Shown: one piece after another, positions 1-64,000 of the stretch
Layout: the number at the start of each line of letters is the position of its first letter
Position numbering within the stretch: position 1 is the stretch's first letter
DNA from: Heterotrichella gracilis
Taxonomy: Eukaryota; Sar; Xanthophyceae; Tribonematales; Xanthonemataceae
Reading direction: 5' to 3'
Assembly: GCA_032358255.1 (NCBI GenBank)
Contig: JAULBX010000115.1
Span: forward strand, 62,001 to 126,000
DNA length: 64,000 nucleotides
Notes under the pieces: model-generated
Databases searched by the model: none
What the model was told of the DNA's origin: nothing
What the model saw: only the letters and a program-made list of their open reading frames with translations
Position numbers and translations under genes: made by a program

Positions 1-2185
1 GTGACATGCGCCCTTCGTGTTCAAGTTTTTGGTTATGTACTAGTGGCCTGCGCAGCTATGTATGCCTCAACACTGGTGATCCCATGGGGCCTGTTTGTAG
101 TCGATAAATTGCACGTTGCTAGCTAAATAACATAGGCTTGGAAATTTTTGTCATAGATGCATCATGTCATAAGGCTTATAGCTAGCACATCATGTCACAA
201 TTTCACAGCTTGATGATTTGTTGGCGCATCAGGTGTTGATCAGGATCAATTTTTGAGGATGACATGCTAGTCACCCACTGTCACGATCTTGGTTTGTGAA
301 ACTGCATTAGTGTGCTAGCTAGTTAAAGCGTTATCTTTGGTGCCAGTTGCCGTAGCGGCGCTGGTGAGATGGGCCGATAGTGTCATCAATGCGCTGGAAT
401 TAATGCGCCGCGCACTGCCAGCTCAGCTTGGATAATAAAGTAAAATGCTTTTGTGGCCCATGGGCTGTTGTCTTGAGATGGCTTGTAGATGGTCTAGAGG
501 AGAAGGGTTGTTGTGTGTGTCCTTTTATGAATAAATTTACAGTGTGTATCAGCTTTTTGAACTGGTAGCTACTGTAGTACATGGTATGTTGATCTTTTGA
601 CAAAATTTTCAAGGCTTTGATAGGAGCATTATGATATCAATTGCCTATAGGAGCATTATGATATCAATTGCCTGCATCAGCAAATGCCTGGCTGCAGGTA
701 CCTGTAACGGCGTTGTAGGTTTTTGAGATATAGACATCGCAATGACATGTCAGGTCTGGTCTGGTCTAATACAGGTGTTTACTAGTCTAAGACTAGTGAA
801 ACAATCAGCCTGCACAGGGCTCCTGGCAGGCTGCAACAGTTGTTGTTATGGATTGATCGCTTTATACTAGTAAGTCGACTCACTGTGACCACTGTGGAAT
901 GGGTTGTCAATATTCAATATTACAATTTGTAGCTGATAGCATGGCATGCGAAGCGCTGGCAGTGGCACCCAGGGGCGTGCCACTAGTAGACTAAATCGAA
1001 TATATTGACGACATACATGAAAATTCATTGGTATGAAACCGTGACGGCCAGTGGTGCTGTCGATTAAAACGTCGCTGCACAAGCCACAGGGTTGACAAGT
1101 TATATACACATGGCAACGCCATGACGGATATAAATGCGGCAGTGGTGGCCCCAGGCAGCCCGTCAAGCTTTCTGCCACTACGCCTGGCAGGCCGCCGGCA
1201 GCGACATCATGTTGCTGTTGCTGCCAACCCTGAGTGGGCCACAAGTGACTCCGTTCAGGATGGCTTTGTTCATAAAATAATTTATGATATCAATCATCAT
1301 CAAGCCGCTTTGAGTGACTGTTGCAGTTGACTTGCAAGCATTGCTGCGTGTTGCATCCATTGGCACTTGCCAACATCTGAAGATGATCAATGATTTAATC
1401 AGAGAATTAAGTAACAGAAGGGACCCCATGGCGACCGTGACAATTAACCATTGAATTTTGGCTGCAAATACAGAATCACTCTAGGTCACCCACAGAGCCG
1501 CTAGTGGCAGTGCCACTCAAAACCTACACATGCAGCATCTAATCCCTTTGGAAACAAATGCCTGCATTGTTGGCGACGCAAATAATATACTTCAGTAATG
1601 AATTGTTCATTGACCAATGATTGTTGTGTACTTTGTACAGCCGTTGTGCGGCATGCACCACTCCACATGTCCATATGCACCGGCTGGTGAGAAACAAAAG
1701 AAGTGATATTGATGTAATAGGGGAAAACCAAAACGAACTGTTGATCAGCCTAAACCTACAGGGAACCACATCTCTCAAATATGCCGGGGACTCGTCAGCG
1801 CGCGACCACACGCCAACTCACTCTGCCCCACTTGCAGTTGCAAAACGTAGCATGCTGACTGCTGCAAATAAACAACCATGAATAACCTGACCATGGACAA
1901 CGCTCCTTGGTGAGCACGCATGCCCCTCCAGGTCGCAGTTGCACCTATGTCCCTGCAAAAATGTCCGCATACGCAGAGCTTGCCAAAAACAGTTTGCTGC
2001 CTGTCCCCTACTCGCAGGTAACAGCGCAGATTCCGCCCCAACCCCTGTGCGCCAGATAGCAGCAACGCCACCCGGCCATGCACACCGCTGCAGCTGCCCA
2101 CGCATATTGCAGCCAGCTTAAATACCGCCAGCCAGGAGGGCGCCAGCACCACCACCCGACCACGCATCACCACCCTGCAGCCAGC
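1..2185. other. Intergenic stretch, no supported gene
   Basis: No open frame here has recognisable protein similarity, coding-like composition or a convincing exon chain. The right end (about 2000-2185) should hold the 3' untranslated region of the starch synthase, which ends at 2186 on the minus strand. The only structure I see is a perfect 27-base tandem duplication at 621-674. Confidence 0.5.
621..674. repeat. 27-base tandem duplication
   Basis: Two adjacent copies of a unit starting TAGGAGCATTATGATATC lie at 621-647 and 648-674 and are identical over almost their whole length. No gene is associated. It is probably a recent local duplication. Confidence 0.85.
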
Positions 2186-5100
2186 TTAGATGGCGGAGGC
2201 CAGGGAGGGCGAGTCGATCTTCTGCACAGGCGTGGTCACCTTCTTCTTGGTCTCGGACTGCTCGCCCACCCCATACTTGACCTCCATGAGGATGGCCTCC
2301 CACTTGCGCGCAGGCTTCTCCCACGACAGGTCCTGGGCGATGCAGGCAGCGCTCATGGCGGAATACTTGGGGGTGCCGTACACAGCGGAGGCCCTGCAAG
2401 GGGGTGGTGAGGGTGAGGTTGAGGGGAGGGGGAAAGGAGGGGAGGGTGAGGTGTAGGGGAGTGGGGATGAGGGAAGGGTGCACGGTGTGCAGGCGGTAAG
2501 GTGGCCAGTGCACGCATGCTGCTGCTGTGCGCATTGGAGCAGGCACTTGACAGCGCCTGCTAAAACCGCTTGCCACCAGCTTGGCATGGATGCATTTCCA
2601 TGCTACATGTCTCATCTACCAATGTGGCAGTGACAAAAGCGACAACCCGCTAGGCCAATCCATGCCTGCTAGATGCGCATACAGAATAGGCAAATGGGAC
2701 TAGTAGCGGCAACCACTCCATCCATACCTGATGGCGGTCTCAGCAACTGCCTCGGCATCAGCTGGGTCCAGCCTGTCAGCATCGAATGCGCCCATGTGGA
2801 AGCCTGTCACTCCCTCCTTCACGGTGTCAACCAGCCCCCCTGTGGATGCCACCAGGGGCACAGTGCCGTACTGCATGGCGTGCAGCTGGATGAGGCCGCA
2901 GGGCTCAAAGCGGGAGGGCACAAAGATGTAGTCGGCGCCTGCAGAAATTGACAAGAAATGTATTCAGTACAAAATAGCTGCTCTTTCAGTTATACTACTT
3001 GGGGGTCGCGTTGAAGCACGGTGGTCCGGGCAACAGGGCTGGAGGCAAGAGGGGCCAAAGTTGTAATCAGCAACTGTGCAGCCGAGATATGTAAGAGGGT
3101 ATGTAATGATTTGCACAACCTGGTGCTTGATTTGGGTCACCCTTTCTTGCAGTTGTGTTAATCCCTTGTCCCTCCCATCCACCACATCCCTGCTGCCATC
3201 TCCCACCACCCCCACATGTCCCTTCCCATGCTCCTTACCTGCGGTGATCATGTGCGCCAGTGGCGCCGAGAACTTGACCACCCCCTTGACCTTGTCGCTG
3301 TACTTCTTGTCGAGCGCCTTCACCTCAGTCTCCATCGACTTCTTGCCGGTGCCCAGGATCACAACCTGCAGTTTGGGGCATGATGGGGTTGGAATTTTTT
3401 GCAGTGTGCTGTACATGTGCAAGGATTTTGGTTGCACTTCTTACATGTGCACAGGATCACAATCTGCACATTGGGGATTGGGTCGTTGGAATGCCCTGAA
3501 TATGGTGAATACTGCGGCACGCATGCGGTCGCAAGGTTTTGTTCATCAACAGTATTTGCCTGTTTCCTGCAGAGAGGTGAGAGTATAGATGGACTTCTTG
3601 CTTGTGCACAGGATCAAACCCTGCACATGGGGCACCATTAAGCTGGCCTTTTGCCCTGTGCTGTCATGTGCAAGGGATTGGATAACTTCATGCCTGTGCT
3701 CTGCATTGGTTTAGGATTTTGGAGGACTTGTTTCCGTGCAGGCAACGCGCTGCGCCCCAGCACGCCCAACACCAGGCACCTGGCCCGCCCCACATGCCCA
3801 CATCCCGATGCGCACCACATGCTGGCCCCTGCGCGCCCTTTCCTAGCACCCACCTGTGCGTTTGCCGCGGTGATGAACTTGGGGATGGCTGCCAGCAGGA
3901 TATCCACTCCCTTCTGCTCCTCCAGGCGGCCAATGAAGCCGAACAGGGGCACAGAGGGGTTCACCTGGTAGTAGCCAAGGGGGGCACAGTTGGCAGGTGC
4001 ATGGGGGAGGCGAGCGCACGCAATGCACTGGTAGAACCCATGCTCGATTGGAGAGGAGCCCAGGCATGAGCACCTAGCGGAACCGGTGGTAGCGCTACAC
4101 GTTGAGGGCATGGTGGTGGCTCTCAACCTTTTGGAAACTCAGTAAATCAATGACACATACGCCATCCACCCCAACTGCCACAGCACACATTCGTTTCCCT
4201 GTTATGATGCCCGGATCATGGATTCTCCCCCCCTCCTTGGCGCACTTTCCCCATTCCCAGCTACATCAACAGTTTGTTTCCAATACCGCACTCAAAACCA
4301 ATTGCCCATCAAACTCTTTAACCCCAAATCTGCTCACAGCCACGTACCGGCAGACCCAGCTCAGCTTGCAAGGCCTCCTTGGCGGCCGCCTTGCCCTCAG
4401 CCACTGTCTCCTTGTCGTACTTCACGTCCAGGAACTTGTCTGTCAAGGGGTTCCACTCAGTCACGTCCATGCCGTTCACAATGCCCTCAATGCCGCCGGC
4501 GGCCCTGCGGGAGGAGGGGAGGAATGCGCCAGTGAGCAGGGGCCATGCGGTGAAGTGCACAGCGCCGCCGCCGCTGGCGCCGCGGTTGCACAGTGCGCAC
4601 TCCGCACAGTAGTATGAGTTGCGCATTGGTCAGGGCTGTGGCTGCCCGTCCAACGGCGTCCCACAGCAAACCAGCAAAGTACAGATAGGGTGGAATCCTG
4701 TACACTAATGTGGCTCATAGGTACCTCAAATGCGCAGCCTGCAGCGCAATCCTGACGGCACCATCTAGCCAATACCCAACTAAAGCCTGTGGTCACCAAC
4801 CAATACCTGATACTGAGTGCAAGTAACAATAAAATAACCTTAAAAATTTTTATACCTGATCACGTCATCCAGCTCCACGCCCTTGGCGGGGCCCTCGGAG
4901 ATCTCCAGCGCGTAGTTGGGGCTCACAGTGAGCAGCTTGTCAGCGGACAGGAAGCCTGCCTTGAGCCAGTTAACCTTGTTGTAGGGGCCGCCGGCCAGGG
5001 CGCTCTTGCCGTCGGTCTCGTCAGCAGGCTCAGACTCAGAGAACACCTGTGGGTGATAGATCGGTGGCTCAGCACCCGCGGCAGAAAACCCTCTAGGGTT

Positions 5101-6625
5101 ACATGGCAGTGCCAATGTGTTCAACAACCCTTGTGGACTGCATCACCTGACTGCTGCGGCACAGGTAGTCGGTTGGAGACTTCACCAGGCCAGCAACCAC
5201 CAGTAAACACTAGCACACCGCACACCGCCAGACTCTGGCCTTGACAAGCCCCGCCCCACTGTAGGTTTAAATCAGGACCCACTGCCTGGTTTGTGTCAGC
5301 TCGGCACCAGCATTACCTTGTTGTAGCCGTCTGAGAACTGGAACTTGGAGTAGGAGGACTCTGGCAGGCCCAGCTTCTTGTACTCCTCGGGCCAGAAGCG
5401 GCCCTGGAAGGCGATGTTGTGCACGCAGTAGGCCACCTTGGTTGCAAGGAACTGGCCAGAGGGCTGGTACACATCCTGCAGGGAATTCAAAGGAATTTAG
5501 ATACAAGTTCGAGCTTCAGGAGGACAAGAGAGAAGTTTCCTTATGATGGGCTTGTCAGGGTCGACAGCCAGGCTGGGCATTAGCACATGGGCAGTTGGTG
5601 ATCTGAGGCCAACCAGATAGTAGGATTGCAGTACATGCCCCTTGCAGGACCCACTGGCGGTTGGTCAAACAAGCCACACCTAACTGACATCAACACCCCC
5701 TCCCCAGGCAGTATGTACCTTGAGCAGCACGGGCACCAGAGCCGCATGCCAGTCGTTGGCCACGATCACACAGTCCTCGCCAGGGCTGAATGGCAGCACT
5801 CGGCAGGCCTCGAGGGCAGCCTTGCAGAACAGCTTGAACCTCTGCTGGTTGTCCTCGAAGTCGGCTCCTGAGCGGGGCCCGTAGAGCTTGGCGCCAGTCT
5901 GGCCCCACACCTTGGCCAAGAAGGTTGGGTGGTCCACCCACACGCGATCCACGCCCATCTTCTTGGTGTGGAAGTAGCGCACCTCCTCGCCATCGATGTT
6001 GGCCGACACGCTGGTGTCCCAGGCGTCGCGGTACTGGTCGTACCTGTGGGTGGAACAGGACTCGTCAGGACCCAGCCATAAACCTCCTATGAAACGGTAC
6101 ACGCAAGCCATGGAAGGATTCGCCTGACATGCAACGCACCCCACATTGCGGATAGGGCGCAGTCCCAACGACCCAGTACAGTCACCCATCACCCACGTCA
6201 GGCTGCAGCCGAAAAGCAAATGCACTACATGCCACAAGTCGACGCCGCCAAGTCCAGCCCTGAAGCCCGTACCTTGGTGCGATTGACAGCACCTTGTGGC
6301 CCCTCTTGGCCAGCTCGATTGGCAGTGCGCCCACGACGTCACCCAGGCCACCGGTCTTCGACCAGGGAGAGACCTCTGTGGAGATAAAGACTATGTTCAT
6401 TGGGGTCGTAGTCTGTGGCACATGGGTCTTGGCCACTGCCCTCGTTATGCTCTTCACAGCAAGCTTCGCGGCGCGCCTGGTAGCCCGGTTGGCCAGAGGG
6501 GCTCCCTGCAGCAGCTTGACTGACCCCTGCACCTGGGTGTGGCTGCGCAGGGCGAACGACTTGCCCTGTGGCGGCACAACATTGCCAGTCTTGCTGCCAA
6601 CGCAGTTGCCCAGAGAGGACTGCAT
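2186..6625 (-). CDS. Granule-bound starch synthase (GBSS I)
   Basis: ADP-glucose:starch glucosyltransferase of the GT5 family, which makes amylose on starch granules in the chloroplast. Nine exons (minus): 6625-6273, 6043-5719, 5475-5317, 5046-4856, 4504-4348, 3964-3854, 3365-3239, 2938-2728, 2393-2186. All phases agree and give 613 residues. Residues 1 to about 75 are rich in Ser, Ala, Arg and Gln and look like a transit peptide. The ADP-glucose loop [11 protein letters not shown] is at about residues 86-96. The C-terminal GT-B half has [28 protein letters not shown] and STGGLVDT (about 506-513), the last being the GBSS-type form of the second KTGGL-like motif. The C-terminal tail after [10 protein letters not shown] is about 35 residues longer than the minimum and is Lys/Glu/Thr-rich, as in algal GBSS. 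The start is the first ATG of the exon bearing the transit peptide. Intron 6 holds repeated copies of the exon 7 edge (see repeat entry). Confidence 0.95.
3340..3634 (-). repeat. Three copies of the GBSS exon 7 acceptor edge
   Basis: The true edge (start of exon 7 plus acceptor, 3340-3375) reappears degenerately at 3437-3479 and 3592-3634 inside intron 6. Shared landmarks on the plus strand are a CTTCTT block, then a GTGC(C/A)CAGGATCA block, then CTGCA and TGGGG. The flanking intron text (ATGTGCAAGGATT at about 3415 and again at about 3667) is also duplicated, so the unit is larger than the exon edge. Confidence 0.8.
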
Positions 6626-9514
6626 GGCTGTAGAATATTACTAAGATCGCCCGGGAAACGTGCGCTGCAACAGTCAGCAATTGGTTGTATGCACCGCACA
6701 CACGCAACACCAATCAAAGTCAACAACGCTTGACAGTGATCAGCGATGGCAATGCCTCAACGGTGATCATTGCGAAGCATAACAGCCGTTGCTGACCAAA
6801 TATCGTTTGGAAGTTTGGTTCGAAGGACTGCGATGAACGGTGCACCACCGACCACCGGTGGCCCCTGCACACGTAGGCGGCAGAGTCCAAAATCTCATTG
6901 GCGGCCTTTGACGCTGACTCAGCGTTGCAGTTGGCCGTGGAAACGGGATCAGATTCCTTTCCCCCTGGCCTGTGGTCAGCTGAAACCTCCCATGTAGTCC
7001 CCCTTGACCACAAAAGGGTAGCAGTTGATACAAGGGAGCTGCAGCTGCCCTTTGGGTCAGTGCTGTGCAGTTTTGCTTGGTCACAACACGTGCGGCGTCA
7101 TGCATTGCTCCACACCAGGGCCAAGTGGGGCAATGCACAGCGTGGCCGTGGCAGAACACAGGCCACTGGTATCTCACTTTGTTGGGGCTAAAACCCAATT
7201 AGACGGGCACGTTTTACAGGGAGCCAACCACATCAGAGAGGCGGTATCACCTGCCTGCCGCGGCTCAGTACGGTTGTTGTTACATATGACTGGCATCATG
7301 ACGTACACCCACAACACTGCATGTGACAAACAATCAACCAAAACCAAAAGAGTACCACCTGTGTTGGACATTGCGTGGAGCACGCCTGAACAGAGGTGAA
7401 GTGTAGCGACAACCATGAAAAGTTCCCTACGGTCCTGACTTGGCTCTTCTGTTCTTACCACCTCAACTGTGCTTTAGAATGCCAAACCGCAAGAGCACAT
7501 ACATGTGCACTGTCCGAAGGTGAAAATGGCCCACACATGCCCTACTGAATGGATGGGTGATGCGCAACAATAATTGATAAAGAACCAAATAACGCTATTA
7601 ATATATTAGCATACTCAAGCTGGTAAGCTTTCGATGCATTTCCTTAAAGAATAACAAAGCTTTGTAATAAGTGATCCACACTCCTTCACAATGCTTAGCA
7701 TTGCGCTTCCCTGCCACGGCATCAACATGTCGCACCTTGAAGCAGCTTCACGTCTGTTGCCAGCCCTGAGTTTCAACCAGCACCCAGTGTAGTGCAGGCA
7801 ATGCACCTGTGCCTGCAGCTCGGACACAAGATGCAGTGCAGTGCATCATGCACCAGCACAGTTGCAGGCAATGAACAACAGCACAACTCATCATCGTGCT
7901 AGGCTGCATGACTGAACACAGTTACAACCTGCCCCAGTTCAAGCAACACAAGGATGGCGGTAAACTGCAAGTGATCCCTTATTGGCAAAATGGTGCCCTT
8001 ACCTGACAAGTGGCTCTGAAACGGACCAAAGTGCACGCTGCAGCTGGCTGAATGCTCACCTGCGCAATCCATACAGCAAATAAGTACAGGCTTTTGCCCC
8101 ACATAGCAATAAGACCCGCATAAACAACGCCAAACGCATGCGCAGAAAACAGAACAACAAGCACGTCGTAGACTGTGCGCCAGGCTACTATAAACATGGA
8201 AAACCAAGGTATTTTGGCAGTGGAAGTGCCCTGTGCAAATTGAACATGAAAAACACCAAAATCAGTGTTGATGCCGAGACGCTTTGGCAGCAGTAAAAAG
8301 GAAAATGCCTACTCTTGAGTCCCTCAAACAGCTGCAAAGCATCCAGGGCACTGTCTTCAGCCAGAAATCCACAAAACTGGACCGAAATTGTCTGGAGCAG
8401 GTTGCTGCCGAGATACTTGAAGATGTGTACCATCCCACCGGGTTGGAAGGGTGCCTTTGGACAGTATGGCAGCTGAAGGACTGGAAATAACGGTGAAAAC
8501 GCCATGCACTTACCCAGCAGCCACTGCAACCACACCATGGCAACCAATTGCAACTAGGAAACCATGCACATGAGGCAATCAATAGTGCTGTCCATGCAGA
8601 GGGAATTTCTGTTTTTGGAAAATGCTAATGACCGAGGAATGTACCAGAACAGTGCGAGACAGAAGTGGAATGAAATTCGTGACAAGGATGAAATGAAATG
8701 TGTGGTAGGAATAGGGCAGAAATGATTATATCGCTTGGCGCACAAGCGCACAATCCCCGGCAAATCGATGGTTGCACAGACCATACATGCGGGGCTATGA
8801 GCAGACGCAATGCTGTCCCCACAACAGGGCCTGTGCAGCGAATGCAAAAGGCTGCTGTCAACCCACTCCCACCAATCGCGGGTGCCATGCCATGCTGCGC
8901 CAGCTTCACAAAATCGCCTCGAGCAAACAAAATTCAAAACTGCGAAACCACCCCCTCGCCATAGGAGGCACGCAGAAAACACAAGCGCCGCATGCCACAC
9001 CTAGGGTAGGCAAGCGCAGTGCAAGGAGCATTGGAACATGGTGCGTGAAATAGCTGCAATAGCCGAGCAGCACCATTTGATTGAGCACGGCGCTCGACAC
9101 GCTACCCTTCAGGAACACATGCATCATCACTTGGCCAGTGACAGGTGCCCTTTTGAACTCCTGCTCAAGGCAAATGGGCGTGGCGCAAGGCGTGGCAAAA
9201 GCCATCCAAGTAGGTACCGCGCGCAAAATTTACAAGCCATTATTACATAAGAAAACAGGGAATGAAAACCCCTGAGGACAGGAACATGTAAAACCATATA
9301 TATATCCATACACAAGGAAAAAGCAACTATTCTGCTTGTCAACTGCAACGATCAAAGCCAACTGCTGTGCTTAGCATTGTTCCTTTGGTTTGCTATTCAA
9401 GGGCCGAAGCCTGCGGTGTGTAACTGCCCATCAGCTGCATTATGCCTTGCACCCGCACCATACCTTGTAGGTCGGCTGCAGGGTAGCTCAGAGCTGGCAT
9501 ATGGGAGGGGTGGT
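6626..9514. other. Intergenic: GBSS upstream region and hnRNP 3' region
   Basis: About 2.9 kb between two minus-strand genes. It must contain the GBSS promoter (adjoining 6626) and the 3' untranslated region of the RNA-binding protein (adjoining 9514). A 61-codon ATG frame on plus at 8305-8490 is the only moderately coding-like frame, but it has no recognisable family and competing open frames on the other strand. I see no RNA gene. Confidence 0.5.
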
Positions 9515-12500
9515 TCAGAAGCGCGGCCTTTTAGAGTCAGGACCTGCAACAATCAATGCCCTTGTCAGCTAGGTTGCAGGTGGGTAGCAAGAAACACAAC
9601 GCATTGGAATTGTTCAGCCCTTACCTGCCGCCCCGTAACCTGAGTACCCAGACCCATAGCCAGCCTGCGTGAAGCACAGGTCATGCCATCAGCACCAGCA
9701 AAGGTTAGCAGTGTATGTGCACACAATGCACAACATTTGACACTGAATTTGGGTCGCACCTGACCATACCCTTCGCCATAGCTTGTGTCCCGCTTCTGGC
9801 CAGCTTGGGCACCTGAGCCAGCGCCGGAGCCATACCCGCCCCCACCATACCCAGATTGCCCGTATCCTGACTGCCCTCCGCCATAGCTGCTCTGCCCTGC
9901 CCCATAGCCTGCTTGGCCTGAGCCATATCCCGCCTGCCCTGAGCCGTAGCCAGCCTGCTCTGTCCCATATCCAGCTTGCCCTGAGCCATAGCCAGTGCTT
10001 TCGTAGCCGGTGCTGCCGTAGCCCACATCATCAAGCCCCATGGAGTCAGCGCCATACCCTGACAGGCCAAAGCCCTGCACAATTGCAAGGGTTGTCAGCA
10101 CAAGACCAGTAGACCAAACAACTTTTCATGGTTGTCAGCACAAGAACAATACAAAGCAATGCTGCCTGCCTATGCTCATCCAAGCATTGCGAGGGAACAC
10201 CAGCTGGTGAATGGCGACGGGCTAACCACACACAGTCAACGTGGGATGCTCACCGTTCCATAGCCACTGTAGCCCGAGCCAAATGTCGATGAGCCCAGCG
10301 CTGTCGACGATGCCAACCCGCTACTGGCATAGCCTGATGACTGGTACCCGCTTGCACCCATGCCACTGCCATAGCCTGTGCTGCCGTAACCGGTGCTGCC
10401 GTACCCACCCATCCCCGATCCCATGCCCATCCCCATGCCCTGCAAACACAAGCAGCATGGGAGCCATTAATTGTGCCAGGACAAAAGCAACAGGTGATGA
10501 AAGTCTTGTATGAACATGTATGAGGCGCCTATTGCAAGGGCTAACAATGGTGCCTCTCGCCAAAATGCATGAACCCAGCTAGCTACGTGACTGCTGCCCC
10601 TCAATATCATCAACCGCCAATCCTACAAGAAGAGTGCCCACTCTATGAATGAATCCAAGGTGGCCACAAGGAGAATGCTTTGTGAGGGCACTCAGGACCA
10701 CACAGGCGGCATTGACTACTTTGGGGTCAAGCTGTGTGAAGGTGGCTTGTACTGCTGAATGGATGCCGTGGCTTGTACCGCTGAATGGATGCAACTCGCT
10801 GTGACCTACCCGCTCAGATCCCACAGCCGCCCTGTCTGCACGTGCTGTGCGCTCCGCTGCCGCCGCCGCTGCTGCGCGCTTGGCTGCCGCAGCCGCCTCC
10901 TCAGCCTTCCTCCTTGCCTCCGCCTCCTGCTGGGCCTTCATGGAGGCAGCTGCTGCGTTCTGCTCCAGCTGGCGCACCTTCTCCTGGTACAGCCGCTCGC
11001 GCTGCTGCTGCGTGCGCGCCTGCACCTCCATCATGCGCTTGGCCTGCATCATCTGCTGCTGCATCTGCATCTGGATCATCTTCTGCTGCTGCATCAGCTG
11101 CACAGCAGAAAATGCATGTCAGATGGGTGTGCAAGGAGACCAAGCATGCACAGCACAAGGAATGCACAGCAGGTAATGTGGATGCTGCACATCAGGCCAC
11201 CTAAGGAGCCATACAATAAACAGGCAGCTGCAGCAATATGTAAAGCAACCAGGGCAGTGCCTGTACCTGCGCAGTTTGTCGCATGGCGACTGCCTGCTGC
11301 ATTGGGTTGACCATGCCTCCCATCCCCATCCCCATGCCCATCCCCATGCCCATGCCGCCAGCCATCACAGGGGCCATGCCACCTGGCATCATGCCTGGGT
11401 TGCCCCTAGGCGGTGCAGGTCCAGGGATGTGCCCCCGCGCTCCCATTGGCCCCCGCCCACCGCCCCTGCCACCCTCCTGCCTCCCGCCCATGCCACGGCC
11501 TACACAAGCACCATCACACAGTCAGGAGGCTGACAGGAAATGCAAAGGCTGCCAGGAAATGCAACCGAATGCAGACATGTTACAGAGGTGCACATGCTGT
11601 GCAATGCATTTGCATTGTTGCTACAGCAGATGCCAAGGACCATGCACCAGCATAGGAGTACGCCTGGCCCGCAGGCTGGCCAGTGGAGCCCATACCGACA
11701 TGCGAATCCATCTTTGGGTGCTGCAATGAACATTTGGAAGATTTCTAGATGCAGCCATGGGCATGGGCAGCCATGTGAATTCTGCATCAAATCATGGCGG
11801 CATACCGCGGCACTCACCCATGCCTCTCCCTGAGCCACCCATAGGTGGGGTCCGCTGCGTGGATCCACCAGCCTGCTTCTGCACTTCGTACTGCTTTGCA
11901 GGGTTGGCAAAGGAGACCAGGGGCTTGCCGAGCTTGGGGTGCTGCTTGCCGTTCAGTGCACGGAATGACCTGCACACGAGCGCACAGCTCTCAGCCACAG
12001 GTGCTTCGCCAAGGTGCTCAGCTGACAGTGGTTTGCCACTGGTGCAGGTGCTGCAGCTCATAAATTCAACCGCTTTTTCACTTACCGGTCAGCGCTCTTG
12101 CTGTGCTCAAACTCGATGAAGGCAAACCCCTTGTGGTGGCCCGTCTGCTTGTTCACAGGGATGTTGCAGTCCTTGACGCTGCCATACTCCTCAAACAGGC
12201 GCCGCAGTGCCATCCGGTCCGTGAAGGCCTGCGTGCCACAAGGGGGGAAACCGTGCTCAGCCAGTGCAAGGTCGTCAAATAGCATATCAGGGGCCAGGAG
12301 CTTTGATTCATGGGGAGGTAGGTTGGCGAACGCACCGCAGGGAGGTTGGACAGGTACAGGTTGCGCGAGAAGAGCTGCGCCAGTGTCCTGGTAGTGGCCC
12401 ACTCTGCCCGCATCAGCTTCACTTGCTCCCACCGCACACCAACAGCAACCTTCTGCCCCTGTGCAACAGTACGCCAGGTCGTTAGTGCGCTCAACTGCAA

Positions 12501-14035
12501 TACCGACGCGGGTAGGCAGTAGACGGGCCAAAGAGCACACGTGAAGTGTGGCTAGTACCTACCTCAACTTCCTTTGCTTCGCCAGACTGGTACTTCTGCT
12601 TGACCTTTTTCAAGGTTGGGGCTGGGCCCTTGTAGTCAGGGCGCATCTCCTGCTCAATCTTGTCGAAGGTTATTTTGCACTTCTGGGCAGCAGTTGGGAG
12701 CGTGAACTCCACAAACGCGTACTGCTTGCTGACCCCCTCTGAGTTGGTGACCACAAAGGACCGCTCAATGCTGCCAAACTCGCTGACAAAGTCCTTGAGG
12801 TTGTCATCCGACTCCAGCTCTGGAATGATGTTGCCGATGAAGAGGGTGACCTGTGGCGAGCACTGCTCAAAGGCAAGCTTCTGGTCGTCCAGCTCCAGCT
12901 CCTTGGCTTGTAGGCGCTTTGCTGTCTCAGTTGCCACTTGGACAACATCCTCCTTCTGGAGGGTGTCCACGTCCACATCCTCTGGGTTTGCCAGGCGCAC
13001 CAAAGCTGCTTTGCTGCCGGGGGTCTTGGTTGAGTCCTCAAACGCAAAGCTCTTCACGTCCAGCCCTTGGGACCTCAAGAGATTCTCTGCATCCTCTTCT
13101 GTGCTTTCCTTGGGGATGTTCTTCACCTGAAAGAGTCCATTGGTGAAAACAGGGCTTGGTGAACACACAAGCCAACGCAGGTTGGGCAGGAGCAGTACAG
13201 TACCACACAACGCCTCAAGCTGGTCTTGGTTGACTTACCCGGATAGTTGGGCAAGGAATCCACTCTGCTGGGACATGCATTGCGTGCCATTCCTCACTAG
13301 CGTTCACCTTGGAGGTGGCTGGTTTCTGTGGAGCCTGCAGCACAGCGCACAGCAGTTGGCCTGTCCATGGGTTGTGATGGGTGGCAGCACTAGTTCAGGG
13401 TGATGCCTACCTTGCGTTCAACAGGGTTGGCAGGCGTGTCATCCTCCTGCGCATCCACGGACCCTGGTGTACTTGGCCTCTCCTCTGCTTCCTCGTGCTC
13501 TAGCTGCTCAGCTGCGCCCCCAATGTCCACATCCTCTTCCGTCCCCTGATCACCATCAGTTCCATAATCAACCTCCTGGTCTTCCTCAGCTGCTGCATCC
13601 CCTTCCATGCTCTGGGGAGGGGAGAGCGCTATGTGCTCTTGGTCCTGTTCCTGGTCATTGCCGTCTGAAAACGCGTCCACATCCTGATGTTGTTCAGCTT
13701 GCTGCTCCTCACCGCCCATCTCTTCCTCGCCGTCTATGTCGACTTCTGCAGGCTCACCTTCGACCTCTGCGTCACCGTTGGCTTCAAAAGCCTCCTGCAG
13801 CCTCGCCACCAGCTCGTTCTTGACACCCTACGGGTTTTGATACTGTTCAGGCTCATGTATACAGCGGGCAACAAACATCCACCCAGTTGGTACACTGCTC
13901 GAGTCACCCACGATCACGATAAGCAGTAAACAAACGAATGCAAACAAGCACCTGCTGTGGCAGATCCTTTGCTTTAAGTGCAGCCTTCAGCTCCGACACG
14001 GTCCACTTGTCAAGGGGTTTGTCTGGCGAGCTCAT
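9515..14035 (-). CDS. SAP and RRM hnRNP-like RNA-binding protein with FUS-like Gly/Tyr tail
   Basis: Predicted nuclear RNA-binding protein (889 residues). Thirteen exons (minus): 14035-13952, 13827-13411, 13334-13239, 13126-12563, 12458-12336, 12228-12086, 11969-11818, 11499-11267, 11097-10810, 10439-10254, 10074-9760, 9664-9625, 9543-9515; all junction phases agree. Order of parts: SAP domain (residues 1-40, WTVSELKAALKAKDLPQQ); Glu/Asp-rich acidic stretch (about 45-165); RRM-like segment (about 200-260); RRM with TLFIGNI and QYAFVEF (about 290-370); RRM with RNLYLSNLP and KGFAFIEF (about 419-500); Gly/Arg/Met-rich stretch; a Gln/Glu/Ala coiled coil (about 605-700); then about 180 residues of repeated GYGSGQA-type units. 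The last exon is only 29 bases and adds a basic KRPRF end, possibly a nuclear import signal. Architecture recalls hnRNP Q/R plus a prion-like FUS domain. RNA targets cannot be read from sequence. Confidence 0.85.
9760..10439 (-). repeat. Coding repeats of Gly-Tyr-Gly-Ser units
   Basis: Within exons 10 and 11 of the RNA-binding protein the code repeats short units for GYGSTGYGS and then GYGSGQA with small variations. This gives a low-complexity domain in which Tyr recurs every 5-8 residues. The repeat is in frame throughout and interrupted by one intron (10075-10253). Confidence 0.85.
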
Positions 14036-15179
14036 GATGGGGAGGGCGGGTGCCAATAACCAGTAGCCTTGCAAGCCCACGCTGGACACTGTCAACTGGA
14101 ATTGGTGCCTGCGCCTCAGGCTGAGGCCTTCACATATGCTGCAAGCCACTGTCTTGCTTGACACTATCAGTTGACAGAGTCTCAGTTGAGGTTTTATCTC
14201 GCTCACACAGGGGAAGATAATATTCTGAAACCCCACTTCAATGCAATTGCCCACATGGTGAAGGTCATCGGTTCACTGTTAAAAGTCCAAGGCCATCACC
14301 AAAGACACAACTTGTGTATGGGTGAAGGTGTGCTCTGCTTGTACAGCCGGTGTGCGCTGCTGCGTGCTTCCCAACACCCTGCCAAAGGATGCTGTGTTGC
14401 GATGCATAGCTTCTATCTTTGCTGCCAATGCACGGTGCTTGTGAACCTGTAGCAGTGTCGTCAACAGCATAACAGCAATACTAGCAACGTCTATGTAGCG
14501 TATGCCCCTTCAAGCCTGTCATGAGGTCTGAAACAGTGTACACGAGGGCTGCGGTACAGCCCACCTGCTTTCTATGGAATGGGACTGAGTCATGCTGTCA
14601 CGCGCCAGCTGTGCACACCTTGCAGCGAAGCACAAGGTGCTTACCCACTGCCTGACAGGGGCAACCCGGTTGGGACTCACTGGTGCAAAGTTACAGACCA
14701 ATCAGGCCAGATTCTTGGTAGCAGCAACACAACGAGCAGTGTCCTTTGTACAGCAGCTGAAAAGCTGTAGATTTTTGAAAAACATGCGACCAATAATCCA
14801 AGGGTAGCAAAGCAACAATAGCCCACCAGGAATTTTCTGAACGTGCGAAGTCAACTGTGGGTATGGGAAGGGGAATAGCAAGGGGAATGTCATTGTGCTT
14901 GTTCAAAGTGATACCAGACTACACAATAGCCTGGGATTGCATGAAAAAGGGTCAAATGTTGACCCAGAAAGCCACCAAGCTCACAAAACCTTTGTTTTGC
15001 CACAGCCCACCAGAGCAGGTTTGCATCAAGGTTGCATGAACTGCACCTGAAAACGTGAGCCACCCAAGCCCCGCTCTTCTGCAAACGTCTGTTAGGACGT
15101 CCTGATACTTGTACTGGGCTGCAAGGGTTTCTGAAACGACGAGTTTGAAGTCTGGCAAAGCAAAGATGTTTGTGGGCTC
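14036..15179. other. Intergenic: hnRNP upstream, HPt 3' region
   Basis: Lies between two minus-strand genes. It should hold the promoter and 5' untranslated region of the RNA-binding protein on the left and the 3' untranslated region of the HPt gene on the right. I see no exon chain, RNA gene or repeat in it. Confidence 0.5.
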
Positions 15180-15635
15180 TCAACCTAGCTGTGCAAGGAG
15201 CTGCTTCCGTTGGGTCTCCCACATCATGAACGCCTCAAGCCGTTGCTTTAGCTGCTGGAAGCTTTCGTTTATTTGGGTCAGGAGGTGTTGACAGCCCCCA
15301 CGGTCCTGGTGCTGGCAGGACTCCCTCAGCTTGACGCACAGCTGCGCGATGGCGGATGCCCCAAAGCTGGCACTGCTGCCCTTGAACTGGTGCACAAGCT
15401 GGTCTATCTCGTTGTAGTCCGGCGCCACATTGGGGTCGCCCAACTTGACAAACAGCTTCTCAACCTTGGAGGCGGAGTCCTCAAAGTACAGCTCCACAAC
15501 TTCTTGCACAAAGTCTGGGTTGGATTCGTCTTGTAACTGCATCAGCTGTGTGAACTGGTCGTCCAGCAAACCTTCCTGTCGCAACTGCGCCAGCAGCTGT
15601 TCGATGTTCTGGTTGATGGCATTAACCTGATCCAT
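15180..15635 (-). CDS. Histidine phosphotransfer (HPt) protein, AHP-like
   Basis: Single-exon gene of 151 residues, the usual size for plant AHP/algal HPt proteins. It relays phosphate between a hybrid sensor histidine kinase and response regulators in cytosol and nucleus. The signature HQFKGSSASFGA is complete, with the phosphoacceptor His at residue 82. The flanking helices are amphipathic and Gln/Leu-rich, as expected for the four-helix bundle. The ATG at 15635 begins MDQVNAINQNIEQLLAQL, which matches the length of family N-termini; the frame stays open upstream, but no family-like sequence lies there. The upstream neighbour GID8 is transcribed divergently with 728 bases between start codons. 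No kinase or regulator is in this window. Confidence 0.93.
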   Translation of the reverse strand: MDQVNAINQNIEQLLAQLRQEGLLDDQFTQLMQLQDESNPDFVQEVVELYFEDSASKVEKLFVKLGDPNVAPDYNEIDQLVHQFKGSSASFGASAIAQLCVKLRESCQHQDRGGCQHLLTQINESFQQLKQRLEAFMMWETQRKQLLAQLG

Positions 15636-16363
15636 TGCCCCACAGGTTTGCCAACCGCGGCACCCAAGCAGCGCGAGCTTGCCACTTCTCGCCCAACAAA
15701 ATACCGATGTAGCCCCAAGCCGACACAGATGGCAACCCACAAACCCTAAGCCATGCACCAAACTCGCGGGCTTCCAGAAAAACACGTCGCTGAACGGCAG
15801 CCTAGGCGAACGCGGCGGGTATGTGAGCGCAACAGGGATCAGGCTTGCGCATGTTTTTGTCCGCGGGTTTGGTTGTACAGTACAGCCAGACTCTGTTTTA
15901 TCTCCAAGAAAAAAGATAGCCCGAAGATACACCCCACGCCCTTCCCGCCACAGGGTTTTGCGAGAGAACAAATGGGGAATCTACCACCTCTGAAACGTTC
16001 GACAAGGACGCAGTTGCCAGACACAAGGCCGTGACGTATAGACTGCCAACTTGCTTTGCGCCCACGTTCTAGGTTGTTGGTTCAGCAGCATAACGGTGGT
16101 TTTTGGCCACTCGTGCCATCCTGCCTATCGCCCTTGTACATGACAGTCTGCGCCGCGTTATGGCTCACTTTCTTGTAAAATCTGTCTGCTGAGGTCTTGA
16201 TGTTTCTTGTTCTCCGATTCTCAACGACTACAAGGCTTTCGGAATCATGCATGCACTTGTGCATGCATATGGCATGTGTGAAGCAACCCACAACTGAACT
16301 GGGCACTTGAAGCAGTTGCTTGCACGTCTTCAGTAGAAAAGAAGTATCGTCCATTTTCTCGAC
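15636..16363. other. Divergent promoter region between HPt and GID8
   Basis: The 728 bases between the two start codons must carry both promoters and 5' untranslated regions. I see no clear TATA box placement, repeat or extra exon that I can support. Confidence 0.4.
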
Positions 16364-17315
16364 ATGGGCCGTGGAGAGGTATACCAGTTCAGCTGTGAAG
16401 CCTCTGTGTGTACCATGCACTGTGCAGAGGTCATTGTCCACCAGTGTTTTGTCTGTGCAGTCCTCCTCAAAACGGACCATTGGAAAGGCAGAATGGACAT
16501 CCAAGCTTGGTGCAGTCAAAGTCAAGAAGGAAGACATGAACAGGCTCATTATGAACTTCCTTGTAACAGAGGTGCGTGCCATGGCTTACTGTGTGCTTGT
16601 ACCCACTCGTCAAGTTGCAGGCGGGGGTGAGTGTCTGCGTTTGCAGGGATATGTGGATGCTGCACGTACCTTTGAAACAGAGTCAGACACAGCACCCAGC
16701 GTGGATTTGGATACCATCACTGATAGGATGGAGATACGCAAGGCCATTCAGACAGGCAACGTGGAAGCAGCTGTGGAGCGGGTCAACGATATGAACCCAG
16801 AGGTGGGCTGAGAGTGTTTGAATCACAGTCTGCTTGGGACTGTGCTCGAGCCTTCCCCATTGTGGCCAACCGGTTTCAACACGCCCTGTGCTGTTGTGCA
16901 GATTCTTGAAGAAACGCAGCAACTGCTTTTCCACCTCCAGCAGCAGCGCCTTATTGAGCTCATACGCCAAGGAAGGACAGAAGATGCGTTGGAGTACGCA
17001 CAAGAGTATCTGGCTCCAAGGGGCGAGGAGAACCCTGCCTTCCTGGAAGAGCTAGAACGCACAGTGGCCCTGCTGGCGTTCGAGGATGTGCAAAACAGTC
17101 CTGTGGCGGACCTGATGGACATTGCCCAGAGGCAAAAGACTGCCAGCGAGTTGAACGCAGCAATATTGAGCAGCCAGTGCCAGGAGAAGGAGCCCCGCCT
17201 GCCCAACCTGCTGAAGCTGTTGATTTGGGCTCAGAACCAGCTAGAAGACAAGGTGAACTATCCAAAGATCAACGACATGGTTTCTGCGCAGCTGGAAGAG
17301 CCTGCAACCGAGTGA
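16364..17315 (+). CDS. GID8/TWA1 homologue, LisH-CTLH-CRA protein of the GID/CTLH ubiquitin ligase
   Basis: Scaffold subunit of the GID (yeast) or CTLH (animal, plant) E3 ubiquitin ligase; GID8 bridges the catalytic RING pair and the substrate receptor. Exons: 16364-16378 (proposed), 16461-16571, 16647-16802, 16902-17315, giving 231 residues. LisH is in residues 25-60 (EDMNRLIMNFLVTEGYVDAA), CTLH about 64-120 (RMEIRKAIQTGNVEAAVERV, FHLQQQRLIELIRQGR) and CRA to the end (PRGEENPAFLEELERTVALL). The core is highly conserved. The first exon (ATG GGC CGT GGA GAG) is proposed because its phase and donor fit; another short first exon is possible. The second intron (16572-16646, 75 bases) is a multiple of three without stops, so its retention would insert 25 residues without a frameshift. 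Confidence 0.92.
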
Positions 17316-18544
17316 CGGCGCGACCTTACCTTGGCTGATTGGCTTGGGCTGCTTGCGCACAACATGTGGGCTGCACACAGCCCAAGATGTACCATAGCAT
17401 ATTACCCTTGCTGTTTGAGCGTCTACTTGTATAGGAGGGCTGTGTGCTGTTCAACCTTTTTCGCCCAGTGCGAACTTTTATCATCTCAGCCGTTTGCAGG
17501 GGTTATTAAGGCATTTTTGTTTGTGCCAGAAGGACTGGCAATTTTCTCAGTCTTTCTGTTACATGTTTTTACCCGTTAAATTGCCTTGCTGAAATTTTCC
17601 TCCAATGGGTGACTGTTGGATAGGTGGTTTACGGTGTCTGGGCAGGTCTGGTTTGTTGTGCAGTCTGTCGCAGCGGTCTCATCCAGTCACAATCGCGTAC
17701 TGTGTGTGTGGGAAACTCCTGCTTAATGTGCAGATGTATTACTCTATGAAGAACCTCTCTGAACACATCGCTATAGCCTGTTATGGGCCATTATGGGTGC
17801 TGACTTGACTGCAGCTTCAGTCGTGCCAGCCTGTGGTGACCAATATCTGTGTGAAGTAGGAAGAGCGATAATATGGGCATGCTTGCAGTGGTGACTGCTG
17901 TGTGACGTTGTCAACGTGATGGGAGGTGCAGGTGACTTCAAGTGGACCAGCATTATCATAATCTATTTTGAGTAAATCACCGTGGCACGGACCATTCCCC
18001 GGGCCATTGGCCCTGTACCAGGGTTTCAGTGCTTATCAAAGCTGTCACTGGTTGCCGCTCCTGATACCCCTGACACTTTTAGGGCAAACCCATGGGATGC
18101 ACCATTAAAACCCTGGCAGGAACCCTGGGCAGATGACACCAGTCACAACCAGCAAAAGCCAATAATGACTGGGATGGCAAGCAGAAACGTTGAATCCCTC
18201 GTGAAGCCGTCAGTCCCTGTTCCACTCCCGCTTCGTTTCTTTGGCAGCTGCTCACCTTCTTGGCAGCTTGAACTTGAAACACAGCTTTTCTCGCACGAGC
18301 AAAGTACCCGATGCCCTGCGCTGCCTTCCCTATCGCTGGCGTTTGAAAGCCCTTGATTGCGAGCTTGCCTGATAGTGTGTATCTTCACCCCGCAGTGTGT
18401 GCAAGCGTGTTGGGTCATCGGGCCCTGTGGTTTCAATGGCTCGCAGCAGTTTGCAGGTGAGTATCGCAACCTGAGCGCGGTACTGCGCTGGGTGGTACCG
18501 TTGACGCCCCGCCCCGTTTTGGGGTTGGCGAGGCTGTGGAGGAG
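17316..18544. other. Intergenic: GID8 3' region and upstream of the Kelch-phosphatase
   Basis: Both flanking genes are on plus. The left part should be the GID8 3' untranslated region and the right part the promoter of the phosphatase. A 7-codon ATG frame at 18436-18456 followed by a perfect GTGAGT donor could be an upstream first exon of the phosphatase, but I could not join it convincingly. Confidence 0.4.
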
Positions 18545-21500
18545 ATGGACAGTGAGTTTGCAGGACCTGTACCCGCGCCAAGACCGCGGCCATTCACCTT
18601 GGTTGGGTCACCTCCTGGTCCTCGGTGTGGCCATACCCTGACAGCAATCGCCGGGCCAGAAGGCGACCTCTCGATCGCAAAACTCGTACTATATGGTAGG
18701 ATTGTTGCTGCTGTCACTGATGAGGTAGCAAGGTGGGTGGGCACTGATTAACCTGGTTTCCTTTAGGTGGGGCAACAGCCTTGGAGGGATCAGCAAAAGG
18801 GGATGGTGGAGCACAGGCCTCACCGGGGTCCTCAAGCACAGGTGAGCCCCAGCAGGCTGTGGTTTGCTCAAACATGCAACAGGAATGCTGAACCGTTCTC
18901 TCTACACAAACAGCAGGTATACGGCTTGCGGGTGCAACTAGTGATGTACATCTGATGGATGTCCGAACTGGGAAGTGGGAGAAAATCACCCCTGCTGGTG
19001 AGCCACCGTCTCCAAGGGCAGCCCATGCAGCAGCAGCGGTTGGGAGCATGGTTGTTGTTCAGGTAAGCGCACACTGGCTCGGGTACCGCTTTCTGGGACC
19101 ACACGCCACTGCACCTAGCTCCCCACTAACATCCCCTTCTCCTACCCACCTTGTGCTTGCGTTGCAGGGAGGTATAGGCCCTGCTGGTCTCGCTTCTGAG
19201 GACTTGCACGTACTGGACTTTACAGACTTTGACCACCCTCGCTGGCATAGGTACGCCTGCGCGCATGTTGTTATATGGGGCACCAAGCCTTGTCCACCTT
19301 GTGGGTGATTGGGGTCGAGGTGGTTGGTGCAAGGACTGGTGCACTGAAGGGTGGCTGTGATGTTGCCGCAAGCGCGAAGGTCTGTACTTGTTGTTGGGGA
19401 GGTTGAAAACAGGCGCGTTTCTGTGCAGGGTTTCTGTCCAAGGTCCTGGGCCAAGTGCACGGTATGCCCACACCCTTGCACTGGTGGCCAACCGTTTTCT
19501 TGTGGCAATGGGGGGCAACGACGGGAAAAACACGTTGTCAGATGCCTGGGCGCTGGACACGTCTGAAAAACCCTACCAGTGGCGGAAAATAACAGACGCG
19601 GGCGATATGCCCTCCCCAAGGTAGGAACAAGGGGCCTTAATATAACCCACTCCGGCCCTTGTATAACAACGCTGTATAGGCTGTGCTAACAAGCTTCCTT
19701 TGTGTAGGATGTATGCCACGGCAGCTGCTCGGTCTGATGGCCTTCTGCTGTTGTGTGGTGGGCGAGATGCCACGGGGACACCGCTAGGTGACGCATATGG
19801 CCTTGCCAGGCATCGCGATGGGCGGTGGGAGTGGGCGGCGGCGCCTGGTATCATGCCAACAGCTAGGTACCAGCACGGGGCAGTGTTTGTGGGGGCCAGG
19901 CTGCACGTCACGGGGGGCGCAGTTGGGGGCGGGAAGATGGTGGACGACATCTCATCGTGCGTGGTGTTGGATACAGCGGCTGGTGTGTGGTGCTCTCAAG
20001 TGACGCCACCTGGCGCCAACCCTGCGGAGGACTACACCCGGAGGTGTAGGCATGCCGTGGCAGCGGTGGGGCCCTACGTGTTCATGTTTGGGGGCCTGCG
20101 GGGCAGCTTGCTGCTGGAGGACCTGCTGCTTGCGGATGACAGCAGTGGCACCGAGCTGTCCACGTGTGACCCGCGCTCACCTGCATGGTAGGTGCAGTGG
20201 CAATGTGCATGCCGCCCTGCTTAGTGGGCGCCATGGCAATGTGCATGCCACTCTAGGCATCATGGCAACGTTCAAGCACGTTCTCATCACCCATTAAGCA
20301 AGAATGATGCATTGCTGTGCCTGACCATGCCGTTAGCTTGAAGGTCGTCAACGCGTCGCTGGACGCTGTGCACTTGCCTCAGCAAGCCAGAAGGGCGCAC
20401 ACACATCTCACACCACAGCGGGCGCCTCAACCTGTGCGGCATTCCTTCCGGCCCTGACCGCTGATGTGCGTGTGCCCCAGGCGCACGTGGTTTGACGCTG
20501 CGCATGGCACCGAGCAAGGCGCGGCGCTGCTGGCGGAGGCCGCGGCAGAGGAGGCGGCTGCCGCCGCCGCCCTCGGGGTGCGGCGCGTGGGTGCGGTGGA
20601 GAACCTGCATGTGTTGGACCCCGAGCTCGACCCTGGGCACAGGCGAGGGGGCAGCCCAGGCAGCGTGGACCTGAGGCACCGCCAGGCGGGCAGCCCCACC
20701 ACGCCGGATGTCAGGCTGTACCACCGGGCGGTGGTGGTTGCGCAAGAAAGCACGGGGCCGCTGCGGGGGATGGTGCGGCAGCTGTCCCTGGACCAGTTTG
20801 AGAACGAGAGCAGACGAGTGAGCATGGGGACGGAGCTCAGTGCGCAGAAGTCGGCGGGCAAGACGCCCATGTTTGAGCGGCCCTCAGCAGACCCGGTAAG
20901 CGCCTGATCTGCACCTGTCCAGCTGCTGGATTGCATCATTTGCTGCAGGGTGGTTTCACTCCATGCACAAGATGTTGGCATGGATGTGTCGCACGTGTGC
21001 AAGCTGCGGCCAATGCCCTGTTGTGGGTGTTGAGCGCTTTGTGTTGCGCTGGCGTAAGCTGTGGTCATGCACAGCAGCTTGTCCTCATGTGGAGTAGCAG
21101 TTGGCACATGTTGGCGTGCATATGGTGCAAGCTGCAGTGCATTGCAGTAGCTGGGTTGCATGTGAAGCAAGCTGTGGCAGCAAGCGCTGGCGGGCGTTTG
21201 CAACCTGTCATTCAAGTGCAGTAGCAGGCGCGTATGGACGCGCATGTGGTGGTGTGCATGGCAAGCAAGCAGCTGCATCTCTGTGCTGCAGGGCACGCAC
21301 AAAGTGGTGCTGAGGGAACTGTTGAACCCCCGGCATTGGCGGCCGCCAGAGGACCGCAAGCTGTGCATCGACGTGGAGCAGATCGGCATGCTGTGCGAAT
21401 CGGTGGAGCGCATCTTCAAGGACGAGCCCACTGTGCTGCGGTTGAATGGTGGGTGACGCTTGCTGCCTTGTACCAGCTGGTTAGGGCTTAGGGTTTAGGG

Positions 21501-24500
21501 TTCCCACTGTGCTGCGGTTGAGTGGTGCGTGCAGCCTTGTACCATCTCCCACATGGCCCAGGGTTGTTAATGTGGCGTGCATGAAGCGGCCCCTTGTTCC
21601 GCTGCACAACTCCACCTTGTCTGCTGTGATGCACAACCACAGCACAGGGGTGGGGGGCACAGCCGCTCACCGCATGCAACCACTGTCGCTGGCACATCCT
21701 TTCCCGAATCGCAATGTGTGCCGCCATCCCATCAATACTCACCCTACCTGCCGGTGACCAGCCCCTGCTGTTCTACTCTGACCCCTCCTCAAGCTCTGTC
21801 AGTTGAAAGCGTCTTGCTGGCGACTTTTGCACTTGCATCATCCAGCCAGCACCATCCATGTGGCTGCCTTGTGCATTGTGGGCACCCAGTGCCATCATCC
21901 AGCAGCTAGCAAGTGCACTAGTGAGGGTTTTTCACCCCACCCCCTCCCACCCTGCAGCCCCCATCAAGATTTTCGGCGACCTGCACGGGCAGTACGGCGA
22001 CCTGATGCGCCTGTTCGAGGAGTATGGCACGCCCTCCACCGCGGGCGACATCACCTACATCGACTACCTGTTCCTGGGGGACTACGTGGACAGGGGCGCG
22101 CACAGCCTGGAGACCATCCTGCTGCTGTTTGCGCTCAAGGTGGAGCACCCGCACAACATCCACCTCATCAGGGGAAACCACGAGGTGCGGTGCAGAGGGG
22201 TTGGGAGTGGGGGGGGGGGATTAGGTTCTTATATGGGCACAGCATCCACACCAATTGGGGCAATCAGGAGGTGCGTTGCGAGGGGGACACAGGGGTGGTG
22301 CAGGGAGGTACTTGCTTCAAATCCGCACAGCATGCATTATTCAACACAACCACATGGTGCGCAGCTGGGTGGTGGCATATTGAGGGTGGGTTTGTTAGCA
22401 GCACACGAGGCTGTAAAGCTAGGCATAACCGGGTGCCATTTCTTGGATATTGTGCACCGTGGGTTGGTGATGGCACGGTGGTGGATATGTGAGTTTGGGG
22501 GGGAGGCCAAGTTTGGATGCATGCTGGCAGTGTGATATCGCCATTGATTGGGGTGTTCAATTCGCTTGTGTACTTTAGGAAATCGCCATGGCTGCATCGC
22601 CATACAGTTGCATGCATCATTAGGTGGGATGCATGTACTAATGGTGGGCACACGCCATGTCCTCCTCCCCGCCACAAGCTGCCTGAGCTTGATGCCACGG
22701 TCCATGGTCCACATTGCCTGCCGCTGTGCCATTTGCATGAGCTGATCAGACATGTGCTGTCAGGCCACCGACATCAACGAACTGACCACATGTACTGGTT
22801 ACTGATCAGTGATTACATTTACTGATAATGGATGAGACATGTGCCCTCCGATCACCAACATCAACGTACTGATTACTGATTACATGTACCATTGCATGTA
22901 CTGATGAAACATGTGCTCCCAGGCCACCGACATCAACGCGCTGTTTGGCTTCCGGCTGGAGTGCATAGAGAGGCTTGGCGACAACGGGCTGTGGGTGTGG
23001 AAGCGCATCAACGCGGTGTTCGACTGGCTGCCCCTGGCGGCGCTCATAGAGGACAAGGTGCTGTGCATGCATGGCGGTAAGCTACAACCTAAAACCCCAA
23101 ACCCTAAACCCTAAACAGTGACATAGCTTTACAGCGCTGTGTCTGGCGCTGCCAGGGGTGTTGGGATCACCTGCATGTGCACTGCCAACCACCACTCGCG
23201 CCGCCAGCGGCAATGTCACCACTCTTGGGAGGACAAGATTTTGGGTTGAATTTATCTCAGCATTGAAAGTGCTCACCTGCACTTCAAAGTGGGCAAGGTA
23301 AAATGACATAGCAGAGGAGAACTGCTTGGCGCCAGATATATTAATGTGGCCATACTGGTAAAGGGCATGTGTTTGCCTTACCCCCCCTGCTAATGCCGGT
23401 CGCGTCTGCAGGCATCGGGCGCTCCATCAACGCCATTGACCAGATCGAGGAGCTGCAGCGGCCGCTCACCATGGAGCTAGGTGGGGTGATCCTCATGGAC
23501 CTGCTGTGGTCGGACCCCACCACCAACGACGCGGTGGAGGGGGTGCAGCCCAGCCCGCGCGGGCCCGGCCTGGTCACCTTTGGGCCGGACAGGGTGAAAG
23601 AGTTCTGCAGGGTACGCTACGGATTATGGGGATTATGGGGCTCCTGTGGTTGGTGCCGTGCGGCACACATATAGCCATGAGGCTGTTGGTGGTTTGGCAT
23701 GCGCGCAGGCCTAGCACTACCCCCTGTGGTGATGCCAGCGGCCTTGAACTCATTCTGTCCAGCTGTCCAACATGTGCAATGGATTAAATTAAAAGTTTTT
23801 AAGTTAATTGAAGTCAAAATTAAAGGGTTTAAAACCAAGCACCGCTCACGCATGTATGTCTTGGTACTTTTTACCCAAGAAAAGGGAACGTTATAGCATG
23901 ACTAATTGCCCCCCTGGTGTCGCGTGCAGAACAACAACCTGCAGATGATCGTGCGCGCGCACGAGTGCGTGATGGACGGCTTCGAGCGCTTTGCGCAAGG
24001 CCACCTCATCACGCTGTTCTCGGCCACCAACTACTGCGGCACCGCCAACAACGCGGGCGCCATCCTGGTGCTGGGCAGGGACCTGGTCATGGTCCCCAAG
24101 CTCATCCACCCGCTGCCGCCAAACACCCCCCGCACGCCCAAGGGCTCGCCCGACTCCGACGACTACGAGGAGGAGCCGCCCACGCCGCACCCCAGCAACG
24201 TGGACACCTGGATGCAGGTGCGCGCGGTCAAACCCTAAATCTGAAACCCTGAAAAGTCTTTCTGACGCTATACCCTGAATCCAAGGATCGTGGACACATG
24301 GGCGCAGGGGCGCGTGGTGCTCTACGTAAACTTTAAACCTCACCCAAGCCCTGAATCATCACCCTAGGGTGCACGTGGACACGTGGATGCATGTGCGGGT
24401 GGTGCTGTGGCTGTGTGTGTAGCCCAGCTGCAGTGGGGAATGGGCTTGAGGCAATGCCGGCGGTGTGTGTTGCAGTGGTGGGGTAGGGGTGGCTGACAGG

Positions 24501-24714
24501 TGCAGGGAATGGGATTGGCAGCATGGGTCCAGTTGGGACGCTGCGATGAGGATTTAGGGTTGTCAGTGACAGTAGCCTGCGCCACCCTCTGCCCCCTTGC
24601 GCAGATACCTGACACCACATTTGTCACCGTGCGCAGGCTATCAACGAGGAGAGGCCGCCAACCCCTCCCCGGGCAAGGGCTGCAAACTCCTTCTTTGGGG
24701 ACCAGGGGAGCTGA
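18545..24714 (+). CDS. Kelch-repeat PPP-family protein phosphatase, BSU1-like (BSL/PPKL)
   Basis: Ser/Thr phosphatase with an N-terminal Kelch propeller, a type restricted to plants, green algae and some alveolates. In plants it acts in brassinosteroid signalling; algal substrates are unknown. Exons: 18545-18695, 18767-18841, 18917-19062, 19168-19250, 19429-19620, 19708-20187, 20481-20895, 21292-21448, 21958-22184, 22923-23076, 23412-23611, 23930-24217, 24637-24714; 881 residues, all phases agree. Kelch blades fill residues 1 to about 375 ([39 protein letters not shown]). A linker holds [17 protein letters not shown], a BSL hallmark. The phosphatase has GDLHGQ (573-578), GDYVDRG (607-613), GNHE (639-642) and [13 protein letters not shown]. 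The final exon restores the BSL tail [13 protein letters not shown]. The start is the first ATG of the conserved frame; an upstream exon is possible, so the N-terminus is uncertain. Introns 8, 9 and 12 and the 3' end of the 22185-22922 intron carry exon-edge copies. Confidence 0.93.
21427..21548 (+). repeat. Duplicated exon 8 end with TTTAGGG filler
   Basis: The exon 8 end and donor (from 21427, CCCACTGTGCTGCGGTTGAA, then GGTG) recurs at 21503-21548 with few changes. Downstream intron text (CCTTGTACCA) is shared too. Between them at about 21480-21500 is GGGCTTAGGGTTTAGGG, a telomere-like run. Confidence 0.9.
22169..22290 (+). repeat. Probable duplicated exon 9 end
   Basis: The exon 9 end and donor, with ACGAGGTGCGGTGCAGAGGG around 22180-22199, is echoed at about 22264-22286 by AGGAGGTGCGTTGCGAGGGG. 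The match is shorter than at the other sites and may be chance, but the position just inside the intron follows the same pattern. Confidence 0.5.
22741..22943 (+). repeat. Three copies of an intron end plus exon 10 start
   Basis: The true acceptor and exon start (22903-22943: ACATGTGCTCCCAG, then GCCACCGACATCAACGCGCTG) occurs again at 22741-22787 and 22831-22874. The first copy keeps a CAG acceptor followed by GCCACCGACATCAACGAACT, so it is a decoy splice site. Its reading frame soon meets a stop. Confidence 0.9.
23084..23117 (+). repeat. Interstitial telomere-like run in an intron
   Basis: CCCTAAA-type units (ACCCCAAACCCTAAACCCTA) begin 8 bases after the exon 10 donor of the Kelch-phosphatase. 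No exon-edge copy is obvious beside this one. Confidence 0.85.
24199..24406 (+). repeat. Three copies of the exon 12 end with CCCTAAA filler
   Basis: CGTGGACACCTGGATGCAGG (true exon end, 24199 onward) recurs at 24289-24321 and 24374-24406 with scattered changes. The spacers contain AAACCCTAAAT and related CCCT-rich text. The later two copies have lost a good GT donor. Confidence 0.9.
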
Positions 24715-25679
24715 GGGTCCATCCCCATGGACTAAGCGCTGTGGGGATAAGCACAGCTGAGCTGCATCAGGGCGCCGGGGTGTACTCCGCCCCTGTGCTA
24801 CTCTACTGTACCATGGTAGCAGGTAGTTGGTGCATTCCCGGCCCGGGGAGGGCTGCAAAAATTGGACTAGTTTTTCCTTTTTTTCCACGTCAGCTAAGTT
24901 AGTCCAGCCACCTTTCAAGCAATGCCGACTATGGTTGCGCATCTGCATTTTCCGTAGCTTGTCATCCAGGGCCAGGAACCGTTGATAACCGTTAGCCAGC
25001 TTGGGTTGGGCTACTGGCACATCACAAGCGGCTAACCCACACACGTTTTCCCATGCACATGTGCACCATGTAATGACGAGTATGCATTTGCAGGCTGGTG
25101 CAGGCAAACGATTGTTTATTAAGCAACAGTTTCACTTGCCACTTCAAGCCTGAGGTTGGGAGGCTGAGTGCTGTGCGTTCTGTTCATACACCTTCTCTGC
25201 AAGCAGACATTTTCAGTGAACCGCTTGTGGGCATGGTGATATGATCCGTGGCTAAGAGTTTCTATATCCTGACCAGGTCCTGTTGATCAACCGGGGCTAT
25301 TTTCTTTGGACGCTGCCCGACGCATTGCAAGTTGCGCCATTGCATGGCGCAACCTGCGGGCACATGCTTCATTGTCATGCCACCGTGGGATTCTTCGCAC
25401 TTGAGTGCGCGTTAGTACACCGTTTGCCACAATGAATGGTTCCAGCGAGTGCTTCCAAACCCTTGAAGGGGATACATGCTTTGGTAACACAGGCACTGTG
25501 ACAGGGTTAGGATAATCAACGAATGTCAGCAGGGGAGAGCCAGGTGCACCTGCATGCATGCAACGGGCTGTCCAACTCAAATACTGCGCCCTAGACAACT
25601 CTCTGGTCGATGCACACTTTGTGCGCCACGTCTGTAGGTCTACCCATAACCTGCTCGCATTCTGTTGTGCGCCGTTGGC
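24715..25679. other. Intergenic between Kelch-phosphatase and PurK-PurE
   Basis: Both neighbours are on plus. It should hold the phosphatase 3' untranslated region and the promoter of the purine gene. A 217-codon frame on minus (25287-25940) overlaps the purine gene's first exon and shows no family features; I treat it as chance. Confidence 0.5.
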
Positions 25680-28600
25680 ATGGCGGCCCCCGTCGCGCAC
25701 CAGCTGGATGTCCATGGGCAATACTGCATGCCGCTGGACGGCCCACGTTCTGCACCTCCGCACCGAGCAGCACAGCAACATGCACTGAAGAAATTGCACA
25801 GACGGGACGCCAGCTTGAGTGGAGCGGCGAGGGGCAAGGCGGCTGCAGGTCGCAAGGGCGTGTCTCAGATGCTGTGCCGAGCGTCTGCTAACGCTGCTGA
25901 TGTGGCTATGATCAGGTACAGGTCGCACGTTGTTGGTCATGCAAGCCTAGTAAGTTGCATAGGTATTCACTGCTTCTCGAGCAATTGGTGGGTGCTGTGG
26001 CATCCCAGACATCCATCAGGTCGTGTTGTAGAACCACCTGCACGTGTTCACTACCACAGGGAATAAGGTCTCCCTGACACACCTCCACTCCTGCTCCAGT
26101 TGATAACCCGAATATCGTGCTATCAAGAACAAACTGTTGGAGACCAGCACTTTTCGTGCCCACTCTATTCGATGCAATTGCAGGGTTGTTGTACATGCCG
26201 TACCTGTCTTGCCCCACAACAGCCCTGCTATGGTGAGATAGTATATGTCAGCATAACACCCGTGTGTACCTGAAAAGTAGAGGAGATTCACCCCACATTT
26301 CAACAGTTTGTGCATATGCATTGCTGTCCCTGTCATTGTCGTCCATGGTGCTGCTCCTGATGGTAGGCTGTTGTTGGTGTTTCACAGTGACAAGGGGCTG
26401 CCACGCTCAGCCGTGGTTGGCGTGCTGGGAGGAGGCCAACTGGGGAAGATGGTCGCACAAGAGGCGGTGAGTATGCATTTTACATGCTGTAGTTATACCT
26501 CTGTGCGGGGTTTTGCGGGACCACTATCTTTTCACCTGCTGTGTGGCTTGTATATACCTCTGCTGGTTTGCGGGACTATTACCTGTGCACCTGCAGCACA
26601 AGCCCGGCAGACCTGGCTGCCAAGCATACACGATATTGAAATCCAACCAGTTGTGAATGTGCGCACTCAGCACCTTGACCGCAAAAATAGGATTGACCTG
26701 TGTGACTCACATGCGGGTGCCTGGCAGGCCAAGATGGGCGTTACCCTCAAGGTGCTTGACCCAACTCCAGACTGCCCGGCGTCGGTGGTTGCGGAGCAAA
26801 CCCTAGGGTCCTTCCGGGACCCGGAAGCCATCATGAAGTTTGCGGCAGGCGTGGATGTGCTGACGGTGGAGATTGAGCACATAGATGCGGACGCGCTGGA
26901 GGCGGTGGCTCGAGGGGGGGTGGATGTGCAGCCCACCCCGGATACGCTGCGCATCATCCAGGTAGGAAGCACAGCGTGCTTGGACAGACCACTTGGCCAG
27001 GTCATGGACCCAGGCCACCTACCCGTCACAGCGATTTTAACACCTGCGAAAAGCTTGCTGGATGTCACACGATGCTTTTATGCCAAACAGCAGCTGCGGT
27101 GCATACTGGGGCCTAGTTTGGACAATGAAAGAATATTGAGGCATCTATGAGCTTAACTAACTGAACAACCAAACACCACATAATGCATGAAGTTATTCAA
27201 AAAATTTATGTCTATTGTAAAATTCAAATGCTGGTTGTGCATTGGGGCCACACTGTCCACGCTCCCCATCCACATGGAAGCGGGAGGGAATTACACGGGC
27301 TGCACATCTCACGGTACCTGTGCTCCATTGCAGGACAAGTACCGCCAGAAGGTCCATTTCGCCGAAAACGCTGTGCCCCTCCCGGGGTTCATGGACATCC
27401 CCGACAGCGCCGCTGCGCACCAAGCCCTTGACAACTTTGGCTGTCCCTTCATGCTCAAGTCCAAGCGGCTCGCCTACGACGGGCGCGGCAACGCGGTTGT
27501 GCGGGACGCCGAGGCGCTGGATGCTGCTGTTGCGTCCCTGGGAGGCTACACGCATGGCCTGTATGCCGAGAAGTGGGCGCCTTTTGTGATGGAGCTGGCG
27601 GTGATGGTGGTGCGGTCGCGCAGGGGGGAGATAAAGTCCTTCCCCGTGGTGCAGACGGTGCACAAGAACAACATCTGCCATGTGACGGAGACGCCTGCGC
27701 GCGTGCGGGGGGACGTTGCGGCCCAGGCCAGCCAGGTGGCGGAGCATGCGGTCAGCTGCTTGGAAGGTGCGTGTGTACGCATGGCGCATGGTGGCCCAAT
27801 AATTTGAAATGGCGGTGTGCCGGCTTCATTTGAATAGTTTGGATGGCGCAGTATTCGGGTTGTGATTGCTTCACAGGCCCCTACAGTGGCTCACATTATT
27901 CCCACCTGCTTGCTGATGCACCTTTACAAAAGAAATAAACTAAAAATATGGGGGCATTTGCTGCTATAATTTCATTCTTTTATTTTTGGTAGTTTTAATC
28001 AACACAATTTAGTCACCTATCAGCGAACACCTGGATACCCACCTACAGGTGCGGGCGTGTTTGGCGTGGAGATGTTCCTCCTGGAGGATGGCTCGCTGCT
28101 GGTGAACGAGGTGGCGCCCCGGCCGCACAACTCCGGCCACTACACCATCGAGGGCTGCGCCACATCGCAGTACGAGGCCCACCTGAGGGCTGTGCTGGGC
28201 TGGCCGCTGGGCGACCTGGACCTGCGGGTGGGGGGGTCGATCATGCTCAACATCCTCGGGGAGGCGGATGGGGATGAGGGCATGGCGAGGGCGCATGAAG
28301 TCATGGCGCGGGGCTATGAGGTATGGTGGTCTCTTGGGCTTTTACCTCCAAAACTTTTGGAAATTATTGCCTGAAAATGGCAGCAAAAAATTACAATATC
28401 TATTTGACAGTCACATCATGTGACTCACATGATAAGTTTGGAAAACAATCTTCATTTCTTGGGCATAGAAAAATGATATAAAAAAGCAAATTCAATTAAC
28501 TTGCCTGTTTCGCCATCATCCCCCATGTACGCTCACCGGCTGTCCCCCCGCCACATCCCCCAGACCGCCGGCGCCGCAGTGCACTGGTACGGCAAGAAAG

Positions 28601-29859
28601 AGGTCGCCGACCAGCGCAAGGTGGGCCACATCACCATCTGCGCACCCACCCCGGAGGAGGCGCGGCAGCGGCTGGCCGCCATCAGCCCCGCAGCGGCTGA
28701 GTCGCTAGAGCGCGCGGGTGATGCCACTGCTGCGGCGGGGCTGGGGCCTGCAGCGGTGGCGTCCACCTCTGGGCAGACCCACAATGGCGCAGGACAGGTG
28801 GGTGGCGGTGCAGAGCTGGTGCATGTGCATGTGTTTGGGGATTGACAAAAGCCTGAAAATGCTGCATGCAGACAATTTGGCGCATGAATTTTTTTGTCCC
28901 TGGCTATTAGGTAACCGTGCCATTGACTTTCCTCTTGTCTAATTTCCCATGCGGCTCGCCATCCAGCGCCGCTGTTGCATCATCAATTTCCAGCCCATCA
29001 CATCTTCCTCATTCCCCAAACCCTGCCTGGTTTGCCCAGCGCACCTCCATGTGTACCTGAACCATGTGCCTCTTTTCCCCCTTGTAGGTCGTCCAGGTTG
29101 GCATCATTATGGGCTCAGATTCTGACCTGGCGACCATGAAGGGTGCCGCCCAGGTGCTTCAGGAGTTTGGTGTGGGGTGCGAGGTGACCATTGTGTCGGC
29201 GCACCGCACGCCGGAGCGCATGATCGACTACGCGCGGGGGGCGCACAAGCGGGGCGTCAAGGTGAGGGGCAAGGGAGGGGTCATATTCGCCGTGTCTGAA
29301 CCTGGCAATGGATGGGTGGATCGATATGTGAGCCTCTCCTGGCACACTTAGGAGCAGCTTGCATTTCTCCTGATGTGTCAAACATTCTCCTTTGACATGA
29401 GCAACCCAGCACCATTGCCACAAGACTGGTGGCCACTTAGGCATATACATCCACATCCATGGTGCAGCGTGCGGGTTGTGCCACTGCATGTTGACACGCG
29501 TTCACCCGCTGCCCCCACAGGTGATCATCGCCGGTGCTGGCGGCGCCGCGCACCTCCCCGGCATGGTGGCCTCCCTCACCCCCCTGCCTGTGGTGGGCGT
29601 GCCGGTCAAGCCAGCCGGGGCGCACCTGGATGGGGTGGACGCCCTGCTGTCTATCGTGCAGATGCCAAAGGGCGTGCCTGTGGCGACTGTGGCGATCGGC
29701 AACGCGGCCAACGCAGGCCTGCTCGCGCTGCGCATCTTGGCCACCTCGGACCCTGCGCTGCTGCAGCAGATGTTGGAGTACCAGCAGGGCATGAAGGACA
29801 CCGTGCTGGCCAAGGCGGAGCGGCTGGAGCAGCAGGGGTGGAGTGAGTACCAGTTGTGA
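25680..29859 (+). CDS. Phosphoribosylaminoimidazole carboxylase, PurK-PurE fusion (ADE2 type), plastid-targeted
   Basis: Purine biosynthesis: the N-terminal ATP-grasp part (PurK) makes N5-CAIR from AIR, ATP and bicarbonate, and the C-terminal PurE part rearranges it to CAIR. Exons: 25680-25915, 26388-26466, 26728-26961, 27334-27766, 28049-28320, 28564-28797, 29088-29261, 29521-29859; 666 residues, all phases agree. Residues 1 to about 75 ([11 protein letters not shown], then Ala/Arg/Ser-rich) look like a chloroplast transit peptide and join in phase to the exon with [13 protein letters not shown]. PurK motifs: [28 protein letters not shown]. PurE motifs: [34 protein letters not shown] low-complexity Ala-rich linker of about 40 residues lies in exon 6 between the two enzymes. 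Plants and fungi share this fusion. The last coding bases are repeated downstream of the stop. Confidence 0.95.
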
Positions 29860-29976
29860 TCAGGTTGGGCAAAGCGAGCGGGGATACCTCAGAGACCTTT
29901 TGTCAGTGATTTGGTGCCCAGCAGAACGTCAAGCGGTGTTTTCACGCCGAGCAGCAGGGGTGGAGTGAGTACCAGC
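29826..29976 (+). repeat. Duplicate of the PurK-PurE last codons in the 3' region
   Basis: GAGCAGCAGGGGTGGAGTGA with the following GTACCAG (about 29826-29853, just before the stop) is repeated without change at about 29949-29976. The copy is followed by CTATGA instead of TTGTGA. The 95 bases between are not obviously telomere-like. Confidence 0.9.
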
Positions 29977-30810
29977 TATGATTGGATTTGGCCCAGGTGG
30001 AGATACTATCTTGGACACATCGGATGTGTCACACAGGGTCAGTGTCCAGCTGCATCGAGGGCTAATTTTGCAGCAAGTCGTGACAACGATGTGTTCAAAG
30101 TTGACTCAACGGCAGCCAGTACTGTTCCAGGACAGCTTGATCTTTCAAATGATTTCCCCTCGCTGTCCTCGTCACGGACAGGCTTTTTGCTGTTGACAAT
30201 GTGAGCTGTCCGTCGTGTCGCACATTTTGTGACAGGGCACTTGGAGAGCCAGTCTCATTTTACAGGAATTTTCCAGTGTTTGAACACACTTCATCATATT
30301 GTTCGTTCCTTATCACCACTGACAGTGTCTGGGATGTCAAATCTGGGACATCTGTGCAGTAGGCTGGCTGGTCTAAACAGCCTTTTCGGTGGGGTGTTTT
30401 TATAAGAGTAGCCATCCACGTATCCCACCTGCTTTTCAGCAGCTGTCCCAACTCCCAGAGATTTCCCCCTAACTCCTCCCTTTTTGCACCCTGTTGCGTC
30501 ACACAGCACACTTTGGAACACAAGCAAGCGTGAGACAAATTGGTTGCCGGGCAATGCGCTTATAAACATCTGTGCAAACATCACAGGAAGCCCTGCTAGT
30601 CTTTTGTGCCCACCTATGTATCTACCTACTTGTTGATGATTTCAACTTTGAAACTACCTACCATCATGTAGTTCTAAAGGTTTCTAGGGTCAATGCAGCC
30701 TTGAACGCCTGCAACCAACAATACAATTGTACTTTCATCTGCTCAACCATGGCGGCCCCCATCCATGCTCCCTGGGCAACCGCCACTTGCTGTGGGCTCT
30801 CCACCAGCTC
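29860..30810. other. Intergenic between convergent genes
   Basis: The plus-strand purine gene and the minus-strand unknown gene converge here, so it should hold two 3' untranslated regions. Apart from the copied purine gene end at about 29949-29976, I see nothing supportable. Confidence 0.5.
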
Positions 30811-31877
30811 TCATTGGCTCCCATCGAACAGGGCGTTCTCATACCGAGAAGCAATGCTGACAAGTTTCCATCGCCCATCCTCATGACTGGCTTTGGGCGG
30901 CTGCATTTGAACTGGCGTGAGTGGTTCTTGCACCTCAGGGCTAGACACTGCACTGCTGCTGGTGCTGCCAGAGCCTTTGCCAGTGTTGCCCTTCTTTGCA
31001 ACCTTCCTTGCCTGCGGGGCCTTTTTGAAGGCGTATACGGTTTGCCAGGTGGGCACTAGCAGGGCCACCTCGGTCTGCATAGCCTCCTCATCTTCTGCCA
31101 TGGCTGTGTCCTTGTTGAACAATGGGTTGGATGTCCATGCAGACAGCACTGGCGAACAGCCCACTTCACTGGCCATACTTGTCTCCGGGGTGCTGCACAT
31201 TGGCGAAGCCGGGTCCAGAGTCCGCTGCTTGGTGGCTGGTGGTGATGGCATCATGTCGGATGGGGTGGCGGTGTGCATGGCAGGTTGGGGCGGGGAGCTG
31301 TCAGGGGTGGAAGGCCCTTCATCGCTGACCAGCTTGGTGACGGATAAGCGGCGTTGGTTGACTTTCTTCCACTCCTCGAACTTCTTCATGCCCGCCTCGA
31401 AGGCCTTCATTTGGGTAGTCAAACCAGCTTTCCTCTCCACCTGGTGTGGCATACCGAATGTGTTTGCCACGGTGGTAAGTGGCACCCGCGGCGACTCCGC
31501 GCCTGCACAAAACAGCCCAGTTCGTTGTTACAATGGGGTTCAATATAGTGTTGAGGAGTTGATAACGGGGTGCTGATACAACGCCAGTCGCCTGTTCGCC
31601 CGTGGTAGGCCCATGCTAAGAGGAGTCACTCATATTGATGCAGATGCCAAGTCATTGAGTGGCCAATGAGAGTATATCACTACGGTACCATATATATGCA
31701 GGTGCAAACATTACTATTCCAGGCACGCAGCAAAGCACACGCGTCTGCGTTGGTGGAAGTGGCGAAGTGGGCGCTTGCATGTGCCATGAGTGGGGTGGGG
31801 GGTGGCGGTACAATGCACTTACCAGGACGCGTGTTGCCAGCAAGTGGGCTTTGACCCGGGTTCTCCTTGGTACTCAT
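30811..31877 (-). CDS. Unrecognised two-exon protein, Ser/Pro-rich
   Basis: I do not recognise this protein. Exons (minus) 31877-31823 and 31502-30811 join in phase across a canonical GTAAGT donor and a TGCAG acceptor, giving 248 residues beginning MSTKENPGQSPLAGNTRP. After a moderately conserved-looking segment (TFGMPHQVERKAGLTTQMKA, then GMKKFEEWKKVNQRRL, about residues 30-65, likely helical) comes a long Ser/Thr/Pro-rich stretch. Near residue 150 is a short hydrophobic segment, LLVPTWQTVYAFKKA. A Lys-rich patch and a C-terminal RWKLVSIASRYENALF block follow. No signal peptide or membrane segment is evident. It is head-to-head with the DUF3493-methyltransferase gene (553 bases between start codons). 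The clean splice pair is the main reason to call it a gene. Confidence 0.6.
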
Positions 31878-32430
31878 CCTGAACCGCGGCGTACGGCAGC
31901 AAGGACTGTTTGGGTGCAGCTGTTCGAGGGTGCACTGGGGGGTCGGTCAACTCGGGGCCGAAGGGCAGTGAAACGTTTCAACACAGAAGGTACAGAGATG
32001 ACTCACAAGGCCAAACCTAAACTTTATATATAGGGGCATGAGACAGCGTTCAAGAGGTACATAAGAGTGCGCGAAGGACTGTTGACCAGGTTTAGAAGAT
32101 GGGGGCAACAACGGCGGCACTCGCTTGTGTAAAGGCGGTGGTCTCGACGGCCGCCGGTCGTGATGACGTGGCGTGTTTTCGCGCCAAGTCGAGTGGTCTG
32201 AGACTTCAGCCTTGAGATCAAGTAATACAACCAGGGTTGCTGCACTGCTTTTGCGCCTCAAACAACAAGCCTGCTCAGCGGTATGGTGTGTCGATAGCCC
32301 ACTAACTGAACGGGCGCTTTCACCGGCTGTACGGTGTGTGCCAACATTGCTTGTGCATGCATGCATGCATATAGCCGGTGCAGCTACACCGCACAAGCCT
32401 GCGTGTTGCTGAAGCATATACTGCACAGGC
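31878..32430. promoter_or_regulatory. Divergent promoter region
   Basis: 553 bases separate the start codons of the unknown minus-strand gene and the plus-strand DUF3493-methyltransferase gene, so both promoters must be here. A TATA-like run, TTTATATATAG, lies at about 32022-32032 and could serve either direction. A GCATGCATGCAT run (about 32356-32371) lies close to the plus-strand start. Confidence 0.35.
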
Positions 32431-35400
32431 ATGGAAACAAAGGCCGCAGTTCATCGCCTGGTACTGGGACCTTCAAGCAGGTGTTGCCTGACCGCAAAGC
32501 CGTTCAAAGCGCATACATGCCCCAGCACCTCCCGGCGTGGTAGACTTCCTTGCAGTCGAACCAGGAGGTCCTCTATACTCAATGGCACACCGAAGCAGAG
32601 AGACAATCCAGAGACAAGTGAGTACAGGTGTAGAGAGCACGCTGTATGACCAGCTTGCACAGATCCCATGCACTGTGCCACACCCAGTCCTCAGCAACAC
32701 CCACGCCCCTTGGCACAGCAGGTTGTGAGTCCAAAATCCATCCCATTTTAATCTTTGCACCCGTGATATAACTTCTCATCCCTGAACATGCGCTGCACCG
32801 CCCCTCTCCACATCCCTGAGCGCACACATCCTTGGCTCCCCTCTAGGTACCCCCACTGACCCAGATGAGCGATACAAGCTGCGGCAAATGGAGGACGAGC
32901 TCCGGGACCCTAAAAATTTCCTTGAGTGCGTGCCACCACCCGATGTACCAACTACCGTTTTCCACGCCTTTCCCTTCTTGCTGTCACAATTTTACAGTGA
33001 GGCGCTACTCAAACGCCCACTTGCGCCATGGGCAGGTCACTTGCCACCTGTCACAGGAACGGGCACATGGGCAGCTGCCTTGGCAGTGAAGCTTGGCCGA
33101 TGTGTGGCATAATCTGTCCTGCCAACGTACGCATCACTGTTGTGGCGACAGATCAATTTGCACCCATGGCATTGCACTGCACCTACGCCTCGGGGTAGTC
33201 CCTCTTTGCGTAAATGAACATGGCAACCTTACAATAGAATGGTCCTGGGAGACTATCTGCCTGCAATATGTGACAGGTAGCATTTTCTTCGGCCGCAGGT
33301 ATTTCTTGCCCCGGCCCCTGCGCCTGCTCTTCTTTGCTGGTTCAGGCGTCTCCTGCCTCATCGCCTCGCTGCTCGCCGCCTCACAACTGATTGCGGTACG
33401 GGTCACTTACATCAACCATTATTTATTCCTTATTTTCTCATGTTACTACACCATTCAAATTACTGTACATGCCAGATGCTTGAACTTGCACCAAAACCCA
33501 CCATGCACGCCGCCACACACAGGGCAAAGCACCCAAGAGCAGTATGCAAGGTCGACGCCACACTTGAAAATGCAATGAACACAGTCATTTGGCATGGAGA
33601 TGCAGGCTTCGCTCAGTCATCCGCAACAGCATGTGCATGCCACGCACCCACAACAACAAAATCAGTTCGTCAAAGGTACAAGTGCAACGAATGTTTCCGC
33701 CCGCATCATTATGGCCTTCATTATCAAATCCAGGAAAATATTCGTTGATTATCTAAATCGCAAAATATTTAATTTGCAAATTAATTCTGAATTTCCTGCA
33801 TTAAAATCCGCCACTGTATGTGCAGAGCCCCTCCCTTGCCCTGGCCACCGGCGAGGCTGTGCAGACCCTGGTGGTGGACCTGGTGGGGCTGGCAACCTTT
33901 GCGTGCCTGTATGTGGTGGACAGTCGCGCGGCACAGGAGCGGGTGGAGAAGCGCTCACAGGTGGGTTTAGGGTTTTAGGGTTGTTGCGTGGCTGTGTGGC
34001 GCAGGAGCCGGTGCAGGAGCGCCTACAAGTGGGGGCAAGGTGTAATGTGAGGGTTTTGCGGTGTAAGTTTGGAGAAGAGGAGTGTAGGGTTTGGGGATTC
34101 GGTGTGGCACAGGTGGTTCGGGGGTTTGGAGTAGGGTCCCGGTAGGGTTCGGAGTATCACTATAGGTGCTTGGGCTTAAGGGATTGGTACAGCCGTTGAA
34201 AATGTAAGGGCATGTTTACCGTACAGTCAACGAGAGTAAGGGGTGTGAACTGTGTGGATTTCACAATACGCAGTGAAACAGTGCGCTACAGGGTTGCATC
34301 AGCCAGCAACTCTCCATTTTGGTTTGACCTTCACTTCACTTTTGCTGGCGCCCACAGATTCGGCAGGCGCAGATCAAGTTCGGTGATCGCGAGGTGTACT
34401 TCAACAGCGAGGGGGAGAAGATGAGCAAGTTGAAAGAGGTGGACACACAATGGATCCTGCGGCGGCTGGAGCGGTGGGGCAAGCGGGATGGCATGCTGTT
34501 CATCGGGCCCAAGAAGGGGGTGCTGCTGCAGGGGCTGATCAAGGTGGGTGGGGTGCAGCTAACAGACAACTTTTGAGGTCATCGTGTGCAATGATTGTTG
34601 CAGCCCGCTCCTGTGGTGTAGAGTGCAGATGTGGGCTGCAACAATCATAGTTGAGGCATCGTTTCAATGCCATAGGATTCCACGAGCCTCAGAGATACCG
34701 GATACTGGATGAATCAGCAGAATGGATCAAGCTTCTTGTAAAACAAACTTCACTTGTCCTGTTTCAGGAGTGCCAGCCCGGTGTGGTGGTTGAGGTCGGC
34801 ACCCTGTGCGGCTACTCGGCGCTGCTCATCGCCCAGGCGCTGCCACCTGGCGCCCGCCTCACCACCATCGAGTCTGACTGGAAGTGGGTGCTGGTGGCCA
34901 TGCGTTTCCTGTGGCAGGCAAGTAGGTGCAGGGTCTAGGGTTTAGGGTGTGGGAAATAGGGTTTTGCGGTGCTGGTGGCCATGCGCTTCCTGTGGCAGGC
35001 ATGTGGATCTAGGGTTTTGGGTGTGGTGTTTAGGGTGTTGTGGTGCTGGTGGCCATGCGCTTCCTGTGGCAGGCAAGTGGGCCCTGATGTAGCATGGAAA
35101 AATGCTTGCATTCTTCTGAACCTAGTGGTTTTCGTGTATTCCATGGTGCAGATGGTGGTGTTTGGTGGTAGGGATGAGGGGTGAGAGCAAGGGGTGGATG
35201 CATGGGGTGGTGTGGGCACATCTTTCATGTACAAATTCCTGGCGCATGTGCACAGTCCTAGGCCACATGCATAATCCCAGGTCGTGTTCACAATCCCAGC
35301 CCATTTGTACCCATTCCCTGGGCCATTTCCCCCAAATCCCTGGGTCATGGACCATCCGCACAGTTACAGCCCATGTGCACCAATCGCAGGCCAGCCAGGG

Positions 35401-36244
35401 GGACCGCAGGGGCGGGGAGCGGGTAGGGGACAGGGTGCGCGTGGAGTGGGGGGATGCCCGCCAAAAGCTGGCGCAGCACCAGGGCCAAATCGACTTTCTG
35501 TTCCTGGATGGCCTACCCAAGGAGTACCTCGAGTACCTCCAAGCTGCCGAGCCCCACCTGAGGCCAGGTATGTGTGTGGTGGTGCATAACCATGCAGAAC
35601 CTGTAGGGTATTTGCCATTTGAATACTCTCCATGGTTGTTTGTCAGTCCCAAGTAGGTGCATCCACAGGGAGAAGGATCGAAGGCCTGCAACCTGTCTGT
35701 GTTTGATCGAAGTGCATTGGTGCCGCGCCACCCCTTCGTCTGCTGTGAATACTGCGGGGTATGGGGTGGCTTTTGTGCTGCGGGAAGGTCCAGAGGGGGC
35801 TTGCGTTACTGTGGTTATTGTTATTGTTAATATTGGCCCACTTTCAGCATTGCCAAGGCTTGCATCACCCCCGGGGCATGCGTGTGTCACAGTGCCTGCT
35901 CCTACCACATCTCTAGAACCACGCAAAGCAAGCCAACCATTGCCACTCTAGTCAATAACTGCCTCTTAGAAAGAAGAAGAAAGAAAGGAAGGGAACGCCC
36001 AAGAGGCCTCTTACCCCATCAACCCCTTGACCCTAACTCTGAAAGCATAATAATCATTTCACTTGTCTGTACAGGCGCCACTGTTGTGGCTGACAACGCT
36101 GGTGTGTTTGCCGGGGGCGGCCTCAAGCCCTACCTTGAGTATGTGCGCAGCAGCCCCCGCTACAGCAGCCGCTACATTGAGTCCAGCCTGGAGTGGCGGG
36201 ATGATGTGCCTGACGGGATGGAGGTGTCCACCTTCTTGGGGTGA
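32431..36244 (+). CDS. DUF3493 membrane domain fused to a COMT-like SAM methyltransferase, probably plastid
   Basis: 393 residues from exons 32431-32617, 32847-32925, 33299-33395, 33826-33960, 34358-34543, 34768-34917, 35390-35567, 36075-36244; phases agree. Residues 1 to about 62 are Arg/Ser-rich, like a chloroplast transit peptide. About 90-165 resembles DUF3493, known from LPA1/REP27 photosystem II assembly factors: two hydrophobic helices (LRLLFFAGSGVSCLIASLLA and TLVVDLVGLATFACLYVVD) with a short loop, then a charged segment. The C-terminal half is a Rossmann methyltransferase of the catechol-O-methyltransferase type: VVEVGTLCGYSALLIAQAL (SAM loop), TTIESD, IDFLFLDGL, ATVVADNAG. Its substrate is unknown. 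The exon 6 donor is GC (CAG, then GCAAGT) if exon 7 begins at 35390; a GT donor at 34922 with an acceptor at 35369 would also keep frame and add seven residues. Introns 4 and 6 carry exon-edge copies. Confidence 0.82.
33929..34035 (+). repeat. Duplicated exon 4 end with TTTAGGG filler
   Basis: The exon 4 end (from about 33929, GGCACAGGAGCGGGTGGAGA) is echoed at 33996-34035 as GGCGCAGGAGCCGGTGCAGG and following bases. Between them directly after the donor is GTTTAGGGTTTTAGGGTT. Confidence 0.85.
34888..35081 (+). repeat. Three copies of the exon 6 end with TTTAGGG filler
   Basis: GTGCTGGTGGCCATGCGTTT plus CCTGTGGCAGGCA (true exon end, from 34888) recurs at 34969-35007 and 35042-35081, nearly identical. 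The two spacers contain TAGGGTTTAGGG and GTTTAGGGTG. All three copies retain the potential splice donor region. Confidence 0.95.
35228..35392 (+). repeat. Degenerate repeats of an acceptor-like unit before exon 7
   Basis: Units resembling CACAATCCCAGGCCATGTGC recur about five times with spacing of 25-40 bases up to the true acceptor at 35389. It appears to be the acceptor-side counterpart of the donor-edge copies in the same intron, but the copies are diverged. Confidence 0.5.
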
Positions 36245-37482
36245 AAGCACATCCATAGCAAGGGGGCAGGCACTTGTGCAGCCCAGTCGGTGCAGTGCCA
36301 CGCTGCCACAGTGGCCTCGGAGCTGGAGCTGGTTGCAGTGGTCGCATCCACGCCATGTGGCCATGATGGATGATCCCTGAATGTGTCATGGCCCGTACCG
36401 GCGCCGGCGTATACGAAGGTTCTTAGACAACATATGCATGCGGTGGTCTATTGTTACATAACGGAACGTAACGGTTCAACCAACCAAAGCTGACCAGTTC
36501 TCATTGATACTCCAATGCATGCTGAAAAAGGGTCACCGATGATCCATTATTTTTGTCAGAAACGTAACACTTCAACCTGCCATGCTGAGGTGCAGTGCAG
36601 TGTGCCCAGCTTGGCTGAGCCACTGAAGTACAATCCCGCTACGATCGATAAAGCAAAAGGATGCTTAATTTGATACATCATGCCACATGCGCATACATGG
36701 CACTGCAAACTACCCTCAAGGCTTTGCAATGTCCCTATTGCAGCAGGGATGATCAATCAAAGCCAGACCCTGGCAGTACGAGCAGCTGGTGGCAGTCTAT
36801 CACATATAAATACTACACCACTGTGCACGCTGTTTTTTTTTTTTCAATCTTGAAGTCATGAACTGCAAACTGGGTGCTGAAGTGCTAGCTACCAGGTATG
36901 AGATGCTGTTGAATTTCACGAGTATCGGCAGGTCCTGTATACATGTCTGGCAAAGAGCGCTCTAGGCGCATAAAAAATGATATCTGTTGGCTGGGAACAC
37001 ACGCAGCGGCTGCATGCTGAACCAGTGCACCAAGGTACATGCTGGATACTGGAAACAGATGCAGACAGCTGTGTCTGGGGATAGCCAACTCCCCAGGCCC
37101 TTCTCCGTTGAAAAAATTCAATGACGTATCCCCATTGGATGAACAGAAGACGAAAAGAGAGGATATCATATCCTGGCGACAGATTGGGTCAAGCTAGTTT
37201 GCTCTCGCCCGCTACCATCAGCAGGAGCCTCAACATATCGAATGGATAGCAACCTACAGCCCACCACCTGAGACCGTTCTACAAAAACATGGCGTGTCAA
37301 ACTGCCAGCAATTTGATGAGCACCAAAAAAATCAAGTGCGCCCACCACCTTAAGGGACGCACGCCAACAAATAACAGCCTGGCCCATGAATCCCACATGG
37401 GGAGGATAACCCTACACCGTTGCGGGTGCATCCTTGAAAAATGCGAATTTGAGCACGCGCTGCCCCTCCCTATGAACCTGCT
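36245..37482. other. Intergenic between convergent genes
   Basis: It holds the 3' untranslated regions of the methyltransferase fusion (plus) and the JmjC gene (minus). A run of 13 T lies at about 36832-36844. No exon or RNA gene is evident. Confidence 0.5.
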
Positions 37483-40352
37483 TCAGCACGCCTCCCCTGG
37501 CCCCTGACTCCCCACCCGCTCCACCTCATCCGCCTCCAGACCCTCTGCCAGCATCCGCAGCCGCTTAGGCACATGGCCCCCACCCTGCGCCATGCGCATC
37601 AGCAGCACGCTGGTGGCGGCCTGGATGGTGGTTGGGTGGCAGAAGGCGCTCAGCACACTGCTGGCGCCGCAGCCCTGGGGGATGTCTGTGCGCAGCGGCA
37701 GGTTAGGCCCCTCGAGGGGGCATGCGGGCAGGAGGGACTGGTCGCAGCACTCTTGCATGCTGGCCTCTACGGCTGACAGCGTGTCGGCGGGTGGCCAGAG
37801 GGTTTCCTTAGGGTTCAGGAGGGGCTTCCGGGCGCTGGAGCACTCATCCTCCTCAGGTACCTGATAGATATACAGAAAACATTTCACAAATCCTGCTTGC
37901 GATGGCAATTCATTGGGACTTATGCGAGCACATCTTACATCTTACACAGTTCGAAAATCAAACTATTCATTCTACATGTCAATGTGACGGAAATGCTAAT
38001 ATTCATGATAAGGGACGAACCACTGAAAAAACCTTGCTGCCAAACAGTGCAATTGCGCGCCTGCCATGTCAAGTTCAGCAGGGTGGTGCATCAGGCATAG
38101 CGCCATTGCGTACAAAACCGCCACTTGCTTACAACTGACTACCATGCAGAACGCAAAATACTGAGCAAGTGCGACCCCTCTTGCTCAACAGCGCACAGTG
38201 GCTCATCCACCCACCTCTCTCCTGTGCCTCTTCCTGCACTCCCCTTCCTCCTGAGAGTCCTGCCAGGTGAGGAATGCGCCCACCACGCAGCGCACCAGCG
38301 ATTCGCCTACCCGGTCCAGCGGGTCAGAGGAGTGGTCCACCCACAGGTTGACACTGATGGATGGCTCCAGGCAGCGAACCTGGAACAGAGAGACGTGTCG
38401 GAACCATTTGCATTTGGTGGGGGTGGAAATGGAATAAAAAGAACAGGTTGCGGACAGGGCAGATTGCATGGCAGGACGACAACCATCTGAGCTATGACGC
38501 AATCACTCTTACTGAGTTACATGCACCCAGGCGCCCACAAACAGCTGCATATCCCACAAGCCTGGCAACGGCGGCACGGCATTTTTAATGCAAAGCGCAA
38601 ATGCTCCTCCCACCACAAGCGCCGCCCCCTCCAACACCCATCCCCCCCCCACACACACACACACGCACCTCATGCCACCAGTGCTTGGGCACCACCAGCA
38701 CCTCCCCTGGCCGCAGCTCCACCTTGTACCCCTTGAGCCCCCGCAGCGCCTGCGCGTCGCCCGCCAGCGCCGCCACGTCAGCGTTAGAGTACACCGACGA
38801 CTCCTCGTAGGGCAGCCGGGTGGGCGCCAGGTGGCAGGAGGCGCCAGGTGGCACCAGGAGCCACTCCTTGCGCCCGCACAGCTGCGCCACCACGTTCATG
38901 CCATAGGTGTCGTAGTGGAGGGCGGTGCCGGCGCCCTCAGTGCCCAGCCAGAACACGCTCTCTGCGCTGTGGTTGGTCAGACCTAGAGTGGACCAGTCGA
39001 CTGCAGAGTAGGCTGCGTCGGCGTGCTCGGCGAAGATCTGCGGCAGGGTGGGGGGCATGGTTGGGCGGTTTTCGGGAGGTGAGTGGGACAGGTCAGTGCT
39101 TCCTGCAGCAAGTGCCATTCACCTCCCAAAAGCCACACTTGCTGTAAGGACCTCTCAAGAGGCATGTCAGATCAAGGCTTTGGGTGTACACGCGCTAGTA
39201 GACGGGTGGCAGATCAAGTAACGTGTAATCATTACACCAGGGCTTTCACCATAAAGACATTCAAGGTTTTGTGTACCTGGTGGAAGTATGCATAGTCCAA
39301 GTAGCCCCAGTACTCGGAGGGGGGGAAGGCGGCCAAGCTGTGCGGCGATGGGGGGTTGCTCGCCGTTGGCAGGGTGCCTGTGAGGACACGCGCGAGCGCT
39401 CAGGACGGGTAACACCGCACAGCTGGGTATGACCGGGCACTTTGTGCCATGAGAGGTAGCAAAGCCTTGGTTTAGTTGGATTGAAACACAATAGGCATGA
39501 AGGAGCGGTTTGGCTATGGTACATATGCAGAGGGCAGCGGCAGGAGGGCCACCTGGTGGGTATCCTCCAGGCAAAGCATACAGGAAAGCAATAATATAAG
39601 GGCAAGCACGTGGGGCGCCTGCTGTGCACACCCTCAATGCATACGGGCATGGGCATAGGCAGGTGCGCAAGCGCAGGCCTACCTTGGGCCCATTGGACGA
39701 AGTCAGAGAGCAAGCAGGTGCAGCTGCAGGTGTCCGCCTCCCAAGGCACGGAACCAGCCTGCGGGAGGTATAGGAGGGCCTTGTGAGACAGGGCACGTGA
39801 ACTCTGGCAGAGGTAAAACTATCATCCGTGGGCATTGTGCACCAAGTTGGGTATGCACAACCCTGCTTGCACACGCGCTGGTGGTCGTGATCTGTGCCAC
39901 GGTGCGTATAACAACCAGTGCACCGCAGGCTTTCCACCAGGGAGTTGGCGGTTGCGCACCTGCTTCTTCCCTAGCCTCACTTTGACCTGCAGGTTGCCAT
40001 GAGTTGAGGCCAACAGTTCGGGCGTCCAAGTCCTCGCGGGCCAGCAGACAAGCGCCCCCTGTGCAACAACGTTCAATCAAAGAAGTTCGAAATGCAAATA
40101 GAGTGATTTCCTGGTGCGCCGCGGCGATGGTGCGGTCCAGAGCGGCACAGTCAGGAATGCCAAGAGTTGGCGAAACACGTAACCTACTTCGGCGGCCGGG
40201 TTCCAACCACACTGAGCGCAACAAGACGGACAGGCACTCAAGGCGCTATACTGATTCCAGCCTCTGAAAAAGTTTACGCACTTCAGCCAACGCTGATGCC
40301 TGATGATTCGAGGTTTCAGATCAGGCAGGAAATGACCTGGGTTTGAGCTCAT
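37483..40352 (-). CDS. HSPBAP1-like JmjC-domain protein
   Basis: Predicted Fe(II)/2-oxoglutarate oxygenase of the cupin-8/JmjC group, closest in pattern to animal HSPBAP1. Exons (minus): 40352-40188 (proposed), 40058-39960, 39758-39683, 39377-39277, 39037-38669, 38379-38215, 37860-37483; phases agree. About 395 residues are well supported plus 55 from the proposed first exon. Motifs: ALVCWPARTWTPELL near the start, SEYWGYLDYAYFHQ, the iron ligands HYD in ALHYDTYGMN, the partner PTRLPYEESSVYS, and the third ligand in VVPKHWWHEV. ISVNLWVD follows, as in HSPBAP1. The last exon ends with a helical segment (SAFCHPTTIQAATSVLLMR) that matches the HSPBAP1 C-terminal helix. The substrate is unknown. 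The first exon rests only on phase and a fair GTAGGT donor. A GT microsatellite abuts the exon 5 donor. Confidence 0.85.
38645..38665. repeat. CA/GT microsatellite beside a splice donor
   Basis: A run of C followed by (CA)n ends within about 4 bases of the JmjC exon 5 donor; in the transcript it reads (GU)n then G-rich. Confidence 0.85.
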
Positions 40353-41254
40353 GCCGGAACCATCACCATCACCGCCCAAGACTGCAGCAAACCACTCAGC
40401 ACAAGCTGGAAAGGCACGAAAAGGCTTTCGAAGACGACACTGTCCTCAATTGGACCGCAAAAGCTTTGCTTGTTGGTGTTCCGGAAAACGACACCATTTG
40501 CGGCGAATGACCTCGACATCACGGGGCTTGGCAAGGACACCGACACCAACTCACCTCAAGTATGAACGGAGTTGAACACTTTTCCAAGTGCCCAGGGCGC
40601 AGCGACTGTACAAACTGACGCCGGTCTATCTCCATTCAGCTTGATGCTGAACCCACCGAGTTGCTGGGTGTTGAATGCACACACACGCACTACGGGAACA
40701 GGTGTCCAGGCATTAAAGTTACCAACGTCTGTGCAGCACTCTGTCACAAAGGCGGTGTTAGTTTGGGCCGCTTTCCCTACAAGTTTGGCCTGTTTATGTC
40801 GTTCAGTTGTGGTGTATTTTGAACGTTCAGCACCTTTCGTCACTCTGCTGCCCTTTTCCACCTGGACAGTCAAAAATTTCAACCTCAAGTTTGTAGGTGA
40901 CGTCCGCAGCGTCAGCACCCTGGTGCCACACCATCAACCACACCTGATGCGTCACAGTAACCTACTCTGCTCGTTCCTTGCAGCAGATCGGTGCACGGTG
41001 CTTGGCGTGGGTGGTTCAATTCGCAACAGGGAGGTGAATCCATGTGGGCACATGCACGCATGCACTGCAGCAAACGACGTGCCGTGTGCCGTAGCACGAC
41101 AGGCCACCACCTAATCTTTCCACAAGTTACTATACGAAGCATCGTGGGCCCGGTCTGTCCATATTTGCCCATAGCTACCTACCTGTATGTCAAGGTCTCC
41201 CTAGGGAAGTAGTCCACCACCTAGCCACCACCCACAAGTGCTATCAATGCCAGC
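40353..41254. other. Divergent intergenic region between JmjC gene and small membrane protein
   Basis: It should contain both promoters. Long frames exist on both strands (plus 40645-41114, minus 40556-40918), but neither shows a family, targeting signal or splice structure that I can support. Confidence 0.45.
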
Positions 41255-41863
41255 ATGAGTACTCCTGCGGGCAACCCCTCCAACCAGGAGTACCTTGAGC
41301 GTATTGAAAAGCGGCAAGGCAAAGCCAACTTCTTTTATCTGTGGCCCATAGCCCTAGGTGAGCGCAAACCTAGTTCAGTCACCTGTTAGTCACCTACAGC
41401 TAGCTTGTCTCCGCGTGTTTTAAATTTGCGCCTAACCCCCGGCCCCCCTGTGCAGCGCCTATGATACCACTGATTGGGCTGGCTTTCAAGTGAGTTTTGG
41501 GGTGCAAATGACACTCCTGCTTGCTGCGGCCTTGCTCTGAGTGTGCAGCAAACCACGCCACCCTGCACTGACAACGCCCCCTGCTCTGACAACGCCATAG
41601 CCCCTTCGTAGCAAGCCACTGCATCAAGGATGCCAATCAAACTGTTACAACACCCACCATCGACGCACCAAGCCGTTTTCTGCTAATGTACATCAGCTGC
41701 TGGTGTCAAGCCTCCTCCAATCCCAAAACTTGACTCGCTATGGTGGCCGCTGTGCAGGAAGCAGCCAAAAGTGCGCAACGCTTTGATAGGCGTCACAGGC
41801 CTTGCAGTGCTTGTCGGGGCACACTCAGCAGCCCTGTCATCCTCATCAGACATCACCAAGTGA
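41255..41863 (+). CDS. Small two-helix membrane protein, unnamed
   Basis: Three short exons, 41255-41357, 41456-41489 and 41758-41863, join in phase with good GT-AG signals to give an 80-residue protein. The first 24 residues are polar (MSTPAGNPSNQEYLERIEKR). A hydrophobic helix (FFYLWPIALAPMIPLIGLAF, about 26-45) follows, then a basic loop KKKQPKVRN, then a second hydrophobic helix (ALIGVTGLAVLVGAHSAAL, about 54-72), and a Ser-rich tail. The middle exon is only 34 bases. I do not recognise the family. The pattern would suit a small subunit of a membrane complex or a contact-site protein, but that is a guess. It would be missed by a simple open-frame scan. Confidence 0.75.
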
Positions 41864-42015
41864 GGCTACGAACTTGAACACTATCATAACACAGCTATCA
41901 TATTACCCATGGCGCCCCGCCATGATATCAACTCCTATTGTACACAAATCAGCATGCTGTGCAAGCGATAGCTAGCAGCACCTCATATCAACCTATACCA
42001 CACTTGGCCAGGCCA

Positions 42016-43980
42016 TCAGCGGGAGGCTGTAGTGCTGCCACCTGGTGCCAGCCGGGCAGCATAGTAGTCGGCCGGGGCGATGTCGTGCGCTCCGCCATAG
42101 AAGTCAAGCAGGCGCACATGCTCCACCTCCATCTCATAGCTGCAATAACATCACGACAACCAGTCAGCACCAGGCGGTGCCATTGCGTTGCACCACAGCG
42201 CACAAAAGGCTCAGCACCCATGCACCACAGCGCACCAGCTCAAAGGGCACATGGGTTTAATGGCAGCACATCCACTGCGGCACACAGCGGAGGGAGGTAT
42301 GCCGCAGATGCTGGGCAGGACCAGGAGTGCATGCAGCAGCTCACATGTGGAAGCCGTGCCCCGCAGGCCAGGTGGCCATTGCCGGGTGGCGGGAGAAGAG
42401 CGCGTGCTGCGCCTCCTCGATGCCCTTGGGTGGCACTCGCAGCACGGGGCCCGATAGGGATACCTTGGCGCAGGTGGGGTCCTGCACAGATGCAGGGGGC
42501 AATTGGGTGCTGAATGGCAACGGCGGATTGGTCCTGCATGCACCACGTGGCAGAGGGAGTTTGGTGAATGCAGTCGAGGGGGAGGAGGCCATGTCCCAGC
42601 TGGGTGTGTTTCACTTTGGAGGGAGTACATTGTCAAAGTGGGTGTGCATACAGTCAAACGCTTAGGCCATGTTGGTTTGGGGTGGCAAATACACATACAG
42701 GCAGGGCAGTAATGGGCACAGTGCTGTGATTTGCAATCAGTAGGCAGTCTCCCACCTCTCAAGTCCTGCAAATTTCCCCTCATCCCCAATGTACAAGTTT
42801 TACCTAATTTACTACCGTATTGCACTATAATGGGAGATGTGATGGCAGAAGGCGATACTTGGTTGGGATGCCATTGCCACAGATTTATTGTATTGCTTTT
42901 ACTGCGCACCTCTGGATCTGTCCCGCCACATGCACCCACTAGCTGAGCCTCGCACACTGACAGGGTGGCATTGGGGTTGGCCTGCACAAGTTCAATGCTT
43001 CTCAAGCTGCTGGGCAGAAACATAGAAAGGAAGGGGACGCACAGAGGCGGCTGGCTGCTGGGCACACTATGTAATGCAGCAGAGTTGTATACATGCCATT
43101 TGGGATCATGGGATGCTCCGCCAGGCATCTGGTGTATGGTGTATGGCGCTTGCAGCGTGAGGTATGTATGCCGCTGCCCCACGTGCAGCACCGTCAAGTT
43201 TTCAGCACCTGTAGGTCGAAAGCCGTGGCATCCATGGGGGTGAGGTAGAAGATCAGGCGCCCACTGGGCTGGTCCAACGAGCCATCGCTGTAAGACACCA
43301 CACCCCTGCAGGAATGGCGCATGTCCTCTCAAATACCGGTGGTTTGCTTATGCTCTTGTAAAGCTGACATACAAGTGTCTGCCGTGCGCAACTCAGTGTC
43401 GCGCACTCTCTGCTTAATCTGATGGCAAAGAATTGGTATTCATAGGCCAAGACCATCTTTGTTGCTAAAGGCTGATGCACGTGGTAGGCACAGCGTTGAC
43501 GTGCCACGTGCACTTGTTTATCACAAGTGGGGTACAGGTCTTCCCACCGCCCGCCTTATATAATAACCGTCCGATCACGGTAGTGTAAACATTTTACCCA
43601 TATGGCATGCCGCTGAGATGCCTGCTTATGGTGGCCAGGGTGCCCCAGTCATTTTCGTGCACAAGCCAGCGTGCCATGTCAGCAAAGGCGGTGTGGGAAG
43701 GCCTGCAGTGGGCAAGGTGAAAGATGTTCAGTTGTTGCACTGCTGTGCCATGTGAAAGATGCTGCCGCGGCTGTGACAAATGCTGGTGGCATGCGCCGGA
43801 ACACACAGGATAAATGTTTTGCATAGCTCAAGCTAAAGGCTTTTGGGAAGAAGGTGAAGCGTACCTTGGAAAAGAGGGCTTGTGGGCCTGTTGTTGGGCG
43901 CTGCTAGGCACGAGCACTGCAGCAAGTGTAATGCACAGCACAACACTCCTTCTTGAGATCCAATATAAGACCCCGTACAT
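42016..43980 (-). CDS. CREG-family secreted protein (flavin-binding split-barrel fold)
   Basis: 216 residues from six exons (minus): 43980-43865, 43702-43598, 43305-43209, 42981-42910, 42481-42345, 42139-42016; all phases agree. CREG (cellular repressor of E1A-stimulated genes) is a secreted or lysosomal glycoprotein in animals; the fold resembles pyridoxamine-phosphate oxidases. Exon 1 encodes a signal peptide (hydrophobic core VVLCITLAAVLVPSSA). Family blocks follow in order: ARWLVHENDWGTLATIS, GVVSYSDGS, GRLIFYLTPMDATAFDLQ, NPNATLSVCEAQ, SLSGPVLRVPP, ALFSRHPAMATWPAGHGF, and VRLLDFYGGAHDIAPADYY at the end. NAT is a potential N-glycosylation site. Two Cys (CEAQLVGAC) and one in DPTC may pair, as in animal CREG. 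The likely location is vacuole or outside the cell; function in algae is unknown. Confidence 0.92.
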
Positions 43981-44622
43981 TTTTGCTCCAATACGTTTCA
44001 GCTGAGAATTAGGGTGTGAGTGTCAGGCTTGAAAAGACAACATCTGGCCAACACACCAGAGCTTTCGGAGGGCTAAGCTTTCGGAGGGGCTATACATGCA
44101 TGTCAGCTTTGTAACAAAAGTTATACAAACGTTGCTAGCTTCAGATCTTTATGCACCTCTAGGCGCTTTCATCGCTTCACCCCGCTAACTACTACGTAGG
44201 CCAGGTGGTAGCTTGGGCACTTGCATGTATATGCGTGCACTCTATCGCATATGCGTGCGTGTGTATTATTCGAAGTTGTCGACCACCTAGTCGATGCAGC
44301 CTCGTATTGGACAGGTTGGGACTTGGGAGCGGCCGCATGCATACACAATCGATTCACTAACTGAAACGAAGCCAACGTCGCCCAGTGAAGCGGTGCCAGT
44401 TGGCTGCAGCTGCATGCTGGTCTCAAGTGCCTGTCGCCAGGTGGCGATGCTTCTCTGCTTGCAGCAGCTGCCTGAAGCCCACCGTTGACAACTCTTGCAA
44501 GATTGGGTGCATATATACCGCTGTTTCGACGACTTTGTGTATCCGGCGGACTCTCCTGCACATCCAATTTTGCTTCAACAAACACTCATAGTGCCAATAT
44601 CGCCCACCTCCTCGAAACCACA
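43981..44622. other. Divergent intergenic region
   Basis: It lies between the CREG start (minus) and the start of the next gene (plus) and should carry both promoters. A short repeat GCTTTCGGAGGG(G)CTA occurs twice at about 44060-44092. I see nothing else. Confidence 0.45.
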
Positions 44623-45532
44623 ATGGGTCTCAAGGAACGCCGTGCTCTGAAGGACTTCCAGGAGAACAAGTTTCCAGGCCTGCAGACTCAGATACAGGTA
44701 CCTTTTTCTGGAGTTCCCTGCACTAAACCACCGTCACCCCAAGGAACCCACCTGAAGTTGAGTTTGTTGGGGAGCTGCGTGTATGTGCCAACCCGGAAGG
44801 GTACCTTGCAGCGTAAGGGGCCTCGCTCCTTTATCACCCACACTGCTTGTACCTGCGTGTGTGAATAGTCCATATATTTGCGCGTTGAAGCGACCAGTTT
44901 ATCCCGAGCCTCACTCACTGGCTCAGATTATGCATGCTGACGTTAACCCGGCCTCTTGTGCGCAGGACGCTATTGGGTTCCTAGTGGAGGTCGAGGTGGA
45001 GTGGGCTACCCTGGTGGAGGACGAACGTGACTTCCTACAGGTAAAACATCACAAGTTGCTTTGACTCAAGTTTTTCTGCTTAAATTTTACACCCAGTACC
45101 GTAACAGGTTGGTCTAGCCTGCAAAGTGCGTGATGCACGAATGCCACGTTGCACAATGCAGTGCACTGCTTGGCACAACCAAATTCATTGGTTGCCCCAG
45201 GTGTTCCAGACGTGTTCAGAAATTCGAACACTTTGTTAATCCAAAGCTACTCTTTGCAGGCAACGCAGTTTGCTGACAACTGGGAGCAAGTATATTTCCT
45301 GCCTGCCATCGAGGCATTCAAGGAGATAGCAGCGGATGACATGGGCAAGGAGGCGCTGCAGGAGTGCGTCAAGAAGGTGGTTATCAAGAACACGTCGGAC
45401 AACTACAACGGTGACCATTGGGCAACCCTTGCAGAGGGCGTGCTGGTGCTGGACCACTCGCCCAGCAAGAACATGCACGCGAGCAACATCAGGAAGATGT
45501 CGCTGCAGGCGCTCTTGGAGAAGAGCCTGTGA
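44623..45532 (+). CDS. Conserved-looking 140-residue soluble protein, unnamed
   Basis: Exons 44623-44697, 44966-45040 and 45260-45532 join in phase 0 with clear GT-AG sites and give 140 residues. The protein begins MGLKERRALKDFQENKFPGL, then has a VEVEVEW strand, an acidic helix, and a block ADDMGKEALQECVKKVVIKN, ending NIRKMSLQALLEKSL. No signal, transit or membrane segment is visible. The composition is that of a compact alpha/beta protein. I have a general impression of similarity to small uncharacterised bacterial proteins that share the DDMGKEAL pattern, but I cannot confirm it. No function is offered. Confidence 0.8.
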
Positions 45533-46617
45533 TGCCCGACTTGTCTCAGCAGCAGTAGTTACCCTGTTATAACTATGAATGGATGGCGTATGATACATGC
45601 ATAGACATACAGTTGTGTGAACCTATTTTACCCCGGAGGTTGCCGGGCACTTTTATCAATCAATCTCTGGCATCTTTCTGCTTGTTTGATTAATGCACGT
45701 ACACAAACTCTGTATCAAGCTACCTCTGCGATTTGTATGTTGATTTTTTGTCATTCCACCTTACAACCAACAACAAATGTGAACCAATCCTATGTTTTGA
45801 TCGTTCCTGGTGACAATTTCCCCACCTTGACATCGGGTTTATCCCCATCAACAACTTCTGATTAAAAGAAAGCGGTAATGCTGCTGTAACAATATCTTCC
45901 AAGCATGGAGCTGAACACTGGGTGCATCCCCTGAGGCTGCGGTCCTCCCCTATCAAGGCTGATGTTGTGCCCCTTGCCGAGCTTAACATCACATGTCTTC
46001 AGCTATATCCAATAATCGCATACTGCACATTGAAATGGCACTCGCTGCATTGCAGACATTGCTGTGCAGTGCAGACAGCGCTTGCGCTTGAGGTTATGCC
46101 TGGTGTTCGAGAGAGCAAGTGTTTGCCCAGCACATTCACTGATGCACCATGCCCAGCACTGCCACCAAGCCACGCACCATTATTTTTTGATGATCTTTGA
46201 ACCATTTTCTCCTGCAAGATGTGGTGGGATGGCGCACCTCTTTGAATGCGCCTGCTCAAGGAGGGCGGGGGGGCGTTTCAAGTGGACGGGGTTTCACGTG
46301 GACGAAATTATGACATAATTTTCCTAGCTGACCTTCGAGTCGTCGCCACGATTTTCAAAAAAAAATTGTGGCAGTTCAAAAACTTGGCTAGGGTTGCGGT
46401 GTCAACGACCCATTCCTCCTAGATCAGCTGATCCAGCGGTATTGTTCACTGAGGTTGTGTAGTGCAAGGTACCCTGCGACGCCTCCGGTCCCAATTCGTG
46501 CAATACGCCTGGTTGGGTGCAACCCTAGCTAAGCGCAGTCCAATTGTGTCGACCAAGGGTGGCTGCATACGCCAGAGTTGCGTCCAAACAAAGCAGACTG
46601 AGGTACCCTCTGTACCC
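45533..46617. other. Intergenic upstream of the F-box gene
   Basis: It holds the 3' region of the preceding gene and the promoter of the F-box/LRR gene, both on plus. The F-box reading frame remains open back to 46462 but without an ATG before 46618, so 5' coding sequence could extend here through an unseen exon. Confidence 0.45.
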
Positions 46618-48463
46618 ATGTGCTTCCACACACCAACCTCCTCCGCTGGAGGTGAGGCGTCACTGGGGGAGTGCGGCCAGTTGTTGAACCCTCGCCCTCG
46701 CCAGGAGGTGTGCAGCCCACGGCCGTCCGCGGGCTTGCAGATCAATTCTCTCCCAGACGAGGTTCTACAAGAGATCCTTTGCAAGCTACCCTTCCAAGAA
46801 AGGTAACAAGGGGTGAATGGGGGTGTGGGCTGTGTCGCAATTGCAATTGGCAGGTTTTCCGGCGCACACACCCCTGCCACTTGCTAGTCGTGCTGTGGTG
46901 CCTAGAACCCATGTAGACTTGCAGCCCTTGACCGACTGCTTCACCCGCGAAACGCAGGTTACAGACAGCACCAGTCGTCTGCACGTACTGGGCTGGCCTC
47001 ACTGCAGCACCTAGTGACCTGTGGCGAGAAGTGGCGTTGGCCGGCACACGGGCCAACCCTAGCCTGTGCTTTGAAGCCCTGCTCAAGTGGCTCAGCCCGC
47101 GCAGCACGTCTGTGCGCAAGCTGACCATCTCTGCCCTGTCTGAGGAGCTGTTCAACTCCGCACCCGAGTGCCTGGGGAGGCTGTGGCTGGAGCTGCAGCA
47201 TGGGCTGGAGCACCTCACGATAGGCCAGTCCTTGGCAGGCCTGCCGTTCACAACCCACTTCACCTGCCGCCACCTGGCACAGCTGGCCACACTCAAGAAG
47301 CTCAAAACCCTGTCTGTCAGGGTGATCCACGGGCCCATGGTGAGCTCCCAGGTGGACGAGCTGGGCAGCCTGACACAGCTTGAGTCGCTGCTGCTTGTGT
47401 TCAGCGGCAAGCTCTGCAGGACGGCAGACGAGGAGCCATCCACGTTCCCAGAGCACCTATTCAACCTCAAAAAGCTGCAGCACGTGGAGGTCCGCAGCCT
47501 GTTCAAGGCAAACATCCCACAGCTATCCGCCTCGGTGGCAAACTGGGGCAGTGTCAAGTCGCTCAACCTGGAAAATATGGTGGGTACCGCACTGCCCACC
47601 ACGTTGTATGCCCACTGGAAACAAAGCACACAATGCAAATGCATTGAGTTGACACCTCTCGCCACACTTGCAGGGCCTGGAGAAGCTTCCAGCCGAGCTG
47701 TGTCACCTGCAAGAGCTGCGGGAGCTGATCCTGCCTGGCAACTCGCTGGGCCTGCACACAGCGGAGATCGCCTTCCCGGACCAGCTGTCCCGCCTCACCT
47801 CCCTGCAGCGCCTCAACCTGGCCCAAAATGGCTTGGTGCAGCTTCCGGAGGTGGGTACCTGATTATTGATTTACCTCAATATTTTTTATTCCGCAGCCTC
47901 CTATTTGAGTGGTGGTGCTCTAACAAGTGTTTCTAGTAGTGAGAAACTGATGTCATTATTTTCCTGCAGCCGTCTTCAGACTCAGGAGTTTACCGAGTGT
48001 TGTGACAGTGTAGACTGTAGTGTTCTCCATGCGTGTTCCAGGGTTGCAACCTGTTTGCCCGCAGGTGCTGGGTCACCTGGTAGGCCTCACTGAGCTGGAG
48101 CTTAGTGGCAACAGCTTTGGGTCCATGACCCGCGACCTCCCCAGCATCTACAAGGGCCTGGTCAACCTCAGAGTGCTCTTCATGACCACCTGCAACCTGT
48201 TTGCTGTGCCGGCTATTCTCACGCACTACAGCAACCTCATGAGCCTCAAGCTCAACGTCAACAGGCTGAGCTTTGTGCCAGGTGGCGATTACCTGAAGCA
48301 GCTCCAGTACCTGGATCTGAGGCACAATGACCTGGCGGCGTTCCCAGCTTGCCTGAGCAAGGCACCGTTGCTGGAGGTGGTGGGGCTGAGCAGCAACAGC
48401 CACCCGTTTTCCAAGGAAGAGGTGCCTCCGCAGCTGGTGAAGCAGGGAGTAGAGTTGGTGTAA
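46618..48463 (+). CDS. F-box protein with leucine-rich repeats
   Basis: Likely substrate receptor of an SCF ubiquitin ligase. Exons: 46618-46802, 46917-46957, 47008-47579, 47674-47850, 48065-48463; phases agree, 457 residues. The F-box starts INSLPDEVLQEILCKLPFQE and, across exons 2 and 3, continues RLAALDRLLHPRNAAPSDLW then REV, with the usual spacing from the LP to the final Trp. The rest is leucine-rich: LAQLATLKKLKTLSV, LGSLTQLESLLLV, LEKLPAELCHLQELRELILP, LTSLQRLNLAQNGLVQLPE, LVGLTELELSGNSFG, LKQLQYLDLRHNDLAAFP. The later repeats are of the plant intracellular or bacterial LxxLPxx type. Intron 2 (46958-47007) is only 50 bases, short for this locus, but needed to keep frame and complete the F-box. 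The start ATG is the first in frame and tentative. The substrate is unknown. Confidence 0.85.
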
Positions 48464-50092
48464 GGCAACATGGTTGAGAAATTGGTGTGTTGCTCTGCTC
48501 TGGCTGTTCATTGGATTCACACTGTTGACTTGAGATTTGTTTTAAGCACCGCATGTGTACCCCTAGGGTACCCCAGCCGTATGCTTGTTACTGAGACTTC
48601 CAAGCCGTGCACTGGCAATGCTGACAAGACTCGAGTGGGTTTTCTATTTCCGCATGAGCAAAATTGTTTGCTTGCAATTAGCACGATTACATTTTGTATA
48701 TTTATTGTCATTATTATGATGTTACATGTCAAGCCAACAATCAGTGATGTCACCTTTTCGATCATTTCTCCAATGCGTTCAGTGACTTTGTCTTTCAGGT
48801 CAATACCAGCTGGCCTTTAATTTATGCGTTACGCCAATTTGGTACGGACACAATTTTGATTCATTGACAACTGAGCGCACCCAAGAACTCAGACCACGGT
48901 TTCTATGGTTCGTGACAGTGTCCGGTTTTGCCCTGTCTGCATAGGGCCATGCATGCCCTGTAGAGTCTGCGCCATTTGCAAGTACGTGTTCTTACACTAA
49001 CCTGACTGTATGGTAATTTTGGACTCACATGGCCCATGAGTGCGATTCCCAAAATGGTGAACATGCATGGCGCATTCATCATGATTCATTTTTTTGCAAA
49101 TTCATATACAGGTATACAGGCTGGTAATATTTTCAACAACTTGTTTGAAACACTGCACCAGGTGCCATACTAGTAGCAGCTGCATACCGTACACGCCGTA
49201 TCCGGTGTCATGGCGGGTGCATTTACCAACGTTTCTTTCCTTCACCAAGGCTTTCTCTGCAACTTGCTTCTTTCTTTCACCAAAGCTTTCTCTGCAGGGC
49301 CTGGCCACTAATTGATTGAATCCTGACGTGGCATTATTGCCCATGCATTCAGTGGCAGCCCTGGCAGCCCTGGACGCAGTGCGCAGTGCGGCGCCGCCAA
49401 TTGTTTCATTCACTGTTAAAGTCTAAGATCTACATTGACACCCCGGCTGCCAGTGATCACTTGACCCATGGCCCATGGCATTCTTCCACAGTCACTGGAG
49501 TGCCTCCATGGTTGCACTGTGCACTTTCACTTGAAGTTGGTACAGTACCATCACGCGACGCAGGTTGACCACTGGTTGGTAAGGTGACTGCAGGCTGCCA
49601 GCTGGCAACATCACTTTGTGACTGCTGCAGCCAGTCCGTTTGGCAAAGAACCGAAGGAGCACAGTATGCCTCTATGCGTCCCCTTTCCATCTTCCTTTCT
49701 TTAGGATGCTGATTATATTGATTGCAAATGATATGTTACACATGCCAGGCCTGCCCATCCGCGCGCGCACGTTAGCCCACCGACGTTTCAGGCCACGGCT
49801 GTACACACTGTGTTGGGGCAGGGTTCTGTCCATGGCATGCATGTGGCGACACGTGTAGAGCGAACGCACAAAGCTGGTCCTATTCGCTCCACGTCTCGGC
49901 CCGATTAAAAACGCCATGCGCTATGGGACTAGCATCGTCAACACTAGCCCATCCTGCTGAAGCAAAGCCTGTGCTCATACCATTGCACCATGTCCAAACT
50001 CCCTGGACCCATTTCCACTCCTGCTATCATTCCCCCCTGCTGAAGCAAAACTAACCCTCCACAACCCGCCAGATCCAATCCTTCCCCTCCCC
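48464..50092. other. Intergenic between convergent genes
   Basis: About 1.6 kb with the 3' regions of the F-box gene (plus) and the dynamin gene (minus). One imperfect tandem duplication of about 31 bases is at 49232-49298. Nothing else is supportable. Confidence 0.5.
49232..49298. repeat. Imperfect tandem duplication of about 31 bases
   Basis: Two units contain TTCACCAAGGCTTTCTCTGC and TTCACCAAAGCTTTCTCTGC, each preceded by a pyrimidine-rich TTTCTTTC stretch. It resembles a duplicated polypyrimidine-acceptor pattern, but no exon follows. Confidence 0.8.
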
Positions 50093-53000
50093 TCAGCTCA
50101 CATGGAGCCCTCCTAGGCTCAACCCACTGCCCAGCGGTCCAGTGGCATACCCATCCTGCCGCCCCATGCCTACCACCCCATTGGCCATGTCTGCATTAAA
50201 CCCCCTGCTTGACCCCCCCTGGACCCCCGGCTGCTGGCGGGGCATGTGCGCATCCTGCTGGCCCCCCTCAAATGTGACCTTGGTGAGCAAATCTGTGGGC
50301 AGGGCTTCCAGCGTGGACAGGGCCTGTCTCAGCGCCTTGACTGCCTGCGGGTGGGAGTGCAGGGTTTAGGGTTAGGGTTGAGCATGGCCAGGGCCTGCCT
50401 CAGCGTTTTGAGTGGGAGTGTAGGTTTTAGATATTAGGGTTTAGCGTGGCCAAGGCCTGCCTCAGCGAATTGGCTGCGCCTGCAGGTAAGGGTGGCAGGG
50501 CCTGCATTGAAATGCCAAATGCTACAGAAAGAATAGCGTAAACTTGCTAAAACAGGCAGGGCCTGCCTCGCCCATCAGTCCCCCCACCACCCCCCACCCC
50601 ACCCACCCACCCACCCCTCCCTACCTGCGTGCATGCCTGCCTCTTTGCCGCCACATCCTCCCTCTCCCTGGTGAGTGCCTCAAACAGCTCCTCCCGGTAC
50701 AGGCAGCTGATCAGGTGCGGCTGGAGACCGCGCTGCACGTGGTTGACCAGAAAGTGCATGATGGCCTTGGGGACGGCGTCCTGCGTGGGGAAGGAGTGGG
50801 GCGGCGGGTGGTTTGGATGGGGGTTTAGGAGGCAGTGTGACAGGCGCAAGTTGTGCAAGGATAGATGCTGACCTGCTCAAACTGTTGGAGCGGGCCAAAA
50901 AACAACATGCGTTTCAGCAGTGTTAAAACCAAATAGATCATCGAGGTACATCACAGGACATGGGCATTTCACTAAGGGCCCATGGGCGCTCATCAAGGGT
51001 GTCACATCCTCACCTGCAGGGAGCGCCGCACTAGGTCAAAGTATGACGCCACCAGCAGGCGTGTGACCGCTACCTGAACCGCCTCCTGCTCTGTAGGGTC
51101 GGAGGGGACCTGAAAGGATAGGATTCAGGATTTATGGGGTGCTTCCATGCGATGCAGCAAATGGTCGGATGGTGAGGCAGAACCATAAGAATCCAAGTAG
51201 CGCACAATGGGGTAGGGAGATCACCTTCCCCCTGCAATCCAGCTCCAACTATCTTGTAAGCTTTCTGACAGGTATAGTGGCGCACAGGTCCAAGCGTGCA
51301 AACCACCCAACACCCCCGTCACAATCACCACCATACCCGTAGGATGGGCGGCGGCTGCGCCAGCGACGCCGGCGCCCCCTCCCTCCGCCCGCCAAACCAC
51401 CCCGCAAACCAGCCCCCTTCGGTGCGGTCCACATCCCCAGTGCTGGCCGAGTGGTGCATGGCTGCATGGTGTCGCACACCCATCAGTTCCTCTGGGCTCC
51501 ACACCTCAGGTTCCACTCCCTTGAGTCCGGGCTTGGAGGGGTGGGCGGGGGTGGGGGGCATGGGGAGGCGGGGGCGGGCGCCGTTGGCGGATGGGCTGGA
51601 GGGGGGCAGGTGGCCTGGGGCGCAGGGGAGGGAAAGGGGTGACGAGGAACGGTGTATAGAGAGAAGTGAGGGATTGGCTGTGCTGCTGTCTTGAGGTTGA
51701 TGACCATCAAGCCTGTTGTTTGGTCTAATAAGGGGCACCAGATCATCCTTCCGCTGTGAGATACAGCATAGTGCATCCACTACACACCTGATGCTCTCTA
51801 TAACAATGGTTGCGCACAATGCACTAACACCCCCAAACAGGAGCTCATGGTAAACTGGTTGCTGGTCCGGACCAAACAAATACCACCCTTGCCCTAACAA
51901 CACAAAACCAACCACAGGCCATTTGGCCCCCCAGAAAAACCCAGGGCCAAATCTGCCGATGCAGCAGCCTACCTGCAGACTTGACTGGGGTGCGCTGGTG
52001 GCCCTCCCGCCTCCTTTCCCTCCCCTTGTCCTCGTCGCTCTCCTCCCCCTCCTCCGCCTCCTCCGCCACCCCCCTTGCCTGCAGCACCTGCGCCACCGCG
52101 GCGCTGCCCCCCACAAACGCAGGGTGGTCTGTGTTTATGTAGGCGTGCTCACATGACACCAGGTTGCGGATCATAGTTTCGGCTGGCCCTGCGCCCTGGG
52201 CGATGAACTCCTGCACAGTGGCCGCCATGTGCGACTGCGAGGGCCACAAACTTAATTCAATTGATGAATGAATGGCAATTATTAATCGTTGGATTGGGTT
52301 GTTAGAGCTAGTGATCCAGTAAAGTAAGGGTACAGTTTCTAGACATGCAGCTTGGGCACCCCGAAGCGCACGCCACCCTCAGGGTATGCACGGGTTGGAA
52401 GGGTATAGAAGGGTTTTGGAAGCGCACGCCACCTCCGCGTATGCACTGGAAGACTTTTGAAATAGCTGCTCAGCACATGAAGTGTTTCAGAATGCACTAG
52501 AGCACCACACCCACCTGCAGCGTCAGAATATCCTGCGGCATGCACTGACCAGCAATGCGCGGCAATGAACTGCGTTTCAATGGTTCAGTAGTTTTCTTTT
52601 TCAAAGTACGCACCTGCAGTGCGGGGAAGCGCGCCACATCCTGCGGGATGCACTGGCTGGCGATGCGCAGCAGCTCGCCGTGCACAAACTCCTTGCACTG
52701 CAGCGCGGGCGCCAGCAGGCGGGCGATGGCGCGTCGCACCAGCAGCTCAAAGGGAATTTCCGGGATGAGCAGGCTGCCGCGCACGCCCCCGCAGTTCTTG
52801 ATGGCAGTGCGGATGTCGTCATCGGTGAGCTCGCTGGGAGGTGGGTCCAGGGAGGGGTGGCGTTAGGCGGGGATGGGGCAGGGTTGTGGTGGGGGTTATT
52901 GCTGATGATGAGGGGTTTGGCAAGGTGCTGCTGGGATGGTGTGAGGTGGCGGGCAACGGGGTACACAGCGCTTGTGTAACTGTCACATATCTCTTTTTGA

Positions 53001-56000
53001 AAAGGCAGTAATATGCTACACCGCCTTTCACCCCCTCTCATACTGAAATGACAAAACAATGTAACCAATAACCCGCGCATCAGTTGCAAGCTCACCACTG
53101 GCCAGCACCTAGGCACGGCACAGCACACACCTGGCGGGGTTAAGCGAGTTGAGCCCCCTGTCAAAGATCTCTAGAAAAATGTGTCGGATCCTGGCACCCC
53201 CCGCCAGCTCAGAGATGGGCAGGTACTCGCTGCGCCCATCCAGCATCTGGTCATAGCGCCGCGCATAGGCGTCTAGAAGCTGCAGCAGCAGGGCGCCCCT
53301 GCAGAAGGGTTTTTGTTTAGGGTTTGGGGTTTCAGGGTGCAGCTCAGCATGGCAATGGTGCAGTAATCCAATTGAACACAGGTATTAGAACACAGGCAAG
53401 CTTAACCTGTCTGGCTCCTTGAATGCACAGGATGGCAGAATATCGTGCTGGAGAAATTCGCCCCGCAGTCCAGAAATGAAGCCACACCAGTGGTCACGGG
53501 GGCCCTCAACACCTGGTATTTTTAAATGTACTGCCCATGCAGCTATCCACAATTTACCGAGTAAACAGGTGAGACTTTCTTATTTGTTTTTGTGCTGGTA
53601 TGGAGTGACACTCTGTGCACCTCCTTCCCACCTTGCAGCCGGCGTGTCCCCTGGCGGCGCCTGGCCATACACCTTGAGCTCCACCTGGCGCTCCTCCAGT
53701 GCCTGCTCACATGCACGCCGAAGGTTGGGAAGCCCTGCAGTGCGCCATGAAAGTTCAAGTGAATACGAACTGGATGATGTTTGTATAATTAAACACTGTG
53801 AGTACTATTCCCCCCGGAGGAGCCTGCGTACATGCAATCCACCAGGATTATTCAAGGGGAATGTAACAACTGAACAAATTCACATAATACCCTTGCCCCC
53901 ATCCAGAGCTCATTGCCCAAACCCTGTACCCCTTTCCTTGCAGACAGCCTTGGCTAAGTGTACATGGGAGCTGTTGATATCAAATAATCACTACTCACAA
54001 GAAATCGATGTGTCGCACCTGCGCGTATGTGGTCCACCAGGATAGCGTTCAGGCTGCGCGCCAGCTGGCGCATGCCGCAGCGCCCCACGCAGTCGCTGTA
54101 TTCCGGGTGCGATGCAAAGAATGCGCGCTCATTGTCCCTTGCGGCATCCATGGGCAGGGCGCGGCTGATGTCTGCTTGGCTGCGCAGCACCACGCCTGCA
54201 GAAAAGGGCCCAATTATTATTGTCATTCCTGTTTGCTTTAATTTTTTACACAGTGGTGGTATGCATGCTGTACATGGATGACGTTGATGACACGCACAGG
54301 CATGGCAGCAGCTATGCCCAAACCAGCAGAGTGGAAGGCAAATGAAGGATGCAGGATGTTTCTCGACATGACACTGGGCTTTGTAGTCAGTGAAGAGGTT
54401 TGGCAGCCTACCTACATACCCTAGCCGCATTGGCACGTGTAGGGTTCAGGTGTAGAGTTTAGGATTTGCCGCCCTACCTGTGTGCCCTAGCCGCAGTGGC
54501 ACATTTAGGGTTTAGGGTTTGTCGCCCTACCTATATACCCTAGCCGCAGCGGCACCACCTCGTTCCGCAGCACAGCCGCGGCATCAGTCCCTCGGTCCAT
54601 GATGTCAAGCTTGGTGAGCACCCCTGGGGGGGCAAGGGGGGGGATGTCAAGTCAGCGACAGGAAGGGGTACGGGGAAGGTGTGCAACGCACGCCGGCGCT
54701 GCACTTATGCCGCTGTCAGACAGCCTAGCTCACAGCTGTGTATACTGCATTTCTGTTGTGCTTGCAAGGAGAAACAAAGCAGGCTAGTTGGTTAAACAAC
54801 TCAACACCGTTCCCTTTGGACCTCCAAAAACAGAAAGCAGTTTTTATTACTTTGTATAAAGCCTGACAGATCACCTAACCATTCCCAGTTCACCCTTCAC
54901 TACTATGGTAATCCCCGGACTGCCATTGAGCTCGTTTGCTACGCATGCAAATCCCCCCCACACACCAGTGCTATCCCCAGGACGTGCCATTAAGGGTGGG
55001 TTGTCAGCCCCCCCTCCCCAACCCCACCAACCCCACTCCCACACCCACACACGCACCAATGGTCCTGAACCCTTCGGGGTCCACGCTGCCCGCCAGCTCC
55101 AGCGCATCCGAGTTGACCAGGTCGATGTTGGCGGGCGTGACCGCCAGGATAAGGCAGGTGGGAAGCTTTATGTACTCAAGGATCATGGAGCGGATGCGCT
55201 GCTCAATGTCGCCAGGCTGGTCACCCACAGGCACGCGCGCGATGCCTGGCAGGTCGACGAGCGTCATCGTGCTGCAAGGAAGGGGAGGGAGGGTTGGGGG
55301 GAGTGGCAATGGAAGAGGGGAGGGAAGGGGGTTGTGCGGTCCTGTGCCATGTGGTGCATGGGAAGGGTGTGGAGGGGATTACTGTGGCCCGGTGGCGAGG
55401 TTCCATTGGAGGGTGCATGGCGGGTGGGTGGGTACGTGCCGACACACAGTAAGTATGTGCATTCCAGCTTTGAAGCCAGATTAGCATGCCTCTGCATTCC
55501 AGCTCAAGATCTAAAGCTTGACTGACACTGTTTTGTCTCTCACACAGGCATGGCCACACAGCCCCATGATTCAAGCTGGGAAGTCCACCTGCAGGATGCC
55601 CCCCCATTGGCACCTGCCTATGCGCCATGTTGTGCCTCGTGCCAAAGAAGCATTTGTGTTGTTGTTGCACATGGTAACTCTGTTGCACGCAGCAGGCGCA
55701 AGACAAAATATGTATGGTGGGGTCTCCAGACATTTAGCTGGGTTGCAAGTGATCCAATGATGGCAACGCACAGTACTGTGGGGCTGCATATCTTGAGGCG
55801 GATGGGCTTGTCTGACACCCCCTTGTTCCTGCCAGTCACCCTGTCGGTCTCAGACTGGATCTCGGAGCGAATGCGCTCAAAATCATAGAAGCGCTTGCCT
55901 GCAGCGGGAGGGTGTGCAAACCCTTCAGTAGGGTTCTTACACAGGGGTGGCTCGTCCCACTAGGGTGTTGGTCAGAGGTGGCTTGCCCTGCATGATGCCT

Positions 56001-57223
56001 ACTGCATCTGCGGGTGGGTGTTTTGAGGCAGAAGGGTGTTTCCAAATATACAAGCATTCCTTCAAGGGTATTCAAAGTGTCGCACCCACGGTTGGCAATG
56101 CAGAGTCACTACCATATGAACCCAGGACGTACCATTCCTGAATAAGCTATACTGCCTATGATTGGGTTTTCATAGGGTTTTGCTACCTGGTAGGTGCAGG
56201 AACTCCCCCCATTCCGCGCCAGACGCTGCACTTGAGCCAGACGGCACTTGCACCTGTGGGGTGGGGAGGACAAGTGCTCAGCAGCGCAACACCTGCCAGG
56301 CATGCTTGGGACGATGCTGAGCGGCGCAAAGTGGGTGTCCAGATGCTCACTCAATCACAGGGCTGCAGGGCAGTGAAATACACTGCGGGCTGAGTTCAGC
56401 CAAATTCAAGCCCTAGTACACTACGGCGGGACATGGGGCAAGTTGGTGTCCTGCCTCAGGCCCCTGCGAGCCTTACCAGCTGAAGTATGAGCGGTCGCCT
56501 GGTGCATATGCTGGGGCCACGTGGCAGGAAGTCACGGCCAACCTGCGTGCACCACCACCCGTAGGGTTTTACTGGCAGGCTTAGGGTTTGGATGGGTGAA
56601 GTCAGTGCGATGTCACCCACATGCGGAGCACCCACAGCACATGTGAACCCAAAATCGTTGCCTGCCATACGCCACGGTCCCTGCTGTGGAGGGTTCAAGC
56701 CAAACTGGTGCAGGGGCCAGTGCCTGCCGTCATGGTGTTCACTAGTTTTGCCTGAAACGCACCAGTGCCTCCAGCACACTCGACTTGCCACTGCTCTGGC
56801 TGCCAACCACTGCTACCTGAGGCAGATCGAGCTTGAAGTCGAGTGTCACCTGCAGGCGTGGAATAGACGGCCAGCATATTAGCTCTCGTCACCAAACGCA
56901 CCATATGCATGCACATGCATGCATATCCAATGACTCATGGGTCCACGGACTCTATAGTCGTGCGTCGTGCAGTGGTTCAGTGTATTGAAACTGTTTTTGA
57001 AGATGGCATATTGACACGTCGATAGGTGGCTTGCGGTTGCCGTACAGAAAGCCTAGGAACTGGGTTGTACGGCACTGCTTTCGACACTTCGGTAGTGCTG
57101 CCAACACTCCTAGGGTACACAATGCGTTCAAGCAAGAGCAGTGCATTTTCATACCTGACTGAATATATCTTGCAGCTTATTGATAGCCGGAATTATGGTT
57201 TCGCCAAGGTTTTCTTGTGCCAT
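50093..57223 (-). CDS. Dynamin-related GTPase (Vps1/Dnm1/DRP3-like, no PH domain)
   Basis: Membrane-fission GTPase, 811 residues, 16 exons (minus): 57223-57155, 56849-56763, 56542-56477, 56253-56187, 55898-55772, 55271-55057, 54623-54531, 54195-54019, 53734-53632, 53298-53131, 52833-52614, 52234-51973, 51614-51337, 51109-51014, 50780-50625, 50344-50093; all phases agree. Exon 1 gives the classic start [20 protein letters not shown]. GTPase motifs: GSQSSGKS (39-46), [11 protein letters not shown] with the switch Thr, DLPG (145-148), TKLD (214-217). The middle domain has [32 protein letters not shown] and [13 protein letters not shown]. An acidic, Lys/Arg-rich insert and a His/Ser/Gly/Trp-rich linker (residues about 590-645) replace a PH domain. 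The GED is about 648-760 ([32 protein letters not shown]). The likely role is mitochondrial or peroxisomal division or vesicle scission. Introns carry several exon-edge copies. Confidence 0.95.
50310..50486 (-). repeat. Three copies of the last dynamin exon's acceptor edge, TTTAGGG filler
   Basis: The true edge (about 50310-50355) is followed on plus by copies at 50380-50423 and 50443-50486, sharing GGCC(A)GGGCCTG(C)CTCAGCG. Spacers contain GGGTTTAGGGTTAGGGTTGA and ATATTAGGGTTTAG. In the gene's own direction the copies lie in the last intron just before the exon, and the far copy keeps a CTGCAG acceptor. Confidence 0.9.
52359..52655 (-). repeat. Repeated copies of dynamin exon 11 end
   Basis: The true exon end with donor (plus 52612-52665: CACCTGCAG, CATCCTGCGGGATGCACTGG, CGATGCGC) recurs at 52512-52567 (CACCTGCAG, ATCCTGCGGCATGCACTG, CAATGCGCGGCA). 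Two further partial copies of the GAAGCGC(A)CGCCAC, TGCAC core lie at about 52364-52393 and 52420-52450. Spacers have degenerate GGGTT motifs. Confidence 0.8.
53308..53336. repeat. Telomere-like run next to dynamin exon 10 acceptor
   Basis: GTTTAGGGTTTGGGGTTTCA lies about 10-30 bases upstream (in gene direction) of the exon 10 start at 53298. A similar run, GCTTAGGGTTTGG, sits about 40 bases upstream of exon 3 (about 56579-56591). Confidence 0.8.
54403..54556 (-). repeat. Three copies of dynamin exon 7 end with TTTAGGG filler
   Basis: Plus-strand copies at 54403-54436, 54470-54502 and 54522-54556 (the true exon edge) share CCTACCT, TACCCTAGCCGCA and TGGCAC or CGGCAC. Spacers contain TGTAGGGTTCAGGTGTAGAG and TTTAGGGTTTAGGGTTTG. 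In gene direction the two copies follow the true donor, and both keep a GTAGG donor-like sequence. Confidence 0.92.
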
Positions 57224-57730
57224 GGTTATCACTTTCTTTGCTCCTGTAGAGTTGGGCAGCCAACCCAAAACGGCTCAACTCACGCTCGACAAACAATAGA
57301 CGGTATCCATACTGATCAACTTGTCACGGCGCGCTCCTGTCCTCCTCCAGGAAGGTTGCTTCAACTGTGAAAGTATGTATATTATTGGGCACCCAGCATG
57401 CGCTTCGTGAAGTGACAGCCTGGTCGTTTGTACCCCTCATAGACCGCTGTAAACTTGAAGACAACAACTACCTAAGTGCTCAAGTGGTCAGCTATTAGGA
57501 AGTGTCGGTACTCGACCACTCAAACTTTGACTCAAAGCGCGGGAAATATTTTCAGGGTTTTCGAGGCTCGAGCGGAACGACTATATATGGTGCTACTGGC
57601 AGTGCCAGGCAGGCTCTATTCACAGTAGCAAATTCTATGATCCCCTTGGCACAACCCATTGCAACCTCCTTGCCAACCTGCTTTGTTTCCAACTGGGCAA
57701 CTCTCCAGCCATTGCCTTGGTTGGGCGCTG
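57224..57730. promoter_or_regulatory. Divergent promoter between dynamin and pseudouridine glycosidase
   Basis: 507 bases separate the two start codons, so both promoters and 5' untranslated regions must lie here. A TATA-like ACTATATATGG is at about 57579-57589. No other element is clear. Confidence 0.4.
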
Positions 57731-60700
57731 ATGGCTGTAAGTAGCGCAGCCCTGAAGGCTGCTGCACTACAACTCCCATACCACCCACGGCTGTTATCCC
57801 ACCTAACCAGCGCTGCACCCTTTTATTCACACCCAAGCCTGAGCTTGCCCACCAGACCAGCCCACCACAATGTATCAAGACAGCACAGGATGGCGCCAGC
57901 TGCGTCCCACCCAAGCGCACCCTCAGCTGCTGCAGCACAGATGGTACTTGTGCGCAGCTTGCTGGTAGTTGTTGGCCACTCTGCACTATACTCTTGCCAC
58001 ATCATGGTTCAGGCCTATCCTGTCATGCCATACGCATGCACCAAGGCATACTCAGCCCACCACCACCTTCTTTGCCAAGATGTTTCACTTGAGCACCTTA
58101 CAAGCATCACGCGCGTTTGACCCGCTTTCAAGCACCTAACCGCTTGCCTGCCGTGCAGCATCCCCTACTCAACATCCACCCCGAGGTGTTCCATGCCCTC
58201 CAAAACAACCTCCCCGTTGTAGCCCTAGAAAGCACCATCATCAGCCACGGGATGCCCTACCCACAGAATCTCCAAACAGCCAACGAGGTGGAGGCAGTCG
58301 TGCGCGCAAACGGCGCCATCCCCGCCACCATCGCCCTGCTGGACGGGAAACCCTGCATAGGGTTGTCGCCAGAGCAGGTGGAGGTGATTGCCAAGACTGG
58401 GCTGGGGGTGCGCAAGACCTCCCGGCGGGACCTTGCGTATGTGGTGGCCAAGGGGGTCCATGGGGCAACAACAGTGTCAGCCACAATGTATCTGGCGTCG
58501 CTGGCGGGGATCAAGGTGTTTGTGACTGGAGGTGCGGGTGGTGGTGCGGGTGGTGGGGTGGGTGGTGGGGTGGGTGAATGTCATGGGAGGTGTAGGTGGG
58601 GTTTGGGTGGGTGGTGGCAGTTGCCTCGCCAGGTGGGTGGGCGCCACACGCACCGGGTACCCATGCGCCACCCCTCCTACCTAAATGTACAATGCTATCA
58701 CCGCCAGCCTAGCACATGCAGATCATAGTTTAATAATCCTTGTTCACCAGCAACACACCCCACTCGCACCGCAGTCTGCACGCGCATCACTTTGGCAGGG
58801 ATTTCCTTTCCCATGCCACATCACCCACCCGCCCATACACCACGCTGCGCAGGCATTGGCGGGGTGCACCGGGGCGGGGAGGTCACCATGGACATTTCAG
58901 CCGACCTCACTGAGCTGGGGCGCACCCCGCTGTGCGTCATCTGTGCGGGCGCCAAGACAGTTCTGTAAGTGTGCATGCCTGGCGTGTCGCTTCCTAGGCC
59001 CTTTACTGGATACACTGTGGGTAATTGGGTCAGGATGTTTGTGATCATGTTAATGGCTTTCAGTGGTTGATCCTGTAAGATCTTGCCATACTTGCGTTTT
59101 AGTGCGTTGGGTATAATGAAGTATATGCAACAACTGTATGTAGTCACGCTGGCCAGGTGACGACTCTAGCCTTGACCGTGGCTTTAAGTGCATCTCCCCA
59201 GCCAAAAAGCAATGAATCGACAAAGAGTAAAAATTCATGCAGAGACATCCCGCGCACACTGGAGTACCTGGAAACGCAGGGCGTGTGCGTGGCGGCGTAT
59301 GGGGCGGATGATTTTCCCGCATTCTTCACGCCGCGCAGCGGGTGCAGGTGAGGGGGACGTGGTAGCCTAGGGTGCAGGGGTGGTTTGGCCTGTCCTTGAT
59401 GGCCAATGGGTAATATAAGGCTGGGGTTGGAATGGAGATGGGAGGGGAATGGGTGGAGATGTAATTGTAACTGTCAATGTCAATGTGAGTGTCATTGTTT
59501 TTATTTTTGTCCACTATAATGTAACTGTAATAATAATCACTGGCTGTTGTGTGCTGCAGTGCCCCCTGTCGGCTAGACACTCCTGAGGAGGTGGCGGCGG
59601 TGGTGGCGGCGGGGCATGCGCTCAATCTGCAATCGGGGATGGTACTAGGTGCGTGGTGCATTGAATTGCATTCACTTCACTCCTGCTGAGACACATAATC
59701 AATCACATGTAAAGCTTCCACCGCCGCTTTAATGGCTTGGGCCATATTATTAGCGTAAGCCATATTATTTCAGGTCAGTGGTGTAAATGGTAGAAGGTTG
59801 GCATTACTTTAATTTATAAAGATGGCTGTGACATTCTATTGCATTCTATTGATTGAAAACATTTGATGTTTGCTGTTGCATGCCGCTTTGCCTAAGCAGG
59901 GGACATTTGAAGCTTTGCCATGCAAATGATGCTAGCTTTGGTGCCTGGTGCAAGCATGCGGCCCCTCAACTTCGTCCTTGTGCATTTCCTTTGCTTCTTC
60001 CTTTCTAGGGTCGGGCGCTGCTCGGAAAAAAAACATAAAGGGGCATGGCATTTTCATGGCCACTGGTTGGTTGCACCTGCATGCATGGAAAATACCTTTG
60101 TCAGTGCACAGCGGCCCGCCATTGCCCACGCGTTCAACGGCCCATGAGCCGCCGCATATACCTCCAGAAATGAATTCATTTGACTGTGTGTTCATCTCAA
60201 ACAAAATGCAATACTAAAAGAACGCCGGGCCGTGACTTGACATGTGTGGTGTGTGGGCGCAGGGGTGCCCATACCCTCTGAGTATGCCGCAGAGGGCGCC
60301 ATGATTGAAGGCGCCATTCAGCAGTCACTCCGGGAGGCAGATGAGCAGGGCATCATTGGTGAGGGTGTAGGGTTTTGGAGTACGGTGTAGGGTTTAGAGG
60401 TTTAGGTTTGGCAGGTCCCTCTGGGAGGCAGATGAGCAGGGGCGTCATTGGCGAGGCAAAACCTCCAGGCAGTGTGTAAGTGGGTGGCCCATGTGCATTG
60501 GCGCATATCTGTCACATGGGCACAATACTTGCATGGGTGGGGCCCATAGCCCTAGCCAACGGGCAGCTGGTGAATGCCTTGGAAGCTGCATGCTACTCTT
60601 TAAACCATGCATGATGGTGGTGTGCATGATGGTGGTGTGCAGCGTGCAGGGTTCAGGGTTTGGGGTTTTTGGAATGCATGGTGTTGCTGTGAGCACGCAT

Positions 60701-60907
60701 TTGCATGTGCACTGACTAAATAGCATTTGCTGACCAGCATTGAATTGTGGCCACTGCTTCCCCGCAGGCAACGCAATCACGCCTTTCCTGCTGGGGCGCA
60801 TCCAGGAGCTCACGGGGGGCAAATCGCTGGAGTCAAACATCCGGCTGGTCAAGAACAACGCGGCAGTGGGGGCAAAGATTGCTGCAGCGCTGTGTGCACA
60901 TGCGTAG
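57731..60907 (+). CDS. Pseudouridine-5'-phosphate glycosidase (PsuG family), organelle-targeted
   Basis: PsuG cleaves pseudouridine 5'-phosphate to uracil and ribose 5-phosphate, the second step of pseudouridine breakdown (the first is a kinase, absent here). Exons: 57731-57943, 58159-58531, 58853-58964, 59243-59347, 59560-59648, 60263-60358, 60768-60907; 375 residues, phases agree. Residues 1-71 ([15 protein letters not shown], then Ser/His/Pro/Arg-rich) are an N-terminal extension resembling a mitochondrial or plastid targeting peptide. The enzyme core begins [14 protein letters not shown]. Family blocks: [129 protein letters not shown] and the final [15 protein letters not shown]. The catalytic Glu (ALEST) and Lys (RRDLAYV region, GAK) blocks are present. 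Intron 6 has an exon-edge copy. Confidence 0.95.
60326..60458 (+). repeat. Duplicated exon 6 end of PsuG with TTTAGGG filler
   Basis: The exon end and donor from 60326 (GGGAGGCAGATGAGCAGGGC, ATCATTG, GTGAGG) recurs at 60417-60458 as GGGAGGCAGATGAGCAGGGG, CGTCATTG, GCGAGG. Between them are GTGTAGGGTTTTGG and TGTAGGGTTTAGAGGTTTAG. The copied donor has changed from GT to GC. Confidence 0.95.
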
Positions 60908-62275
60908 GATGCTTATGTGGCAATTGTGTTTCCAAATGCATGGTATCATGTTGGTATGGTTCCGGACACCTGGGGCTAGGCCTTGGACCACATGGGCTGA
61001 TCCGACCCAGCAGGACTTTGGATCATTGCAGTGAATGCATTAACAACTGTTGCCAACGGTGACAGTGTGGTTCATGTTCGAGATCAGTGACACTCCTACA
61101 GACCCTCCACTGTAATGATATTACCCCTCCAAGGTTGTGTATGCAATTGCGGGGGCTTCAAAAACCTGGTCAGCACCTCAAAATTGCCAACTGGATCGGA
61201 TCCTTTTTGGAGAGCCTTTGCTAACATTAACTGCCTAGTGCAGTGAGGCCCCAGGAGTGCGGCTGCGCAGCGCTAGTCTATGGTAACCGTTCACTCCTGT
61301 GAAATTCCAAAGTGAACTGCTCGACTGTCTGAGTGAGTGATCACGTGCTCTTCAAACCTGTGCAAAAGTCTTTTATACTTCAGAGTTGAGGCACACTGGC
61401 AGTGCCGCTGCATGTGACATGCTACAGTCACTGTGGACTCCGTGCCGTACAGCGCCGTGTTTTATGTAGGATAATCCGGTATACTATAGTTACACATACT
61501 GCAAACAAAGACAATTTGTGGGCCAACCAAGCCAGTCACCCTGGATGGATGTACAACTAAAACTAGTAAACAACGAAATGACTGCGCGCACTCAGCAGCA
61601 AAAACTCTGGAAGCTTTTGCACAGGGCCATGCTAGCTTGCAGAATCAAAAGCAAACAACTGCTTGGCATTGGACCTCGATGCAATCATCTGCTGCGTGGA
61701 TGGGTAATTGTAATCGGACCCGTGCATATTATGGCCACAGATCGCCAGATGAAAAAAATGGGGCCAAATGCTATGAGAGGTGTGGATCACAGGTTATTGT
61801 GCCTGGCTGTTGGAACAATATCAGGACACAACTAAGGTGCCATACATTGCCTGCTATGCTGGACAGAAAGGTGGAAAAGTAAACGTGAAGACAATAGCGT
61901 GTCTTGATATGAGCACTGTGCATACCCAGTTACCCCACAAACTGCGGTGCTGAACCTTGCAAAAAGTGAGAGGGTTGAACCCAGGTGTCGTCCCGCCACA
62001 GTGTAAAAAAACACACCCCACACATGCTGCCATGACTGACAGGTATCACGTTGTCAGAAGTCAAACTACCCTGGAACGAGCAGAGCAACCTGCATTGGTG
62101 TGTCATGGCTAACAAAAATAAAGTCAAACGTGTTGCTGCAAACCACCTGCATACTACATGTCCCAGGCAACACAGGATTTCATGGGGACGCTGCTCACAC
62201 CCCTCAGCATATTTCAGTGAGTGCTCAACAACAACCAGCTGGTACAAGCGAATACTGAATGAGGTAGTGTGCTGG
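60908..62275. other. Intergenic between convergent genes
   Basis: It holds the 3' regions of PsuG (plus) and the GH9 gene (minus). No exon, RNA gene or repeat that I can support. Confidence 0.5.
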
Positions 62276-64000
62276 CTACCGGCCAGTGCCCCCTCCCAAG
62301 CTTGGCAGTGATGCCAAAATGCTGTTGGCGAGCTCGTTGCCAGACCCGGTTGCCGCTGGTGTAGCCACAGGTGTGGGTGTTGCCGCCACAGGTGTGGGAG
62401 TTGCCGCCACAGGTGTGGGAGTTGCCGCCACCGGCTTGGGAATTGCTGCCACTGGCTTGGGTGTTGCTGCTACTGGTGTGGGGGTTGCCGCGACTGGTGT
62501 TGGTACGGCAACTGGAGTGGGGGTGGCAGCAGCGTCAGGGGCGGGGGCCGCATCAGCAGGGGTGGTGGTGATGGGTGTGAAATCTGCGGTGCCCAAGCCG
62601 CTGGTGTCGGTGGCTGCGGGCGTGGCGATGTTCACATTGGAAGTGGGGGTGGTGGCTGCTGGGGTAGTGGCCGCTGGGGTGGTGGCCGCTGGGGAGGGGG
62701 TGGTGATGTCCCCGCTGGTGAGGGTGCCCAGCAGGCTGTCAGATGAAAGACCACCCAGCTGGTCGACCAGAGGGTTGCCGGCGGGGGTGGATGCTGGCGG
62801 CGGGCTGGCGACATTCACATTGACGGTGCTGGTGGGGGTTGTGACTGGGGCAGCGCGGCGGGGCGAGCTGGTGGTGGGGGTGGTGCTACCCACACCAAGG
62901 CTGGCCAGGGTGGAGTCGGTCACACTGCTGCCATCGGTGCCGGTGCCGGCGTTGGCCTGTGCATCTGCCAGGGCTGCAGCCTGCAAGAGGGGAAACAAGG
63001 AGACAGTCAGATGCTGGTCATGGGTCCAAAAATAATTTCAAAATGATAACCCTAAAGACCCTTTAAATGGCTGTAATGCTGAAATGGGTGTAATTAACTG
63101 ACCCTAAACATGGTCAGATGCTAGTCACAAAAGCAGCTGCATGGAAAGCACCCATTAATGCATGTACACCGAGCAGGCAGGGTGTAGGCGGGTCAGACAC
63201 ATGGCGTGTTGGTGCATGCGCCATACCTGCATGTCTGGCGTCAGCAGGTTGGTAGCATAGCGCGAGCTGGAGCCGATGGCGCCGATGGTGGCGGCCACCT
63301 TGGGCTTGGGCATGTACTCCGTGAGGGTCTGCACCCAGGCCTGCTGGCGCAGCATCTCGCTCTTGCACACGGGGTTGGTGTTGAAGATACCGGTGTTCTG
63401 CAGGCACACCTCCCAGAAGCCGTTCTCGTAGGCGCTCACCCCTGCCACAGCCCCGGCAAAGCCCACGTTCAGCTCCACACCCACGCGGCTGCTGTTGGCT
63501 GCGCGCGCGTCGTAGAAGTTGTCTGTGAGGCCAGGCCCGTCCACCAGGGCGCCGTAGAGGATGTGGGTGTCCGGGTTTGGCGACAGCAGGCCCGTGACCC
63601 TGTTGCAGGTGGCTGGCTTGGGGGGGCAGGCGGCGCCGCGGTCCTGGGTGTGCTTGGGGTAGCTCTGGCCATAGCCCACCACGTAGCTGATGCCGGCGTC
63701 GCCCAGCATGTAGCGCACTTGCGACATGGCCCAGCACTTGTACTGCAGCGGGCCCATGGGGTCGTTGGGCGCCTTCTGGGACAGCTTGGCGTACAGCGCT
63801 GACAGGAACGCCGCGTTGCCGGTGGTGCCCAGGCTGCCGCTGAACTGGTTGAAGGCGCGGCCATACAGCGTGTAGTTGACGGCGGCGTTGGGGCACAGCC
63901 ACTGCTGCAGGAAGGTGCGGGAGCGGTCGTGGAAGGTACCCTCGTTGGTGACTTGTGCCAGCAGCACGTTGGTGGACCAGAAGAGGTGGTCCCAGTCAAA
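62276..64000 (-). CDS. GH9 cellulase-like (endo-beta-1,4-glucanase) protein, 5' end outside window
   Basis: Partial gene: exon 64000-63227 (continues past the edge) and last exon 62980-62276, in phase 0; 258 plus 234 residues here. The catalytic-domain part has FDWDHLFWSTNVLLAQ, YVVGYGQSYPKHTQDRGAAC (GH9 signature 1 with its His and Arg), PDTHILYGALVDGPGLTDNF, and LNVGFAGAVAGV. Signature 2 is altered: where GH9 enzymes read Tyr-x-x-Asn-Glu-Val-Ala-x-Asp-Tyr-Asn-Ala, this reads ANSSRVGVELNVG, so the usual catalytic Glu is not in place. After the core comes a Thr/Ser/Pro/Ala-rich tail with repeated VAATPTP or VAATPKP heptads, typical of an O-glycosylated linker or wall-anchoring tail of secreted algal proteins. 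It ends SILASLPSLGGGTGR. The N-terminal signal peptide and the catalytic Asp pair are outside the window. Confidence 0.85.
62340..62520 (-). repeat. 21-base coding tandem repeat (VAATPTP heptads)
   Basis: About eight units of 21 bases, on plus GTTGCCGCCACAGGTGTGGG with variations, encode VAATPTP, VAATPKP or VAIPKP-like heptads in the tail of the GH9-like protein. The downstream part of the tail has a second short repeat for PAATT at about 62650-62700. Confidence 0.9.

Follow-up and report, generated by a model that had tools for sequence, protein, structure and literature searches.

Copies of coding-exon edges in adjoining introns, often separated by telomere-like filler, in the alga Heterotrichella gracilis

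The edges of coding exons in this alga, stop codons included, are copied into adjoining non-coding sequence with a bias that is systematic and genome-wide. Among 68 clusters in which filler lies between the copies, 42 are at coding edges, as compared with 18.5 expected from rotated annotation (standard deviation 3.3), and the highest count in 500 rotations was 28. We think it somewhat probable that the edge copies are a recurrent scar of break repair, in which breaks with staggered ends, located within coding exons or next to them, would be filled in and joined via inserted DNA.

How introns lengthen, and whether DNA breaks or the way they are repaired have any connection with exon boundaries, has so far been poorly known. 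One genome appears to contain hundreds of datable scars whose bias in position can be measured, and by comparing strains one could therefore separate insertion, selection and decay. If the copies are indeed repair scars, they would connect gene structure with the maintenance of telomeres.

Edge copies in the window

The window, that is, the whole stretch of 64,000 nucleotides that was analysed, contains 11 sites with an exon-edge copy. The filler is telomere-like at seven of them (21427, 24191, 33930, 34887, 50310, 54397 and 60321) and not at the remaining four (3338, 22725, 29827 and 52530). An earlier note on this DNA had described at least ten such places, seven of them with telomere-like filler in either orientation, and a similar case near 3340; all of this was borne out. 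The sites, followed by two further donors outside the eleven, are listed below.

3338..3699, minus strand: acceptor edge 3338-3395, copies 3436-3492 and 3589-3699, non-telomeric filler
21427..21531, plus strand: donor edge 21427-21455 (exon end 21448), copy 21503-21531, TTAGGG/TTTAGGG in the filler
22725..22938, plus strand: acceptor edge 22885-22938 (exon start 22923), copied upstream at 22725-22779 and at 22831-22872, non-telomeric filler
24191..24403, plus strand: donor edge 24191-24228 (exon end 24217), copies 24281-24318 and 24373-24403, CCCTAAA-like filler
29827..29982, plus strand: donor edge 29827-29860, copy 29949-29982, non-telomeric filler
33930..34033, plus strand: donor edge 33930-33965, copy 33998-34033, filler like GTTTAGGGTTTTAGGG; found by eye
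34887..35081, plus strand: GC-type donor edge 34887-34926, three copies in all (from 34968; 35042-35081), TTTAGGG-like filler; a 74 nt unit is also repeated in tandem
50310..50476, minus strand: acceptor edge 50310-50343, copies 50381-50414 and about 50443-50476, filler telomere-like and, in gene sense, of the C-strand type
52530..52672, minus strand: donor edge copy, 52530-52564 / 52638-52672, AT-rich filler; judged by eye to be an edge copy, part of it being called exon by the gene finder
54397..54555, minus strand: donor edge 54516-54555, copies 54397-54436 and about 54463-54502, filler CCCTAAA-like in gene sense
60321..60456, plus strand: donor edge 60321-60364, copy 60411-60456, 46 nt TAGGG-rich filler
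22151..22279, plus strand: weak candidate, donor edge 22184, possible copy at about 22237-22279
23077..23118, plus strand: donor followed directly by a CCCTAAA-rich tract, no edge copy by the scoring rule

The scoring rule was passed by nine edges of the window, namely eight of the eleven and the weaker donor 22184, while 33930, 52530 and 54397 are based on reading of the sequence and on lists of repeat pairs. Donor 22184 is identical to its candidate copy at 33 of 43 positions; it was left out of the eleven because masking shifts the alignment to a different, weaker one. The predicted edges 21448, 22923 and 24217 are backed by the BSU1 phosphatase 9tp7, with which the exons, spliced without the copies, can be aligned end to end.

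Frequency and position of the copies

Gene models for 306 kb were obtained with our own self-trained gene finder from sequence only, without RNA; they are often fused and their starts are poor, so that counts at stops and starts are rough. The edge test took 333 of the 410 introns, leaving out those below 150 or above 1500 nt, those close to the end of a sequence and those flanked by exons shorter than 30 nt, and repeats that were of low complexity or mainly telomeric were removed before counting. A copy in the adjoining intron was found at 36 of the 666 predicted splice edges (27 of 550 outside the window), as compared with 0 of 666 when the edges were matched to other introns. Similarly, direct repeats with 15-400 nt spacing and a score of at least 18 numbered 124 pairs after filtering, as against 2 when the partner was sought 3000 nt farther. 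A chance origin of the edge copies is excluded. Points in the interior of introns gave 51 matches for 1097 points in two directions, 17 of the 51 being in introns without an edge match.

The spacing of copies peaks at 90-99 nt and almost nothing is seen beyond 400 nt. The duplicated stretches measure 16-64 nt before gapped extension, which corresponds to direct duplication of tens of nucleotides around a joint. Acceptors (17/333) and donors (19/333) carry copies about equally often, in agreement with the claim that both sides are affected, and 3 of 30 predicted stop codons carry one, although one of these is close to threshold. The proposed bias to exon boundaries stands as a systematic one, but more accurately it concerns coding edges, stop codons included.

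Of the 17 donor rows listed, in which two edges appear twice, 16 show a duplication extending only 3-16 nt past the exon; the mean reach is 8.4 nt, versus 19 if evenly placed, one 74-nt row being omitted. The intron ends of acceptor duplications are spread over a broad range (the acceptor mean in the placement test was computed without 3 of the 17 acceptor rows). The sharp limit at donors, together with a peak of telomere coverage 10-40 nt past them, would be explained if breakage were coupled to splicing or transcription, the end of an R-loop, stalled machinery or a telomerase-priming GTGAGGG/TTTAGGG microhomology breaking the DNA a few nucleotides past the donor. Such targeting is nevertheless rather unlikely in our opinion: it fits poorly with the similar frequency and broad intron ends at acceptors, with the copies at stop codons, and with the finding that tracts within 50 nt of donors are C-strand as often as G-strand (20 and 19, respectively).

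Clusters and near-identical pairs

The edge bias is pronounced among near-identical (young) pairs, of which 14 of 21 lie at coding edges versus 3.9 expected, a value reached in none of 1000 rotations. Young cases in the sequence analysed include C4 9902-10054, C4 127276, C46 127636 and C46 132995. Clusters with telomeric filler are at edges in 17 of 20 cases (5.5 expected). Telomere-like sequence is a frequent but not a necessary component of the filler, because 48 of the 68 clusters are without any and yet are edge-biased too (25/48, 12.9 expected). The suggestion of a staggered break filled with telomere-type sequence fits the layout but does not hold for the filler of these 48. Two of the 68 clusters are wholly in coding sequence, and 24 are away from any predicted edge. 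The test scores C4 9902 as 'other' because the gene finder had made the copy an exon; C46 84110 is also scored as 'other', probably for the same reason. Both were left so.

These figures bear on the view that only tolerance and visibility are involved, insertion being even, exon cases being purged and deep-intron cases decaying twice as fast, as both copies there are unconstrained. The scarcity of clusters confined to coding sequence indicates that purging is likely real, and the clusters off predicted edges are also in keeping with even insertion. However, the bias is equally strong in young pairs, which weakens this explanation, and the telomere-like tracts described below thin out away from coding edges: as compared with 10-50 nt from an edge, they are less frequent by a factor of 4-6 at 50-400 nt and of about 13 beyond 400 nt. 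Constraint on the neighbouring exon should presumably not shield a tract in the filler. We hold tolerance and visibility alone to be an unlikely explanation.

Telomere-like tracts and filler

Neither the copies nor the TTTAGGG-type tracts proved to be equally common away from coding edges. The density of tracts per 10 kb is 20 at a distance of 10-50 nt from such an edge, falls to 3.6-5.1 between 50 and 400 nt and is 1.6 beyond 400 nt. Tracts of at least 9 nt number 130 in introns, 4 in exons and 6 elsewhere. Genome-wide, CAGGTGAG is followed by CCCTAAACCC within 30 nt at 123 places and at 100-130 nt at 30 places, the control motif CAGCTGAG giving 12 places in the same count; the pattern of three TTTAGGG units occurs at 834 places (overlaps counted), internal ones apart from a few at contig ends, and its reversed control at none. 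G-strand and C-strand tracts number 121 and 220 before acceptors, versus 180 and 123 at donors (p 1.5e-9). Since G-strand tracts carry AG, their scarcity before acceptors is expected if splicing filters the inserts.

Tracts and copies are associated: a telomere tract is present at 14 of 19 donors with a copy, as compared with 47 of 314 without (p 7e-8), so that 47 of the 61 donors with a tract are without a detectable copy. Among 20 places with a donor plus CCCTAAA, the first 20 distinct places of the motif listing with one known locus skipped, an edge copy was found by rule in 8, the null giving 1 of 20. Outside these 8, L043 and L045 resemble additional copies when judged by eye. Six additional loci were picked by hand, one of which (C12) was already recognizable as an array.

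The telomere tract might have come first, as a short insert beside an exon, its fragility then provoking slippage or unequal exchange that duplicates the local sequence in tandem. This order would account for the tract-bearing donors without a copy, for C179 65587-66037, where 27 nt tract-plus-acceptor matches recur at a spacing of 106 nt (within the part of the unit that was read), and for L045, a duplication without filler. On the other hand, non-telomeric clusters are edge-biased as well, and the 41 nt of filler at C4 9902, which lie between two copies identical over 56 nt, are not matched by anything behind the second copy. We regard a tract-first origin as improbable.

The filler is impure. 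Its mean match to the telomere unit is 0.68 (0.39-0.88, n = 31), as compared with 0.91 expected if born pure and 0.55 for shuffled sequence; this mean is lowered by fillers with a single CCCTA/TAGGG that match no better than shuffled ones (for example C4 116397, C46 127636 and C46 142222), and several of the 31 belong to one array, C46 69825-70217. Polarity of the telomere sequence inside fillers was not significant (p 0.17, n = 18). As regards an Introner-type element or another transposon as a shared insert among copies, flank 8-mers beyond the telomere unit showed enrichment at 5 of 140 tracts at most, telomere variants aside. A shared insert family was rejected as regards CTTGCATTA, which looked common to two fillers, but the other 4 of its 6 places are without telomere context. 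The sole filler tested for capture from elsewhere in the genome, an AT-rich one, was unique in the genome, and for this filler such a source was likewise rejected.

Consequences for introns

That introns are enlarged, as the earlier note proposed, follows directly from the edge copies and their filler; of the 129 pairs whose copies lie 10 nt or more apart, 52 have a spacing of 70-109 nt. Alternative splice sites, which the copies were thought to seed, are only a potential: the splice dinucleotide is retained in 27 of the 32 copies that cover it, which equals the neutral-decay expectation at 91% identity, with no retention above it. This neutral rate also argues against the telomere-like motifs or copied splice sites being kept as splicing aids or regulators, a function that the concentration of tracts 10-50 nt from coding edges could have suggested. 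With both tract orientations common at donors and the filler impure, functional retention appears very improbable.

Intron gain by these duplications was considered and rejected, no convincing new intron having been found among the 410. Repeats at the two intron ends score at least 34 in 5 of 410 introns, as compared with 0 in the null, and in the 22 best rows, which were viewed, none of these five proved to be in register; at a score of at least 24, there were 14 versus 5 in the null.

Proposed origin of the edge copies

From the layout, the edge bias with its young pairs, the telomere enrichment and the filler impurity, all of which are observed, we infer staggered breaks, the enzymes acting on them and a targeting of exons followed by selection. 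The double-strand break would consist of two nicks staggered by some 20-60 nt, and its ends would fall in coding exons or close beside them. Both ends would be filled in, thereby duplicating the overhang, and then joined via a stretch of new, impure and often telomere-like DNA that is tens of nucleotides long, typically about 50. Candidate enzymes are telomerase and the CST/Pol alpha fill-in machinery. Indeed, fill-in at complementary 3′ overhangs has been described to yield small tandem duplications in a CST-dependent manner (PMC8355091), and insertion of telomeric DNA at breaks, in some cases along with a duplication of the target, has been described in mammals (PMC2246262). A scar within an exon would usually be lethal, while a scar over a donor, an acceptor or a stop codon would leave one copy to keep the gene intact, the other becoming part of the intron or flank. 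As one intact coding edge would remain, edges would accumulate scars and introns would lengthen, commonly by 70-109 nt per scar, and some units may later have been multiplied in tandem.

Several observations speak against a repair scar, namely the clusters lacking telomere-like filler, those off predicted edges, the tract-bearing donors without a detectable copy, a donor reach shorter than would be expected if breaks were spread across exon and flank, and the lack of significant filler polarity, which could have arisen from a telomerase-extended overhang. No empty site was seen, and the one region tested had no allelic contig. A single event of error-prone synthesis, in which the farthest copy would always be the best match to the exon, was rejected, with about 5 cases for and 4 against by eye.

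It is tempting to go further and to speculate that coding-exon edges are true hot spots of repair linked to the telomere machinery and that such repair is a major driver of intron growth to this day, many introns then starting with 50 bases or so of layered scars. We put this forward tentatively, as a possibility that we rather doubt.

Comparison with known systems

The component processes are already known; as far as we have searched, the edge bias is the new part, since nothing on telomere-like filler or a copy bias at exon edges was found in the open-licence papers to which the search was limited. Mammalian interstitial telomeric sequences at double-strand breaks resemble the present case in having telomere-type DNA in the break, sometimes with target-site duplication or extra sequence (PMC2246262). 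Loci with duplications are, however, a minority (6/130 in rodents and 4/25 in primates; Table 1 of that paper), and the sections of it used here report no exon-edge preference, whereas the fillers of the alga are short, impure and located at coding edges. Duplications by fill-in of staggered breaks, as described for CST/Pol alpha-primase (PMC8355091) and mouse ES cells (PMC5730883), have the duplicated overhang in common with the alga, and in rice Vaughn and Bennetzen (2014; cited via PMC5730883 and PMC7407515) described duplications, either tandem or partial, as well as inserts derived from sequence in the vicinity. In the sections of these three papers drawn upon, the duplications are without telomere-like filler or exon-edge bias, both of which are present in the alga.

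Intron gain in Daphnia by tandem genomic duplication or double-strand break repair (PMC3443670, in the part consulted) is alike in its short direct repeats around a repair insert and in its link with introns, but there introns are created inside exons, whereas in the alga existing introns are extended at their ends. The in-register repeat at both intron ends that would mark such intron gain has just one weak equivalent here (C4 34159-34435, 15 nt, score 25, within the null range). Finally, plant telo boxes are also short telomere motifs dispersed through genes; according to the portion of PMC3022908 referred to, they are enriched in the 5′ UTR in Arabidopsis and rice and slightly below expectation in introns, while the tracts of the alga are intronic and lie near coding edges.

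Gene models and material

The analysis covered 306 kb of contiguous sequence from a genome of 68.5 Mb in 903 contigs: 156 kb of contig C4, which includes the window (C4 62001-126000), and 150 kb of contig C46. A self-trained coding and splice model gave, over this sample, 412 introns (median 309 nt), a median exon of 167 nt, a donor consensus CAGGT(G/A)nG, cut after CAG, and an acceptor consensus TGCAGG, cut before the last G. Gene models were checked by homology for two genes. The spliced phosphatase (window 21292-24672), intronic copies excluded, aligned over its full length with BSU1 (PDB 9tp7, E 2.8e-137); the kinase (C4 8158-12173) aligned with 3uc4 after removal of a predicted stretch that is identical to another one and that we read as a duplicated copy. 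The host is probably of chlorophyte affinity, since TTTAGGG-type words lead the over-represented 7-mers of the sample and, among candidates limited by length, a protein of the green alga Helicosporidium is the closest relative of one window gene, with 82% identity.

Exon-edge copies and their bias to coding edges

Local direct repeats numbered 124 pairs, as compared with 2 in a distance-shifted null. The earlier note's claim that exon ends are copied into adjoining introns was borne out: 19 donors and 17 acceptors of 333 introns had a copy within the 300 adjoining intron bases, against none of either when the same edges were compared with another intron. It also extends past the window, with copies at 13 donors and 14 acceptors among the 275 introns there. 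An interior intron control (1097 points, two directions) gave 51 matches in 20 introns, 17 of them in nine introns lacking an edge match; outside the window, 16 such matches came from 901 points.

Rotation of the annotation provided a null for position. Pairs with one copy across the exon-intron junction and its partner inside the intron numbered 27, against 10.1 expected and a maximum of 24 in 500 rotations; entirely intronic pairs numbered 60, against 53.9 expected. When neighbouring pairs with at least 12 nt between copies were grouped, 42 of 68 clusters lay at coding edges, 24 elsewhere and 2 in coding sequence; rotation placed 18.5 at edges on average (sd 3.3, maximum 28 in 500). At 91% identity or more, edges held 14 of 21 pairs (3.9 expected, maximum 10 in 1000 rotations). 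The earlier note's interpretation is thus right in part: the bias is systematic and edge-bound, but it is not specific to splicing, since 3 of 30 predicted stop codons also had a copy (scores 54, 41 and 34; threshold 32). None of 30 predicted start codons had one, start prediction being poor.

Nor is the filler always telomere-like. Telomere-like filler occurs in 20 of the 68 clusters, 17 of them at edges (5.5 expected), but the 48 clusters without it are still edge-biased (25 against 12.9); neither figure was reached in 1000 rotations. Tracts of at least 9 nt numbered 130 in introns (182.6 kb), 4 in exons (87 kb) and 6 in the remainder (36.4 kb). Their density per 10 kb, by distance from the coding edge, is given below.

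Density of telomere-like tracts
below 10 nt: no tracts
10-25 nt: 20.4
25-50 nt: 20.3
50-100 nt: 4.7
100-200 nt: 5.1
200-400 nt: 3.6
above 400 nt: 1.6

Genome-wide patterns agree with this concentration: donor CAGGTGAG followed by CCCTAAACCC occurred at 123 places within 30 nt as against 30 at 100-130 nt, some in arrays, and the control CAGCTGAG at 12; the G-strand counterpart occurred at 180, counted without a distance control. Tracts accompanied 14 of 19 donors with a copy and 47 of 314 without (odds ratio 15.9, p 7e-8), and 5 of 17 acceptors with a copy against 30 of 316 (p 0.023). Among fetched C-strand places, the scoring rule found an edge copy at 8 of 20, as compared with 1 of 20 in the null; among G-strand places it was 1 of 6 (locus L058) under a slightly laxer rule, with L060 additionally by eye. 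Several TTTAGGG repeats at C46 403873-403907 of 404050, near the contig end, possibly represent a true chromosome end.

Anatomy of copies and filler

Copies were separated by at least 10 nt in 129 pairs. Of these, 52 had a spacing of 70-109 nt, the fullest bin being 90-99 nt (23 pairs); a second group lay at 150-199 nt (24 pairs), and just two pairs exceeded 400 nt when spacings up to 1500 nt were searched. In pairs spaced below 140 nt, the duplicated stretch measured 16-64 nt and the filler 14-107 nt (middle about 50). Of the 17 donor rows listed, in which two edges appear twice, 16 have duplications that take in 15-46 nt of exon and just 3-16 nt of intron; acceptor extents were broad.

Filler matched the telomere period at a mean of 0.68 (range 0.39-0.88, n=31), where filler born pure and mutated like the copies would give 0.91 and shuffled filler 0.55. 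Identical copies nevertheless flank impure filler at C4 9902 (0.83) and in L052 (0.76), and the filler was therefore probably impure from the start or derived from impure tracts.

Copies also form arrays with two to several units, in some of which matches are spaced by 106 nt. A splice edge together with its telomere tract recurred exactly, in the matched letters, at this spacing at C179 65587-66037, C75 44795-44923 and C75 85700-85827, which may reflect a single gene family or a favoured unit length. At C46 139650-142700, edge-like copies form dense arrays in several introns and beyond one gene's predicted stop. An 85-nt AT-rich filler between acceptor copies (C4 24234-24318) is unique in the genome. 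Minisatellites with a 21-nt unit, a multiple of three, lie at window 62364-62510 and 9860-9995. In a predicted intron at C4 34159-34435, the two ends share an in-register repeat of 15 nt. Intron gain by duplication would leave such a layout, but the null also produced matches of this score.

Splice sites

G-strand and C-strand tracts numbered 180 and 123 after donors, and 121 and 220 before acceptors (TTGCAGG); the contrast (p 1.5e-9) comes from counts inflated by array copies and overlapping matches. G-strand tracts contain AG, and their rarity before acceptors would fit selection against such inserts through splicing. Among copies that cover the splice dinucleotide, it survives in 15 of 18 at donors and in 12 of 14 at acceptors, with another 4 copies not reaching it; this is the neutral expectation at 91% identity. 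The alternative splice sites that the earlier note infers are therefore potential ones. At window 34918, a GC-type donor (GCAAGT) is retained in one of two intronic copies, the other reading GCATGT.

Possible mechanism and known systems

Staggered breaks, filled in at both ends and with DNA inserted between, would yield the copy-filler-copy layout. CST and telomerase are telomere factors, and their telomere roles would connect its two halves, the duplication and the telomere-like filler. A bias to coding edges would follow from breaks in exons or directly next to them, provided that scars inside exons are lost. This does not fully account for the tight donor end, which is the strongest argument that splicing or transcription plays a part. 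PMC8355091 reports that small tandem duplications arise when CST-guided Pol alpha-primase fills in complementary 3′ overhangs, and PMC5730883 ties such duplications to two adjacent nicks. In the literature searched, partly available as text, a coding-edge bias of such scars was not found. We rate the feature as a variation on known repair outcomes that carries a bias to coding edges.
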